Source: Boothiomyces macroporosus (lineage: Eukaryota > Chytridiomycota > Chytridiomycetes > Rhizophydiales > Terramycetaceae). From it: DNA of 64,000 bases. Positions 1 through 64,000 of the stretch are shown in pieces. Numbering within the stretch: the first letter of the stretch is position 1; each line of letters starts with the position of its first letter. A program made the translations under genes and the position numbers. Under the pieces are notes generated by a model. That model was given only the letters and a program-made list of their open reading frames with translations. It was not told the DNA's origin and ran no database searches. The stretch is taken from NCBI GenBank assembly GCA_027604185.1, contig JADGKB010000073.1:1-64000 (forward strand). The letters are read 5' to 3'.

Positions 1-85
1 GGCTGGTAACATTTTTTACTGTACATTGTTAAATTTGTTCAACTTTGAAACCCCCACTTATCATGAAAAAAAAAGTTGGCAAATC

Positions 86-1566
86 ATGACAAAAAAATTG
101 GAGGTGAATGAGCAGGATGAACTAATGGCTGAAAAGCTAAAGACTAAAGCAAACGAGCTTTTCAAAGAAGGCGATTACGAAGCTGCTGTGGACTACTACA
201 CTCAAGCAATCTCTTACAATCCCTATGTCCCCCAATACTTTTCCAACAGATCATTGGCAAACTACAAGCTGGAACTCTATGGTCAAGCAATGCAAGATGC
301 CACAGACTCTATTGCTCTGAACCCAGATTTCGATAAAGCCTATTGTAATATTACCTAATATAGATCGTAGAGCTACCGCGCTTGTTGCTCTGGGCAGGCT
401 TAAAGAAGCAATCAAGGACCTTACCAAAGTCGTTCAACTCTCTCCAAATGACCGGTTAGTGAGACAAAAGTTGAAGGACTGCCAACAAGAGTACAAGAGA
501 ATCGAATTTGAAAAAGCAATCATGGTTGAAGATGTTAAATCAGTAATAGATCAGCTAGGAGATATTGATTCAATTGTAGTTGAAGATACTTATGACGGGC
601 CTCATCTTACAGAAGTCAATGTTGAATTTGTTCTTGCATTGCTAGAGTACATGAAACAACAGAAAAAGTTGCATAAAAAGTACTTGTGGAAAATGTTGAT
701 CAAAATCAAGGAATATTTTGAATCGCGATCTTCCATAGATGATGTCTATATCCCTGAGGGGGCGAAACTAACTGTTTGTGGGGATATCCATGGGCAATAT
801 TATGATTTGCTTAATGTATTTGAATTGAATGGATTACCGAGTGAAACAAATATGTATCTATGGAACGGAGATTTTGTGGATCGTGGCTCATTTTCTGTCG
901 AATGTGCAATTGCTTTATTCGCGTTCAAGCTACTGTATCCAAATTCAGTCTATTTATCACGAGGTAACCATGAAGCAAATGATATGAACAAAGTATATGG
1001 ATTTGAAGGAGAAGTTAAACACAAGTATACAGACAATACTTTTAAGCTATTCTCTGAAGTCTTTAACGCAATTCCACTTGGTAACCTGATTATGGAAAAA
1101 ATACTGGTTATTCATGGAGGGTTATTCTCAAAGAAGGGGGTTACGATTGATGACTTGCGAAAAATCAATCGATTCCAACAACCAGGTCAATCTGGACTGA
1201 TGTGCGAGCTATTGTGGTCAGGTATCTAACACTAATATAGATCCTCAATTCCTGCCTGGAATAGGTCCATCAAAACGCGGTGTTGGTGTGCAATTTGGTC
1301 CAGATATTACTGAAGAGTTTACAACCACTAATAATTTGAAATGTATCATTAGATCACACGAAGTAAAACATGAAGGATATGAAATAGCGCATAATGGTAA
1401 ATGTATTACCATTTTCAGCGCACCAAACTATTGTGATTCTGCGAATAACAAGGGTGCTTACATTCATATTGACAGGAACTGTGAATTGGAATACAAGCAA
1501 TTCACAGCTGTCCCTCATCCGCCTATTGGACCTATGCAGTACGCTGGTGTGTATGGAAAGATGTAG
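86..1566 (+). CDS. PPP5C/PPT1: Serine/threonine-protein phosphatase 5 (TPR-PP5)
   Basis: PPP-family phosphatase with an N-terminal TPR domain, a class that acts with Hsp90. The 480-residue protein has about three TPR units (roughly residues 12-120), then the phosphatase domain with metal-site motifs GDIHGQ, GDFVDRG and GNHE and the downstream HGG and RSHE histidines. The order and length match PP5. Two 19-nt introns (345-363 and 1222-1240) interrupt the gene; removing them restores the conserved stretches KAYYRRATALVALG and LLWSDPQ. ATG 86 is chosen because reading further upstream would need a TTG start. The next gene downstream is more than 600 bp away. Confidence 0.95.
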
Positions 1567-1941
1567 GTTCAAAAGATGTCTAGGAAGCATTTTCTAGAAA
1601 AATAAACCATTTTGAAAAAGATAATTATCTTTTCTTTCTCCTTTACGACTGTAACTGGAATCAACAGTATTTGATTGCTGTTTACTTCACCATTGTGAAT
1701 TTAGTGTTCCTTTACTAGGGGACAGACAAAAGGTTTAGAGTTGAATTTCTAATCCGAAATTTCGCGTCAAACCAGTAATCAAATAGGTCTGGATACCGTA
1801 GATACACTTATCGTACATCTGAAAATAATTTTTTTGGTGTATGTTGATCGGATTGATAAGGATACCCAAATATGGCAAAGTTTTACTAACCACTTGATTT
1901 AAAGATGCTAAAAGAACCCATTTTTATTCATTGGCAATGCT

Positions 1942-2172
1942 TTATTTAATTGGATCTTGGGAAGTGGTTAAAATACAAACCTTGAGCTGGTGGAATGACT
2001 CTATCAAGAGGGTTGGTAAACCATTTAGAAGCGTCGGAAACATTACCGCCGTCGTCATTATCTTGTTGAAGGTTAAATACTCGTAATCGTTACCCAACTT
2101 TACAATAGATGAAATTGCGAAATAGGTGTGTTTATAATAATAGTGCAATCTCCTTATCTGTATGCAAAACAC
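1942..2172 (-). pseudogene. Possible relic of a family B 7TM gene
   Basis: A 76-codon open frame on the minus strand without a clear start contains IRRLHYYYKHTYFAISSI. This resembles the RR-x-IYYxYxxxxxxISP signature found in every family B 7TM protein of this window. The flanking parts of the family are not recognisable. If real, it is a decayed fragment lying outside the present array. The similarity is short and could be chance. Confidence 0.25.
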
Positions 2173-2183
2173 GTAATTATATG

Positions 2184-2190
2184 GACGTCA
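2184..2190 (+). promoter_or_regulatory. GACGTCA element upstream of 7TM gene A1
   Basis: GACGTCA lies about 42 bp before the ATG of the 2232 gene. The same core appears before its paralogue and before many family B genes. It matches the binding consensus of CREB/ATF-type bZIP factors; the role here is inferred. Confidence 0.45.
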
Positions 2191-2231
2191 TGTCAATAGC
2201 TTCACAATATCGTGTGCTTTTTACTTGCTAA

Positions 2232-3131
2232 ATGTCTGCTTCAGCATGCTACATGATTGCTTCAATGACATCTTGGCCACAGACCCAAGTGACCAATTTT
2301 ACTATCGATTTGATGGTGACTATACTGATTTACCAGCAAGTAAAACCAAATTTTTCAATTAAACTCCTCGTGACTGCTAGCTTCCTTCGGTGGATGTTTG
2401 TAGTGCCGGGGTTTCTTATCTCAACTTCGTATACTCCGTCATCTACCGAAGCATTCTGTGACTGTATTGTTACTTTTGCAGATATTGGTATTTACAGCTG
2501 ACTTAGGTTGGTTCTTTAATGACCAAATTTCTCTTGTTTCTACTGCCCATAGAGCTTTAAGCTTTACAAACGACAAGAAAGAGCAAAAGTGTTTAAAAGG
2601 TATGCGATTACTGAATCAGTGTTGGCTGGAATGTCACTTGTATTTGGGGCCTTTTTCCGACTATTTCGAAACCCATGCCGTTATCAATACCCAAACGGTG
2701 AATCTGCTTGTTGGGCAGGAACTGGTGCAATTTGGGATAACCTGACGGTAGTGAATGTCATCTTGTTTGAAATGTTGCTTCTCGGTTTCTTGATTTACAA
2801 AATCCATGAGTTTGTCAAGAACAAAATGGATGCTACCGGAATGCTTAAAAAGTTTTATACCGAAACTGTCTTGCGGTTTGTTGTTTTGGTTCCTTTGGGT
2901 GTTTGTGAGACTCTTGCCTACATTATCCAACAGACACCTGGCGCACCTACCTGGCTAAACTGGGTGCTGACTGTAGCAATCTATTGCCGTCAATTCAATC
3001 CGCTTATTATCAGTGTTGTGATTGTAAGTGGTAATTTGACTTACAATAAATCGTCGAATACAAAAGGGAGGAAATTGCCCAGCTCTGGTCAAACGAATAT
3101 CAAAACCAAGGAAAAGGAAATGGATGAATAA
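2232..3131 (+). CDS. 7TM receptor-like protein, family A, copy 1
   Basis: Predicted 286-residue membrane protein with about seven hydrophobic segments and a short polar tail ending KEKEMDE. The family is not recognised. Two introns are supported by alignment with the 4456 paralogue: 19 nt at 2488-2506 (joining FADIG to WFFNDQ) and 20 nt at 2600-2619, absent from the paralogue. Conserved landmarks include NPCRYQYP, a W-G-x-G-A-I-W-D-N-L segment and YCRQFNPLIISV. It could be a G-protein-coupled receptor, but no canonical DRY or NPxxY motif was seen. Confidence 0.8.
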
Positions 3132-3294
3132 AGTGTTCTTTCGAATCACGAATTATCTTTCAGAGTGATTGTTACACCTGGGAGATTTGCATATACGGTA
3201 ATCTTACCAGGAATTCGAGACTAGGAATCAAAACAATGATTACCACATAGATTTTCGAGGATCTAGTCAGAGAAATGAATGCTTATACAAATTC

Positions 3295-3430
3295 AACATG
3301 TTGATCAAAAGGTCAATAATCTGCATCGAATTTCCAATCTACCTGTGTGATTTCAATTTGAATCTGAAATTGACATAGCTTCTAATGTTTGGAATTGGAT
3401 GCAGGTTATTGACTTTTTGATCGACATGTT
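3295..3430. repeat. Imperfect inverted repeat (MITE-like hairpin)
   Basis: Arms of about 40 nt at 3295-3335 and 3391-3430 are near reverse complements, with only a few mismatches. They share the core ACATGTTGATCAAAAGGTCA versus its complement, with a spacer of about 55 nt. There is no ORF inside. It could be a MITE or a structured RNA. No second copy was noticed in the window. Confidence 0.6.
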
Positions 3431-4397
3431 TAATATCTATAAACGTTCATTTTGACTCGACTATAATTTCTTATAGTAAGAAAGGCTATTCAATGCCCAG
3501 TAAACTCTGCAATGTGTACAAACGTCATACTTTCAAACCCTGCCAAATCGAGTCCTTTTTCACCTACTCTCTAAATACCGGCTTCAGACTGTAACTTTAA
3601 TAGCCCTGATAATCCGTAGCAAGTAAATCAAGTTGAACATGTTGTTTATTACGATCAAAGCATTTTCTTTTATACTTGACACAGTAACACAGAAATTGAT
3701 TACCACACAAGTAATTTAACACCACCAAATCTGTGGTTAGAGTGATTTTCTTTAATGAGCGAGGTTTCTTTGACTCCTTCTGTTATCATCAGTAAAATTC
3801 ATTTCATTAATGAACCTCTTACAATTTTGTTATTCATCACGGAATGATCTACTGTTCTTAAGAGGAGGGAGAAGCTATTAGATAGATCTAAAACATCAAC
3901 AATTAATTTATATATTAGTTGGAGTGTGGGCATTGCTATGCGAGTTGGTTAATACACATCTGATTTGAAATTCTCTATATGGTATATCAAGTGCGGAAAA
4001 TTACCCACCTCTACGAACATTGTCTTTTTAGCTCAAACAAGTAGTCTGTTATCTCGAAATAGCAACGCTGTAGAATTTGGTGTCGCGCTCTTCACTCGAG
4101 GATTCAGTACCCGACAAAATCAGACTTTGAAAAATAGCTCTACAAATAGGATCTTCTTAACCATGATGAATTTAAAACTCCTTCTTACTCTGCACATAGA
4201 GATGCTGCTGATTTGATTCTTTTGGTAATGGATTTATTTACCAAAGATTGGATAACCAAAAGCAAATCATTAGCAATCACATTTGGTAACACTATTTCCG
4301 GCTATATTCCCCCGAAAGTACTCCATGATGCTCGACTCTGAATTTAATCCATCCTTCCTAATTTTTTGAAAGTATGGCAATGAGAAGCAACAAGATC

Positions 4398-4404
4398 GAC
4401 GTCA
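4398..4404 (+). promoter_or_regulatory. GACGTCA element upstream of 7TM gene A2
   Basis: GACGTCA followed by T lies about 51 bp before ATG 4456. This is nearly the same placement as in paralogue A1, while the surrounding sequence has diverged, which suggests the site is under selection. Confidence 0.5.
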
Positions 4405-4455
4405 TACATATAAAACCGTGCTGAAATTCTAAATTTAGTTTTTCAATTTGCAAGA

Positions 4456-5333
4456 ATGTCTGCTTCAGCATGTTATATCATAGCCTCTATGACATCTTGG
4501 CCACAAGCACAAGTGACAAACTTTTCAATTGACTTGCTGGTTACTTTATTGATATACTCTCAGGTTCGACCAAACTTTTCCATCAAACTCTTGGCAGTTT
4601 GTAGCTTCCTTCGATGGTTCTTTATTGTTCCAGCTTTCCTGGTTTCAACTGGTTACACTCCATCGTATCCTGAAGGGCTCTGCGATTGGATTATCGGGTT
4701 TGCAGATATCGGTAATCTATGGTAACCGTAGGTTGGTTTGTAAATGATCAGATTTCCTTGTTGTCAACTTTTCATAGGGCTCTATGCTTTACGAACGATA
4801 CGACTGAAAAATTTGTGCTGAAAGGTTTGACTGTAACTTCCGTGGTAATAGGAGCTACCTTCCGTTTATTGCGAAACCCTTGTCGCTATCAATATCCTGA
4901 TGGCAAAGATGCATGCTGGGTTGGTTCTGGTGCTATTTGGGATAACCTAACCGTGGTTAATGTCATCTTTTTTGAAATGTTGATTTTGGGGTTCATGATA
5001 TTCAAAATTCGTGCTTTTGCAATTAGCAAGGTTGATGCTTCTGGAATGTTTAAAAAGTTTTACCATGAAACTATAATGCGATTAGTTGTTTTGTTTCCAC
5101 TAGGTATTTGTGAAGCAGCAGCCTATATTGTCCAACAAACACCGGGAGCACCGACTTGGTTAAACTGGGTGTTGACTATAGCTGTTTATTGCCGTCAGTT
5201 TAATCCCCTTATTATCAGTGTTTTGATTGTTTGCGCAAAGTTCAATGTTCCAAAGACAAACAATGCATCGCTTGTTAAAAGTGTTGGTACTACTCAGAAT
5301 TTAAAATCCAGAGAAAAAGTACTTGATGAATAA
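4456..5333 (+). CDS. 7TM receptor-like protein, family A, copy 2
   Basis: Paralogue of the 2232 gene, 285 residues, with the same start (MSASACY), the same transmembrane layout and the same tail type (ending REKVLDE). One 20-nt intron at 4712-4731 sits at exactly the position of the first intron in copy 1 and restores FADIGWFVNDQ. The second intron of copy 1 is missing, and here the reading frame is continuous (VLKGLTVTSVV). Function is not recognised; a receptor role is inferred only from topology and tandem duplication. Confidence 0.8.
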
Positions 5334-5470
5334 AGATATTTTATCTTTTCGAATAGTATGGCCGTTAAACGAGAAAATTTTAACTCTTGATCCTAAACTC
5401 TTTTTCCACTGACATTCCAACAGCATAACTACAAGCAAAATTAAAAATTATTAGTTGGAATGTTTTCTTT

Positions 5471-6466
5471 TTATTTGAGCGTTTGCGATATCATTTTTAC
5501 TTGCGATTGGTGAACATCTGTCTGTGAGGAATTCGATGTAGTTTTACGGCCAAATAATCTAGGAAAGCTTCGGTATACTGGATAAAATGACATTATAGTC
5601 AAACATACCAGACTTGATATGCAGCTTATCACTTGGAAAATTATCAGTATGTCAGTATCGTTGGAATATAACGTGTTTCCTATTAAACTGAACATGAAAT
5701 GAGAAAGTAGAGGAAGAGAAAAGCCAAAAATAGTTGCATATTTGACGGCATTCAAGTAAAATATTCCTTGAGGCAGCATTTCCTTTTTCCTCCTGTATTT
5801 CTCCTTTAGCACTTTAACAATCTTTGATATGAGAATCCAGTAAATTCCTGGAGTAATAAATATGACCAGAAATCCATAGTATATATAAGTAATAGTCCTG
5901 TAGTAGAAATAATTGTCTAGAGTTGTTAAGCCGATCGTTTCCCATAGTGAATATAATATGATGGATATTGATAGAATTATCAAGCGAATCAATTTTAATA
6001 GCTTTGATGGGTCGTAAGGTTTCCCGTTGAATTCATACAGATCATACAAACTGCTTCCAGTAACAGTGCCAACAATGTGCCCTACCAAATTACTAAGCGC
6101 TAACCCTCCTACAGCATTGAATAACAAATCCGAAGACAATGCATACTTTATGTAAATCATTAGCAGACTCGATTCCTGATCAGGGGTAAGAATCGATACG
6201 ATCAACAATTTAGTAACCCACAGGGTATTACAGAGAAACCCTAAAAGCGAAGCTGCACATAGCTTATCTTCAAATAACACTTTGAGGCTACCGTTAGATC
6301 TAGTAGTATGAAACACTAATTTAATTGGATACAGTGAATATGCAATGAACGGAATGATGTGAACAAAGGCAAAAATAATGTTAATTTCTTGTATCGTATT
6401 TGCACTCTTACAACCTATTGGCGCGGTATTGAAGTCGCAAAGGTTGTATGGGAATGACTGGGACAT
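5471..6466 (-). CDS. 7TM receptor-like protein, family B1
   Basis: 331-residue intronless protein with about seven hydrophobic segments. The N-terminal cysteine pair reads LCDFNTAPIGC, and the conserved loop after the third segment reads GTVTGSSLYDLYEFNG followed by KPYDP. The tail carries SSQTDVHQ, shared with its neighbour at 6633 and unlike the PTV tails of other subfamilies. It is the leftmost member of the 19-gene array. An AACAATGG element lies about 49 bp upstream of the ATG (6515-6522). Confidence 0.8.
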   Translation of the reverse strand: MSQSFPYNLCDFNTAPIGCKSANTIQEINIIFAFVHIIPFIAYSLYPIKLVFHTTRSNGSLKVLFEDKLCAASLLGFLCNTLWVTKLLIVSILTPDQESSLLMIYIKYALSSDLLFNAVGGLALSNLVGHIVGTVTGSSLYDLYEFNGKPYDPSKLLKLIRLIILSISIILYSLWETIGLTTLDNYFYYRTITYIYYGFLVIFITPGIYWILISKIVKVLKEKYRRKKEMLPQGIFYLNAVKYATIFGFSLPLLSHFMFSLIGNTLYSNDTDILIIFQVISCISSLVCLTIMSFYPVYRSFPRLFGRKTTSNSSQTDVHQSQVKMISQTLK

Positions 6467-6514
6467 TTTGTTTTGAAAGAAATCTTGTCATTCTTGCTAT
6501 GAATAATGGAATAA

Positions 6515-6522
6515 AACAATGG
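6515..6522 (-). promoter_or_regulatory. AACAATGG element upstream of the 5471-6466 gene
   Basis: The site matches the HMG-box/SOX consensus exactly and is one of a recurring set of AACAATG-like sites before family B genes. No binding evidence exists. Confidence 0.35.
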
Positions 6523-6632
6523 ACAAAATTTTGGCTTTAATTATATTTCATTTCAAATATTCCACAGGGTATAAGGTAAATGGGAATTTAACTTTTACAA
6601 TCAATAGTTTGTATAGCTAGCAAACTGGCGAA

Positions 6633-7640
6633 TCATCCATTTCGCGTCTGATTTCGGGCTGTTTGAGATATCAATTTCCTTTGAGTGTGTATATCTGTTT
6701 GAGACGACTGCTGGGATATCTTGCCCCCAAAGGCCTTGGGAAAGCTCTTGTAAAGCGGATACACGGTCATGACAAAAGTAGAAAACGATGACAGGGAAAA
6801 GCTGCCAATTTGAAAGTACTTTAGATACAGTGTTTGACTAAAGAAAGTGTTTCCAATCAAGTCAAGTAGAAAATGACAAAGACTGGGCAAAGCGAATCCT
6901 AATATAATTGTGATTTTAAGAATATTCAAGTACACCAATCCTGGAGGTTTTGGCTCTTTTCTTCTCTTGTATTTCGTGGTAAGTACCTGCACAATTTTTG
7001 AAATTAGAACCCAATACGTAACAGGTGTGACAGATATCAACAGGACACAGTAGTATGTGTAGTTGATCATTCTGTAGTAAGAAAAGTTGTTGTATGATAA
7101 TAATCCAGAGGTAGCCCAAAGAGAATAGATTGTAATTGCGCAAATTAATACTATTAGCCTAACCACCTTCAATAGCAAAGAAGGATTGTAAGGTTTCCCG
7201 TTAATTTCATACAAGTCATACAGACTGCTTCCTGTCACTGTTCCTACTATGTGCCCCACTATAAGACTTAGTGCTATCCCGCAAAACGAGTTGAAAAGCA
7301 TATCCAGAGAAAGAATTAATTTTATGCAGAAAAAAATATAGTCTAAATCTTTCTCTGATGTAAGAAAAGAAATCAAAAGGTACTTTGCTGCCCATGTACC
7401 TGTTGACATTATCGCCATGATACAGCTAACACACAATTTGTCATTCACGATTTCTTTGAAGCTAGATTCGTATTTGATTGCGCTATATAGCACTTTGACT
7501 GGATATATGGCGTATATGAGCGTTGCAAAAATGTAGAGTCCAGAATAAATTATATTGATTAAATGCAATGTTTCCAATTCACTACATCCCATTTGAGCTA
7601 CATTGTAATCGCAAAGATCGTAGGGAAATGACATTGACAT
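6633..7640 (-). CDS. 7TM receptor-like protein, family B1
   Basis: 335 residues from ATG 7640 (MSMSFPYDLCDYN); an upstream extension would need a GTG start. N-terminal motif LCDYNVAQMGC, loop GTVTGSSLYDLYEING. The tail SSQTDIHTQRKLISQTA is nearly that of the 5471 protein, so these two are probably a recent duplicate pair. Both a TGACGTGT site and an AACAATGA site lie within about 50 bp upstream. Confidence 0.8.
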   Translation of the reverse strand: MSMSFPYDLCDYNVAQMGCSELETLHLINIIYSGLYIFATLIYAIYPVKVLYSAIKYESSFKEIVNDKLCVSCIMAIMSTGTWAAKYLLISFLTSEKDLDYIFFCIKLILSLDMLFNSFCGIALSLIVGHIVGTVTGSSLYDLYEINGKPYNPSLLLKVVRLIVLICAITIYSLWATSGLLSYNNFSYYRMINYTYYCVLLISVTPVTYWVLISKIVQVLTTKYKRRKEPKPPGLVYLNILKITIILGFALPSLCHFLLDLIGNTFFSQTLYLKYFQIGSFSLSSFSTFVMTVYPLYKSFPKAFGGKISQQSSQTDIHTQRKLISQTARNQTRNG

Positions 7641-7663
7641 TTTTTGATTTTGAGAAAAAGATG

Positions 7664-7671
7664 ACACGTCA
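7664..7671 (-). promoter_or_regulatory. TGACGTGT element
   Basis: Read on the minus strand, TGACGTGT lies about 24 bp upstream of ATG 7640. AACAATGA follows at 7679-7686, so the two recurring array elements are adjacent here. Confidence 0.45.
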
Positions 7672-7848
7672 GTTATGAAACAATGATTCTTTACGAAAAC
7701 CGCTAATTGCAGTATAGGGCTTTTGGCAAATTCCTATATTATGGCTGCCAATTTATTGCTACCTACCCTTTATCCTATTAAATTCTCTTTCCCGTGTAAA
7801 ATAAATCTGAACACTAACGGAAAGAAACGGGTATACAGTACTACCATT

Positions 7849-8841
7849 TTATTGCGTACACGGCTCCATCCTGACTGTTGGACTAACAGCTGTTTGCGAC
7901 TCTTTCACGGAAGCCCTACTAGGTTTTGCCAACAGCCCCTGAAACGACTTGAATAGAGGATAAAACGCCATCAATGTAGAGAAAAATGTCATACATCCCA
8001 TTGCACTTGCTTGAAAAAGCATCAGTTTCGGGCTATCCGCGTAATAAGTATTTCCAACCAAAATCAATATGCAATTGACGAGACTTGGATACGCAAAGAA
8101 AAACACGCAGGCATATTTCACCAGTTTCAAGTAGTACAATCCAATCGGCTTCTTTTCCTTTTTTCTGCGGTATTTGTTTTCCAACACTGTAATAATTTTC
8201 GATAACAAATGCCAATAGAGTGTTGGGATGATAAAAAATAAGAGAAACGAAAAGTAAGTGTAGGTTGTGAATCTGTACAAAACAAAGTTTTCAAGTGACT
8301 GCACTCCTTTGTATGCCCAAAGTGCGTAGGTAGTGGTAGTGCAAATCATTATAGTTAATCTAAGAATTTTAAGTAGCTTGGACGGGTTGTATGGCTTTCC
8401 ATTGAATTCATATAAATCGTAAAGATTTGTACCTGTAACTATACCTACTATGTGACCCACCATATTACTCAATGCCAATCCACACAATGAATTAAAAATC
8501 ATGTCAAGAGAAATTGCGGCTTTAACATAGGAAGCGAGCGTGGGTAAATCCATATCCGGAGACTGGAGTGTCAATACAATGTATTTTGAAATTAGTAAAA
8601 AGCAGCAAATTATTGAAATTATACATGCTGCTGCAAGCTTATCTTGTGAAAATTGTGATAGCTGCTCCCTTCCTCTTAGCGCATTAATCAGTATTTTGCA
8701 TGGGTACACGCTGTATGCCACGAGTGGTATAGTTTGTAATGCCGCACAAATTATGTTGATCTTGTGGAAATTTGGTAAATCTACGCATGCAATTTGAGCT
8801 ACGTTATAATCACACAGCTCATACAGAAAGGCTTGCGACAT
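7849..8841 (-). CDS. 7TM receptor-like protein, family B1
   Basis: 330 residues from ATG 8841 (MSQAFLYELCDYN), chosen over an upstream TTG by alignment with relatives. N-terminal motif LCDYNVAQIAC; loop GIVTGTNLYDLYEFNG. The tail is intermediate: it has ESQTAV like the other B1 members and SPTVRM, reminiscent of the PTV tails of B3/B4. AACAATGA sits 39 bp upstream (8880-8887). Confidence 0.8.
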   Translation of the reverse strand: MSQAFLYELCDYNVAQIACVDLPNFHKINIICAALQTIPLVAYSVYPCKILINALRGREQLSQFSQDKLAAACIISIICCFLLISKYIVLTLQSPDMDLPTLASYVKAAISLDMIFNSLCGLALSNMVGHIVGIVTGTNLYDLYEFNGKPYNPSKLLKILRLTIMICTTTTYALWAYKGVQSLENFVLYRFTTYTYFSFLLFFIIPTLYWHLLSKIITVLENKYRRKKEKKPIGLYYLKLVKYACVFFFAYPSLVNCILILVGNTYYADSPKLMLFQASAMGCMTFFSTLMAFYPLFKSFQGLLAKPSRASVKESQTAVSPTVRMEPCTQ

Positions 8842-9122
8842 TAGGAGAGATACACAAAGTGCGAATTTGATTGTCAAATAACAATGACCATATTCGTCAG
8901 AAAACAATGCGCAATGATATCAGTTCCATTTACAGATCGTAATCAACGTATTAATGAATTGAAATTTTACAATTCAATTTGATATTTGTTGTATCGCAGG
9001 GTTACTTGCTGTAACAAGGATTGATTTTTAATTATCTCTGGAATGTCTGTTACTGACATTAAACGACGAAACATTCAACAATCAGAAACGAATGGAAATC
9101 AGGATTGGCAATCTAACTTTAT

Positions 9123-10097
9123 TCACGACTGTAACATTATTATGCAGAATTCTTTGCTACGATTGTCTATGTTAGTGCATCTTACCCTATCCGGTGTTCC
9201 TTTTGCAACGAGAGACTGTTTAAATAAATTTGGGAATGATTTGAATATCAAGTACAATGCTGGCCCTGAAGTAGAAAAGAATATTAACGCGTCGCAGATA
9301 CACAGACAATAAACCAAATGCTGTTGTAAAAGCTCGTTTCCTATTACCCGCAACAAGAAATTAATTGCTGTTGGTATGCCAAACCCAAAGAGAATAAAGT
9401 ATTTGATCATTTGGATATAGAATAGAGCTTTAGGAATCGGCTGATTCTTTTTCTTGTAATTTGCAGTCATGAATGTGATTATTTTAGATAGCAGTATCCA
9501 ATATAACACTGGCGTTATACATAGAGCGGTTGCAGCGTAAAATATGCTTACAGCCCTACGATAAAATGTATAATTCTCAGTGCTCTGTATTCCATACGAT
9601 GCCCATAAACTGTACATTACAATCGCGTACACCATGATTACTAATCTAATTGTTTTCATTATTGTGCTGGGTTGTACCTTTGTGCCTTGGAATTGCCAGC
9701 AATCATACAAATTTGTACCGAACGAAGCATAAACAAAGTACCCGACAAAGAAATTTAAGGCTAGCCCTCCCATTGCGATGATAATCAAGTCGAGTATAAT
9801 GACAGATTTGGTGGTGGTTGGGTCTGTACTGCCACTAAAGTAATTTAGCAAGTAGTTTTTCAATGCTTGCAAAAAATGACACAGTGTACCACAAACTGCT
9901 GCATAGAATAAGCCATCCAATACTTTTTCTTGCCTGTTCTTTATAAATTTCACCAATTTGGTGATCGGATAGATAACGAAAAAAATCCCTACAATAAAGT
10001 GCAGTGTTGCAAATACAGCATTGACTATTACAAAGGCGGGCTTGTCGTCGCAACTGGATATTGTCATACTGAAATCGCATATCTGCTGTTGATTCAT
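9123..10097 (-). CDS. 7TM receptor-like protein, family B2
   Basis: 324 residues from ATG 10097. It begins MNQQQICDFSMTISSC. The loop motif is YASFGTNLYDCWQFQG, with the W typical of B2. The short basic tail ends without a PTV motif. A TGACGT site lies about 31 bp upstream of the ATG. It is intronless and is followed at 166 bp by the next same-strand paralogue. Confidence 0.8.
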   Translation of the reverse strand: MNQQQICDFSMTISSCDDKPAFVIVNAVFATLHFIVGIFFVIYPITKLVKFIKNRQEKVLDGLFYAAVCGTLCHFLQALKNYLLNYFSGSTDPTTTKSVIILDLIIIAMGGLALNFFVGYFVYASFGTNLYDCWQFQGTKVQPSTIMKTIRLVIMVYAIVMYSLWASYGIQSTENYTFYRRAVSIFYAATALCITPVLYWILLSKIITFMTANYKKKNQPIPKALFYIQMIKYFILFGFGIPTAINFLLRVIGNELLQQHLVYCLCICDALIFFSTSGPALYLIFKSFPNLFKQSLVAKGTPDRVRCTNIDNRSKEFCIIMLQS

Positions 10098-10127
10098 TTA
10101 CTAGAATTTCGGCTAAATTGAAATAGG

Positions 10128-10133
10128 TGACGT
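10128..10133 (-). promoter_or_regulatory. ACGTCA element
   Basis: TGACGT on plus (ACGTCA on the gene strand), about 31 bp before ATG 10097. Confidence 0.4.
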
Positions 10134-10263
10134 TTCTCAACCTGAAATTTGAATTTGCAATAAATGTAATAGGAATTGGATTTTAAAAAGTATGTATATT
10201 TAAGTGACGATTACAACATCCAAATTATGAAAAGATTGTCTATTTATTGATTTGGATGAAGGT

Positions 10264-11217
10264 TCATTCAACCGATTCTTGTAGATGAATCCAGCTGTTC
10301 CAAGTATAGTTTCTACGTAAGAAATAATTTACTCGTAATCTATGCCAAGTAGGGAAAGATTTATAAACAGAGTATATTGACAGACAAGATGAAGACAGTA
10401 TGTTCAAAATACTACTGGCTATTTGGAAATACAGCAGGTCCTGTTGAAAGTATTCATTTCCAACTACACGTAAAAGAAAAAATAAAGATGTCGGTATTCC
10501 GAATCCGAATATAATCATGTGCTTTGTGAGTTGAATGTATTTTAATCCTGGTGGTATTGGCTGATTCTTTTTTTGATACTTTTCCTTTAATACATTGACA
10601 ATCTTTGATAAAAGAATCCAGTATATTATTGGCGTGATGAAGGCTGATGCGATAAAGTAAAAATAGTATGCACATCGTCTATATATGACAAAAGCAGTGA
10701 TCGAGTTCATACCAATGGTTCCCCAAAGACTGTATATTACTACTGCATATATGATAATGGATAAGCGAAGTACTTTGAGCACCGTTGTTGGCTGCAGTCT
10801 TTTGCCGTTTACTTGCCAATACTCGTATAAATCAGTGCCGCAAGTTGCATTAACAAAATAAGACACAAACAAATTGACTGCAAATCCACCAATAAAACTG
10901 TTTAGAAAATCTAAGGCGAGGACTGCTACTATGGTTTTTGTTGATGTGCTGGTGCTATACTTGTTCAATAAATAGTATTTTGTAGTTAATATACAATGCA
11001 CTGCCGCTCCATTAAATCCCGACAATGTTAGTCCATCAATAAACCTTATCTGTTGATATTTTAAATGCTCGATCAGTTTCGTAATTGGGTAAATAAGGTA
11101 TAGCACAATTACAATACAGTGAATAATGCAACAGATCTGATTCACCATCATTAATGGCTCTACATTTGGACACCCCGATAAATTGAGATTGAAGTCGCAT
11201 AGCTGTGTCGTATTCAT
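10264..11217 (-). CDS. 7TM receptor-like protein, family B2
   Basis: 317 residues from ATG 11217 (MNTTQLCDFNLNLSGC); the longer open frame would need TTG. Loop motif NATCGTDLYEYWQVNG. The segment around residue 190 has the array-wide YRR-x-x-YY-F-YF signature. The C-terminus is unusually tryptophan- and arginine-rich and ends LQESVE, unlike all neighbours. Confidence 0.8.
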   Translation of the reverse strand: MNTTQLCDFNLNLSGCPNVEPLMMVNQICCIIHCIVIVLYLIYPITKLIEHLKYQQIRFIDGLTLSGFNGAAVHCILTTKYYLLNKYSTSTSTKTIVAVLALDFLNSFIGGFAVNLFVSYFVNATCGTDLYEYWQVNGKRLQPTTVLKVLRLSIIIYAVVIYSLWGTIGMNSITAFVIYRRCAYYFYFIASAFITPIIYWILLSKIVNVLKEKYQKKNQPIPPGLKYIQLTKHMIIFGFGIPTSLFFLLRVVGNEYFQQDLLYFQIASSILNILSSSCLSIYSVYKSFPTWHRLRVNYFLRRNYTWNSWIHLQESVE

Positions 11218-11231
11218 TAGAGAATAGGAAA

Positions 11232-11239
11232 TGACGTGA
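11232..11239 (-). promoter_or_regulatory. TCACGTCA element
   Basis: TGACGTGA on plus, only 15 bp before ATG 11217. Confidence 0.45.
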
Positions 11240-11296
11240 TAGTAAAACAATTAGCAAAGAGAAAAATTGATAAATTTATTCTCTTATAACACTCTT

Positions 11297-12214
11297 TCAA
11301 TTAGTATTGGTTTGTATTGTCCCGCTCTTTGCCCGTTCGACGAGTGCCGGGAGTGACTTGTAGATCATGTAGGCAGAGAACATGCTAGATGAAAAGAAAA
11401 AGAAAAAGTTGCAAGTAATTTGAAAGTAGTTCAATGAATGCTGAAACAATTCATTTCCAATTACTCTCAGAGTAAACTGTAAGGTAGTCGGCACACCAAA
11501 CCCAAGTAAAATCGCGTATTTGATGATTTGAATATAAGTTACTCCTATCGGTACTTTTTGCTTGTTCTTTTTGTATTTTTCACTAAGAACATTTACAATC
11601 TTCGAGAGAAGGATCCAGTAGATTACCGGGGTAACGAATGCAGATATAAACGCATAGAACAGATACGTACACCTCCGATAAATAGTGTAAAGATCTACGG
11701 ATTCTAAGCCTCGTGTTCCCCATGCGAGATATACCCCAACGGTATACACGAATATCATTAATCTAATAATTCTAAGAATTGTGGGAGGCGACAGCTGCTT
11801 TCCTTTCACCTGCCAGTATTCATACAAATTGGTGCCTACACTTGCATTGACAAAATATGACACAAACACATTCACTGCGAATCCACCAATAAAGTTTGCT
11901 ATGAAATCCAATAGTAACATGATCCTAATTGAATAAAGGTCGTGCGACGTGCTGTAGAAATTGAGAGTGAAATATTTAAAAGATATCATGAGGTGATTGA
12001 TAAATCCCAATGATGAAGCGACAACCAATCCGTCCTGAAATATCTGCTGGGGGGAATACATATACCTAACTGTTTTTACGACGGGGTAGAGAATGTACAG
12101 AAAACTAGATAGTAAATGCAGAATCCCAAATACAAAGTTTGTCAGCATAAGTGCATCCAGGTCATCGCATCCCGATATATTCATTGTGAAATCACACATA
12201 TATGTTACGTTCAT
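11297..12214 (-). CDS. 7TM receptor-like protein, family B2
   Basis: 305 residues from ATG 12214 (MNVTYMCDFTMNISGC). An in-frame ATG at 12226 is also possible, but relatives all start 5-7 residues before the CDF motif. Loop NASVGTNLYEYWQVKG. It lies only 79 bp from its neighbour and ends the first minus-strand block, facing ATG18. A perfect TGACGTCA lies 28 bp upstream. Confidence 0.8.
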   Translation of the reverse strand: MNVTYMCDFTMNISGCDDLDALMLTNFVFGILHLLSSFLYILYPVVKTVRYMYSPQQIFQDGLVVASSLGFINHLMISFKYFTLNFYSTSHDLYSIRIMLLLDFIANFIGGFAVNVFVSYFVNASVGTNLYEYWQVKGKQLSPPTILRIIRLMIFVYTVGVYLAWGTRGLESVDLYTIYRRCTYLFYAFISAFVTPVIYWILLSKIVNVLSEKYKKNKQKVPIGVTYIQIIKYAILLGFGVPTTLQFTLRVIGNELFQHSLNYFQITCNFFFFFSSSMFSAYMIYKSLPALVERAKSGTIQTNTN

Positions 12215-12242
12215 AATTTGCAACATTTTCCCACACACAGTT

Positions 12243-12250
12243 TGACGTCA
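12243..12250 (-). promoter_or_regulatory. Perfect palindromic TGACGTCA
   Basis: Full CREB/ATF-type palindrome, 28 bp before ATG 12214. Being palindromic and in the gap between divergent genes, it could also serve ATG18, whose start is about 230 bp away. Confidence 0.5.
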
Positions 12251-12479
12251 CTCTACTTTCAACGAATACCTTGGTGCGCTTGCTTCTAGTCCATTTGGAA
12301 ATATTTATGATCAGTGAGATTATTCCATAGTAGTTTCCAACCGTTTCCGTTCGTGATGATCGGAAATATCCATCAGCATTAGCATGTGATTGAATCCAAA
12401 TTCATGTAAATTTCCAAGGAATTGTTTGGTTGCTCACATGCTCTGGCTCAGTAAAGATTCAATTTTCACAATTTGAATA

Positions 12480-13627
12480 ATGAACATTGGATCTAAAACA
12501 CAGAACGGGTTGCTGTTTGCAGATTTCAATCAGGATTCAAGGTAAACGGACTGTAATGTAGCTGTATATCTGTAGGGACTAGAACGGGATACAAAATATA
12601 CACCTGCGAGCCGTTCGGGAAATGCTACGGGAAGCGTACCTTATTTTAACTCTAGAAACAGGAGGAATAGGGATCGCTGAAATGTTGTTTTGCACTTCGC
12701 TAATAGCGCTGGTTGGGGCCGGAGAGCATCCCTCTCTCTCCCCTCGAAAGCTTCAAATCATCAATACAAAGAGACAAAGCACCATTTGCGAGCTGGTGTT
12801 TAACACCGCGGTATTGGGAGTAAAATTGAATCGCAAGAGACTGGTTGTTATTCTGGAAGAGCATGTGTATGTGTATGATATCAGCAATATGAAACTATTG
12901 CACACAATTGATACTTCGCCAAATCCGAACGGTAGGATCTTGCTAATATAGCATTGTGTACACTCTCTCCATCTTCTGACAATTGCTACTTGGCGTATCC
13001 TAGTAATGCATCTTCCAGCTTGGGTGAACTGCTTTTGTTTGACGCCATAAAGCTACAAGCAGTGAATATAATACAAGCCCACAAAAGCTCGTTGTCATGC
13101 ATATCTTTCAACTATGATGGAACGATGGTTGCCACGAGCAGCGATAAAGGAACAGTTATTAGAGTATTTTCAGTTCCAGATGGGCAACAACTTTACCAAT
13201 TCCGAAGGGGAACATATACCGCAAGAATTTTCAGTATTTCCTTCTCATTAAACAACAAACTATTGAGTGTTAGCAGTGATACTGATACTGTTCATATTTA
13301 CAAATTGGAGCAACAGCAGCAACAACCTAGACGCACATCTTACCTGGAGCAATTGTAAATATTATTAATGATAGATCCAGTGCCACAACCGCGATTCAAA
13401 GCTATTTACCAGCAAACATTACTGATATTTGGGAGCCTACGCGCCATTTCGCATTCGCAAAGCTTCCTATTAAAGACAAGATTAATATTTGCGCAATATC
13501 CTCCCAAGAACTGCCTACATTATCTGTTGTAACTAGTGATGGGTCTTTTTACACTTACTCGATTGGACCAGAAGGTGGCGAATGTACTTTACAACGGCAA
13601 GAGAGCATCATGGATCCTGAAGAGTGA
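12480..13627 (+). CDS. ATG18: Autophagy PROPPIN Atg18/WIPI
   Basis: WD40-type phosphoinositide-binding protein, 355 residues, that acts at the phagophore and on vacuoles in autophagy. It has the FRRG lipid-binding motif ([16 protein letters not shown]) and the strongly conserved block [12 protein letters not shown]. Four 20-nt introns at 12542-12561, 12636-12655, 12932-12951 and 13355-13374 join CISVGT, the region before [21 protein letters not shown] and the C-terminal [10 protein letters not shown] blade into one frame. ATG 12480 opens a first exon matching the family ([15 protein letters not shown]). It sits between the two divergent blocks of 7TM genes. Confidence 0.95.
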
Positions 13628-13797
13628 ATAGATGATATAATATACTTTTGGTTTTTATTTTGTTTGTTCAATAGATTTATCACACGGTTGTGATTGACTA
13701 TTAGACAGTTTGCTAATGGTGCTTTTAAAGCGTTGAGATTTATGCTGATAACCCTAGGGGATCGCCCAATTCCATTCGCGGTGATGTAATTCTTCTA

Positions 13798-14697
13798 ATG
13801 AATATTAACGATACCTGTGATTTCACATTAACACTCTCTGGATGCTCAACAAATACAAATATACGGCTCGTCTCAAAAGCATTCTGTATACTCCACTTTA
13901 TAATGATTTTTGTATACCTTCTTCACCCTATTTTGAAGATAGCACAGTACTTGCGGCAAGAATATTTTGACCCTTTGATTGCACCATCAGTACTAGTTGC
14001 TGTTATGCAAACAGCAATTACTGGTAGGTTATATTTACTTGGATGGGGAGCGGATGATTTGACTACCGTAAGGATTAATATCGCACTAGATTTCGTTGCT
14101 TTGATTTGTGGTGGGCTAGCACTTAGCAACTTTGTGTCGTACTTTGTAAGTGCTACTACGGGAAACAATTTGAGCGAGCTGTGGCAGGTGCAAGGACGCC
14201 AAGTGAATCCAGTGCTGGGGTTAAAACTGGTTAGAGTCATAGTCTTTGCTTACAATATTCTCGTATACGTTCTGTGGGAAATTTACGGGCTTTTGTCTTA
14301 CGAATCATTCAATATGTATAGAAGAGTGGCTTACTACTTCAGTTCGGTTGTATCGTTAATGACTGCAGTAATATACTGGCTGCTAATAGCCAAAATAGTA
14401 AACGTGCTGACGAAAAAATTACAGAAAAAGAAGGGTGCTGAGCCATTATCCATGTTCTTTATTCGGTTGGTAAAGCTTTTCATTGTAGTTGGATATGCTG
14501 GCCCTAGCACTCTCCAAAACTTTTTCAGAGTCATTGGGAATGAATACTTTCAAGATTCGCTCATTTATTGGCAAGTAGCTACTGAAATCTTGTACTGGAT
14601 CACAACTAGTTGCTGGGCTATTTATATATTGTACAAAACCTTTCCAAATTATTTTGCAATCACGACACCGGTGTCGTCTCAGGTAAGGATCATCTAA
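13798..14697 (+). CDS. 7TM receptor-like protein, family B2
   Basis: 299 residues, the shortest array member, starting MNINDTCDFTLTLSGC. Loop SATTGNNLSELWQVQG. The tail is almost absent (ends SSQVRII). It is closest to the 14890 protein, sharing TAVIYWLLIAKI. A degenerate TGATGTAA lies about 10 bp upstream. It opens the plus-strand block that mirrors the minus block across ATG18. Confidence 0.8.
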   Translation: MNINDTCDFTLTLSGCSTNTNIRLVSKAFCILHFIMIFVYLLHPILKIAQYLRQEYFDPLIAPSVLVAVMQTAITGRLYLLGWGADDLTTVRINIALDFVALICGGLALSNFVSYFVSATTGNNLSELWQVQGRQVNPVLGLKLVRVIVFAYNILVYVLWEIYGLLSYESFNMYRRVAYYFSSVVSLMTAVIYWLLIAKIVNVLTKKLQKKKGAEPLSMFFIRLVKLFIVVGYAGPSTLQNFFRVIGNEYFQDSLIYWQVATEILYWITTSCWAIYILYKTFPNYFAITTPVSSQVRII

Positions 14698-14889
14698 CCG
14701 TAGCACTTGACATCTACTACCAGAGACCAAACCTTTTTCATGAATAAAACACGAAATAACTGACTGATGCAAAAGTAATTTATATGCATATGCTCGCCTT
14801 GAGATCAAACGATATGTAAGACAGATTTGCACCATTGTACTATTGAGCAGTGCTATCCTGGTTATCCAACGTGATGTCATCTTTGAAAA

Positions 14890-15834
14890 ATGGATGTTGG
14901 TCAAATATGCGACTTTACATTTGCACTATCAGGATGCCCTAATTTAGATTCGCTAAAAACAGTTACACTGATATCATGCATTCTCCATTTCACAATGGTA
15001 TTTATTTACCTCATTCATCCAATTCACAAAGCAATTGGATATTGGATTTATGAAGAGAGGTTCTATGACGGCTTGATATATCCTTCATTCTTTGTATGCA
15101 ATATGCAAGTGGCTATTACCTTGCGGTTGTTTCTATTGTTGTATTGTACTGGCAATGAAACTGTTACTACTTTGCGAATCAAAATATTTCTGGACTATTA
15201 CGGAGTAATCAGCGGTGGAACTGGATTAGCAAGCTTTGTATCATACTTTGTAAGCGCAACTAGTGGTACCAATCTAAATCAGCTTTGGCAAGTACAAGGA
15301 CAAGAGTACAATCCTGTCATATTTCTCGCATTGATACGAATATTCGTCACAGTATTCAACACTGTCCTCTACATCCTGTGGGAAGTGTTTGGAATGTCGT
15401 CTAATGATAGTTTCAAATTGTATAGAAAATACGAGTACTACTTTACAGCAGCAGTATCCGCCATGACTGCGGTAATATACTGGGTCCTTATAGCCAAGAT
15501 TATCCAAGTATTGACACACACACTGCAAAAGAAGAGACAGCAGGCACCGAAATCACTGTACTATTTGCAGTTGGTAAAAGTGTTTATTATTGTTGGTTTT
15601 GGAATTCCAAGCACAGTTCAAAATATTGCTAGGGTTGTTGGTAATGAGTATTTTGTGGATAGTCTGTTATCCTGGCAGGTAACAAGCGAAGCTGGGTATT
15701 TTGTTACAACTAGCTGCTGGTCAATCTATATTCTATCAAGATCTTTTCCGAAATACTTTACTACCCCCGCTCCACCGCTGAACTCGATCGAAGGAAATCT
15801 TCCGCCCATCAGCGCTGTCACAAAAATTACTTAG
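14890..15834 (+). CDS. 7TM receptor-like protein, family B2
   Basis: 314 residues, starting MDVGQICDFTFALSGC. Loop SATSGTNLNQLWQVQG. The start is preceded by TTTGAAAA immediately before ATG and by a TGATGTCAT about 10-20 bp upstream. An unrelated-looking tail of about 25 residues is proline-rich. CCATTGTA, the complement of an AACAATG-like site, lies about 50 bp upstream. Confidence 0.8.
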   Translation: MDVGQICDFTFALSGCPNLDSLKTVTLISCILHFTMVFIYLIHPIHKAIGYWIYEERFYDGLIYPSFFVCNMQVAITLRLFLLLYCTGNETVTTLRIKIFLDYYGVISGGTGLASFVSYFVSATSGTNLNQLWQVQGQEYNPVIFLALIRIFVTVFNTVLYILWEVFGMSSNDSFKLYRKYEYYFTAAVSAMTAVIYWVLIAKIIQVLTHTLQKKRQQAPKSLYYLQLVKVFIIVGFGIPSTVQNIARVVGNEYFVDSLLSWQVTSEAGYFVTTSCWSIYILSRSFPKYFTTPAPPLNSIEGNLPPISAVTKIT

Positions 15835-15969
15835 AGGACAAGCATTGGAAGATAAATTCATAGTGAGTACTGTGCATGATTACCTCTAATAAAACATTTA
15901 AAGCACCTTTTCAAACATTTTGGATATTGTTCGGAGAATTACCTATAGACTTTCTCCAGATTCGCGTCA

Positions 15970-17028
15970 ATGGCTACATTCCTGTCAGACTTTTGTGATT
16001 TCAATATTTCAATCGCTGGATGCAAAAATGCAGATTCGTTTCGACTAGTCACTGTGGTTTCTGCTGCCTTTCAAATACTGGCTTTGGTTTTCATCATGAT
16101 ACATCCAATATTCAAAGTTATTCGTAAATTGAAAAGCCCTAATGCAGAGCCACCAGTGATGAAAGACTTGCTGGTTATAACATCAATTCTTGGGGTAATA
16201 TGTCATTCTTTTGGATTAGCAAAGTACATCATATTGACAGTTCCTTATTCCAATTCGGATCCCGATACACTAGTTTACTATGCAAAGGTTGCTATAGCAT
16301 TAGAGTTTTGTGGAAACTCTATTGGCGGAATGGCAATGACTTTTTTGACTTCCCATTTTGTGCGAGGAGCAATTGGCACTCACACCGATTTGTTTCTTGT
16401 AAATGGGGCAAAGATTAATCCACAAGTTCTGTTAAAGTGTTTTCGATTAACGGTGTTCATCTATACTCTTGTGACACACACCTTATGGATATGCTACGGG
16501 CTACAAGATCAACAGTCCTTTATCTTATATCGGCGAATGATTTACTATGCGTACACGATCATCACCGGGATCATATCACCGTGTATTTACTACGGATTTC
16601 TAACAGCAATCATAAACAAACTAAAGTCTTACTATTCCGATAACGGCGAAGCGATACCCGTTTCACTACAGATGCTGATCATGTTGAGAAACACTTTGTC
16701 TACAAGCTACTCTTTTGCGCTGTCATTAATCATGTTTTTCAAAGTAGTCGCCAATGAATATCTTCAAACATACTTGCTGGCATTTCAGATTGCAACAAAC
16801 ATACTGCTGTTTTATACAGCGACAGTAATTTCTTCTTATGGTTTGTACAAAACATTTCCGAAAATGCTCGAACGCATTCAAACGAAAAGAGCTTCAAAGA
16901 AATCCAAACTTGCATCAATGTCTCGATTGATGAGCAGAGGCGATAAAAGTAGTGTGCAAGCGGGTAAGGCAAGTGTTCCGGCCACTGTATTACTTCAAAA
17001 CACGGTCATTGCAAAGAATTTTACTTAA
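15970..17028 (+). CDS. 7TM receptor-like protein, family B3
   Basis: 352 residues, starting MATFLSDFCDFNISIAGC. Loop RGAIGTHTDLFLVNG. The long basic serine-rich tail (SKKSKLASMSRLMSRGDKSS) could be a phosphorylation region and is followed by VPATVLLQN, a variant of the PTV tail motif. The start codon is directly preceded by CGCGTCA. First B3 member of the plus block. Confidence 0.8.
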   Translation: MATFLSDFCDFNISIAGCKNADSFRLVTVVSAAFQILALVFIMIHPIFKVIRKLKSPNAEPPVMKDLLVITSILGVICHSFGLAKYIILTVPYSNSDPDTLVYYAKVAIALEFCGNSIGGMAMTFLTSHFVRGAIGTHTDLFLVNGAKINPQVLLKCFRLTVFIYTLVTHTLWICYGLQDQQSFILYRRMIYYAYTIITGIISPCIYYGFLTAIINKLKSYYSDNGEAIPVSLQMLIMLRNTLSTSYSFALSLIMFFKVVANEYLQTYLLAFQIATNILLFYTATVISSYGLYKTFPKMLERIQTKRASKKSKLASMSRLMSRGDKSSVQAGKASVPATVLLQNTVIAKNFT

Positions 17029-17157
17029 ATATATCCTTTTCAGCTTGAAAGATCTCTACCTACATCTGTTGCCGAGAGTGCCAAAAAACATTGGTTAGAG
17101 TTACCAGTATCTGAATTTGAGCCTACTTGCAATTGTTATATCAGCGAAAGAGCATAC

Positions 17158-17165
17158 CATTGTTG
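17158..17165 (+). promoter_or_regulatory. CCATTGTT (AACAATGG) element
   Basis: Perfect complement of AACAATGG, 31 bp before ATG 17197. A second ACAATG follows a few bases later. Confidence 0.35.
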
Positions 17166-17196
17166 AAAAAAAGAGTGACAATGTTGGAAATTTACT

Positions 17197-18219
17197 ATGG
17201 AAAGGTACCTTCTAGATATTTGTGATTTTAATCTGTCAATAGCGGGATGTGCAGATTATGAACGGTATCAGTTTACTGTATACTGTGAAGTGGTTCTACA
17301 ACTAATTTCATTGACCTCTTTTATGATGTATCCAATCATGAAAATAACTAATCATGTAAAATCTAGACAGCAATGGAATGCGTTATCTGGGGACTTGTTG
17401 TTTCTAACTTCGATTTTGGGAGTTGTTTGTCATTTGTTGGGGACTGTAAAATATGCGCTAATGTCACTTTCAAATAAGACAGTTGAATACGAATACGTGG
17501 TATTCTATGCAAAAGTATGTATTATGCTAGAGTTCAGTATGAATTTTGCTGGTGGGGTTGGCTTCTCTACAATGTCGGGATATTTCGTGAAAGGAGCAAT
17601 TGGAGGACACAATGATCTTTTTGTTGTCGGAAAGACTGCATACAACCCGCAAAAAATCATTAGTGCTGTTAGAATTTTCATAATATTGTACACATTTGTT
17701 TTACATATTCTTTGGGTCAATATAGGAATGGAAACAGCTGAAATGTTTGTATTATATAGACGGATGATTAACTACAGCTATGTGATAGTCACTGGGCTAA
17801 TTTCACCCACGATTTACCACCTTTCGCTTTCATCAATAATAGCAAAGCTTTCACAACATTACAAGGATACTGGACAAGAATCTCCAGTATCCCTGAAATA
17901 CCTGATTATATTCAAGAATACTCTGACACGAACATTTTCACTCTCCTTAACAATCGCTTATTTCTTTAAAGTGTTTGCAATGGACTACTGTCAATCTAAT
18001 CTATTAGTATTTCAAATCATAACTTATTTGTGTTTGTTCTATTCATCATCTGTTATTGGTTTATATTGTGTGTACAAATCATTTCCTGCTATTGGTACAA
18101 TAGTCCAACAAACTACCAGCAGAAAGCACAAGAGCAACGATCTTAATGTGCTGAAACCAATCAAGTCTGGTCAAACCAACACTCAACTCCAAACTCCGAC
18201 AGTAGTGCTGAAAAGGTGA
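17197..18219 (+). CDS. 7TM receptor-like protein, family B3
   Basis: 340 residues, starting MERYLLDICDFNLSIAGC. Loop KGAIGGHNDLFVVG. It ends with TPTVVLKR, the clean form of the shared tail motif. The sixth segment is preceded by TRTFSLSLTIAYFFKVF, matching the array-wide pattern. A CCATTGTT element lies 31 bp upstream. Intronless. Confidence 0.8.
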   Translation: MERYLLDICDFNLSIAGCADYERYQFTVYCEVVLQLISLTSFMMYPIMKITNHVKSRQQWNALSGDLLFLTSILGVVCHLLGTVKYALMSLSNKTVEYEYVVFYAKVCIMLEFSMNFAGGVGFSTMSGYFVKGAIGGHNDLFVVGKTAYNPQKIISAVRIFIILYTFVLHILWVNIGMETAEMFVLYRRMINYSYVIVTGLISPTIYHLSLSSIIAKLSQHYKDTGQESPVSLKYLIIFKNTLTRTFSLSLTIAYFFKVFAMDYCQSNLLVFQIITYLCLFYSSSVIGLYCVYKSFPAIGTIVQQTTSRKHKSNDLNVLKPIKSGQTNTQLQTPTVVLKR

Positions 18220-18334
18220 ACTGCTGCGACATTTAAATTAAACATACAACTATCAGCACTCAATATGGTAGCGTCTAAAACCAAGAGCTATCTCGCGAAG
18301 CGCTTTCTAAATCATTCGTCACTCTCCCATTGTC

Positions 18335-19363
18335 ATGTCTACCTACTTTACAGATATCTGCGACTATAATATATCTATAGCAGGATGTGATAATATCATT
18401 CAAATGCGTATTGTAGCATATTGCTCCATTGCCTTACAATGTATAGTTTTGTCTTTTATGCTTGTATATCCAATATCAAAAATTTGGCTCTTTGTATCCA
18501 ACCCGCAGAATGAAAAGCCAATCAATCAAGATTTGCTTTGTGTTACAGCAATAATAGCCTCAATTTGTCACGTATTTGCATTAGTGCGTTATTACATTCT
18601 AACAGTTGCAACGCGAGACTCTGACCCCAGCACATTAGTTTACAATGCAAAATTGGCAATTATTTTAGAAGTGTGCATCAATGTATCAGGCGGCCTGGGT
18701 TATTCAGCCCTAACAACTTATTTCATAAAAGGAGCAATTGGCGGCCATGATGATTTGTTTAAAGTCAGCGGTACAGCTTACAACCCCCAAAAACTGGTTG
18801 GGCTTATCCGCCTTACAATTTTATTCTATGCTTTGACATTGTACATACTTTGGATATGTGAAGGAATTCAGTCATTGGAATCCTACATCTTTTACCGTCG
18901 ATTGATATATTACAGCTACACATTCATTACAGCTTTCATATCGCCATTGATATTTCACGCAATGTTGTCAACTGTCATTGGAAAACTTTCAAAATATTAT
19001 GAAGAGAACGGCCTCCAGTCTCCACAGTCGCTCCAATATTTAATTCTCCTAAAGAAATCATTAACAGGAAGCTTTACAGTTGCAATGTGCTTGGTCAATT
19101 TCTTTAAAGTATTCGCCAACGATTTTCTACAGCCTTATTTAATTTATTTTCATATTATTTCAAATATTCTATTCTTTTATACTGGCATGGTAATTGCATC
19201 GTACGCTCTTTATAGGACCTTCCCAAGGTTTACCAGTTTGATGCATGGTAAGTTTAATCAAAGAAAGGAAAACGGAAGCAAAACTGCGTTGGCATTAATT
19301 GACAGGTCAATTGTAGCAACGCAACCATCAGTTTGCACAGTTGTGCTTCCAAAATCCCACTAG
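18335..19363 (+). CDS. 7TM receptor-like protein, family B3
   Basis: 342 residues, starting MSTYFTDICDYNISIAGC. Loop KGAIGGHDDLFKVSG; sixth-segment region ends KVFANDFLQ. The tail ends CTVVLPKSH. CCATTGTC abuts the start codon (18327-18334). Only 111 bp separate it from the next paralogue. Confidence 0.8.
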   Translation: MSTYFTDICDYNISIAGCDNIIQMRIVAYCSIALQCIVLSFMLVYPISKIWLFVSNPQNEKPINQDLLCVTAIIASICHVFALVRYYILTVATRDSDPSTLVYNAKLAIILEVCINVSGGLGYSALTTYFIKGAIGGHDDLFKVSGTAYNPQKLVGLIRLTILFYALTLYILWICEGIQSLESYIFYRRLIYYSYTFITAFISPLIFHAMLSTVIGKLSKYYEENGLQSPQSLQYLILLKKSLTGSFTVAMCLVNFFKVFANDFLQPYLIYFHIISNILFFYTGMVIASYALYRTFPRFTSLMHGKFNQRKENGSKTALALIDRSIVATQPSVCTVVLPKSH

Positions 19364-19449
19364 TCAAATAGAATGTTCTTTGTCATCTGTGCTATATAAT
19401 TATATGTTTGGTAGTATGAATAAAACACCCTTATTGTCTGTTTTAGAAA

Positions 19450-19457
19450 TTACGTGA
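19450..19457 (+). promoter_or_regulatory. TTACGTGA element
   Basis: ACGT-core site 17 bp before ATG 19475; a half-match to the ACGTCA element of the other array genes. Confidence 0.35.
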
Positions 19458-19474
19458 GTCTATTTCACTTCAAA

Positions 19475-20479
19475 ATGTCATTCCTGGAACAAGTATGTGA
19501 TTTCAATGTTTCTTTGGCTGGATGTATAAATCTGACTCCATTTAAACACGCATGTTACTTTTCAATTGGCATTCAATCTATAACTTTGGTATTGTATTTT
19601 ACCCTAATGTACAAATCTATCCAACAGAATCAAGGCAAAATACGGCAGGTATTCGCAGATTTGCTGTTTCTAACGGCTTTACTAGGAGTATTGTGCCATG
19701 TCTGTGGGATTGCAAAGCAGTATATGCTCCTCCACTCTGATATAGATCCAATACGCGAAAATATCGCTTGGGCAATCATATTTGAATTCGGAATGAACTT
19801 GACTGGAGGTATAGGCTTTTCGACTTTGATGGCATTTTTTGTAAAAGGAGCAATTGGAACGAATAGTAACCTGTTTCAAATCAGTGGAACTGCTTTCAAT
19901 CCCCAAATATTGGTGACAATAATTCGTCTCCTGATAATGTTGTATACCCTGGTGTTATTCATCTTGTGGATCAAGTTCGGATTAAACTCATTAGATGAAT
20001 ATGTATTTTATAGGCGGATGATTTACTATGGTTACACATTTATAACAGCCGTAATTTCTCCACTCCTATTTCACATTTCTCTTAGTCCGGTAATCAACAG
20101 GCTTTCTCAATACTATACGGATAACGCCCTAGATTTTCCAATTTCCCTGCACTCTTTGATATTCTTTAAAAAGGCGTTAACAAGAAGCTTTACAGTGTCA
20201 CTCACAATCATTTATTTTTTGAAAGCTTTTGCCAACGACTACTTGCAAGATAACCTAGTGGTTTTTCAACTGACTACTACCATTTTATATTTTTACGCTT
20301 CAAGCGTATTTGCAATTTACCCGTTGGTTAAATCGTTCCCAAAGCTAGCCAAATTAATAACATGGAGTAAAAGCAAAGATTCGAGCAAGAAATCCAAAAC
20401 AGTGGCATCAGGAAAGACTAATCTCAAGAACCAATCAATTTCTTTAAAGCCGACAATTATTTTACAAAGCGATCAATAG
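19475..20479 (+). CDS. 7TM receptor-like protein, family B3
   Basis: 334 residues from ATG 19475 (MSFLEQVCDFNVSLAGC); a GTG start upstream is rejected by alignment. Loop KGAIGTNSNLFQISG. The tail has a basic lysine/serine stretch and ends KPTIILQSDQ. Its stop is only 4 bp from the stop of the convergent COQ3 gene. Confidence 0.8.
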   Translation: MSFLEQVCDFNVSLAGCINLTPFKHACYFSIGIQSITLVLYFTLMYKSIQQNQGKIRQVFADLLFLTALLGVLCHVCGIAKQYMLLHSDIDPIRENIAWAIIFEFGMNLTGGIGFSTLMAFFVKGAIGTNSNLFQISGTAFNPQILVTIIRLLIMLYTLVLFILWIKFGLNSLDEYVFYRRMIYYGYTFITAVISPLLFHISLSPVINRLSQYYTDNALDFPISLHSLIFFKKALTRSFTVSLTIIYFLKAFANDYLQDNLVVFQLTTTILYFYASSVFAIYPLVKSFPKLAKLITWSKSKDSSKKSKTVASGKTNLKNQSISLKPTIILQSDQ

Positions 20480-20483
20480 GTTT

Positions 20484-21212
20484 TTATTCCTTTTTCACTG
20501 CCGCGATATAATTCATTGACGTGTCGTTTGTCAACTTGAATCCGCACCCAGGAATATATTCCATTCCCTTTAGACCAGCAAATCCGCCACACATTTCTTT
20601 CAATTCGTCTGGGGTAATATACTTGTCATAAGTATGAGTGCCTTTAGGCACCCATCCTAATCCTTCAGCAATAAATATGGTTCCTAGGTAGCTTTTTAGG
20701 TTTCTATTGATTGTGCTGAAAAAGAGCATTCCACCTGGCTTGGTAACTCTAAAGCATTCGTTGACGAATGCCGCAGGATCAGTTACATGCTCCAAAATTT
20801 CTAGCCCCACTACCACATCGTATTCTGTTTGAATATCTTCAATTTTAGAGTGTACAAAGTTGATTTTGGGATTATATTGCTTAGCAGTTTGGATATTATC
20901 AAAATTTGCATCTACTCCAGTTACATTAGCACCAAGCCTGAACAGGGAGTTTGAAAGAAATCCACCACCGCATCCGATATCCAGTACATTTAACCCTTTA
21001 AATGGCTTGGATGGAGTGGACTGAGGGTTGAATAATTCTAAGTGTTGGCGAATAAACCCAGTTCTAATTGGATTCATTTTATGCAACAGTGCGTAAGGTC
21101 CATTCGGATTGTACCATTCTGAAGCCTGCGCGGAAAACCTTGCCATTTCCGATTCATCTACTGAGCTAAATTTCCTGGCGAATTTATTCACTGTCCTCCA
21201 CAATCTCGACAT
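20484..21212 (-). CDS. COQ3: Ubiquinone biosynthesis O-methyltransferase Coq3
   Basis: SAM-dependent O-methyltransferase for two steps of coenzyme Q synthesis in mitochondria. The 242-residue protein starts at ATG 21212 with a basic, hydroxylated presequence-like N-terminus (MSRLWRTVNKFARKFSS). It carries the motif I sequence LDIGCGGGF, then VTGVDANFDNI and VVGLEILEHV, typical of the UbiG/Coq3 family. Intronless. It is transcribed divergently from the PPR gene, with only 22 bp, nearly all T/A, between the two start codons. Confidence 0.93.
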   Translation of the reverse strand: MSRLWRTVNKFARKFSSVDESEMARFSAQASEWYNPNGPYALLHKMNPIRTGFIRQHLELFNPQSTPSKPFKGLNVLDIGCGGGFLSNSLFRLGANVTGVDANFDNIQTAKQYNPKINFVHSKIEDIQTEYDVVVGLEILEHVTDPAAFVNECFRVTKPGGMLFFSTINRNLKSYLGTIFIAEGLGWVPKGTHTYDKYITPDELKEMCGGFAGLKGMEYIPGCGFKLTNDTSMNYIAAVKKE

Positions 21213-21234
21213 TTTTTTCTTTTTTTTTTGAAAA
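21213..21234. promoter_or_regulatory. 22-bp bidirectional promoter region COQ3/PPR
   Basis: The whole gap between two divergent start codons is a T-tract ending in GAAAA before the plus-strand ATG. The promoters and 5' leaders of both genes must overlap each other or the coding regions. Confidence 0.5.
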
Positions 21235-22642
21235 ATGAATGCAAGAATATTCAGAGCAATATCAAGACGATATATATCAGTAAAGAAGACTAGAGAGGCT
21301 CTTGCTGCACCGCCAGTCAAACCTAAAGAGATTTATAAAAAGAATGACAAGGAGCTGTTTCAAAAAGCACTCCTGGAAAGGAACTTTGCTCTGGCAAGGA
21401 ATGAAATCTCCAACATCAAGCCGACATTCTACGAACTGGATAAATTCATTCAACTTGGATTGACCGACATCCGAAATAATCCCAAATCAGAAAATTTACG
21501 ATTCATCGAAGCGCTTATTAAAGAAAATGAAATTGTAGAGTTGGAATACTTTTACAAGCTTTTGATTGGTTACACGAAACTGCAAGACACAATGCACCTT
21601 CAGTCGCTGGTGAATTTCATGATGGAAAAGGATATTTTGTTGCAGGAAGGAATCGTTGAAGTAATCCTGAAGCATTATGCTGGTAAAGGGCTATACTAAT
21701 ATAGATAACCATCAAACAGAAATGATTCAAGAGCTGTTGGACTATTTGCGCCAAGTGCATAAGACTACAGGAGACAGAGAACCATTCCCCGATCATTTTT
21801 ACAAATACTTGGTCCAGAGCGAAAAGAATCCTTTCAATAACTTGTCTCTATTATCCAAATTGAAAACCAAATCACCAATTTTGATCAACCAAATACTGCG
21901 TGAATTTGCCAACCATGGGTCTGTTGCAGGAATGAAAACCATGATGCCTTTTATTCAAAAAGATCAAGAAACATTCAACATCTTATTGCATGGGTACAAG
22001 AACGCTAAGCAATACGAAAAAGCCCTTTCATTACATATGGAGATGATAGAGCTGGGAATAACACCTAACCACCAAACAATGTCCATCCTGATTGATATGT
22101 ATTGCAAATCTGGGCAGGTGGACCGTGCTTTTAACATTATCAAGGAAATGGTATCTAATGGGGAAGAGCCTCTAGTTATTTATTGCAACTCTGTTCTAGA
22201 TGTATACCGTAAGCACAGACAGTTTGACAAATGCCAAGAAGTATTCGAATTGATTAAACTAATCGGGGAGCCTGACTCTACTACACTGAATATAATGATG
22301 TGCCTGTATGGATTTGACAAGCAGTATGAGAAAGCGATTGAATACTTTGGTCAAGTGAAACAAGACAAATTTAATATTGGAACAATGATTGCGATAGCTC
22401 TCTATAACGAAAAGTACCACGATGTAGATGAATATTACAAGCTTTTAAAGAAACACGGAATGTTGCCAAATTCCAAAATTATTCATAGTATGATTCAAAA
22501 GAGTATTCAAACGAACGATGGATTTGATTTTTACTTCCAGTTGGGTAAAGATCTTGGCCTATTAGACTCAAAAATCCTAAATTTGATGAAGCAAGTAAAA
22601 GGACAAGAGTGGTATGATAAAGAAAGTAAACTAATCGAATAA
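21235..22642 (+). CDS. Pentatricopeptide repeat protein, probably mitochondrial
   Basis: 461-residue PPR protein, a class that binds organellar RNA. The N-terminus (MNARIFRAISRRYISVKK) is basic without acidic residues, like a mitochondrial presequence. Several 35-residue helical repeats are visible, for example FNILLHGYKNAKQYEKALSL, TMSILIDMYCKSGQVDRAFN and CNSVLDVYRKHRQFDKCQEV. A 22-nt intron at 21683-21704 joins the two open frames. The target RNA and specific orthologue are not identified. Head-to-head with COQ3, another mitochondrial gene, which suggests shared expression. Confidence 0.85.
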
Positions 22643-22659
22643 AATACTAGTATATATTC

Positions 22660-23649
22660 TCACTTTTTTATCATTACTGTTGGAGCATCGTTAATCCTAT
22701 TTCTTTTCTTACAAGACTTTGAACTTGACTGCTTTGACGAAAGTCTATTAAAGAATCTTGGGAAAGACCTGTACAGTACATAGATCTCCAAAGATATAGA
22801 GTAAATAAATGAGCACAAGTGCGAAATCATTTGAAATATTAGCAAGTACTGTTGCAGGTACTCGTTTGCGAAAACTTTGAGAAACATTTCGATTGCTATT
22901 GAGCATGAATTTGCCGTTGGAATCAAATTCTTTAGCAATTGCAGGTACTTTAGAGATTGGGGGATTGGTTCATCACTCTCTTCGTAATGCAAAGTGAGTT
23001 TTTTAATCACGATGGAGAGAAATGTAGTGTACAGAATCGGAGTAATGAATCCTGCTACTACTGTATAAAAGTAGTAAATCATTCTGCGGTAGAATACATA
23101 CATTTCAGGTGATTGAACTCCATAATGAATCCACAGGACAAACAGAACAAGGATGTAGATAAAGACTAGTATTCTTATAAAGGTGAGTATCTTTGTTGGG
23201 TTGTAACTTTTTCCTCTTAGAGTGAACAGCTTGTCATTGGATCCAACAGCGCCTTCCACAAAGTATGTGATAAAAAATGTCATTCCTAGTCCTGCAAATG
23301 CCAGTGAAACGTATTCTAAAGCCATTACTGCTTTTATATAAACAATCTTCCTCTCTATTGAAAACCCAAGGTCGGCAATATTCATCACTATGAGTTTGAT
23401 AATTAAAACCAACTGAGCAACGGTATATGCAAGCGATCCTCTACATAGCGTGTCGTTGAAAGGTGCTTTATCATTCTGTGAGTAATTGTAGTAGGATATA
23501 AGTTTGCTTATTGGATAAGTAACGGCGATTGCTACACAGATAATGTGCAACGCAATCGCAATGTTGTTTACCCACTGAAAATAGTTGGAGTTTTGACATC
23601 CATATATTGCTATATTGTAATCGCACAAATTATTTATAAATGTATTCAT
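22660..23649 (-). CDS. 7TM receptor-like protein, family B4
   Basis: 329 residues, starting MNTFINNLCDYNIAIYGC. Loop EGAVGSNDKLFTLRG. The tail is basic (KQSSSKSCKKRNR) and ends APTVMIKK. It converges with the PPR gene (17 bp between stops) and starts the third, minus-strand block. AACAATGC lies 45 bp upstream (23694-23701). Confidence 0.8.
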   Translation of the reverse strand: MNTFINNLCDYNIAIYGCQNSNYFQWVNNIAIALHIICVAIAVTYPISKLISYYNYSQNDKAPFNDTLCRGSLAYTVAQLVLIIKLIVMNIADLGFSIERKIVYIKAVMALEYVSLAFAGLGMTFFITYFVEGAVGSNDKLFTLRGKSYNPTKILTFIRILVFIYILVLFVLWIHYGVQSPEMYVFYRRMIYYFYTVVAGFITPILYTTFLSIVIKKLTLHYEESDEPIPQSLKYLQLLKNLIPTANSCSIAIEMFLKVFANEYLQQYLLIFQMISHLCSFIYSISLEIYVLYRSFPRFFNRLSSKQSSSKSCKKRNRINDAPTVMIKK

Positions 23650-23871
23650 AATTCAAAAATTATTTTCATTGTATGGATTGGTAAACAATGCCAACACATA
23701 AATGTTCAAAATCGGAAAATATGATTTTTAAATACTAAAAAACTAACTGTGTCCTTTAACACTGAATTTGTGAATTATGCAGTCTAGTCTCTTTTTGACG
23801 GGCACTATTAGAATAATTATGAACTTCCAATACCCAACCTAATTCTTGTTGGGTTTAAAATAGTGCAAAAA

Positions 23872-24885
23872 TTAATTTTTAATAATTACTGTAGGTGGTA
23901 CTGCTTGCGATTTGATTGGAACGCTTTTCATTTTTGTAGTTGGACTGCTAGGGTTATCTCTGGAAATCCTTTTTTGAATTGCACTAACAATTCTAGGAAA
24001 TGACTTGTAAATAGAGTAAAAATGAAGGACTGTAGAGCTATATAATATTGCCAAATTTGACATTACCTGCCATGGAAAAATAATCTGGCTGAAATAATCA
24101 TTTGCGAATACTTTTAGAAACATTGAAATAGCAACCGAAACTGAATAGCTTCTCGTTAGAATATTTTTGAACAGTATAAGGTAATTGAACGAATCTGGAA
24201 TCGGATCGCCTGATTCGTCAAATTTTGTTTTTAGTTTCGCTATAATTTTAGATAAAAAGAAATGGTAGATGGTTGGGCTCATTACCCCTGTAATTATGGT
24301 ATAGCTGTAATAAATGATTCGTCTTATTAACACATAATTTTCCATTGAAGAAAGGCCAATCTTTATCCATGATACAAAAAGCACCAAAGAGTATGAAAAT
24401 ATCGACAGCCGAAGTAATTTCAAAATATTGATTGGATTATAGTCCTGTCCAAAAAGTGTATATAATGAATGGTTGGATCCCAGAGCTCCTTCAATAAAGT
24501 GAGAAACCAAACTGGTCATGCAGAACCCAGCAATAGCAAACGAAATGTATTCGAGTGAAATAATCAAAGTAACATTACTGATAATTTCGTCATCGTTGGT
24601 ATATACTGAAATTCTGTTTAAAAAGAAATATTTTGTCGCGTTTATCAATTGGTAAATCAGGTTGAGTACAGTAGCAATGAAAAACAAATCTTTGTGTAGT
24701 TTGATACTTGTGTCTTTGTAAAAAACAGCACTGACAATTTTGCATGCGGGATGTATCAATCCAATTGCAAATGATAGCAGATGCAAAATGGCAGTTACTG
24801 AATTGACCAGCTGCACGGTTTCTAGGTGACTGCAACCAATCACTACGATATTGAAATCGCATAGCTGTTCCAAGAATAGAGGCAT
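23872..24885 (-). CDS. 7TM receptor-like protein, family B4
   Basis: 337 residues, starting MPLFLEQLCDFNIVVIGC. Loop EGALGSNHSLYTLFG followed by QDYNP. The tail ends PPTVIIKN. GACAATGG lies 39 bp upstream at 24924-24931. It is closest to the 25029 protein (shared GQDYNPIN). Confidence 0.8.
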   Translation of the reverse strand: MPLFLEQLCDFNIVVIGCSHLETVQLVNSVTAILHLLSFAIGLIHPACKIVSAVFYKDTSIKLHKDLFFIATVLNLIYQLINATKYFFLNRISVYTNDDEIISNVTLIISLEYISFAIAGFCMTSLVSHFIEGALGSNHSLYTLFGQDYNPINILKLLRLSIFSYSLVLFVSWIKIGLSSMENYVLIRRIIYYSYTIITGVMSPTIYHFFLSKIIAKLKTKFDESGDPIPDSFNYLILFKNILTRSYSVSVAISMFLKVFANDYFSQIIFPWQVMSNLAILYSSTVLHFYSIYKSFPRIVSAIQKRISRDNPSSPTTKMKSVPIKSQAVPPTVIIKN

Positions 24886-25028
24886 AAATCAAGTTAGAAT
24901 TAAATCGCGAATGATTGTTGAAGGACAATGGCTTTATTGTCAGGTAGATAATGGACTGGAGGCGATTTGACGGTTTCTTTAAAGATTTAATTGGAAAGAT
25001 GCGTTACTATCTTGCTATGAAGATTGCT

Positions 25029-26057
25029 TTACTCAGCACTTCTAATTACAATTGTATTTGCAGGAGCGGCTACTGTTTTCGATCTTACTTCTGCAACACT
25101 AGGCCGTAATTTAATTCCTAGCTCACTTTTACCGGTTATTTTCATTCTGATTTTGTTTACGGTAGTTGGAAATGATTTGTATATTGCGTAAAACACGAGA
25201 ATAGTGGAACTGTAAGCAAGCAAGGAGTTTGACGCTACCTGCCAAGGAAGAATGTTACTGAAAAAGTACTGATTACCAAACGCTTTAATGAACATGGAAA
25301 TAGTGACTGCGACAGTGTAGCTTCTAGTAAGTATCTTTTTGAACAGGATCAGATAATTCAAAGACGGTGGTGGATCCACTCCATTAACTTCGAATTTTTC
25401 TGTTAGTTTAGTTATAATTTTTCCAATAAAATATCCATACATAATTGGAGAAACTATTGCTGTTATTATGGTGTAGCTATAGTAAATGATGGAACGCACT
25501 AGTTGATAATCGTGTTCTGACTTTAAGCCCAATTCAAACCAAAGTATATATAGAACTAGTGAATATAGAAATATAATCAGGCGAACTACTTTTAAAACGT
25601 TAATTGGGTTATAATCCTGTCCAAGCAGTGTATATATAGATTGGTTTGATCCCAATGCCCCTTCAATAAAATGGGAAATCAAAACCGTCATTCCTATTCC
25701 TGCAAAGGCAAGGGAGAGGTATTCAAAAGATATGGCCATCTTTACATTCATTACTATGCTGGGATATTCTGAATCCGCAGTGATCATGGTCATTACAAAA
25801 TATTTCGTTGCGGTAAAGAAATGGACGGTAGCGTTTAGTATTGTAGCCCAAAACAGCGTATCATTCCGTATATTCAACTCTTTGTTGTTGAATAAATAGT
25901 AGTGCAGCAATTTCCGTGTGGGGTGTATTAATCCCAACAGAAGGGATATTGAGTGAATGAATCCTGATATTAAATTAACCGTTTGAACGGACTCTACATT
26001 ATTACAGCCAACAACCAACACTGTGAAATCACACTGGGTATTTAGGAATTGATTCAT
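25029..26057 (-). CDS. 7TM receptor-like protein, family B4
   Basis: 342 residues, starting MNQFLNTQCDFTVLVVGC. Loop EGALGSNQSIYTLLG. The tail ends NTIVIRSAE, a variant of the PTV motif with three extra residues. TGACGTGT lies 18 bp before the ATG, and the gap to the next upstream paralogue is only 54 bp. Confidence 0.8.
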   Translation of the reverse strand: MNQFLNTQCDFTVLVVGCNNVESVQTVNLISGFIHSISLLLGLIHPTRKLLHYYLFNNKELNIRNDTLFWATILNATVHFFTATKYFVMTMITADSEYPSIVMNVKMAISFEYLSLAFAGIGMTVLISHFIEGALGSNQSIYTLLGQDYNPINVLKVVRLIIFLYSLVLYILWFELGLKSEHDYQLVRSIIYYSYTIITAIVSPIMYGYFIGKIITKLTEKFEVNGVDPPPSLNYLILFKKILTRSYTVAVTISMFIKAFGNQYFFSNILPWQVASNSLLAYSSTILVFYAIYKSFPTTVNKIRMKITGKSELGIKLRPSVAEVRSKTVAAPANTIVIRSAE

Positions 26058-26074
26058 TTGTATAAATCAAAAGA

Positions 26075-26082
26075 TGACGTGT
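26075..26082 (-). promoter_or_regulatory. TGACGTGT (ACACGTCA) element
   Basis: Located 18 bp before ATG 26057 inside a 54-bp intergenic gap, so it is probably a core promoter-proximal site. Confidence 0.45.
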
Positions 26083-26111
26083 GTTTTATTGTTCTAGCAG
26101 AGATTCTTCAA

Positions 26112-27134
26112 TTATTTATTTACCATAACGGTAGGAGCAACTGATATATGGTTGGGCTTTTCCTCTCCGCTTATTAGCCTGTTCTTTGTGGTATGCTTTT
26201 CACGGCTTAAATGTTTACTGAACCGCTTTAAATATTTAGGGAATGCTTTATAGACCGAATAGAATGTCAGGACGGTGGAGCTGTAATGTATCGCCACGTT
26301 GGATATGATTTGCCAAGGGATGATGAATGAAGACAAATAGTCATTTGCAACCACTTTTAGGAGCATAGATACCGCAGCCGCATAGGCATAGCTGCGAGTG
26401 AATATATCCCTAAACAATGTGAGAAACTTTAATGATTCGGGTATTTCCTGTCCTTCCTCTTCGTACTTTACAGTCAGTTTCCGAACGATAGTTGACAAAA
26501 AGTAATTGTACACCGTAGAGCTAAGCAGCCCTGATATCAGTGTATAACTATAGTAGATTATCCTTCGGAATAAAAGGAAATAATTCAGGTTTTCAAGTCC
26601 TAATTGGATCCATAGGACAAACAAGATCAACGAATACAGGAAAATAAACACGCGAATAAATTTGATTATCCCCATGGGATTGAATTGCTTTCCAAATAGA
26701 GAATACAGTGATTCAGTTGATCCCAAAGCACCTTGAATAAAATGTGTAATCACGCAAGTCATAATTATACCGGCAAACGCCAGCGTAAGATACTCTAGAG
26801 CCATCGTACATTGAACAGTGTATATCATCTGGTCAGCGTTCATACCAGGTGTTTGCATGTTAAGAAGCAGATATTTAGAACACATGAGGGAGTGATATAC
26901 CAAATTCAAAAATGTAGCCCAGAATAACAAGTCCTGGTGAAATGTAATCTTTTCTTTTGAGTAAAGTTGCACTATGATTTTTGAAAATGGGTATACAGAT
27001 CCAGTAATTATGGAAAAAATATGTAATATTACAGTACCTACATTCACTGTTTGCACTATATCCAAATGACTACATCCTATTACCAAAACATTAAAATCGC
27101 AGATATTATCAAGGAAATCGAATGTGGACTGCAT
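26112..27134 (-). CDS. 7TM receptor-like protein, family B4
   Basis: 340 residues from ATG 27134 (MQSTFDFLDNICDFNVLVIGC). A longer frame upstream would need TTG and adds unrelated sequence. Loop QGALGSTESLYSLFG. The tail ends APTVMVNK. TGACGTGA lies 13 bp upstream. Confidence 0.8.
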   Translation of the reverse strand: MQSTFDFLDNICDFNVLVIGCSHLDIVQTVNVGTVILHIFSIITGSVYPFSKIIVQLYSKEKITFHQDLLFWATFLNLVYHSLMCSKYLLLNMQTPGMNADQMIYTVQCTMALEYLTLAFAGIIMTCVITHFIQGALGSTESLYSLFGKQFNPMGIIKFIRVFIFLYSLILFVLWIQLGLENLNYFLLFRRIIYYSYTLISGLLSSTVYNYFLSTIVRKLTVKYEEEGQEIPESLKFLTLFRDIFTRSYAYAAAVSMLLKVVANDYLSSFIIPWQIISNVAIHYSSTVLTFYSVYKAFPKYLKRFSKHLSREKHTTKNRLISGEEKPNHISVAPTVMVNK

Positions 27135-27146
27135 TGAAAATATTTT

Positions 27147-27154
27147 TGACGTGA
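27147..27154 (-). promoter_or_regulatory. TCACGTCA element
   Basis: TGACGTGA on plus, 13 bp before ATG 27134. Confidence 0.45.
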
Positions 27155-27303
27155 TTTCTGAACAATAATGAGGTGCTCCTATTGTTGGCTTGTACCATAT
27201 AATGTTTCTTATTGAACTAGTTAATATCAAATATCTTAATAATCAGCAAAACTATTTGAAAAAACACTGGTATTCTAGCACCTTGGTTATATTACATGTA
27301 AAA

Positions 27304-28323
27304 TCATTTATTCAATACGACTGTAGGAGCACTATAATTAGTTTTTGCTTTGTCAATAACCAAGTTATTGTTACTTGGCTTCCTGTCTGAACCCTTAGGG
27401 CTAGACATTTTCTTTCTGATTCGAGTGATGTTTTCGGGTGATGTGCGATATATAGAGTAGAATGTCAAGACCGTGGAAGTGTAGAAACCAGCAAGATTGC
27501 CCACAATTTGCCAAGGAAGGATTGAATCTGAAAAATAATCATTTGCAAATACCCGAGTAAACATTGAAATTCCACCAGAAAAGGCGTAGCTAGTTGTAAA
27601 TATCTTTTTGAACAACTTTAGTACTTTTAAAGCTTCAGGAGCCTCCAAATTGTTTTCTTTGAATCGTGTTTCCAACTTTTTGACAATTTTAGATAAAAAG
27701 TTGTGATATACCCCTGGATTTATCATGCCCACTAGCACTGTGTAACTGTAGTATATTATTCGTCTACAAATTACGTATTGATCTCGGCTTTGTAGTCCTA
27801 ACTGCAACCACAAGGTAAAAAGAGCAATAGAAAAGAGAAATACTACAAGTCTAATCAATCTAATGATCTTCATTGGGTTGAATTCTTTTCCAAATAATGT
27901 GTAAATTGTTTCATTCGATCCCAATGCTCCTTGGACCATATGCGAGACAAAGCAAGTAATACAAATCCCAGCAGTAGATAATGAAATGTATTCAATTGAT
28001 ATTATCGCTTTTGTATTAGATAGAATGGCATCGTAATCAGAGTTGACAGATAAACTGTTCATCAAGAGGTATTTCGTAATCGTCAGCGAGTGGTACAACA
28101 CATTCATGACCGTGGACCAAAATACTAAATCTTTGTGTAAATTTGCATTTTTTTGTATAGTGAATTGTCGAAGGATTTTGCTTACTGGAAATACCAGTCC
28201 TGTCGCTAAGGAAACAACGTGAAGGCATGCAAATATTGTGTTTACAATACGTACGAGGCTATAGTCATTGCAGCCAATGATTATTACATTAAAGTCGCAG
28301 ATATTTTCAAGGAATAGGCTCAT
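27304..28323 (-). CDS. 7TM receptor-like protein, family B4
   Basis: 339 residues, starting MSLFLENICDFNVIIIGC. Loop QGALGSNETIYTLFG. The fifth-to-sixth segment loop ends KKIFTTSYAFSGGISMF, where most members have TRS(F/Y). The tail ends APTVVLNK. Only 41 bp separate its start from the stop of the next gene; TGACGTCG and a second TGACGT lie in that gap or its edge. Confidence 0.8.
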   Translation of the reverse strand: MSLFLENICDFNVIIIGCNDYSLVRIVNTIFACLHVVSLATGLVFPVSKILRQFTIQKNANLHKDLVFWSTVMNVLYHSLTITKYLLMNSLSVNSDYDAILSNTKAIISIEYISLSTAGICITCFVSHMVQGALGSNETIYTLFGKEFNPMKIIRLIRLVVFLFSIALFTLWLQLGLQSRDQYVICRRIIYYSYTVLVGMINPGVYHNFLSKIVKKLETRFKENNLEAPEALKVLKLFKKIFTTSYAFSGGISMFTRVFANDYFSDSILPWQIVGNLAGFYTSTVLTFYSIYRTSPENITRIRKKMSSPKGSDRKPSNNNLVIDKAKTNYSAPTVVLNK

Positions 28324-28356
28324 TAGTACTAGATTAGAAAAAAGTCCAAAGATGAA

Positions 28357-28364
28357 TGACGTCG
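28357..28364 (-). promoter_or_regulatory. TGACGTCG element, with second TGACGT at 28370
   Basis: Near-palindromic site 33 bp before ATG 28323. The second copy overlaps the last codons of the 28365-29462 gene. Confidence 0.45.
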
Positions 28365-29462
28365 CTATTTGACGTTACTAAGGGTTCTCTTTTCTGCTGA
28401 CAGCAATTCGTTTGAATGTGCAATTTGCTTTGGTAGCATTACAGTGTTTGCCGCTAACTTTTCAGTTTTCGCAAACACAATTTTACTCTTGGCATCGTCT
28501 GATGCTACAACCGAGTTTTTGTTTGATTTTGCAAGGTTGCTTTTGTTACTAGTGTATGAATTAATTAATGATGGGAATGCCTTGTAGATTCCGTAGGTGG
28601 AAAGCACCGTTCCTGTGTAAATGGTGGAGATGTTTGTCGTGATTTGAACGTAAATCAACTGGTTTTGCAAATAGTCATTTCCAATTACTTTTAACAGCAT
28701 TGCCAAAGTAAGCGCTACCGAAAAGCTTCTTGTTAATGTCTTTTTCAAGAGAATCAGATAATGCAATGCTGTTGGAATTGGTTGCTCGAGTTGCACATAG
28801 TGGTTGGTTAGTTTATTGACTATAGCACCCAGGAAAACTGCATATATTGCAGGGGATATTACTCCAGTAATAATAGCATAGCTGTAATAAATCAACCTTC
28901 TAATTAAGATATAGTTCTCCATTGTTTCAGTCCCGACTGTTGCCCATAGAATATAAGCAGTGGTGGTGTACAGCAAAACAAACAATCGAAACAGTTTGAT
29001 AATAATTTGTGGGTCAAATCTCTTTCCACTAACCTGAAATAATTCACTGTTGGTACCTATCGCTCCTTTTACGAAAAACGCGGTTAAAACATTCATTGCC
29101 AGTCCGCCAAATAAATTACCAACAAAGTCTAATATCATCATTGCTCTAGCACGAAATAGAAGAGTAGCAGAATCTGCGGTATCTGTGGGAATAGTAAGTA
29201 TAATGTACTTTGTCAAATGTATGGATTGAGTAAAGAAGCTCAAGATTGAGCTAATGAAAAGCAAATCTCGTTTGATTGGGTTATCTCCTGATGAAGTTGT
29301 GATAGCTCGGTATATCAAACAAATGGGATGTATTAACACGAAGGCTAGCACAAATGAGTGACCTATTGCAAAAACATAACTTGTAAACCGCAGTGCAGCG
29401 CTATTCCCACACCCTGCAATAGAAATGTTGTAGTCACAGAGATTTGACAGAAATGTGTTCAT
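28365..29462 (-). CDS. 7TM receptor-like protein, family B3
   Basis: 365 residues from ATG 29462 (MNTFLSNLCDYNISIAGC). Loop KGAIGTNSELFQVSG. It is the longest array member, because about 20 residues follow the tail motif (AANTVMLPKQ). By loop and N-terminus it groups with the plus-strand B3 genes rather than its B4 neighbours. AACAATGA sits 18 bp upstream (29480-29487). Confidence 0.8.
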   Translation of the reverse strand: MNTFLSNLCDYNISIAGCGNSAALRFTSYVFAIGHSFVLAFVLIHPICLIYRAITTSSGDNPIKRDLLFISSILSFFTQSIHLTKYIILTIPTDTADSATLLFRARAMMILDFVGNLFGGLAMNVLTAFFVKGAIGTNSELFQVSGKRFDPQIIIKLFRLFVLLYTTTAYILWATVGTETMENYILIRRLIYYSYAIITGVISPAIYAVFLGAIVNKLTNHYVQLEQPIPTALHYLILLKKTLTRSFSVALTLAMLLKVIGNDYLQNQLIYVQITTNISTIYTGTVLSTYGIYKAFPSLINSYTSNKSNLAKSNKNSVVASDDAKSKIVFAKTEKLAANTVMLPKQIAHSNELLSAEKRTLSNVK

Positions 29463-29583
29463 TCTCAAACTTTTCCTCAAACAATGAAATGCCAGTTGGC
29501 TATTGTGAACACTAGCAAATCTTGTTTATTGTTCAAATAATGAAAACATCGGCTTGACACTTACTAATCAACCTATCGCTTCA

Positions 29584-30654
29584 TCAAGTTTGCGAGGAAG
29601 CATTCTTGGTGTGCGTCGGCTTTGGAATCATTATCGTACCAGCTACATTTGCTTTTTCGGTTTTTGCGAAATTAACCTTGCTTGGCTGACTTGCTTTAGC
29701 GGTAACTGCAGAATTTCGATTTGATTTGTTGTTACTCTTTCCAGAGTATCCTTTCAGGACATTGGGAAACGTTTTGTAGATGCAATATATTGAAAGAACG
29801 GTTGCATTGTAAAATGTCAACGCGTTTGACACTATTTGAACTTCTAGAATGTAATTTTGAAGATAATCGTTCCCAAATGCCCTCAAAAAGAAAATCAGGG
29901 TAATCGCAACCGAGAAACTTCCCGTCAGTGTTTTTTTGAATATAATAAGGTATTTGAGAGACACTGGGATTGGCTCATCGTTTGATATGTAATATTTAGT
30001 CAAGGTAGAAATAACTTTGGAAAGCAGTCCATTAAACATCAACGGAGATATTATTCCAGTTACAACAGTGTAACCATAGTAAATGAGTCTTCTGTATAGA
30101 ATATATGCTTCCAAATCGTATAATCCGTATACTATCCATAAAACATAGTTGACCAGAGTATAGATTGAAATAATCAATCTAATAAGTTTGATTAGTATTT
30201 GAGGATCAAACTTTTTTCCACTGACCTGGAATAGTTGATTGTGCCCACCAATCGCTCCTTGGACAAAATACGTCGTCAGAATTGACATTCCAATTCCAGC
30301 AAGAAAGTTTCCAATGTACTCTAGTATAATGATTCCTCTCGCAAAGTTTATAATGCTGGAGTAATCAGATTGTGGGGTTGGTATTGTTAATAGTATGTAC
30401 TTTGCTAGATTCATGCTTTGATATATTGCGCTAAATATTGAACTGAAAAATAGGAGGTCTCGTCTTAGCGATGAGGCTACTGTAGGGGATTTCATTGCTC
30501 TGAATATCAACATCACAGGATGTACCAAAATAAACAGTATTGCGATACCTTGGAATATCGCGGATATATTGCTAACATGCCAAAGTAAATAGTAATTTGA
30601 ACAGCCAACAATTGAGATATTATAATCGCATAAGTTTGTCAGGAATGTGCTCAT
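29584..30654 (-). CDS. 7TM receptor-like protein, family B3
   Basis: 356 residues from ATG 30654 (MSTFLTNLCDYNISIVGC). Loop QGAIGGHNQLFQVSG. The tail motif is AGTIMIPKP, followed by about ten residues. It is closest to the 28365 protein (shared SNKSNRNS-type tail and FAKTEK). It ends the 25-kb array. CCATTGTC lies 32 bp upstream. Confidence 0.8.
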   Translation of the reverse strand: MSTFLTNLCDYNISIVGCSNYYLLWHVSNISAIFQGIAILFILVHPVMLIFRAMKSPTVASSLRRDLLFFSSIFSAIYQSMNLAKYILLTIPTPQSDYSSIINFARGIIILEYIGNFLAGIGMSILTTYFVQGAIGGHNQLFQVSGKKFDPQILIKLIRLIISIYTLVNYVLWIVYGLYDLEAYILYRRLIYYGYTVVTGIISPLMFNGLLSKVISTLTKYYISNDEPIPVSLKYLIIFKKTLTGSFSVAITLIFFLRAFGNDYLQNYILEVQIVSNALTFYNATVLSIYCIYKTFPNVLKGYSGKSNNKSNRNSAVTAKASQPSKVNFAKTEKANVAGTIMIPKPTHTKNASSQT

Positions 30655-31082
30655 TAGATGACATTTTTTGACAATCAAAGTCACGCCATTGTCTCGCACT
30701 CATTTTTACACATTAAAACTACCAATTGTCTATATTTCATTCAGTTAAAAGTTACCTGTATCCAGAAACTTTTATCATTTGCAATGTTCCGAGTAAATCA
30801 CTCTTTGGTTTGATGGTGCCCCATTTTCAAAATCCTATACTGTCAAATATGAACAAATCGGTAAGAGGAATCTAGCAAGGCCATCGCGTGAGAACAGGTA
30901 GGTAACAACTTGCGTTTGCGAGAAGTATCTTGCTAATTAATATTCCCCTTTTGTAACATGAATTTATTTTGGGTTTGGCGAATTATGTTTGGCTTCATCT
31001 GAAGTACATTGTCCTGTTGGAAGAGTCACATTCTAAAAGAAATTACAAAGAAACCAATTACATAATGACATTTTATTGAAGC
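30655..31082. other. Intergenic region
   Basis: This is the boundary between the 7TM array and the housekeeping segment. Apart from the CCATTGTC at 30686-30693, no gene, repeat or RNA gene was recognised. Confidence 0.6.
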
Positions 31083-33460
31083 TTAGACAGTAATAGAATG
31101 TATTGGCATCAATCTACCATCCTCTTCTCTATAGTTTTCAGATAAATATTTGGCCATGGCTGGTAGTTGGCCAAAGTGTTGTCGTGCAAGCAGCTGTTTC
31201 TGGAAAACTTTGTTTCTAAATTCAGTGGAATAGATTTCATCAGGGTTGCTTTGGCAGTCATGGGTAATCGCCTCGCTCTTGGTCAATAATACACAGTTCC
31301 AAGGACTAAGCTCTTCATTCTTGTCCCATCTAGTTAGAATTAGATCATCAATATTCTTGTTTCCACTAATGGCGCTCTTCTTGTTCCAAATTACATCCAC
31401 CAGATATCGAATGTCACTTTCTTGCAACAATGACAAGGCGTGAAGCTTTTCTGATTGATCCATTAATTTCTTCTTGTTGCTTTCTTGAAGTCTGATTAGC
31501 TTCAGCATAGTTCCGTAGGTAGAATCATCAGTTTTCTGCACTGATAGGTTTTCTTTCATTGAGCAATCTTTACATTTTCCCAAGTGAGTTAATGTGGTGG
31601 AAAGATAGAACTCAGTGGAAGATTTATACTTTGTGCAGCCCCTGCAATAGTATACGGCTGCTTCTTTCCAAGGCTCGTTGCTTAATCTTGCCAATTTGAT
31701 GTGTGAAGCCATTTCTGGATTGAATTCTGGTGATTGAATGAATTGCAAGAACAAATTACAGATTCGTTTTCTCAGTCCTTCCAATGATCTTTCATTTCTT
31801 CCTCTGCTAATCAAGTCGCCTTCTCTATCAATCAAATCAACAATTTCTCTTGTGAGGTTGCAATCAAACTCCTTTGCAGTAAATTTCACATGTAGTAAGA
31901 TTTGCAATCTTTCATCGATAGTTAAAAGGGGAAAGTTTAATGCATGGTACAAATCCCGCAATTCTCTCGCTCTGATGATATTTGGAGTGTCCACTTGAAC
32001 AATCTTTCCATCCCGACATAGCCATTTCTTTGGAGATGCCATTTTCTCCAGCAAGCGGATGGTAGCTTTGGTTTTGTTTTCCTCGTTTGCCTCAATCTTT
32101 AGCTTGTCTATTTTCTGCAATAGTGCACTTTCTTGATCCAGCAAATCTGCCAATGCTGCTAATCGTGCAGGCTCGATCAGTTTCAATTTATTGATTCTGG
32201 TTGTTTCTTGCTGTCTCCAGTCTAGGGTTATGGGTTAATTACGCTCAAGCCCAGAGTATAATATCTCAAAATCTTTATCGGTTTTAGGATGCAGTCTTCT
32301 TTCATTGTCCGCTACTCTCTTTTTCTCTATCAACTGCTGCCTTCTTCTGTCCTTCTAACATTAAGCAAAGTTACTTCTAGTTTGGCCCTAATTTTTTCAT
32401 CCCTCGCCTTTCTCAGTTCTTTCGCCATTACTCTAGCCTGCACCTGTCTCACAAAGCATTGAATGATGGTAGCCTTCTCTACACGCATAGCGTGATCCTC
32501 GGCTGCAGTGATGTACTTTCTTGGCTTGATGTAATAGTCTTTCTCAACCCCAACATACACCCCAGGTTTAGTCTTTGATTAGCAATGCATTACCATTTGA
32601 CTAAAGTTTTCTTTTAGCGTTTGAGATGTATTGTTGGAAATGTACACTGTTTGAGTGTCCCTGTGATAAGATAGCTTGCGAGACTAGGTAAGATTAGCAT
32701 TACCATTGCTTGAATCTCCTGTGGAGTCGTAGTTTGAGCCTCAGCATGGAAAAATTCCATTCCAGTCCTTCTGCTTCTAAAACCTCCCAGATATTTCTTG
32801 TTTCTCCATTTTCGCAGATCGCTTTTGATTATCGAGGCTCTTGGCATGTGAGATGTAGAATTTCGTTCTAAATTAACTAAAATTACCATTGTGAGCATCC
32901 TTCACCTCAGGCTCGAATCGCGCATTATCTTCTGCATTGTGGACACTCTCATCGTTAGTGCTAGCCTCGTCTGTGCTTGGTAACTTTTCAATTTCCTCGT
33001 GTGATACTTCTGGTGTTCTTTCTGGTGTTCTTTCTGTTTGTTCTGCAACAATTGGTGGATCCTCGGTTGGCTGGTTGTTGTCTTTTTCGTCATGCTCCTT
33101 TATCTGCGCAGAGTCCTTTTGATCAGTTGTCTCTACTGCTGGCGCTTCAGGTGGCACTTCTGTTTCGTTGACAGGCTCGATATCTCCACTTATTTTAATT
33201 ACTCCGCCATCCGGGTTTGAGGAAGACGAATTAGGAATGTCTATTATATTATCTGCTGTTGCATTTTCAATATTCTCCAATTGATTGTCGTTCGGAGGTT
33301 TTTCCTCTGCTGTAGCGGGTTTAGATGATAGAACAATGCTATGCTCAGATTCATTTGCTGGAGTGACTGGAGCTATATCTACTTGCGGTTCTACATTGTC
33401 GGTTATTGCTGGTCCGGACTGTTCATTCGTTGCGGGTCTAGATTCTTCTTCGTTTGACAT
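31083..33460 (-). CDS. IQUB: IQ motif and ubiquitin-like domain-containing protein, IQUB-like
   Basis: 758-residue orthologue-like match to IQUB, a protein of motile cilia and flagella in other eukaryotes. Five introns (32868-32886, 32684-32703, 32573-32593, 32355-32374, 32222-32242; 19-21 nt) restore the diagnostic blocks KYLGGFRSRRTGMEF, HRDTQTVYISN, GVYVGVEKDYYIKPRKYI, the IQ motif ATIIQCFVRQVQARV, and LHPKTDKDFEILYSGLEHWR. The first 195 residues are acidic and low-complexity (P, E, T, N), and no ubiquitin-like fold is evident where animal IQUB has one. Start ATG 33460. The total is a whole number of codons after splicing. Confidence 0.88.
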
Positions 33461-33735
33461 TTCGCGAAAATTATGTCAGCAAAAATCACTTTTAAATTCA
33501 CACCAAAAAGATGAAAGAATTTCTATTATTTCATTAGACTAATTGTTAACTCTGTATCGGCGCATGGTCCGTTCTTTCTATAGTCCATTTCCGGGCTGGT
33601 TTTCAATCCCGATTTCTCAATGACCGGCAATTCTCAGCGGCAAAAATACTTTCCATTTTGAGTGTTAAATAGCGAGTCAAGCCGCATGGGGCTGAGAGAG
33701 GACATAACAATGAGCGAACTCCCGCAATTTTTTTC

Positions 33736-34730
33736 ATGGCAGATGAATACAAGGACCGCTATATTACTTCCCTAGAGGAACAAATCAACCTGTACAAGAA
33801 ACAACAAGTAATTCATGAGGAGGAGGTCGCAAAGCTCAACAAGAAAATCCAAAGCTTGGAGGAGCAGCTGCGAAACAGAAATGCACAGTCCAATTGGCAG
33901 GAACCCATCCGAAGGTTGCCTAGCATTCATGATTCACATCCAGACGGAAGTACCTGCTAATTTTACCATAGGAAGACTCTCTCCTGCGATGCTCTATCAC
34001 TCTCCAACCCAATACCCAAAGGAAGAGACCCCAAGCAGTCAGAATTCACCTTCAAACCATGGGTTAAAATGCAGAAAGTGCGGATCCATCAGTACAACAA
34101 GGTGGATAGAGGACCCAATATTTCCCCAGAGCTTCCTCTGTTTTGCATGCCATTTGAAGCAAAACAAGCAAAAATTTGATTTGCTGGCAAAGGAGGCAGT
34201 CAATCAAATCGATGAGGGAAAGGACCACCGTTCCATACTACAATTCCCTGCAATCGGGTCAAGAAAGCGGACATTTGATGAAAGCATTCAGATTAAATCA
34301 AATTATATCGATCAGATGAGGGCCATGGACGAAAGTAGGGCATCTGGCCCAGCTTGCGATGGTATTTGAATTTAATTTCAGGATGCAGAACTAGAAAACG
34401 AAAATGTGATAGAGCGAAGCCTTACTGTGCATACTGTGTGAAATTACACAAAGGAAATGAAGGAAATCCTCCTTGTACATATCCATCACCGTTTCAAAGA
34501 AAGTAGTTTACTCCTAATGTAGTGTTCGAAAGCCAAAAGTCGCAGCTAGTAATGAGGATAGTTCCCCATCTAATGAGAAAAGTGATAATAACCAAACACC
34601 ACTTTCCGGCAGCAAATCGCCAAGCTTCCAAAACACGCCCACTCTAACTCCAGAGCCAAATGGTATACTTAGTGTGATTACAGCCATAGAAAGTGGGTTG
34701 GTACCCACAGAAAGCAATACTGTGCATTAG
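33736..34730 (+). CDS. Transcription factor with GATA-like finger and Zn(II)2Cys6 cluster
   Basis: About 303-310 residues. The N-terminus is a coiled coil (ITSLEEQINLYKKQQ). A GATA-type finger follows (CRKCGSISTTRWIED...LCFAC, C-x2-C-x19-C-x2-C). After about 75 residues comes a fungal binuclear cluster (CDGCRTRKRKCDRAKPYCAY plus later C; spacing C-x2-C-x6-C-x6-C-x2-C-x11-C). Introns: 33950-33971 (22 nt), 34362-34381 (20) and 34503-34522 (20). A fourth, 34663-34683 (21 nt), is possible but leaves the frame open either way. The start is preceded by a T-tract. Target genes are unknown. Confidence 0.85.
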
Positions 34731-34798
34731 ATATATCGTAATATATAATCCTGGAGTTGAAAAACATAATTTAAGACATTTTTTATAATTAATTCAAA

Positions 34799-37452
34799 CT
34801 ACATGAAATACATGACATTGGTCAACTCAGGCTTAACAATTCCAAAAGTCTTTTCGCGAGTTGTAATGCTGCTGTACATTGATGAAGGTCTATTGTATTC
34901 TTCATCGTTATCGGCGGTGTGGAATCTTGCACGAGTAGCAACTAAATGGGCATAATATGCTGGTGGAACGACGGAAACCGATCTGGTAGCTCTGCAATAC
35001 AAGTAGCACAGTCTATAAGTAAGCTCTTGCAAGGTGTTTGAATTAAGGCTGTTTTCGTCATGAAGTACGTGATAATGTGTAGGTTTAGAAGTTCCTATGG
35101 TAAAAACTTGAGTACCTTGTAATCCGGGATGTGAGCATAGGTAAAAGTCGTATTCCGATGGGTGGGTAATCTTTTGTTCCACAACCGTCCCAGGCAATAC
35201 GTTTCCTGATTTATCAGCGTCTTCTTTTCGGATTGGGAAGAATCTCGCATGATGCCTCTTTTGGACAGCAACATAAGTAATCGCTGGTCTATATCCAGTC
35301 TCCAGAGTTTCACATGCCTGTAGCATTGATTCTAATTCCCGCTTTAGGACTTCTTGGAACTGTGATTCTGAAACCGCATCTCTATACAGGAGAATGGAAA
35401 CTGGTTTGACACCTGTGGTTTTATAGAATGTCTTTAAAATTTCAATCAACATTCCAGACAAATCCTGGATCCATTCCATTCTTCCTTTTTGAGATCTAAT
35501 AGCGGCTGAATATCTAGAGCATTGTGCATCCAAAGACCCTACCAATGCAGCAATAGATGTACTGGCAGAAGAGCCGATTGCCGGATGCTAAGGTTAGAAT
35601 ATTATTACTGTAACATCTGCCCCAATAACAATTGTTGGTTTCTGGCCAATGAACGGCAATTGAACGTTTGACAAATAGCTGTTCATACCACCCAATTTCA
35701 CGTTCATTTTTAAACAAACGTTAGCACAGTATTGTCTTTTTGCAGCATACAAGTGCTTGGCTTGAATACATTGAGTAGCCACACCAACAACGGTGTCTGA
35801 AACCCGTTTGATTTCAGCGTAAAGTGGCACACCAGTATTTGGCAAAATGCATAAAACCAATTGAGGTCTAGCTTGATAGGAATTGCCGGCAACCATGTAG
35901 GCGTCAATTAGAATCTTTTCAATGTTTCCATTTGGAGAAGCATACGTAATTGGAGGCTGCTTTGCTTTTACAAATACCCCGCACTCTTCACAAGTTTGGC
36001 ATAGCAAAGTGATAAACTTTTGGCAGGACGGAACAGGAATATCTTGCTCAGTGCCAAATACTACAACTGACCAAGAAATTAAACTTACACCTTGTGCAAC
36101 CATCTTGTCCCTCAAGTTCCACGAACCTTCTGAAGGAGTAATTGTTGGCTCTTTTGATGCCGGGTGGTAAGATATAGTTGGAGGTGGGAGTACCCTTGCT
36201 GGTACGTTCAACATTTCCCTTCCGACTTCGATTCCAAAATCTTTTAAATATGCGTCATCTTTTTGTTGCAACAACGTAATTCCAGCAGCAATTTTGTTTG
36301 AACGAATGTGCGGTGGCTGGCAAGTAAACTTGATCATTTCAGATGTCTACAATTACCTATTATGTACCTGTCTTTCGTTTAATTTTTTCATGTGTCGCTG
36401 TCCAGGCACAATTTCGCAAACTTCCATTGGCAGATAAATTGGTCTGCTAGGTTCGCCAACCACTATTAAAGGAAGTTGAGAAAAGGTGAGCTCCATTTTG
36501 TATTTTTTCAAAAAGTAATTTGCAACAGTTTCTTCAGCTCCTGATTCGTTCAAGGGGAATGTAGTCCTGTGCGCATCCGTGGTAGTCAATTTTGCAATTT
36601 TATACTTTCTTCGAATTTGTCCTCTATGAACAACAACAATCTTTAGGCCTTTGACTGCCTTTTCGACTCTCTGTCTATCTTTTTCGCTCAACGCTCCTCT
36701 AATATCCAATGGTGAGTGTTTTCCAAGAATTTTCGCTGCAATATTCACAACAGGGCCTAGAATTTAAGTGCCGGACTTACCTGCTTGGTAGAAAGCTGTA
36801 GCAGAAACATCCAGGTTGATCAACAGCTGTCCATTCGCTGGTTTCAGACTCTGATGGAATCCTTGCCACAACTGAACTCCATTTGCAATAGTTACAGCAG
36901 CATCTGGAGTATAGAAACACCTTCCAACAGTAGTAAAAGTAAGTGAAGGTCGCTGTCTCATAACCACATCCAAAACTGCCAAAGCTTCTGTAGGCACTTC
37001 ACTACTTAACCCTTTTAAATAAAGACGGAGTGAATCCATAGATATGCTGGTAATTTTGGTCAAGGTCATTTCAAATTTCTTTGGAACTCGTTCCAGACAC
37101 TTGAGGGTAGGATTTTCACTATATTAAAAGCTGAATACCAAGGAGGGAATTCGTCTTCTTCGTAGTAGTCAATCAAGAACACTGCCATATCGTCGAATGG
37201 CATAGGCTTTGGCGAATACATGTTGAAGCGTCCGTCGAATACAGGCTTAACCCCATCCAATATCCCCATTTCATTAGAAGCAGTCTCCCATAACTGAAAA
37301 ATCTTTCTGTTCTTTGCAGGTGGGACGTCTGGAACGATAGAAACGCTGTAATGATGCACCTGTGACGTTGGGAGCGAAGTTAATGAAAAGAAATTTGATC
37401 TGACTTGAATTGGACGGCCAATTGTTCCTTGGTCTGGCCTCTTTGGAAACAT
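34799..37452 (-). CDS. AGO: Argonaute (RNA interference effector)
   Basis: 848-residue Argonaute with N, PAZ, MID and PIWI regions. The slicer tetrad appears complete: GADVTHP (D), RMEWIQDL (E), LYRDAVSESQF (D) and PAYYAHLVATRAR (H). Introns at 37119-37138 (20), 36757-36780 (24), 36347-36367 (21), 35588-35608 (21) and 35095-35115 (21). The last has no in-frame stop, but removing it restores the invariant LQGTSKPTHYHVL, so it is almost certainly spliced. The presence of AGO implies an active RNAi pathway; Dicer is not in this window. Confidence 0.94.
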
Positions 37453-37766
37453 TTTAGTTTTATGAAAAGAAAAGACTTGAAACTTGCTTCCTCAACGGCT
37501 TGGTTTTTTACAAGCCGCACCACTCAATGATTGTAACTGATGCACACAGGAATAGAAATATAAACCAATGTGATCGAGGTGATCGCTCAATGACGAGCAT
37601 CCTGGTGGAATAGAATATATGCGGGTTTGCTTGATCTACAGAGAATATCTGGAAGTGGTTCCACAAAGAGTGGATCTACAAAGGGTGAGCACAGACCAGT
37701 CAAACACTGATGTGCCTGCTGTCAACACTATCGAAGTTGATCAAAAGTAAAGTGAAAACCATAGCT
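37453..37766. other. Intergenic region
   Basis: This gap between the Argonaute start and the NDUFV1 stop presumably holds the Argonaute promoter and the NDUFV1 3' end. No gene or repeat was seen. Confidence 0.6.
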
Positions 37767-39248
37767 TTATTGCTTGTACTGAGCAATCTTCTTTTCAATT
37801 TCGGGACGGAAATGTCTAATTAATCCTTGTACTGGCCAAGCGGCAGCGTCACCCTAACATTAATGTATAATTACCAATGCACAAATGGTATGTCCTTCGA
37901 TCTGTCTGCTCAATTCATCAATCATATCAATTTCTGCAACTTTTGCGTTTCCTTTTTCAAAACGTCTCATCATGTTTGCCATCCAAGTTGTTCCTTCACG
38001 ACATGGTGTGCATTGTCCACAAGATTCATGCTGATAAAATGCTGATAAGCGGGAAATTGCTGATACAATGTCAGTCGATTTATCCATAACAATGACTGCA
38101 GCTGTTCCTAGACCACTTTGTACATCCTTCAAGGCGTCGAAATCCATCAACACATCATCGCAAATCTTTTTTGGAAGAACTGGGACTGACGAACCACCAG
38201 GAATGATACCCAACAAGTTATCCCATCCTCCACGGACGCCTCCACAGTGTTTTTCAATCAATTCTTTCAATGGGATGGACATGCTTTCTTCCACTGTACA
38301 TGGGTTGTTGACATGTCCAGAGATACAAAATAGTTTGGTGCCTTGGTTTCTTGGTCTTCCGAATTGTGCAAACCAATCGCCACCTCTTCTGCAAATAGTT
38401 GGAGCAACTGAAACAGTTTCAACATTAGCAACCTGGCATTAATCCGTTCAATTTATGTATTGCAATAAAAATATTATTTGCAATTGATATACTTACAGTT
38501 GTTGGACATCCGAACAAACCTACATCAGCAGGAAATGGAGGCTTCAATCTTGGTTTTCCTTGCTTTCCTTCAATAGATTCAATCAATGCAGTTTCTTCAC
38601 CACAGATATAAGCACCTGCTCCTCTGTGAATGTAAACGTCAAAGTCGTATCCACTTCCGCAAGCATTCTTTCCAATCAAACCTTCTTTGTAAGCTTCATT
38701 GATCGCAGTTTGTAAATTACTGGCTTCATTGTAAAATTCTCCACGGATATAAATGTATGCAGCATTCGCATTCATGGCTCTTCCAGCAACGAGACATCCT
38801 TCCACCAATTTGTGAGGATCATGGCGAAGAATTTCACGATCTTTGCAAGTTCCTGGTTCGCCCTCATCGGCATTGATAACCAAGTATCTAGGTCTTCCGT
38901 CTGGACCGCCCGGCTTGTTCATAAATGACCACTTTAATCCAGAAGGAAATCCAGCACCACCTCTACCACGAAGACCTAATATCAGAAAAAAAGCCATAAT
39001 TTCATGTTATTGGAAATTATAAAAAGAAATGCAAACTTACCTGAAGCCTTTACTTGATCAATAATCCATGTATCTCCTTTCAATAGGATGTCCTTTGTGC
39101 GATGCCAATCTCCCCTCTTCAAAGCTCCCTTCAACCTAAAGTCATGTCTGCCGTATAAGTTTGTAAATATTCTATCCGCATCAGTAAGAGAATATTGCTG
39201 AGATGCTGTAGCCAATTTCCTAGTTGAAGTTTTGGAAATCCTAAACAT
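37767..39248 (-). CDS. NDUFV1: NADH dehydrogenase flavoprotein 1, complex I 51-kDa subunit
   Basis: 443-residue subunit that oxidises NADH in respiratory complex I on the matrix side of the inner mitochondrial membrane. Visible are the FMN/NADH sites [13 protein letters not shown] and [29 protein letters not shown], and the 4Fe-4S motif [11 protein letters not shown]. The N-terminus ([20 protein letters not shown]) is a plausible presequence. Introns: 38976-39040 (65 nt), 38433-38496 (64 nt) and 37854-37874 (21 nt). The first two are the only introns well above 24 nt found here. The lineage therefore retains complex I. Confidence 0.95.
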
Positions 39249-39530
39249 TTTTGAGATGATTGAAAAAATTTAAGAGGAAATGCGGCCTTGACTAGTAATG
39301 CATCACACTCTTTCGGAAAAACTAAACAATGATAGGCAGTTGTAGTTTTATTGTTCCGCCATTACTACCACCAAACTCTATATTGGTAAATGGGAACGAG
39401 AACCCTCAAGTCTCACTGCCTGTTAAGCTACACTTTGTTAACAAACAACTCAAATTAGAAGCTTGTAGAAATAAAAGTCTGCACTAGAGGATTTAATGGA
39501 AATTGGTGATCAAAAAAAGTTTGAAAAAAT

Positions 39531-42500
39531 ATGCCTGACGAGTATATTCGAGACAAGTATGATGACGAACGAGAACCCAGAAGAAAACACAAAAAGAGAT
39601 CAAAAGATGAAAGGGAGGAAAGGGACAGAAAGCGCCATCGTAGCTCCAGAGAGGAGGAGGAACGGCATTCTTCAAGGGACCATCGCTCACGGCATTCAGA
39701 TTATTCAGACAGAGAATCTGTAGATGACGATAGAACAAGTCGGAGCAAGGAAAGGAGGCACAGAGATGAAAAAAGACACCGTTCTGATAGAGAAAGGGAT
39801 TCAGAGTCCAGGTCAAAGGATAAAGAACACCGAGAACACAGGTCAAGAGAGCATAAATCAGAACACAGAGACAGGGAGCACCGGTCTTCAAGAGATGATT
39901 ATTACGAAAAAGAAGGAAGGCATTCAAGAAGATCCAGTAGAGAACATGACCATTATTACTCTGAAAGACATTCAAATAGAGACTATGAGAGATATCCTGA
40001 TGATGAATATGAACGGAAAAGAAGAGAACGCAGCTATAGGGAAGAATCTGTTCGTTCCAGAGACCATGATCGACATCAAGAACAGCGATCTGAATCTAGG
40101 CGGGATGAAAGACGTTCTGTCTCAATTCATGAAAGAGATGATAGAAGAGCTGGCTCAATGCATGAAAGGGATGACAGAAGAGGAGAAAGGGATTCTCGAC
40201 ATTCGAGAAGAAGTGAAAGTGTTTTATCTGAAACTAAACCATCAAAATGGGATGCACCTCCCCCAAGAAAACTAACTGCTGAAGAAATTGAAGAAGAGCG
40301 AATACAACAGGAAGAAGAGAAGGTATTGAAAGCGATTAAGGCTCAAGAAACTGCTAACGTAAGCGATTTATTAACTGTACAGCGAGAAGCAAGAGAAGAA
40401 GTTCGTTATACTCTTAGGGAAGCTGAAGACAAGATACGAGAAAGAAAGCTGCGAGTTGAGCAATGGCGTAAAGAAAAGGAATTGGAAGAACAGCAAAGGA
40501 GAGAACAAGAAGGAGAAAAGTCAAGTGGTGGCCAAGAAACTAGTAAAAAGGCCTGGAATTTGGAAGATGACGATTCTGATGGTGACCAGGAAAACACGGG
40601 ACCAATAAGTGTTGATGAAGATGGTATTTATATTCTAAAAGTAGATTTCCTCCATATTGAAAAAGAGCCTGTTTTCAAAAAACCAAAACGGACAGTCATG
40701 TTTGGTGTCAAAGCCAAAGATGTGGTTGGTAAAAGTGTTGTTGAATTCGGTCTCAAGAAAATTATTAAAAAGACTCCGGTACATGAAAATAGAGTTGCAT
40801 TTGAAGACGACGAAGATGATATGGAAGCACTTGCAGAAAATTCAGTAACCAACACAAATACTGATAATCTTCCTTCCGAGCAGTCGATTGTTGAAAATCA
40901 GGTCAATTCTGATCAAGTAACTGTACCTAATGTCGATACAAAAGCTGCAAATATCGAAAATGAAGAAGGAACGGAATCGATGGCTGTAGATGAAGAAGAA
41001 GATCCTCTAGAATCATTCATGAATCAAGTGCACCAAGAATGCTCACAGACAATTGAGCAGGATAAAGTCACCCTAGTAAAGCATATTGAAAAAACTAATG
41101 ACAAAGATGCAGTTGAAGCTCTGAGTGATGTATCTGAAGAAGAGGAAGAACCAAACTTTGAAATCAATAGAGCAGAAATTATTGCTGCAGCAGAAGCGAA
41201 ACTGGCTATAAAAAAGAAAGAGTTGCTTGAAGTAGATCATTCAAAGATGAAATACGAACCATTCCGCAAAGACTTTTACAAAGAACCTCCAGATTTGGCA
41301 AAGATGACAGAGGAGGAGGTTGACCAAAAGCGTCTTGATCTGGATGGTATTCATGTTAGAGGAAAGAATTGCCCAAAACCAGTTGAAAAATGGACTCAAT
41401 TCGGCATGCCTCCTGGAGTTCATGAAGTAATCAAAAAGCTGCTTAAATATGAACGGCCAACTCCTATTCAAGCCCAAGCGATCCCTGCGATTATGAGTGG
41501 AAGAGATGTCATTGGTATCTCAAAAACTGGTTCGGGTAAAACCATGGCATTTATATTGCCAATGTTTAGACATATCAAAGATCAACGACCATCTGGTCCA
41601 CAAGAAGGCCCAATAGGTCTAGTAATGACTCCAACCAGAGAACTCGCAGTCCAGATTCACAGAGAAATCAAGCACTTTACCAAAGTTTTAAATTTGCGTG
41701 CAGTTTGCTGCTATGGCGGATCACCAATTAAAGACCAGATTGCGGAATTAAAGAAAGGCGCTGATATAATTGTATGCACTCCTGGTAGAATGATTGATTT
41801 GCTTTGTGCCAACAATGGTAGAGTTACAAATTTGAAAAGAGTGACCTATCTCGTGCTAGATGAAGCTGACAGAATGTTTGATTTAGGTTTTGAACCCCAA
41901 GTAATGCGTATGATTGGAAATGTTCGACCTGACAGACAATGTGTATTGTTTTCGGCAACTTTCCCGAGATTCATGGAAGCATTGGCAAGAAAAATCCTAA
42001 AGAAACCATTAGAGATTTTAGTCGGCGTTCGATCAATTGTCGCTCCCGATGTAACTCAAATAGTAGAAGTGATTGAAAATGAAGAAGCAAAGTTTTTAAG
42101 GTTGCTTGCTGTTTTAGGTAAATGTTCTGCAGAAAACCCAAATTCGAAATTCTTGATTTTTGTTGATCGGCAAGAAGCTGCTGATGCCATGCTATCAAAT
42201 TTGTTTAAAAGAGGATACCCTTGTTTAGCGCTTCATGGTGGTAAAGATCAAGCAGATCGTGACTCTGTTATTTCTGATTTCAAGAACGGTGCAACAAATA
42301 TTCTTGTTGCTACTTCAATTGGTGCAAGAGGACTGGATGTAAAAGACTTGAATGTTGTCATTAACTATGAATGCCCTAATCACCATGAAGATTACGTACA
42401 TCGTTGTGGCAGAACAGGTAGAGCTGGAAACAAAGGAACGGCCTACACATTTATCTTGCATGAACAAGCAGCCTATGGAGCAGATATTATTAAAGCTCTT

Positions 42501-43274
42501 ACTCAATCAGGTGTTCCAGTACCAAAAGAATTGGACAACTTAGTTCAAAGATTTTTGGACAGAGCTAGAATCGGCCTTGAGCGTATTCCAGGTTCCGGAT
42601 TCGGTGGCAGAGGTCTTGCAAAGCTAGTTGCTGATAGAGAACAGTTTAAAAAGATCCAAGCTAGAGAACACGGTGGTGCAGATCTGTCTGATGAAGAAGA
42701 AGTAGAAGTGGATGAAAACGGAGAGCCAATCAAAAAGAAACCAGAAAAAGTCAAAGAAAAGCCTGAAGAAGACTTGAAGCAGTACAAGCCGAAAATCAAC
42801 AAGCCAGCAGAACTACAACTGGCAAAGAACAACCAAATGATGCTTGAAGCTAAAGAACGTTTAGCAAGAAACGGAGGATTAACAGCCGACGAGAAAGCCA
42901 GACAAGCAGTAATTGAAATTGCAAAAACCCACCAAATGATGGGCAGAGTCACTAGTGATGCCAAATGCTGGGATGAAATTGAAGTAAACGACTATGCACA
43001 AAAAGCAAGAATGAAAGTAACAAGCAAAGAAACAGTAAACCGCATAATCAACGATACCGGTTGTGCAATCACTGTCAGAGGTGAATATGTTCAAAAAGGA
43101 AAGAGACCTCGGCCAGGTGTGCGCAAACTCTTTTTGTTTATTGAAGCTGATAACCAGTGGTGTATTGATCGAGCTAAAGCTGAAATCAAAGCCGTTTTGA
43201 TTGAAACTGAAGCAGAAGATATGGCAGAGAGTGGCCAAACTGGAACCACAATTGGCCGGTACACTGTTTTGTAA
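39531..43274 (+). CDS. DDX46/PRP5: DEAD-box spliceosomal ATPase DDX46/Prp5
   Basis: 1247-residue, intronless RNA helicase that loads U2 snRNP at the branch site and proofreads it. The first 230 residues are extremely rich in R, S, E, D and H. An acidic linker contains DPLESFMNQV near residue 490, matching the SF3B1-contacting DPLD motif of Prp5. The helicase core shows GSGKT, PTRELA, TPGR, DEAD (around residue 777), SAT and HRCGRTGRAG. The C-terminus resembles the KH-like region of DDX46. The start is preceded by TTTGAAAAAAT. Confidence 0.95.
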   Translation: MPDEYIRDKYDDEREPRRKHKKRSKDEREERDRKRHRSSREEEERHSSRDHRSRHSDYSDRESVDDDRTSRSKERRHRDEKRHRSDRERDSESRSKDKEHREHRSREHKSEHRDREHRSSRDDYYEKEGRHSRRSSREHDHYYSERHSNRDYERYPDDEYERKRRERSYREESVRSRDHDRHQEQRSESRRDERRSVSIHERDDRRAGSMHERDDRRGERDSRHSRRSESVLSETKPSKWDAPPPRKLTAEEIEEERIQQEEEKVLKAIKAQETANVSDLLTVQREAREEVRYTLREAEDKIRERKLRVEQWRKEKELEEQQRREQEGEKSSGGQETSKKAWNLEDDDSDGDQENTGPISVDEDGIYILKVDFLHIEKEPVFKKPKRTVMFGVKAKDVVGKSVVEFGLKKIIKKTPVHENRVAFEDDEDDMEALAENSVTNTNTDNLPSEQSIVENQVNSDQVTVPNVDTKAANIENEEGTESMAVDEEEDPLESFMNQVHQECSQTIEQDKVTLVKHIEKTNDKDAVEALSDVSEEEEEPNFEINRAEIIAAAEAKLAIKKKELLEVDHSKMKYEPFRKDFYKEPPDLAKMTEEEVDQKRLDLDGIHVRGKNCPKPVEKWTQFGMPPGVHEVIKKLLKYERPTPIQAQAIPAIMSGRDVIGISKTGSGKTMAFILPMFRHIKDQRPSGPQEGPIGLVMTPTRELAVQIHREIKHFTKVLNLRAVCCYGGSPIKDQIAELKKGADIIVCTPGRMIDLLCANNGRVTNLKRVTYLVLDEADRMFDLGFEPQVMRMIGNVRPDRQCVLFSATFPRFMEALARKILKKPLEILVGVRSIVAPDVTQIVEVIENEEAKFLRLLAVLGKCSAENPNSKFLIFVDRQEAADAMLSNLFKRGYPCLALHGGKDQADRDSVISDFKNGATNILVATSIGARGLDVKDLNVVINYECPNHHEDYVHRCGRTGRAGNKGTAYTFILHEQAAYGADIIKALTQSGVPVPKELDNLVQRFLDRARIGLERIPGSGFGGRGLAKLVADREQFKKIQAREHGGADLSDEEEVEVDENGEPIKKKPEKVKEKPEEDLKQYKPKINKPAELQLAKNNQMMLEAKERLARNGGLTADEKARQAVIEIAKTHQMMGRVTSDAKCWDEIEVNDYAQKARMKVTSKETVNRIINDTGCAITVRGEYVQKGKRPRPGVRKLFLFIEADNQWCIDRAKAEIKAVLIETEAEDMAESGQTGTTIGRYTVL

Positions 43275-43368
43275 TACATTATTGAATTCAAAATCATTTA
43301 CAATTAGTACGCCTCGATATACATTGAGTTCAAAATCATAAGTACAATTAAATTCAAAATCTGTTTAT

Positions 43369-44417
<1,049 letters not shown>

Positions 44418-45189
44418 ATGTCGAAAATGGATTTTGATTTGCTAACTTCAGCTCAATCAAGGCTGAACCCAATGAATGAAAGAGAATTAGATCTTCGCGG
44501 ATTCAAAATCCAGAAAATAGAAAACTTGGCTCTAACAAGGGATGTAAATGACTGTCTTGATTTCACTGATAATGACATCGCAAAGCTAGGTATTTCTTGT
44601 TAACAAGGCAACTTTCCATTAATGCCGAATGTAAAGACTCTATTATTGCATAACAACAGGATCAGTAAAATCGAATCTACTTTATCAAAATACTTGCCAA
44701 ACCTTGAACATTTGATTTTATCGAAAAATGCAATCGTAGAATTGGGAGAATTAGATCCGCTAGTAATTCAATTTAATGCAGATGGGATTAGAAAAGCTGA
44801 GTACCTTGGTTCTGGTTGATAACATTGTATTTTCAAAGAAGCATTACAGGTACAGTTTAATTAATTAGGTTATATGTGATTCATAAAATACCATCAATCA
44901 AAGTACTGGATTACAAAAAAGTCAGCGAAAGCGAACGAATAGAAGCGCTAAAGCTCTTTAGTGGAAAAGAAGGAAACGAACTCTTGAAGGAACTAACAGA
45001 GCATGGAATGAATGCTACCTTTGATCCAGAAGAAATTCTAGAAACTAAAAAGTAAGATTTAAACTAACAAGAACTATATCAAAAGAAGAGCAACTAAAGA
45101 TTAGGGAAGCAATCAAGAATGCGAAAACATTATCTGAAATTAGCCGATTGGAACAAGCTTTACAAGGTGGAATAATTCCAGAATTATGA
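44418..45189 (+). CDS. SNRPA1/LEA1: U2 snRNP A' protein (SNRPA1/Lea1)
   Basis: 231-residue leucine-rich-repeat protein that, with U2B'', is part of the U2 snRNP. Conserved blocks are ELDLRGFKIQKIENL, KLGNFPLMPNVKTLLLHNNR and LILSKNAIVELGELDPL, then the HYRLYVIHKIPSIKVLDY cap. Four introns: 44590-44607 (18 nt, the shortest found here), 44763-44781 (19), 44850-44868 (19) and 45052-45071 (20). All are needed for a full-length protein, and each restores the family sequence. Confidence 0.92.
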
Positions 45190-45376
45190 ATAAATATCTT
45201 GTTTTTCTACGAGATGCTCTGTTAGGAGACTCTCTATGAATCCCTAGTTGTACCAAACTCTCTGCTATACGGACCATTTGTATGCCCACCTATAAGACTC
45301 TATTCTCAAGTACCGATGAGCGTCGATACCAAACTCTCAAAGGTAAATTATTTCCATTTTTGAAGGCAAATCACAA

Positions 45377-48056
45377 ATGCAAAAACGGAGACAGAGACTC
45401 AGCTATGTGATAAAGGAAGATTACCACTCCCACTTGCACAGACAAGGAATAAACTCGCTCCTAATAAGCGACGATACACTATTCATCGGATCACGGGACT
45501 CTACAATATCCCAATGGCAAATCACAAATACAAAAATACAACCGAAAAACAAGCAGTTTACTAGGCTAAAGAATGACAAAATCAGAGTCAGTTTTGATGA
45601 TGATTTGGAGGGAAAGAAGCAGCTCCTGTACGATAAACAAGTTGAACTGAATCTAAAAAATATTCCTAAAACTGGTAAATCGAGTCATTTAAAGTCTTTT
45701 GAAAAGCATAGTGACTGGGTGAATGATTTGGTTCTGTATCAAAAGAAGCTTGTTAGCTGTTCATCCGATAGATCTGTTCTGCTCTGGGATATTCAAACTA
45801 GAGATGTAGTCAGGTTAGGGTACCATGGTGATTATGTAAAGAGACTTGCGCAGCCTAAAGAACAAAAGTGGGTGGCATCGGGAAGTTTGGATAGAGGGAT
45901 ATTTATATGGGATTTACAAGAAGGGAGGTATGATGATCCTAGGATACTTGCTAGAGACGAGAACCCATCTGGTTCTATTTATGCTTTGGCGTGTAACCCT
46001 TCAGGCACTATGATTGCTTCTGGGTAACTATTGTTAACATAGTGCTCCAGATAGAATAGTCAAATTGTGGGATACCAGGTCCAGGTCAGAGAAATTCAGT
46101 AAGCTACAAGGGCATTCGGACGCGATAAGAGATTTGTTAATTAGTGAAGATGGAAAGTGGGTCTTGTCTTGTTCATCCGATAAATCTATTAAACTATGGT
46201 CTTTGGCAATGCCAAACCATTGTCTAGAGACTTATAACTATGCAGAAGATAGTGTATGGTGTTTACATTCAAATTCACCAACTTTTGCTAATTTCTGGGC
46301 TGGAACTAAGGATGGATGGGTTTACAAAATCAATACTGAATCTAAATACGACACTGATTGTATTGCTATTTGCCAGGAAAATGAACCGATCTTAAAGATT
46401 GCTGCTGTTGAAGACTCTTTTATATGGACTGCTACTACTAGCTCAACTGTAAACAGATACAGAGATGTTCCGTTCTTTGAAAATGATGAGATTGTTATTC
46501 CTGACGAATGTTGTATCAGACCAGAGATTGATGTAGACACTGAATCAATTTACTCGAAACCAGTTTCGATTCACTCTTACAAGGAAGAGCACGGTTCTTT
46601 GACCAACACCGCTGAACTACAAGACCCAGATGAAATGGGGGTGCTGCCATGCTGGACAGAGCCATATGATTCAATTGAAGGTATACCTGGGATAAAGAAA
46701 TATCTTATATTCAACAACAAGAGATTTGTTTTAACTGAAAACAGTAACAAACAGGTTTGCTTGTGGGATATTATAACTTGTGAAAAGATTAACGATTTTG
46801 GAAAAGCGGATTTTGATAAGATAGCAAATCAAGAAAACTCGCAGGAATGGGTAGCTAACTGGTGTACGATAGATACCAAAAACGGTGATTTAACTGTCCA
46901 TTTGGATGAAGGAAGGTGTCTGGATAGTGAAATTTATCATCAAGATTTGAATTTATTGGTTGATGCTGCGAATGAAGATCAAAGAGTTAATTTAGCCAAA
47001 TGGGTCCTAACTTATCTCTTTTTCAATTACCTTAAACGGCTGTTTCCAAATAATGCGAGTTTTACAAAGAATGCTGGTCAGAGTATACGGGAAAATGATC
47101 CAAATACACCATCAATGAAAGTTATGCTTGCTACTCCACTGGCTCTGAACCTTCCTGATGAGCCAAGTACTTCTCCTGGGACAGTGCCCTCCAACGCGGT
47201 ATCTAGTACCAATTTGATCTCGCCTCAAGGAGCAGCTGGATTTACAAGGGAAGGCAGTTTAATTGAATCAAACACCCCTTCATTACAACTCGCAATACCT
47301 GAAGAACCGGAAACAGTCCCGGATGTCAGTTCTCCTCTTATAGTACAGAGCCCAGAAGCTGTTAGTCCAAAGAAGGGCAGTCAACGCTCGCCTTCATTTA
47401 TCGACAAATTTAAATTCCTGAAAAACAGAAACAGCAGTGTAAAGTCTACTGAAGAAACACCGCCTTCACCAGAACCTACCATACAGATACCTATAAACGA
47501 AGAGTTCATTAATCTTGATGAAACTCCACCACTCATGCTAAATCAGAATATCCCTATAATATTCTCGTTGGAACAGTCGCCCTCCATGTATGTTGATACG
47601 TTCAAAGGAAAACTACACGACTTGTCTGTCCATCCAAATATTGGAGAAGTTATACCAGCTTGGGTAAAGGACTGGATCGTCAACGTAAGTGAAATTAACG
47701 TTAGAGAAATCAACCGCAAAAAGATGCGGCAAAGCTTGCTTTCATACTGACAAAACACCCTCGTTCGCAATTACCAGAGCTCTCACAAGAGTAAGTGTTT
47801 CTAATATAGTGCAAATCGTCTCACAGCCAATCGGATGCTCCGAATACGAAAAGTGATTCAACATTTAGCAACTCAGCTAAACATCACAGTTGATTCTGAA
47901 TGTATAAACAGCAAAGAGAGACAAAAAGGGGTATATATTGACATTTACTGCAATGGCAAGCTTATAAGCCCCAGGCATACACTTGCTAGTGTCAAATATG
48001 TATTATGTAAAGGCGGCGGTCCAGACATTGTGTTCCAGTACCTGGAAAGATTCTAA
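45377..48056 (+). CDS. WDR48: WD-repeat protein WDR48/UAF1 homologue
   Basis: 873-residue protein matching WDR48, the activator of USP1/12/46-type deubiquitinases; fungal homologues act similarly. It has an N-terminal eight-bladed WD40 region starting RLSYVIKEDYH, then the block GIPGIKKYLIFNNKRFVLT, a serine/proline-rich linker, and a C-terminal ubiquitin-like region ending KGGGPDIVFQYLERF. Introns at 46024-46042 (19), 47685-47704 (20) and 47791-47809 (19) are required to keep frame. Start ATG 45377 fits the N-terminus of the family. Confidence 0.92.
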
Positions 48057-48150
48057 TAACACCTTCATATTTTTTAATTTTGTTTCATCCATCCTTGTGG
48101 CGCCTATTTTTCTTCTCTTCAGAAAAGCGTGAGATTCAGCTGATTGCAAG

Positions 48151-48881
48151 ATGTCAAATGGAAGCAAGAAACAAGATGACGGAAATAACGTAACTAGATC
48201 ATTAACAGTAGCTGCTAGACCAGGAATACGATATTCAAAAGTAAGTTTTTCTCACCCAGACAGCCTATCAACGAATATGATTTGCAAAAGTACTTGAAGC
48301 TAACTGTAGACAGCCTAATATGGATCAACAACAGTTCTTTGGTAATCGCTGTTAATATTAGCGTTCGCAGCAGCAGCAGCAGCTCAGTATGGTAGTCAAA
48401 ACATGAATAATATGAACCCAGATCTTGCGCATATGCTGATACAACAGCAACGCCTGCCGGATCAAAACTACGAACAATCGTCAGAGTCTAAACCGACAGT
48501 TGGGTCTCAAGAACATATCAGACTGAAAAAAGAAACACATCGTGAAGTAATACCTGTTAATATAGGTTGAAAGAAGAAGGCGAGAGAATATTAATGCTGG
48601 TATCCAAGAATTGGCCGAATTGATTCCTGGACAGGAAAAGAACAAGGGCAGGATATTACAAAGGGCTGTTCAGTACATTCACGAACTCAAGCAACAAGAT
48701 TCAGCAAATATGGAGAAATGGTCGCTGGAAAAGATGCTTTACGAGCAAACGTAAGCAATGCTAATTCAGGATTCAAGATTATTTGGCCCAAGTTGAAGCT
48801 TTGAAGCAAGAGAATCATCGCTTGAGACAAATGCTGCCTTCGGATAACGGTAATAAGAGGCAAAGAACTGACGATCGTTAA
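48151..48881 (+). CDS. bHLH transcription factor, Cbf1/USF-like
   Basis: 209-residue factor. The basic region and helix 1 read HREVERRRRENINAGIQEL, the loop/helix 2 contains EKNKGRILQRAVQYIHEL, and a leucine-zipper-like coil follows. The H-E-R residues predict binding to E-boxes of the CACGTG type. A polyalanine/glutamine region precedes it. Introns: 48241-48263 (23 nt, least certain), 48290-48309, 48342-48361, 48547-48565 and 48751-48769 (19-20 nt). Its stop lies 11 bp from the stop of the convergent PARP-like/B-box gene. Confidence 0.85.
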
Positions 48882-48892
48882 TAAACTTTTTA

Positions 48893-50541
48893 TTAGTATC
48901 TTCCGGCGTATCCAGATACCTGCGAGTAAGTGTCCAAATCATCCAAAGGATCGTCGTTTGATTGGCTGCCGAAAGCTTCAGAAAAGAAGTCGCTTGTACG
49001 TCTAGTCTGAGTTCGTTCTTTTAATTGACTAGGCAAGTTATTCTGCGTTAGTTTAATAGTACTCCTAATGGCGCGTATTGGAAACTTTGGTTAAAGTAAT
49101 TGGTTGGCTGTCTGACTGGTGATACATTAGGTGTTTGTACAACCGACACGGTTTTAGTTGGGGATACTTTTTTCTTGTCCAGTTCAACATGGATACTGCC
49201 ATTGATCTTTGCGTCCAGTTGAACATCGATATCACTCTTGAAGAATTTAAAGTCGCTCAGTTGTTCTCGAAGAGATTGGTGTAGATGCCAGGTATAGACA
49301 CATTGCATAGCGTTGCCAGCCTGTTGGTATTTCAAAAACTCTTCCAAGCGGCTGATTTCACCCAACTGTCGGTTCAATTCTATCTCGTCACCGAGCAGAA
49401 TAGTAATTTTCTTTTCAATAATCTTGTTGCATTCATCTTTAGCTTTTTGGCATATCTGGTCAATTTGTGAAACGATTTCTTTGCCCATGTTAACCACCGC
49501 TTCAGCTCTTGAATGAATATTATGGATCTGTTCTTGAATCATGTTTGTGCGATTGTGCATATTTGGGTTTGGCTGAATTAGTTTAAAATACTTTTTGGGT
49601 TTCTTCAATGACAGATTGCAAATAAACGTCAACTCTTACCAGAGTATGCTTGCCTTCCTTTGGTGTGTGGCTGCTTAGTACTGAACAGTCGATACATACT
49701 GGTTCATGGCACTGTGTGCAAAAGTATTCTATTTGTCGTTCAGGGTGGTGTTTGCAAGTTCCAAATACATCCATGCCTTCACCAATAGGTTTCCTAACGT
49801 GCATTCCAGCAATACGAGTACTGTGTACTAATCCATCACACTTTTTACACAAATAAGCTTTATCAGCGTCGCAGTAGCATACGGCAGTTTCAGTTTCACA
49901 GTTATCGCATTTCGGTTTTTGAAGTGCGTTTTGTTCCATTTCAGGATCATATTCGTACTGAATCAAGTACCGTGGCAAAACAAAAGATGGATTCTTGATG
50001 TAATATTCATGCTCATAAGTTGATCCTTTCTTGTTTTCATCTATATAAGTACTAGTTACCATGAATATAGAAGCTCTTGTATCCGTCAGGTATTTCCGTG
50101 TCGTCAACCAAAGCCTTTTCGATTGGATAGCTTCTTCCAACAATGATTTGGCACAAGAGCGCTTTATGTACTTTTTGTCCTTTTGCAGGGTTCAACCTGC
50201 CCACTTTGAACTTTAGACCGCGTAAGGGAGGATTAATCTGGAATCCTCTTCTAATAACATCCTCTTCAGTGTTACCGCCAACTAATTCTGATGTATCAAC
50301 CCAAGATGGCAAGGACAGACATTCCTTTGTTAGTGATTCTTACATTGCTGTACTTTGAGAACTGTGAAGCCAAACTAGGGTTTGAAAGAGTGTAACAAGA
50401 TAGGATCCGTGCCGTAGATGAATTTAATGAAATACGCAAATCGTATTCCAATTCAAGTATTTCCTGGGTATTATTTTTCGTGAGTGTTTTAGCTCCAGTT
50501 TGCTCGTTTGTCAACATTAGAGAAAAACGCGTTACTAACAT
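48893..50541 (-). CDS. PARP-like domain fused to tandem B-box zinc fingers
   Basis: 523-residue protein. Residues up to about 210 resemble the later half of a PARP catalytic domain: GNTEEDVIRRGFQI, LLCQIIVGRSYPI, HEYYIKNPSFVLPRYLIQYE. The HGT motif expected before the GF element is replaced by SWVDTSE, and the middle tyrosine is not evident, so ADP-ribosyl transfer is doubtful. Two B-boxes follow (CDNCETETAVCYCDADKAYL and CKHHPERQIEYFCTQCHEPV), then a coiled coil, as in TRIM proteins without RING. Introns: 50325-50343, 50041-50059, 49573-49591 and 49043-49062. Confidence 0.75.
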
Positions 50542-50613
50542 TTCATTTATGGTCACCAACTGCTCATGGCTGATAATGACTGATTTTTTTGCTTTTCCAC
50601 ACGTAGCAATCTA

Positions 50614-51205
50614 ATGACTTTTCTACACATACTTTCATATATTGGATATTTATTTGGATTTCTATTTCTCGCTTATTCGCTAGGTTGTTGCTTATTAATT
50701 CAGCTACGGGATTGTACTACATTTCAGAAGTAGTGGAAGAGTACACAGTAATGTCGAAAAGGGTGATCACTTATACAATTATTGTAATTCATTGCTAACG
50801 AGATTGTTGCGGGATATCATGTACTATTACTATTCGACCAATTGTCATTTACCAGGATCTTTTTTTCTTTCTTGTTCACTCTATGGTACGCCAGGTTGCT
50901 GGAGTACTTCCCAGTGATAGATCTTACAGGACCAATCTTTATTCTCTCTTGCGGTAATATTTACTAATGCAGTGTTTGCGATAATCAACCATATAATGTG
51001 GTTCTTTTATTTCAAGGAAATTCCACACAGGTTTATTGAAATGGTTAGTTTCTTTATCTTGATTGTATGGCTGATTCCGTTCATGTTTATGATTTCACTC
51101 AGCGCTAATGATTTGGCTTTGCCATATGAGGACAGCAGAAGGAAACAAAAGAGCACGGTGAGGAGATGGCTACATGTCTTGCTGTTGAAGAAGGATGAAA
51201 TATAA
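50614..51205 (+). CDS. SVP26: TEX261/Svp26 family ER-Golgi cargo adaptor
   Basis: 177-residue membrane protein with four or more hydrophobic segments. Family motifs are TGLYYISEVVEEYTV, TGPIFILSC and NHIMWFFYF followed by FMISLSANDLALP. The family helps load glycosyltransferases into COPII vesicles. Introns: 50684-50703 (20 nt, 5' end GTTG rather than GTA), 50784-50802 (19, 3' end GAG) and 50954-50972 (19). None of the exons alone shows the family; splicing assembles a full match. It is divergent from the PARP-like gene, 72 bp away. Confidence 0.88.
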
Positions 51206-51470
51206 CTGATTTTATAATTGTTTTTTATTCCTAATGATTTGCAATTCCAGGTTGACGCCTTTACTTGAAATGGATAGATTTAGCACCAACCAGAGGAAAA
51301 TCTATTGGAATAAACCAATTGTGTTCATCAGTTCGACCATTAATTCATTCAATACATGGATATGGTAATCGGTACCACTCAGCTGTAAATAATAATCTAT
51401 TTCTCCATCTTTATATATACCTTGGAACAAACATTTTGAATGCGGAGAATTTAAAGTTTTTTTTGAAAAA

Positions 51471-52080
51471 ATGTTCAAGAGACTATTAATACCAACAATA
51501 ACAAAGCGATTCAACAGCAGCCTGCCATTCCCAGACTCTCTTTCAAAAGCCCTAAACCCAGTAGGCTATGTAAAATGGAAAATGGGAGTAATAGATGCTG
51601 GGAGAACAAACTATGAAGAATGCGCACAGCAATTTGAAAAGTTGGATTTGAAACTACCTTCTACATTTCAATCGTGGTTTTCAGTTACTATTTTGCATGT
51701 ATGGATGATTAATAAGCGCTTGTCACTTGAGGGGGAATTGGGAAGGGATTTACAAAAAGAAATGATTAATCATATATGGCTGGATGCTGAAATTAAATTA
51801 CACCAGGCTGGAGTCAAAGCGAAAATTAATTCTATTGTTAGTGATCTTGTTGGACAGTACCAAGGAAATACACTCGGGTATGATGAAGGTCTGTTTTATG
51901 GAGATCAAATATTGGCAGGTGCTCTCTGGAGGTAAGTTTAAATTAATTAGAAATATTTATAACTGTGAAAATGTTGAATTTGAAAAGATTTTGAATTTGT
52001 TGACTATAGTGAGACAGAGACTGCATTACCTTGATAAACTAGATAGCAAGACTGTAATGGATGGTAAAATAAAGTTTTAA
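51471..52080 (+). CDS. CBP3: Ubiquinol-cytochrome c reductase assembly chaperone Cbp3/UQCC1
   Basis: 196-residue mitochondrial chaperone for cytochrome b synthesis and complex III assembly. The N-terminus is a presequence-like MFKRLLIPTITKRFNSS. The core contains FQSWFSVTILHVWMI, DLVGQYQGNTLGYDEGLFYG and ALWRNIY. One 19-nt intron at 51932-51950 splits ALWR from NIY. The start is preceded by TTTTTTTTGAAAAA. Confidence 0.9.
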
Positions 52081-52116
52081 ACACTCTAAATTGGTAGACT
52101 TTAAGGTTTTCTTAAA

Positions 52117-52203
52117 GTTTAAACTCTAAAGTAAAGGTTAAGTTTAAACTCTAAAGTAAAGGCTAAGTTTAAACTAAAGATAAAGTAAAGGCTAAGTTTA
52201 ACG
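52117..52203. repeat. Tandem repeat, about 25 bp, 3-4 copies
   Basis: Units GTTTAAACTCTAAAGTAAAG plus GGTTAA or GCTAA endings lie at 52117-52141 and 52142-52166. A 29-bp variant follows at 52167-52195, then a partial copy. It lies just downstream of CBP3. Confidence 0.75.
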
Positions 52204-52263
52204 AGTTTAGTTAAAAAGCTTGCCAAGTTAAAGTTGAAATATTAAATTCAGGTATACAAAATT

Positions 52264-52509
52264 CTATTTTTTTAAATACATGTCCATGAAATTAACAGGC
52301 TTCTTTTTCTTTAAAACTACTTTTTCCTGCAGCTCCTTCTTTTCCTCCTTCTTCTTTTTCGATACAATCTTCTGCTTCAACAATTTCTTTTGATTTGGTT
52401 TAAACAACTCTATCTTTTTAGTTTCTTCTTGCTTTATATCATACTCTTTGGGTATCCAAGAATCAACCATCTTGTTTACCAATTTCACAGACAGTTCAAT
52501 TTTTTCCAT
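52264..52509 (-). CDS. Small basic protein, unrecognised
   Basis: 81 residues starting at ATG 52509, with a lysine/glutamate-rich middle (SKKKKEEKKELQEK) and a C-terminus ending NFMDMYLKK. No family is recognised. It is supported as a gene by an ATG start, strong charge composition, and a position filling the gap between CBP3 and the next gene. Its start codon is only 5 bp from the divergent start of the 52515 gene. Confidence 0.55.
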   Translation of the reverse strand: MEKIELSVKLVNKMVDSWIPKEYDIKQEETKKIELFKPNQKKLLKQKIVSKKKKEEKKELQEKVVLKKKKPVNFMDMYLKK

Positions 52510-52514
52510 TTCTA

Positions 52515-52996
52515 ATGGATTGGAAAAAAGAATTTGAAGAGTTGAGTGAAATTTGGAAACAAAACAAACTCATGATTGATCAGCTGAATTTAAAGATTGA
52601 AGATTTGAAAGATTATACTTTGACTGCTGACGAGAATATTATTAAATACAAGCAATTGCAAAAGGAAAATAATGTAATTACTCTTGATCGTAGGTTTTGA
52701 ATCATTTGCTCAAGCAATACGAATCAACACTGGATATCATTATGAAGAAATTTAGATTACAGACTATTCTGATACAGAAGGAAAAGCAGTCGTTCAAGAA
52801 GGATTTCATCTTGAAGCTGGAAAAAGAACAGTTTGAGAATGAAGAATTGAGGCAAGAAAACAAGGAATTGAAAGAGAAACTGTTGAATTTTGTTTCTATT
52901 ACTAGGGAACTGCTAAAGGAAGATGACGAGACGGAATCTCTGGTTGTCAAATTACAGACTGAAAATGAAACTCTGAGAAAGATTCTATCAGAATAA
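52515..52996 (+). CDS. Coiled-coil protein of the FGFR1OP2/SIKE type
   Basis: 153 residues, almost entirely coiled coil. The segment QLQKENNVLNHLLKQYESTL followed by DIIMKKFR resembles the family core (QQENKEL...SALELIMSKYR), and QENKELKEKLLNFVSITREL matches the C-terminal signature. These proteins are subunits of STRIPAK phosphatase-kinase complexes. One 20-nt intron, 52674-52693, joins ENN to VLNH. Coiled-coil similarity limits certainty. Confidence 0.65.
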
Positions 52997-53142
52997 AGTG
53001 TATATTTTCAATTCCATGTGTATTTATTCTTTGGTTCATGTATAGATGTGGTCCAAGTGTTTAAGGATGTTTAAGGATGTGGTAAATAAGATATAAAAGG
53101 TTAAAGTAGATGAAACCCAAAAGGTTATTAATACAAATATAT

Positions 53143-55198
53143 TTAATCTTCATCAGACTCTTCAAATGTCAAGTCAAGGTAAAACAATGGATCAGTTGCT
53201 ACAGGCTTGGCCCGAGTAACTGGAATAGCAGTCAAGCCGCCCAATGCAGCCCGAACATCTCCAGCACTCTTGTGATTACGTACAAGTTTAACAGGCTCAG
53301 GTTTGTCTACCTCCAAATTAATTAGACTTTGTGCTGGTAATAGTGGTGCTTGTCTGCTTGGTAGTAATAGTGAATGCTGTCTGATTGGTGCTGGTAGTTC
53401 TTGCACTACTTTGACTTTATGATTAAGTACCAATTGCTCTCTCAAGCTCATAATATTCTGATTGATACATTGTTCAATAGCACAATGGTTGCGGATAATT
53501 GCGATATCTACATTAAAATAAAGTACTCCTCCAGCAAGCCCGTTCCCCTTCTCTGGAATACTTCTTTGCCATTTCTACATTTGGCGATGACATTACAAGC
53601 GGGAATTCCAACCATGGAAAGTACGGAACTATCGTAATATCACCAACGTACTTTTGGCACAGAATTGCATGTCCTTTAAGTACCAAGCTATTGTGTAGTC
53701 CAAGGTCAAACAGCTACATTAATAAATTTTACCTGAGTGATTCTATGAGAAAACTCGGTGCTGATTATAGAGCCAATGCTTTTAATTGTTCTAGTAATAA
53801 TAGTAGATGGCTTGCCTGAAGGATTCAAGAATGGTATAATATGTGGATTTGCTTTGTTAAAAAGGAATTACTTTGTGAAACGCAGTAATGGTTTACTCCA
53901 AACAATTCGCTGATTCTTTGCATCGGTAAATCACCTTCTACTGATCCATCTATCCACATATGCCCTGACGGATTCCATGGTACAATGTTCTTTTGTGAAT
54001 CTTTAGCCAACAATGGTGCAGATCTATATACAAATGGCACAGCTGAAGATGCTGCTACAGCAGATCGGATAAGCTTATTAGCAAATAGTTACCACATTAG
54101 GAGCAGTAAGGTAATTCAGCAACCTTGGCATTTCATAATTAGTAGAAGAGCTAACTGTAATGTTTAATATTCTTCTTGTTCTATTGTATGCTTCTGCAAA
54201 AGTAATATCTCCGATATTCTCTTTCATGCATTCATTAAATACTTCTACATCCAGAACAACGCCTACATTAAAAGCAATTACCATGCTTGATGAATCTGGA
54301 TAGCTTCAAAAAAATATTCCCTCTCTCATGAGGCCGTTCAAAGAAATTCAAGTTGATATTGTTAAAATTGATTGCATGATGCATTTCGTTATCAGTCCTA
54401 GTCCCAACAACAGCAGCTACAATTGACCCCGCAGATGATCCAGTGATTACTTTTGGCAGTAATTTTTGTTCAATCAGCGCTTTGCATACTCCAGCATGCG
54501 CCAATCCAAAAGTTCCTCCTCCGGACAGCAGGAGCGCAGTCCTCCCAAAAGACTTTTGCGTGTTTCTAAAGAATTCCAGCTTCTCTTGAATATCTACTCC
54601 TTCCAATTCTACATCGCATATGAAATTCAATTGCTTTGTAACTTCGTCAATGTAATCCTCGATCAACAGCTTTGTTCCTTGATGGGTATTTTCATACAAC
54701 TATTGTTAACTAAAAGTACTTTTTGGTTACCCATGTCTCCCAAGTTCCTACACAAAGATGTACGCAGATTGAACACCATCGCTGGAAGGTCGTAGTTCTT
54801 TCTGATTGTTTTTAAAATTGCCAGTCTGTCTTTAATCAATTCATAATCGTAATCAGAAGATTTCTCTTGAAATTTCCACAAGTCTCTTCCTATATTAGAA
54901 ATAGAGACCTTCTTCCCTATCAAGCATATATCCAGCGGCAGCCCATTGCTCGTAGGAACAAGCCTTGTCCATTAAAAACTGATAATATTTCTTGTGATTT
55001 CTGTGTGCTAATATCGTATGATATAATTTCTAGGTTAGTGTAATCTACTTGGGAATAATAATTTGTTACATCTGATAGAACGCCTACTGTTGGAGTGACT
55101 ATGGCAGAGGCTAATGCAAGCGCTCTTGAATATAATCCAAGTTTGTCATGCTTGACTACCTCCCTTTCTACTAGTGTCTCCCTACTAGTGTTTGACAT
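53143..55198 (-). CDS. Patatin-like triacylglycerol lipase, Tgl3/4/5-SDP1 type
   Basis: 633-residue lipase. The N-terminal domain typical of this class (AILKTIRKNYDLPAMVFNLR, then LRTSLCRNLGDMGN) precedes a patatin core with SGGGTFGLAHAGV, the nucleophile motif GSSAG, and the aspartate in WIDGSVEGDLP. It acts on lipid-droplet triacylglycerol. Eight introns of 19-20 nt: 55030-55048, 54890-54908, 54700-54719, 54263-54281, 54074-54092, 53852-53871, 53714-53732 and 53508-53526. The second has a 5' end GTCT. The spliced length is a whole number of codons. Confidence 0.92.
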
Positions 55199-55636
55199 AC
55201 GAGGTGAAAAAGAAAACGGGTCAGATGGAAGGTCTTTGTAATCACATGGAAAAACGCCAAATAATTAGAGATGAAAATTTAAAGAGTGATTGCGGTTATT
55301 GATAGGGAAATAATTGGAAATCAATAAAGTTAATTTTAAGAGTAATTTCCACCTTAAAGGAAATTTATATCTCTTCAAATGACCTTTTTTCAAACGCGAT
55401 AAGATGAACTAGGACACTAATTTTGGATCAAGTGATTATTTTGGCGTCAGCCATTAATCAAATACCAGCAATCTGAATACATGGATTAGCAGAAATAGCC
55501 AACTAGCAATATACAATTAAGGATATATTTAAGCTTTCTGTTTAAAACTATTAAATTTGAACCAATCAAATATCATTGGAAACATACTATATTCAGATGC
55601 TGGTGTATTTAACTTTAAAATTTTCTTTTTTTAAAA
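55199..55636. other. Intergenic region, 438 bp
   Basis: Divergent promoter region between the lipase and DBR1 genes. AT-rich, with a T-tract before DBR1; no gene or repeat seen. Confidence 0.55.
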
Positions 55637-56932
55637 ATGTCTAGATCACTACGAGTTGCAATTGAAGGATGTTGTCACGGTGAGCTGGACAAGATCTACC
55701 AAGCAATCAAACTAAATGAAAAGCAACATAATTACACTGTCGATTTGCTCTTGATATGCGGTGATTTCCAATCAATCAGGAATTACACTGATTTGAATTC
55801 AATGGCAGTGCCAGAGAAATATAAAAAGATTGGGAATTTTTATCAGTATTATATCGGAGAAAAGATAGCTCCTATACCGACTATATTTATTGGCGGGAAC
55901 CATGAAGCCTCTAATTACTTGTACGAATTGTTTCATGGAGGGTACGTTTGTCCAAATATATACTACCTTGGATCAGCAGGAGTAGTAAACTTTGGTGGAT
56001 TAAGGATAGCTGGGTTATCGGGGATCTACAAAGGACATGATTACAGAAAAGGATTTTTTGAAAAACAGCCCTTGAATCAAAACGATCAACGCAGTATCTA
56101 TCATTTACGGAAATTCAATGTGATGCGAATGGAAATGATCCAGTCTCCTGTTGATATATTTCTCTCTCATGACTGGCCACAAGGAATTGCTAAACACGGG
56201 AATTTATCTGAACTGCTGAAATGGAAGTCATTCTTGAAAAAAGAAGTATTTATTGGTTTATTTAGATTGATAATAATACATTGGGAAGCCCTCCATTACT
56301 TGAATTGATGAAAAAGATTAGACCGAAACACTGGTTTAGTGCTCATTTACACGTAAAATATCAAGCAAATTATGTTCATGAAAAGAATGATAACCCAGAT
56401 GAGTTGGATTTGGATATATCTGATGATGAATCTACTTTACCAAAAAGCACGCAGTTTCTGTCTTTAGACAAATGTCTTCCTAATAGAGGATACCTTGAAA
56501 TAATGGAAATCAAAGTGGATAAACCAGCAACGTTGGAGATTACATTGGATAAAGAGTGGTTGGCAATTGTGAAAACAATGGATAGTTGCATGTCATTTAA
56601 TGAGTATCCAAAATACCCAAATATAGAACCCTTACTCCCATTATTACAAGATAATTTGGCTTGGATCAAAAAGAAACCAGAATCGTTTTTTAAACCGAGC
56701 CAATTTGTACAGACAGCCAAACCATACGATCCGCAAAGAAAGAATGACAAGACGCTAGGTAAATAATTCTAAAATAGATTTGGTTTATGTGAATCCACAA
56801 ACAGTAGAGTTTTGCTCACGGCTGGAAATTGAAAATAGAATTAATGCTGGTGGTGCTAGTGGAGAACAAGTTAGTGAAGAGTACCTACTTGAGCAGGCAA
56901 AGAAGCGGTGCTTGTCCCTGCTCGACAATTGA
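55637..56932 (+). CDS. DBR1: Intron lariat debranching enzyme Dbr1
   Basis: 418-residue metallophosphoesterase that cleaves the 2'-5' bond of excised intron lariats. Metal motifs: EGCCHGELDKIY, ICGDFQSIRN, GGNHEA, SHDWP and HWFSAHLHVKY. The lariat-recognition loop region GSAGVVNFGGLRIAGLSGIY is intact. Introns at 56246-56265 (20 nt) and 56759-56777 (19) restore DNNTLGSPPLLELM and the C-terminus. It starts ATG 55637 after TTTTTTTAAAA. Confidence 0.94.
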
Positions 56933-57018
56933 CATTATTTACACTAAATAAACTATTCAAATAGACAATCAATATCAAATTCATGCAACTATGTAAAAGA
57001 TTCAGTTTATAAAGTCAA

Positions 57019-57841
57019 CTATTTATTTCTAGACTCGCTGTCCTTTTTTATAGCTTCTTTTAAAATAGCAGTCAGCTCTACCGCTTTGACACTAGCGATT
57101 TGCATACACTGGAGTACTTCTTCAGTAGCAACACTAGCAGACTGTTTAATACAGCAAATTTCTTTATGCGCATTCATTACAATTACAAGTTCACCATCAG
57201 CGACTTGCTCTTCAAGTAAAGTCGGGTCAAGAATATAATTCTCTTGGTAAATCCCAAATGTAGTGCTGGTTGGAATATGATGGATAGATAAAGGGATAGG
57301 AACCTTGTCATCAACAGAATGCTAGATTAGTCATATTTACAATAATCACATCTTTTCCTGATACCGTTACTTCTGGTCTCCTGAAATGTAGCAAGGCAGC
57401 CATGGCAGCCAAACAGCAGCAATCAAATAGATTTCCTTCATGATCAATTACACGAACATCCACTTTAATACTCCACACCTTTTCACCTGCAATAATACAT
57501 AATCCTTCTGTATCAACAGCTCGAGATACTCTTAAACTCTTTTCCAACATTCTAGAAATTACTACTTCTACATCAGGTAAATCCAGACAACAGATTGGTG
57601 ATATTTCTGTGTTAAACTGGATCGATCCTTCTGTTGAAGATGAAAGTCCCGGCCGAGTAATTTCACAAGATACGTTTGCAGTTACTTTGGTTTTTCCAAG
57701 TGATACTTGACACTGGCCAAATGAAGAACCAAATGTTAGTTTGATTTTGCGCAAATCTGTCTTCTGGCGGAAATCCAGTCTCTTGTTTGCTTTTAAATTG
57801 GTTGAAATGAAATCTTTTTCTATTTGGGAAACGACTTGCAT
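57019..57841 (-). CDS. RRP45: Exosome complex subunit Rrp45 (RNase PH fold)
   Basis: 267-residue RNase PH-like ring subunit of the RNA exosome. It begins EKDFISTNLKANKRLDFRQ and carries VDTEGLCIIAGEKVWSIKVD and DCCCLAAMAALLHFRRPEV, typical of Rrp45/EXOSC9. One 19-nt intron, 57322-57340. The C-terminal extension is short compared with animal EXOSC9. Confidence 0.9.
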
Positions 57842-58919
57842 TTTATTTTTTTTTGAAAATTTCAGAGGTCAAATATTACCACACTGTATGGCAGAGTAAT
57901 GAATGGCCGAAATGCACATTTTGATTTCATTATTCTAGCTTGGTAATTGTCTGCCATCAGATTACGCATGCTTTATAATTAAAGCCGCCATGAGATAATA
58001 ATTCAACGGAATCAACCAATTGCATGGTCCATTGTAAATATTCTCAAAGTGAATTATTGTAAATAGTCTAAAAATAATTTGCATTTTTCTTCCACGTAAT
58101 GGCAAAATCTTCATTCAGACAATACCATTTTGACCCTCTGCTAACGATATCCCAAATAATCGGTTACAATTATATTAATGAAAGCGCTTACATCATTATA
58201 CTACCTCACACTAGTCACAATAGTCATAATTAATGATTTTCTATTTGGAGTGCAACTTTCACTGGACAGGATATTTGATTACAACCAAATTGATTTATCA
58301 CTAGTTACTGGATGGAGTAATTTCTTTTCATTTGTATTATGCTCTGGAATATCGTAATTGATGGTAATGTAGATGCTGGTACATTTTGTATATTGTCGAA
58401 CGCTCAAGACAGTGCCTGGATTTCAGCTGCACTGTACACTTTATACACTTGATTATAGTTTATTTTTATTCAGGGTTTCCTAGTACGTTTTCTTGGTGGA
58501 TAGCAGTAATTCTAATTTAATCAGATTATTCTCTGTACAACAATATTATCGTGGGGATCGGAAAGGCTATGTCAGGAAAAGGAAATGATTCCGATTGATT
58601 TGAAAGGGAACGATGTAGAAATGCAGAATTTCATTCCTTAATGTAATAAAAAAGTCTATACATTCAGTTATTGGTGAGTTGTAATTACTCTTGTGGCATT
58701 CTATTAGACTGCCGTGTAAAAGCTGCACTAATAGACCGCCATTTATTCGCTAGAGTGCCCAGAGTAGTGATTTGAGGTAACAAATGAATACAGTCTATCA
58801 GTGGTTTGAGGTAACAAATGCATACAATCTATCAGTGATTTGAGGTAATCAATGCATACAGTTTACTCTCCGATCAGTGAATAAGTTAGAACCTAAAAGC
58901 AATCAATTCAAATCATTTA
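57842..58919. other. Intergenic region, about 1.1 kb
   Basis: No gene was recognised on either strand. It contains a 34-bp tandem repeat at 58767-58868. This is an unusually long gap for this compact window, so a non-coding RNA cannot be excluded. Confidence 0.5.
58767..58868. repeat. 34-bp tandem repeat, three copies
   Basis: Three direct copies beginning GTGATTTGAGGTAACAAATG (58767-58800), GTGGTTTGAGG (58801-58834) and GTGATTTGAGGTAATC (58835-58868), with only a few substitutions. It lies just past the 3' end of the proteasome gene. Confidence 0.85.
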
Positions 58920-59724
58920 TTAGGCTAAAGCGGCAATCTTGTCAACAAGCGATGCTTCTGGTAATACTTTGTATCCCTCTTTTGTAACAGTAGCAACTTG
59001 TACATTTGTGCTGCTGATTTTCTCTTCCATGACAGCTTTAAGCACTTTTAAAGACAAGGAAATCGCTTCTTCAAGCGTAAGTGATTTATGGAAATGTTCC
59101 TGTAATTCAGTCTGAGCTCCTTCACTTCCACTGCCGATAGCTTTAGCATCGTATCTTGTTAATGTTCCAGATGGGTCTGCATGGTACCTAGATTAATATC
59201 AAATACAATTGCGGTCCATTCTCGTCAATTCCCCCAATTAATAATGCAATTCCAAATGGTCTAGACATCAGGGCATCTTCTCCATCTGCACTTTCCCCAA
59301 ATCTTAAAGCCAAATCACAAACACTTTGGGCAACACTTTCGACTTTCATTTTCTCATCAAAAGTAAACCAATGGTTCTACATTAAATATAAATACTTGGC
59401 ATTCCACTCTGGCATGATCAATCATGGTTCTTGAATCTGCAATCAATCCAGACATTGCACATCCCAAATGAGTATCGATCTCTACAATCTTTTCAATTGA
59501 GGATGATTCCAACAGTGTAGAAGTGGATCTCTTTTCTACTGCCAATACGATCCCGTCTTTAGTTTGAATTCCTATTGCAGTCGATCCGAGCTTTGTTAGT
59601 GAATATTACTTTGATTGCTTCGATTGCGTATTCGACTTGAAATAATCTTCCTTCTGGAGAGAATGTATTTACACCTCTGTCGTATTCACCTTTGTTAAGT
59701 ATTTTTACTTCTTGTCAAAAACAT
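58920..59724 (-). CDS. PSMA5/PUP2: 20S proteasome subunit alpha 5
   Basis: 242-residue proteasome alpha subunit. [20 protein letters not shown] and [20 protein letters not shown] give the alpha-type N-terminus; [20 protein letters not shown] and [19 protein letters not shown] are specific to alpha 5. Four 19-nt introns: 59690-59708, 59591-59609, 59377-59395 and 59188-59206. The first falls only six codons after the start. Without splicing only a 62-codon fragment is open. Confidence 0.95.
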
Positions 59725-60593
59725 TTCGAGATTAGTTTTTTTAGGAAAACCCTGGTCTTGTCTGTCTGCCTTGGTGAAGCAAACAATGAGAATAATTGGG
59801 ATAGGGAGATTCTACTGCATATTCAATGGCTATCAGATAGCCGCAATCATGAGTTGACTGACTTTATATCCTGTCGATTTCTTGTGTGAAGTTTATTTGG
59901 TGCATATCGAATAGAATCCATTTGTAGGACAGTAAGTGTTTATCATAAAGATCAAGTCACTCAAACTAATTACCCTGGTAAAGTCTCATCAGGAAAGAGT
60001 AAACCAGGGCATCATCGATGAGCAACCCTTCTGACTGGATTTGAACTAGCAGCTCGGGTATTTAACCTTATTGCAGTCTATCCCGCTGAAACCTTCGGAC
60101 TCATAAACGTCAAACATCAAGAACGATACAAACACAATCAAGAACATCTTTAAAAGAAAAAACCTGAAAACTTTATTACTGGTTCAATTTAGAGAAAGCT
60201 GAAAGACAATCTAAGATTAATATCGCCTGGGAAAAGACAAAACTAATTGTGATGCGGTTGAGGTATCATATCTGTCCGGACTATTTTATAGTGGTATCTT
60301 AAGATACTAGCACGCTCTGCCCAGTTAATTCCTGGTGGTTGTTCCGAGATTCTTCGAATGTAACTGGGGCTTTTCATTCGACAACCGAGTGGGGAGGAGT
60401 ACAGTGTTATTTATATTCATTTCCTATTGTTCCCAATTTTGGGTCTAATGTGGGAACAATTACCAAAAGAGCTTCCAGGTATTTCTATTGGGTTCACTTT
60501 CCAGTAAATACAAGATTCTTAGATGCATTTGTAATAAACATTTGTTACTGGTGGATATTGCAAGATTTTCTATGGCATTTTGCTAAAAAGTTA
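59725..60593. other. Intergenic region
   Basis: Nothing was firmly recognised. A TTCAAATCC box-B-like sequence occurs on the minus strand near 60035-60050 but does not fold into a tRNA. A 100-codon open frame at 60339-60641 has no recognisable features and overlaps the tRNA gene. Confidence 0.5.
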
Positions 60594-60703
60594 TATCTCT
60601 CACTGGATTCGAACCAGTATCCTCCGCGAGGTAAGTATTGAACATTTGTTCATTACTAGAATCAAGATGATGTGCGGCGCTCTACCACTTGAGCTAGAGA
60701 GAC
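60594..60703 (-). tRNA. tRNA gene with intron, anticodon not assigned
   Basis: On the minus strand, acceptor halves GTCTCTC and GAGAGAT pair (one G-U), followed by discriminator A. D arm GCTC-AAGTGGTA-GAGC, variable AGGAT and perfect T arm ACTGG-TTCGAAT-CCAGT are all present. The anticodon stem CCGC/GCGG encloses extra sequence of about 37 nt in the loop, the usual place of a tRNA intron. A T5 tract follows for Pol III termination. The expected U33 is not obvious, so the anticodon is uncertain and a pseudogene is possible. Confidence 0.7.
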
Positions 60704-60997
60704 TTGATTGGTAAGAATAATATGAGTCATTTGTCTAACCTCAGAATATCCAATTTCTATGATAAAGAGCGACCTGATACTTTCAAACAAAACTAGAGTC
60801 GTTATAGGCAAATGAAACTATGGATTTGAATTAATTTTGCTTTATTTTGGAACTACAGGCAAAATTTTCCCAGGTTTGGTTTTTTACACGCACAAAAATA
60901 TTGCCTGCTATTAGAGTGGGAAGAATGGTATTTGGCTAGTTTATATCCATATTTGTATTATCGGATATTTAATTTCACGATATGTACGCGTTTCTTC

Positions 60998-63900
60998 ATG
61001 TGCTTGAAGCTAAACGGTGGTTTTGGAAAGCACAGTAATTTAACTCACACACCAAGCTATTTAATATGCAAGCTAAAAGATATTAGACTCACGAAGCTGG
61101 AAGTGTTTAGTGAGATTGTAGATGGGTATCAATTTCTTAAAGAGATTTATACTCAAGAGAAATTCACACAGCTGTTTGATGCAATTGAAGATATCCAATC
61201 GGATGATATCAGAAGGGACGAATGTCAGTCAGATTACGAATATTGTGTACTATTACAAATATCAGCTATTAAAACAAAGGCAGACAACCACCCAGCGCTA
61301 TTCGAGGAAATAGTCGCGCTTTACTACCTGTTGGATGAAAAATATGAAAAAACAGTCAATTACAGACAGCAATTACTTTTACATGATCTGTTTAAATCAA
61401 ATAGGGCCATAAATGAACGATTCGTAAGGATGACTAACAAAGATGACTCTTAATCAGTTGGAAACTATGCACTGTATAATTAATAATTGCAAATCTATTG
61501 ACTTTAAGCAGGAAATAAAATACTTTAGAATAGACAGATCTCCTTCAAAAGAACTTGAAACTATTCTCAAAGAATTTGCACGGGAACTTCAACTGTTGTG
61601 TACACCGTGTAGGATAGATGAAGATGAAGAACGCCTAGTTGATGAAATCAAAAACCTGAAAATCAAATTAGAAAGTAAACAGGAAGAAATGACCCGGAAA
61701 AATAACTTTAGAAGGGGCCATAACTTTAATCCAGCAACTGCTGGGCTGGAAATTGATGTTCAACAACTACAATTGCAACTTGAAGATAAAGAATTGAGTT
61801 TGAAAATCATTCAGGAAATAAGAGAAACAAAACGTAACAAGATTCTTGCAAGCAAAGAGGTGCTGTTTGAAGAAGATTGTTCTCCACAAGAAATAGCAGA
61901 AGCCAAGGAGATTACAGTTAAAACCAAAGCAAGGGCTGGTACGGAAGCAGAAAAAACGGAAATATCAGCCAGAGAACAGTATTTTAAGAAAGCCCTAAAT
62001 TTTCTCAAAGACAAAGCAATCCAATCGACAATAGAGATGGCTGATCTTCAAGTACATTGTACTAACAATGCAGAAATTACCTGAAATTGCTTATTTTAGA
62101 AATTTACTTGCTCAAATTAAACAACGTAGAGCTCGAAACTTGACAGAACTATTTCCTACAGCTACAGAATTCCAAAAGTATCTAAATAACTACTTATTCT
62201 TGAAGCAGTACAATGAATTATTTCCGGAAAAGAGGCGATTATTGCTGGATCACATAAAGATTTTGAAACGGGATAAAAAACCATTGAAACCAGGAGCAGC
62301 ACCATTTTCAAAATACTTGGCCAGTCTGTATCAGCAAAAAATATATTTGTGGAACAACTACGAATATGTGCTGACTGAATTTGAGACTATTCAATACATG
62401 CAGTATGCAGCACAATTTAAACAAGCGTTACAAACTCTTACCTGTGTATGTGAATGCAAGCTGCTGCTAAGTGCTATAGAATTAGATCAAACGGATTTAG
62501 TAGATGTTCGCATTGGCTATCTATTGTATTTACTTGATTCAAAGCAAATCGAAGAACCAAAAATTAAATTCATTCTTGCTCAAATGAAACAAAGAGAAAA
62601 CACTGATGCTGATTTAATTTTCCAACTTAAAAGGCAAGTACAAACTATTGAACAAAGCAACTTTCCGCCTTACACTAATGATATTGGAGCCTATATTCAA
62701 CAGCAACAACTAGTTAGGTGGCTATTTCTTCATATACCAAAGCTTCGTTCAGAGCAATCCCAAATTGTACTTGACCAATTGAGTGCATACAACAAGTACA
62801 ACTTTTTGCCTCTAGATAACTCTTTTGCTTCAGAGACAACTCTAGTAAACGACAGCACGAAAAAACTGCCTTTGTCATTTCAAAAGCAAGACAGAATTAA
62901 AGGATTTTATTCCTTAACAAAGACGGCGATTTCACTCATTTTACTATTAAATCCGCATAGTAACTCTGGTGTAGATCACTTGATCACTATTTCATATGAA
63001 ATCAATAACCTTTTGAACAGCATTAAAGAGGATAATATTTCCAAATCGACATTCTTAAAGTCTATTGAAGTTGCTTGCACTGAAATGAAGGCAAACATCA
63101 AATCTACACAGTATAGGAACGCGAAGGATATATTCAACAAGTCGTATTTTGATCGCTTGTTTGACAAGCTCAAGTTGAATCTGTCAACCACTTGGAACGC
63201 TACTATTCATTCGCTTTCGTTAGTCTATTCCAACTACTTTAGATGCCCAAGGCCGAATTCCAGCGTGACAATATGTATCAAAATTATACATATCTTAATC
63301 GAAATACTTCCGCAGAGCTCTTCCACCACTATTTCCCCAGATGTAAACTATTTCATCAAAATAGTAGATAGCATTGAAGTAAAATTGTCCAACTTTGGAG
63401 ATATCCTAGCTGATGAACACAGAAACAAGTTTGAAAGTATAATTTTGCAAGCTGCAAATGATATAATAACGATTTTGAAAGAATTCCGAATCATTTTTAG
63501 TTTCTTGAACATCCACAATTTCATATTATACCTCAACAGTGAACTTCCATTCAAAGTAATGGTTCCTCCAATATTCAATCAATTTTACACGGTCAAGATG
63601 ACTTACTTGAACAAACATTTCAAATCCATAGGAAAGATTTCCAATACTGTGAAACAAACCCTCGATATAATCCAAAACAGATACTTTAGTCCAGAAGTGG
63701 AGAAATTGTTAATGGAGTACAGATCTGAATTAGTGGTCTTTGCAAGCGATCTTGATTATTGTACAGAGTCAATTGTTTTTCGACTTACCTACAGTTCAAA
63801 CAAGAAACCAACGATAATTAAAGAATTGGGGGACAAAATTGAATTGTTGATGTTGAAAAATACAAAACTGGATATTGAAGGAGGTATTAAAAATCTACAA

Positions 63901-64000
63901 GTTCTGAAACATACTATCGCGGAGAAGGAGCTACAAAAAAGAACTTTGGACCATGAAATTGCTATTAGCAGACGGCAAAATATAGTGTCAGTATTTAATC
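60998..64000 (+). CDS. Large unrecognised protein, truncated by window end
   Basis: At least 980 residues, with no stop before the window end. Two introns join the frames: 61424-61442 (19 nt, before MTLNQLETMHC) and 62052-62073 (22 nt, before KLPEIAYF). The first in-frame ATG is 60998; an earlier exon is possible. The middle contains coiled coil (EDEERLVDEIKNLKIKLESK, IDVQQLQLQLEDKELSLKII). The rest is rich in leucine-heavy helices, with a local basic stretch KRDKKPLKPGAAPFSKYL. No family was recognised; a cytoskeletal or ciliary coiled-coil protein is one guess. Confidence 0.65.

Follow-up and report, generated by a model that had tools for sequence, protein, structure and literature searches.

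The odorant and chemoreceptor genes of animals are organised in arrays of single-exon genes that lie in tandem and comprise divergent paralogues which fall into subgroups. To our knowledge, the sensing of food, hosts and partners by chytrid zoospores is poorly known at the receptor level. For the fungi, 17 classes of G protein-coupled receptors (GPCRs) are distinguished in the available text of PMC12842992, where lineage-specific expansions, for example of the Pth11-like receptors, are known; the same text leaves 141,666 seven-helix proteins outside the classes and puts forward the DUF6534 proteins of Agaricomycotina as new GPCRs. It describes the classical fungal GPCR classes as reduced in early-diverging fungi, and the available part of PMC3251606 attributes receptors of the rhodopsin, adhesion, glutamate and frizzled types to chytrids. 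Here we describe a tandem array of 19 genes from the chytrid Boothiomyces macroporosus that probably represents an unrecorded family of sensory receptors; a literature search (open library and listings) returned no paper on it. We consider it likely, if well short of certain, that these genes encode membrane receptors of GPCR fold, belong as a single branch to a larger chytrid family that has no name and serve the sensing of cues via G-alpha proteins.

The array and its proteins

The window is the whole 64,000-nucleotide stretch that was analysed (C73:1-64000), from a genome of 15.2 Mb in 216 contigs. Nineteen family genes, each a single open frame of 299-365 amino acids from ATG to stop, occupy positions 5471-30654 in three blocks, of which the first (5471-12226) and the third (22660-30654) have six and seven genes on the minus strand and the second (13798-20479) has six on the plus strand; within blocks, adjacent family genes are 41-281 bases apart. 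They align end to end and form one clade, and the array described in an earlier note on this DNA is confirmed. Its term 'intronless' is borne out in the sense that every frame is open throughout; most introns modelled in this genome measure about 20 bases. The division into four subgroups proposed there, B1 (three genes), B2 (five), B3 (six) and B4 (five), is likewise recovered in the tree, with support of 100/100 for B1, 100/98 for B3, 88/85 for B2 and just 60/32 for B4.

All members are placed by open reading frame and alignment, and two have also been modelled structurally. The first block carries B1 genes 1 (5471..6466, 331 aa), 2 (6633..7640, 335 aa) and 3 (7849..8841, 330 aa), followed by B2 genes 1 (9123..10097, 324 aa), 2 (10264..11217, 317 aa) and 3 (11297..12226, 309 aa; the second structure model, pLDDT 88.9). 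The second continues with B2 genes 4 (13798..14697, 299 aa) and 5 (14890..15834, 314 aa) and adds B3 genes 1 (15970..17028, 352 aa; the first structure model), 2 (17197..18219, 340 aa), 3 (18335..19363, 342 aa) and 4 (19475..20479, 334 aa). In the third lie B4 genes 1 (22660..23649, 329 aa), 2 (23872..24885, 337 aa), 3 (25029..26057, 342 aa), 4 (26112..27134, 340 aa) and 5 (27304..28323, 339 aa), and B3 genes 5 (28365..29462, 365 aa) and 6 (29584..30654, 356 aa). Three unrelated genes separate the blocks: a plus-strand WD40 gene (12700..13626, start approximate), read by eye, which we take from its FRRGT motif to be Atg18-like (PROPPIN); a minus-strand gene with Pfam methyltransferase domains (20484..21212), presumably COQ3-like; and a plus-strand PPR gene of two overlapping ORFs (21235..22642), with the Pfam PPR match on 21677-22642.

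The 19 proteins share 14 invariant alignment columns, at 25-45% identity to the first sequence; these columns include both N-terminal cysteines, an aspartate that starts TM2 and the W-x3-G that ends TM4. The N-terminal motif C-D-[FY]-[NTS]-x5-7-C occurs in every member. Other signatures of the earlier note were drawn too tightly: the loop motif G-[TSNG]-x3-L-[YFS]-x3-G and the tail motif YK[ST]FP are each exact in eight members and present in all 19 in a looser form, and RRxxYYxY, exact in ten, is idealised as written. A T-[VI]-[MVI]-[ILVM] sequence is found at any position in 12/19 members and near the C-terminus in most B3 and B4 proteins. The N-terminal pair are the only cysteine columns common to at least eight of the 19, and a disulphide between them is therefore likely on grounds of conservation. 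Since the outer and inner halves of the proteins are equally conserved (0.32 each over the 19 members), an argument from ligand-side diversification was dropped.

Relatives, age and a promoter element

A genome search with four array proteins and two divergent relatives as queries identified 16 further genes on six contigs (seven on C61, three on C32, two each on C51 and C5, and one each on C56 and C28), which brings the family to at least 35 genes (19 + 16), the exon matches having been grouped by ourselves. The C5 query matches C73:5798-6466 at 5e-18 and C61 at 8e-25. C61 also bears a family fragment near 39.6 kb. Thirteen of the 16 relatives were modelled, the exceptions being C61 38k, C51 4k and the C28 gene. 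A wider alignment of 18 sequences (seven array members and 11 relatives) omits C61_36k, cut by the locus end, and C32_a, with a doubtful second intron, both of which were kept in the tree. Invariant throughout this alignment are the N-terminal CD...GC, the Asp at the TM2 start, the Arg and Trp of TM4 with W-x3-G, an Arg before TM5 and a Tyr near the TM7 end.

In the 32-sequence tree a branch with 100/100 support splits the 19 array genes from the 13 modelled relatives. The two sets also differ in detail: all 11 relatives shown have K-x3-D close to the outer TM7 end, and the K position is Q in 17/19 array members; 8/13 modelled relatives share a GT..AG intron of 19-22 bases at a common site in the inner part of TM3, and the array genes are without it. 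The family would have been enlarged through tandem duplication. The end branches of the array measure 0.42-0.96 changes per column; these long branches, together with likely orthologues in sister strains and in Terramyces (the latter by eye), indicate that the array is not a young burst. An old expansion whose frames have been kept open argues that the genes are in use.

Three protein searches yielded four proteins, all from Boothiomyces and Terramyces, which both belong to the Terramycetaceae (Rhizophydiales, Chytridiomycota). The best match of gene 15970 is a 98% identical protein of Boothiomyces sp. JEL0838, and Boothiomyces sp. JEL0866 has a counterpart at 80%. Judged by eye, a second JEL0866 protein fuses counterparts of genes 9123 and 7849 into one model, and a Terramyces sp. 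JEL0728 protein is a counterpart of 13798. The locus numbers of the two JEL0866 proteins are two apart, and their contigs are identical in length. The word-seeded protein search misses known relatives: with 15970 in the query, and 8000 candidates scored, it missed the 98% identical JEL0838 protein, and another search did not return the Terramyces protein, so a restriction to the Terramycetaceae stays tentative. A search of plasmid proteins returned no relatives. The 'lineage-specific expansion' of the earlier note thus fits as far as matches in Boothiomyces and Terramyces alone, from searches of limited sensitivity, can carry it; read as a young burst, it conflicts with the end branches.

Among the array genes, 7/19 have a CRE-like element (ACGTCA or TGACGT) in the first 100 upstream bases; shuffling gave a mean of 0.5 with 0/1000 as high, and random segments of 31-64 kb gave 0.013. 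The array test is post hoc, as the CRE and ATTGT patterns were picked by eye after a k-mer scan; the relatives, an independent set, carry the element upstream of 8/13. Among 14 other starts in the window, which are few, putative and some perhaps false, two have it, both belonging to a neighbouring multi-TM pair; against 0/12 after post hoc removal of this pair, Fisher tests gave p 0.026 for the array and 0.0016 for the relatives. The looser core CGTCA/TGACG occurs at 11/19 array genes, 10/13 relatives and 3/14 controls, and ATTGT at 14/19, 3/13 and 1/14, respectively. In the k-mer scan of 120-base upstream regions CATTGTTT reached 5 against a 95% null maximum of 4 and ATTGTT 9 against 9; downstream, AATAAA reached 9 against 8. 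The pattern TGACGTCA has 105 occurrences in the genome and its reversed form 322. A CRE-like site is also present at two of five G-alpha starts examined, including the canonical one.

Topology, predicted fold and rival readings

Averaged over the alignment, hydropathy reveals seven hydrophobic segments, and the loop charges predict an outer N-terminus: inner loops 1 and 5 and the tail are basic, although loop 3 is neutral and outer loops 2 and 4 are mildly basic. A per-sequence threshold finds 3 to 7 segments per protein, and the topology therefore rests on the alignment average and on AlphaFold2 models of two members, B3 gene 1 and B2 gene 3 (pLDDT 85 and 89), both with seven helices and a helix 8. 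As a prediction, the seven-helix topology asserted in the earlier note survives these tests. In the protein plan that we propose, a short N-terminus bearing the two conserved cysteines lies outside; seven helices follow, then a helix 8 on the inner side and a basic tail of variable sequence.

Both models resemble solved GPCRs, which answers the earlier proposal to compare predicted structures with the GPCR classes: all 50 rows of both VIA-align lists of structural neighbours are GPCRs or rhodopsins and none is a transporter, over 206-271 residues. The best neighbours include GABA-B at the top, MrgD, class T taste receptors and the class D receptor Ste2. The array proteins are accordingly predicted to adopt the GPCR/microbial rhodopsin fold, with weak Foldseek E-values (best 0.019); where aligned by structure, they share 4-14% of their sequence with the neighbours.

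No named family has been found to include them. Pfam searches of all 19 gave nothing better than E 0.04 and, on 18 members of the wider alignment, no credible match; NCBIfam gave nothing credible on the 19, and a search of PDB sequences with two profiles found no sequence relative among the solved structures. The suggestion that the family is unnamed survives these tests. Connexin (0.0036 in 2/18), SctS (0.012) and DUF6419 (0.043; each in 1/19) were dismissed as weak hits from hydrophobic stretches. Among the 19, the Pfam class A models have no match at E <= 10 and the class C model 7tm_3 none; the genome's nine 7tm_3 matches lie on contigs other than C73. PF20152 (DUF6534) matches nothing in this genome, nor in any control genome.

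This combination leaves room for a seven-helix family outside the G-protein receptors, for example of transporters or of lipid-handling or structural proteins, alike in the general arrangement of the bundle only. The weak Foldseek values and the missing Pfam GPCR matches speak for it, as does the absence, in all 19, of DRY from its place where TM3 ends on the inner side and of NPxxY from its place in TM7. We judge it unlikely nonetheless: the neighbour lists hold GPCRs and rhodopsins and no transporter, the proteins combine a predicted helix 8 with a basic tail and basic charge in inner loops 1 and 5, and most modelled relatives have a third inner loop that is variable and basic, as is typical of GPCRs (the joins in this loop are uncertain in the C32_a, C32_b and C51_2k models). 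Still less probable are mating or pheromone receptors of this chytrid lineage, a counterpart of Ste2/Ste3. Ste2 does figure among the structural neighbours, but as one row amid many GPCR classes; the Pfam STE2/STE3 models find no match in the array genes, and 35 divergent genes would exceed the expected need of a pheromone system. Sensory or pump rhodopsins of microbial type share the predicted fold and are very improbable: a retinal Schiff base needs a lysine in TM7, the bundle part of TM7 is without one in 19/19 (two members have a lysine just at the outer segment end) and so offers no place for it, and a Pfam rhodopsin match is absent among the 19.

G proteins and comparison with known systems

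Membrane receptors of GPCR fold, the reading we prefer, would meet an enlarged set of G proteins in this genome. We count 11 G-alpha genes by our own grouping, one on C7, three on C8 and a tandem run of seven at C56:72.7-81.4 kb; small matches at C11:140244 and C7:195084 fell under the cut-off and are excluded from the count. The C7 gene is canonical (MGC start, DVGGQ, end DVGLI) and complete after removal of five introns of 21-22 bases; of all 46 G-alpha introns, 38 measure 19-22 bases. The other ten are divergent, with the switch II glutamine replaced (DVSGL in nine, DVNGN in one), and the P-loop GKS is kept in all 11; several N-termini of the models are uncertain and one internal stop is left in C56_5. 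RGS domains give 13 matches in the genome, four of them within C38:61.6-65.1 kb. In animal G-alpha proteins a Q-to-L exchange blocks GTP hydrolysis, and by analogy the divergent proteins may hydrolyse GTP very slowly.

The receptors are probably coupled to this enlarged set. Each paralogue would, most likely, recognise a separate soluble cue at the cell surface; the bound receptor would activate one of the G-alpha proteins, and the signal would steer a stage such as the zoospore. The roles put forward in the earlier note (chemosensing, host recognition or mating) are likewise inferences. More tentatively, the whole may constitute a sensory system of the Terramycetaceae's own, in which a new GPCR class of at least 35 receptors and ten non-canonical G-alpha proteins expanded together and diversified in parallel, with a different off-switch and with the CRE-like promoter element common to the receptor genes and part of the G-alpha genes. 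Should the divergent G-alpha proteins prove to be natural Q-to-L forms that couple to the receptors, they would represent a G-protein switch without the usual hydrolysis residue. The question of how chytrid zoospores sense food, hosts and partners is directly testable, because a bounded single-exon array, its relatives and candidate G-alpha partners are at hand in a 15 Mb genome.

Compared with known GPCRs, the array proteins are predicted to have the same seven-helix arrangement, an N-terminus placed outside by charge, a helix 8 and basic inner loops; they differ in their 4-14% identity, in lacking class A signatures and a Pfam GPCR match, and in that both conserved cysteines are N-terminal. 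The 17 fungal classes are seven-helix fungal proteins too, and in a comparison by Pfam no class's domain, as given in the available text of PMC12842992, matches the array; the Boothiomyces family could be among the 141,666 class-less proteins counted there. DUF6534, too, is a fungal family of seven-helix proteins that lacks a name and is put forward there as receptors. The animal odorant and chemoreceptor arrays belong to a different kingdom, no sequence relation to them was found, and the sensory role of the present genes is a proposal; in their layout of single-exon, tandem, divergent and subgrouped genes, they and the Boothiomyces array are alike.

Components of G-protein signalling

Eleven G-alpha genes are present in the genome, on contigs C56 (72400-82000), C7 and C8, seven of them forming the tandem run on C56. 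The switch-II glutamine is substituted in 10 of the 11, by Leu in nine and by Asn in one. RGS-domain matches, four in number, cluster at C38:61629-65071, and this proximity therefore suggests that a further G-protein signalling component may have expanded in tandem.

Promoter elements and a second multi-TM family

CRE-like motifs (ACGTCA/TGACGT) are found upstream of the starts of both the array genes and their relatives on other contigs, and ATTGT upstream of starts in the array only; a common regulator is possible. A strict CRE-like site also precedes each of two paralogous multi-TM genes (2232-3131 and 4456-5333), which contain one intron of 19-20 bases apiece, have no Pfam match and constitute an unnamed family distinct from that of the 19-gene array, with relatives on C192, C95, C23 and perhaps C166.

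Very short introns

Introns of around 20 bases occur at 1222-1240, 2488-2506 and 4712-4731 and at loci L028, L031, L032, L036, L064, L065 and L068-L071. Removal of a 19-base intron gives a PP5-like phosphatase a complete frame, and the gene models place 38 of 46 G-alpha introns, as well as introns of the array relatives, at 19-22 bases. Among the papers listed for short introns in chytrids, none dealt with introns of this size.

Other genes in the window

An Argonaute-like gene spans 34799-36337; its Piwi domain (E 4e-63) lies on 34799-35479, and the adjoining ORF (35594-36337) was judged by eye to be its upstream part. The gene at 31083-32042 is IQUB-like (PF25805, E 3e-52), and its family, a ciliary one, is consistent with a zoospore-forming fungus.
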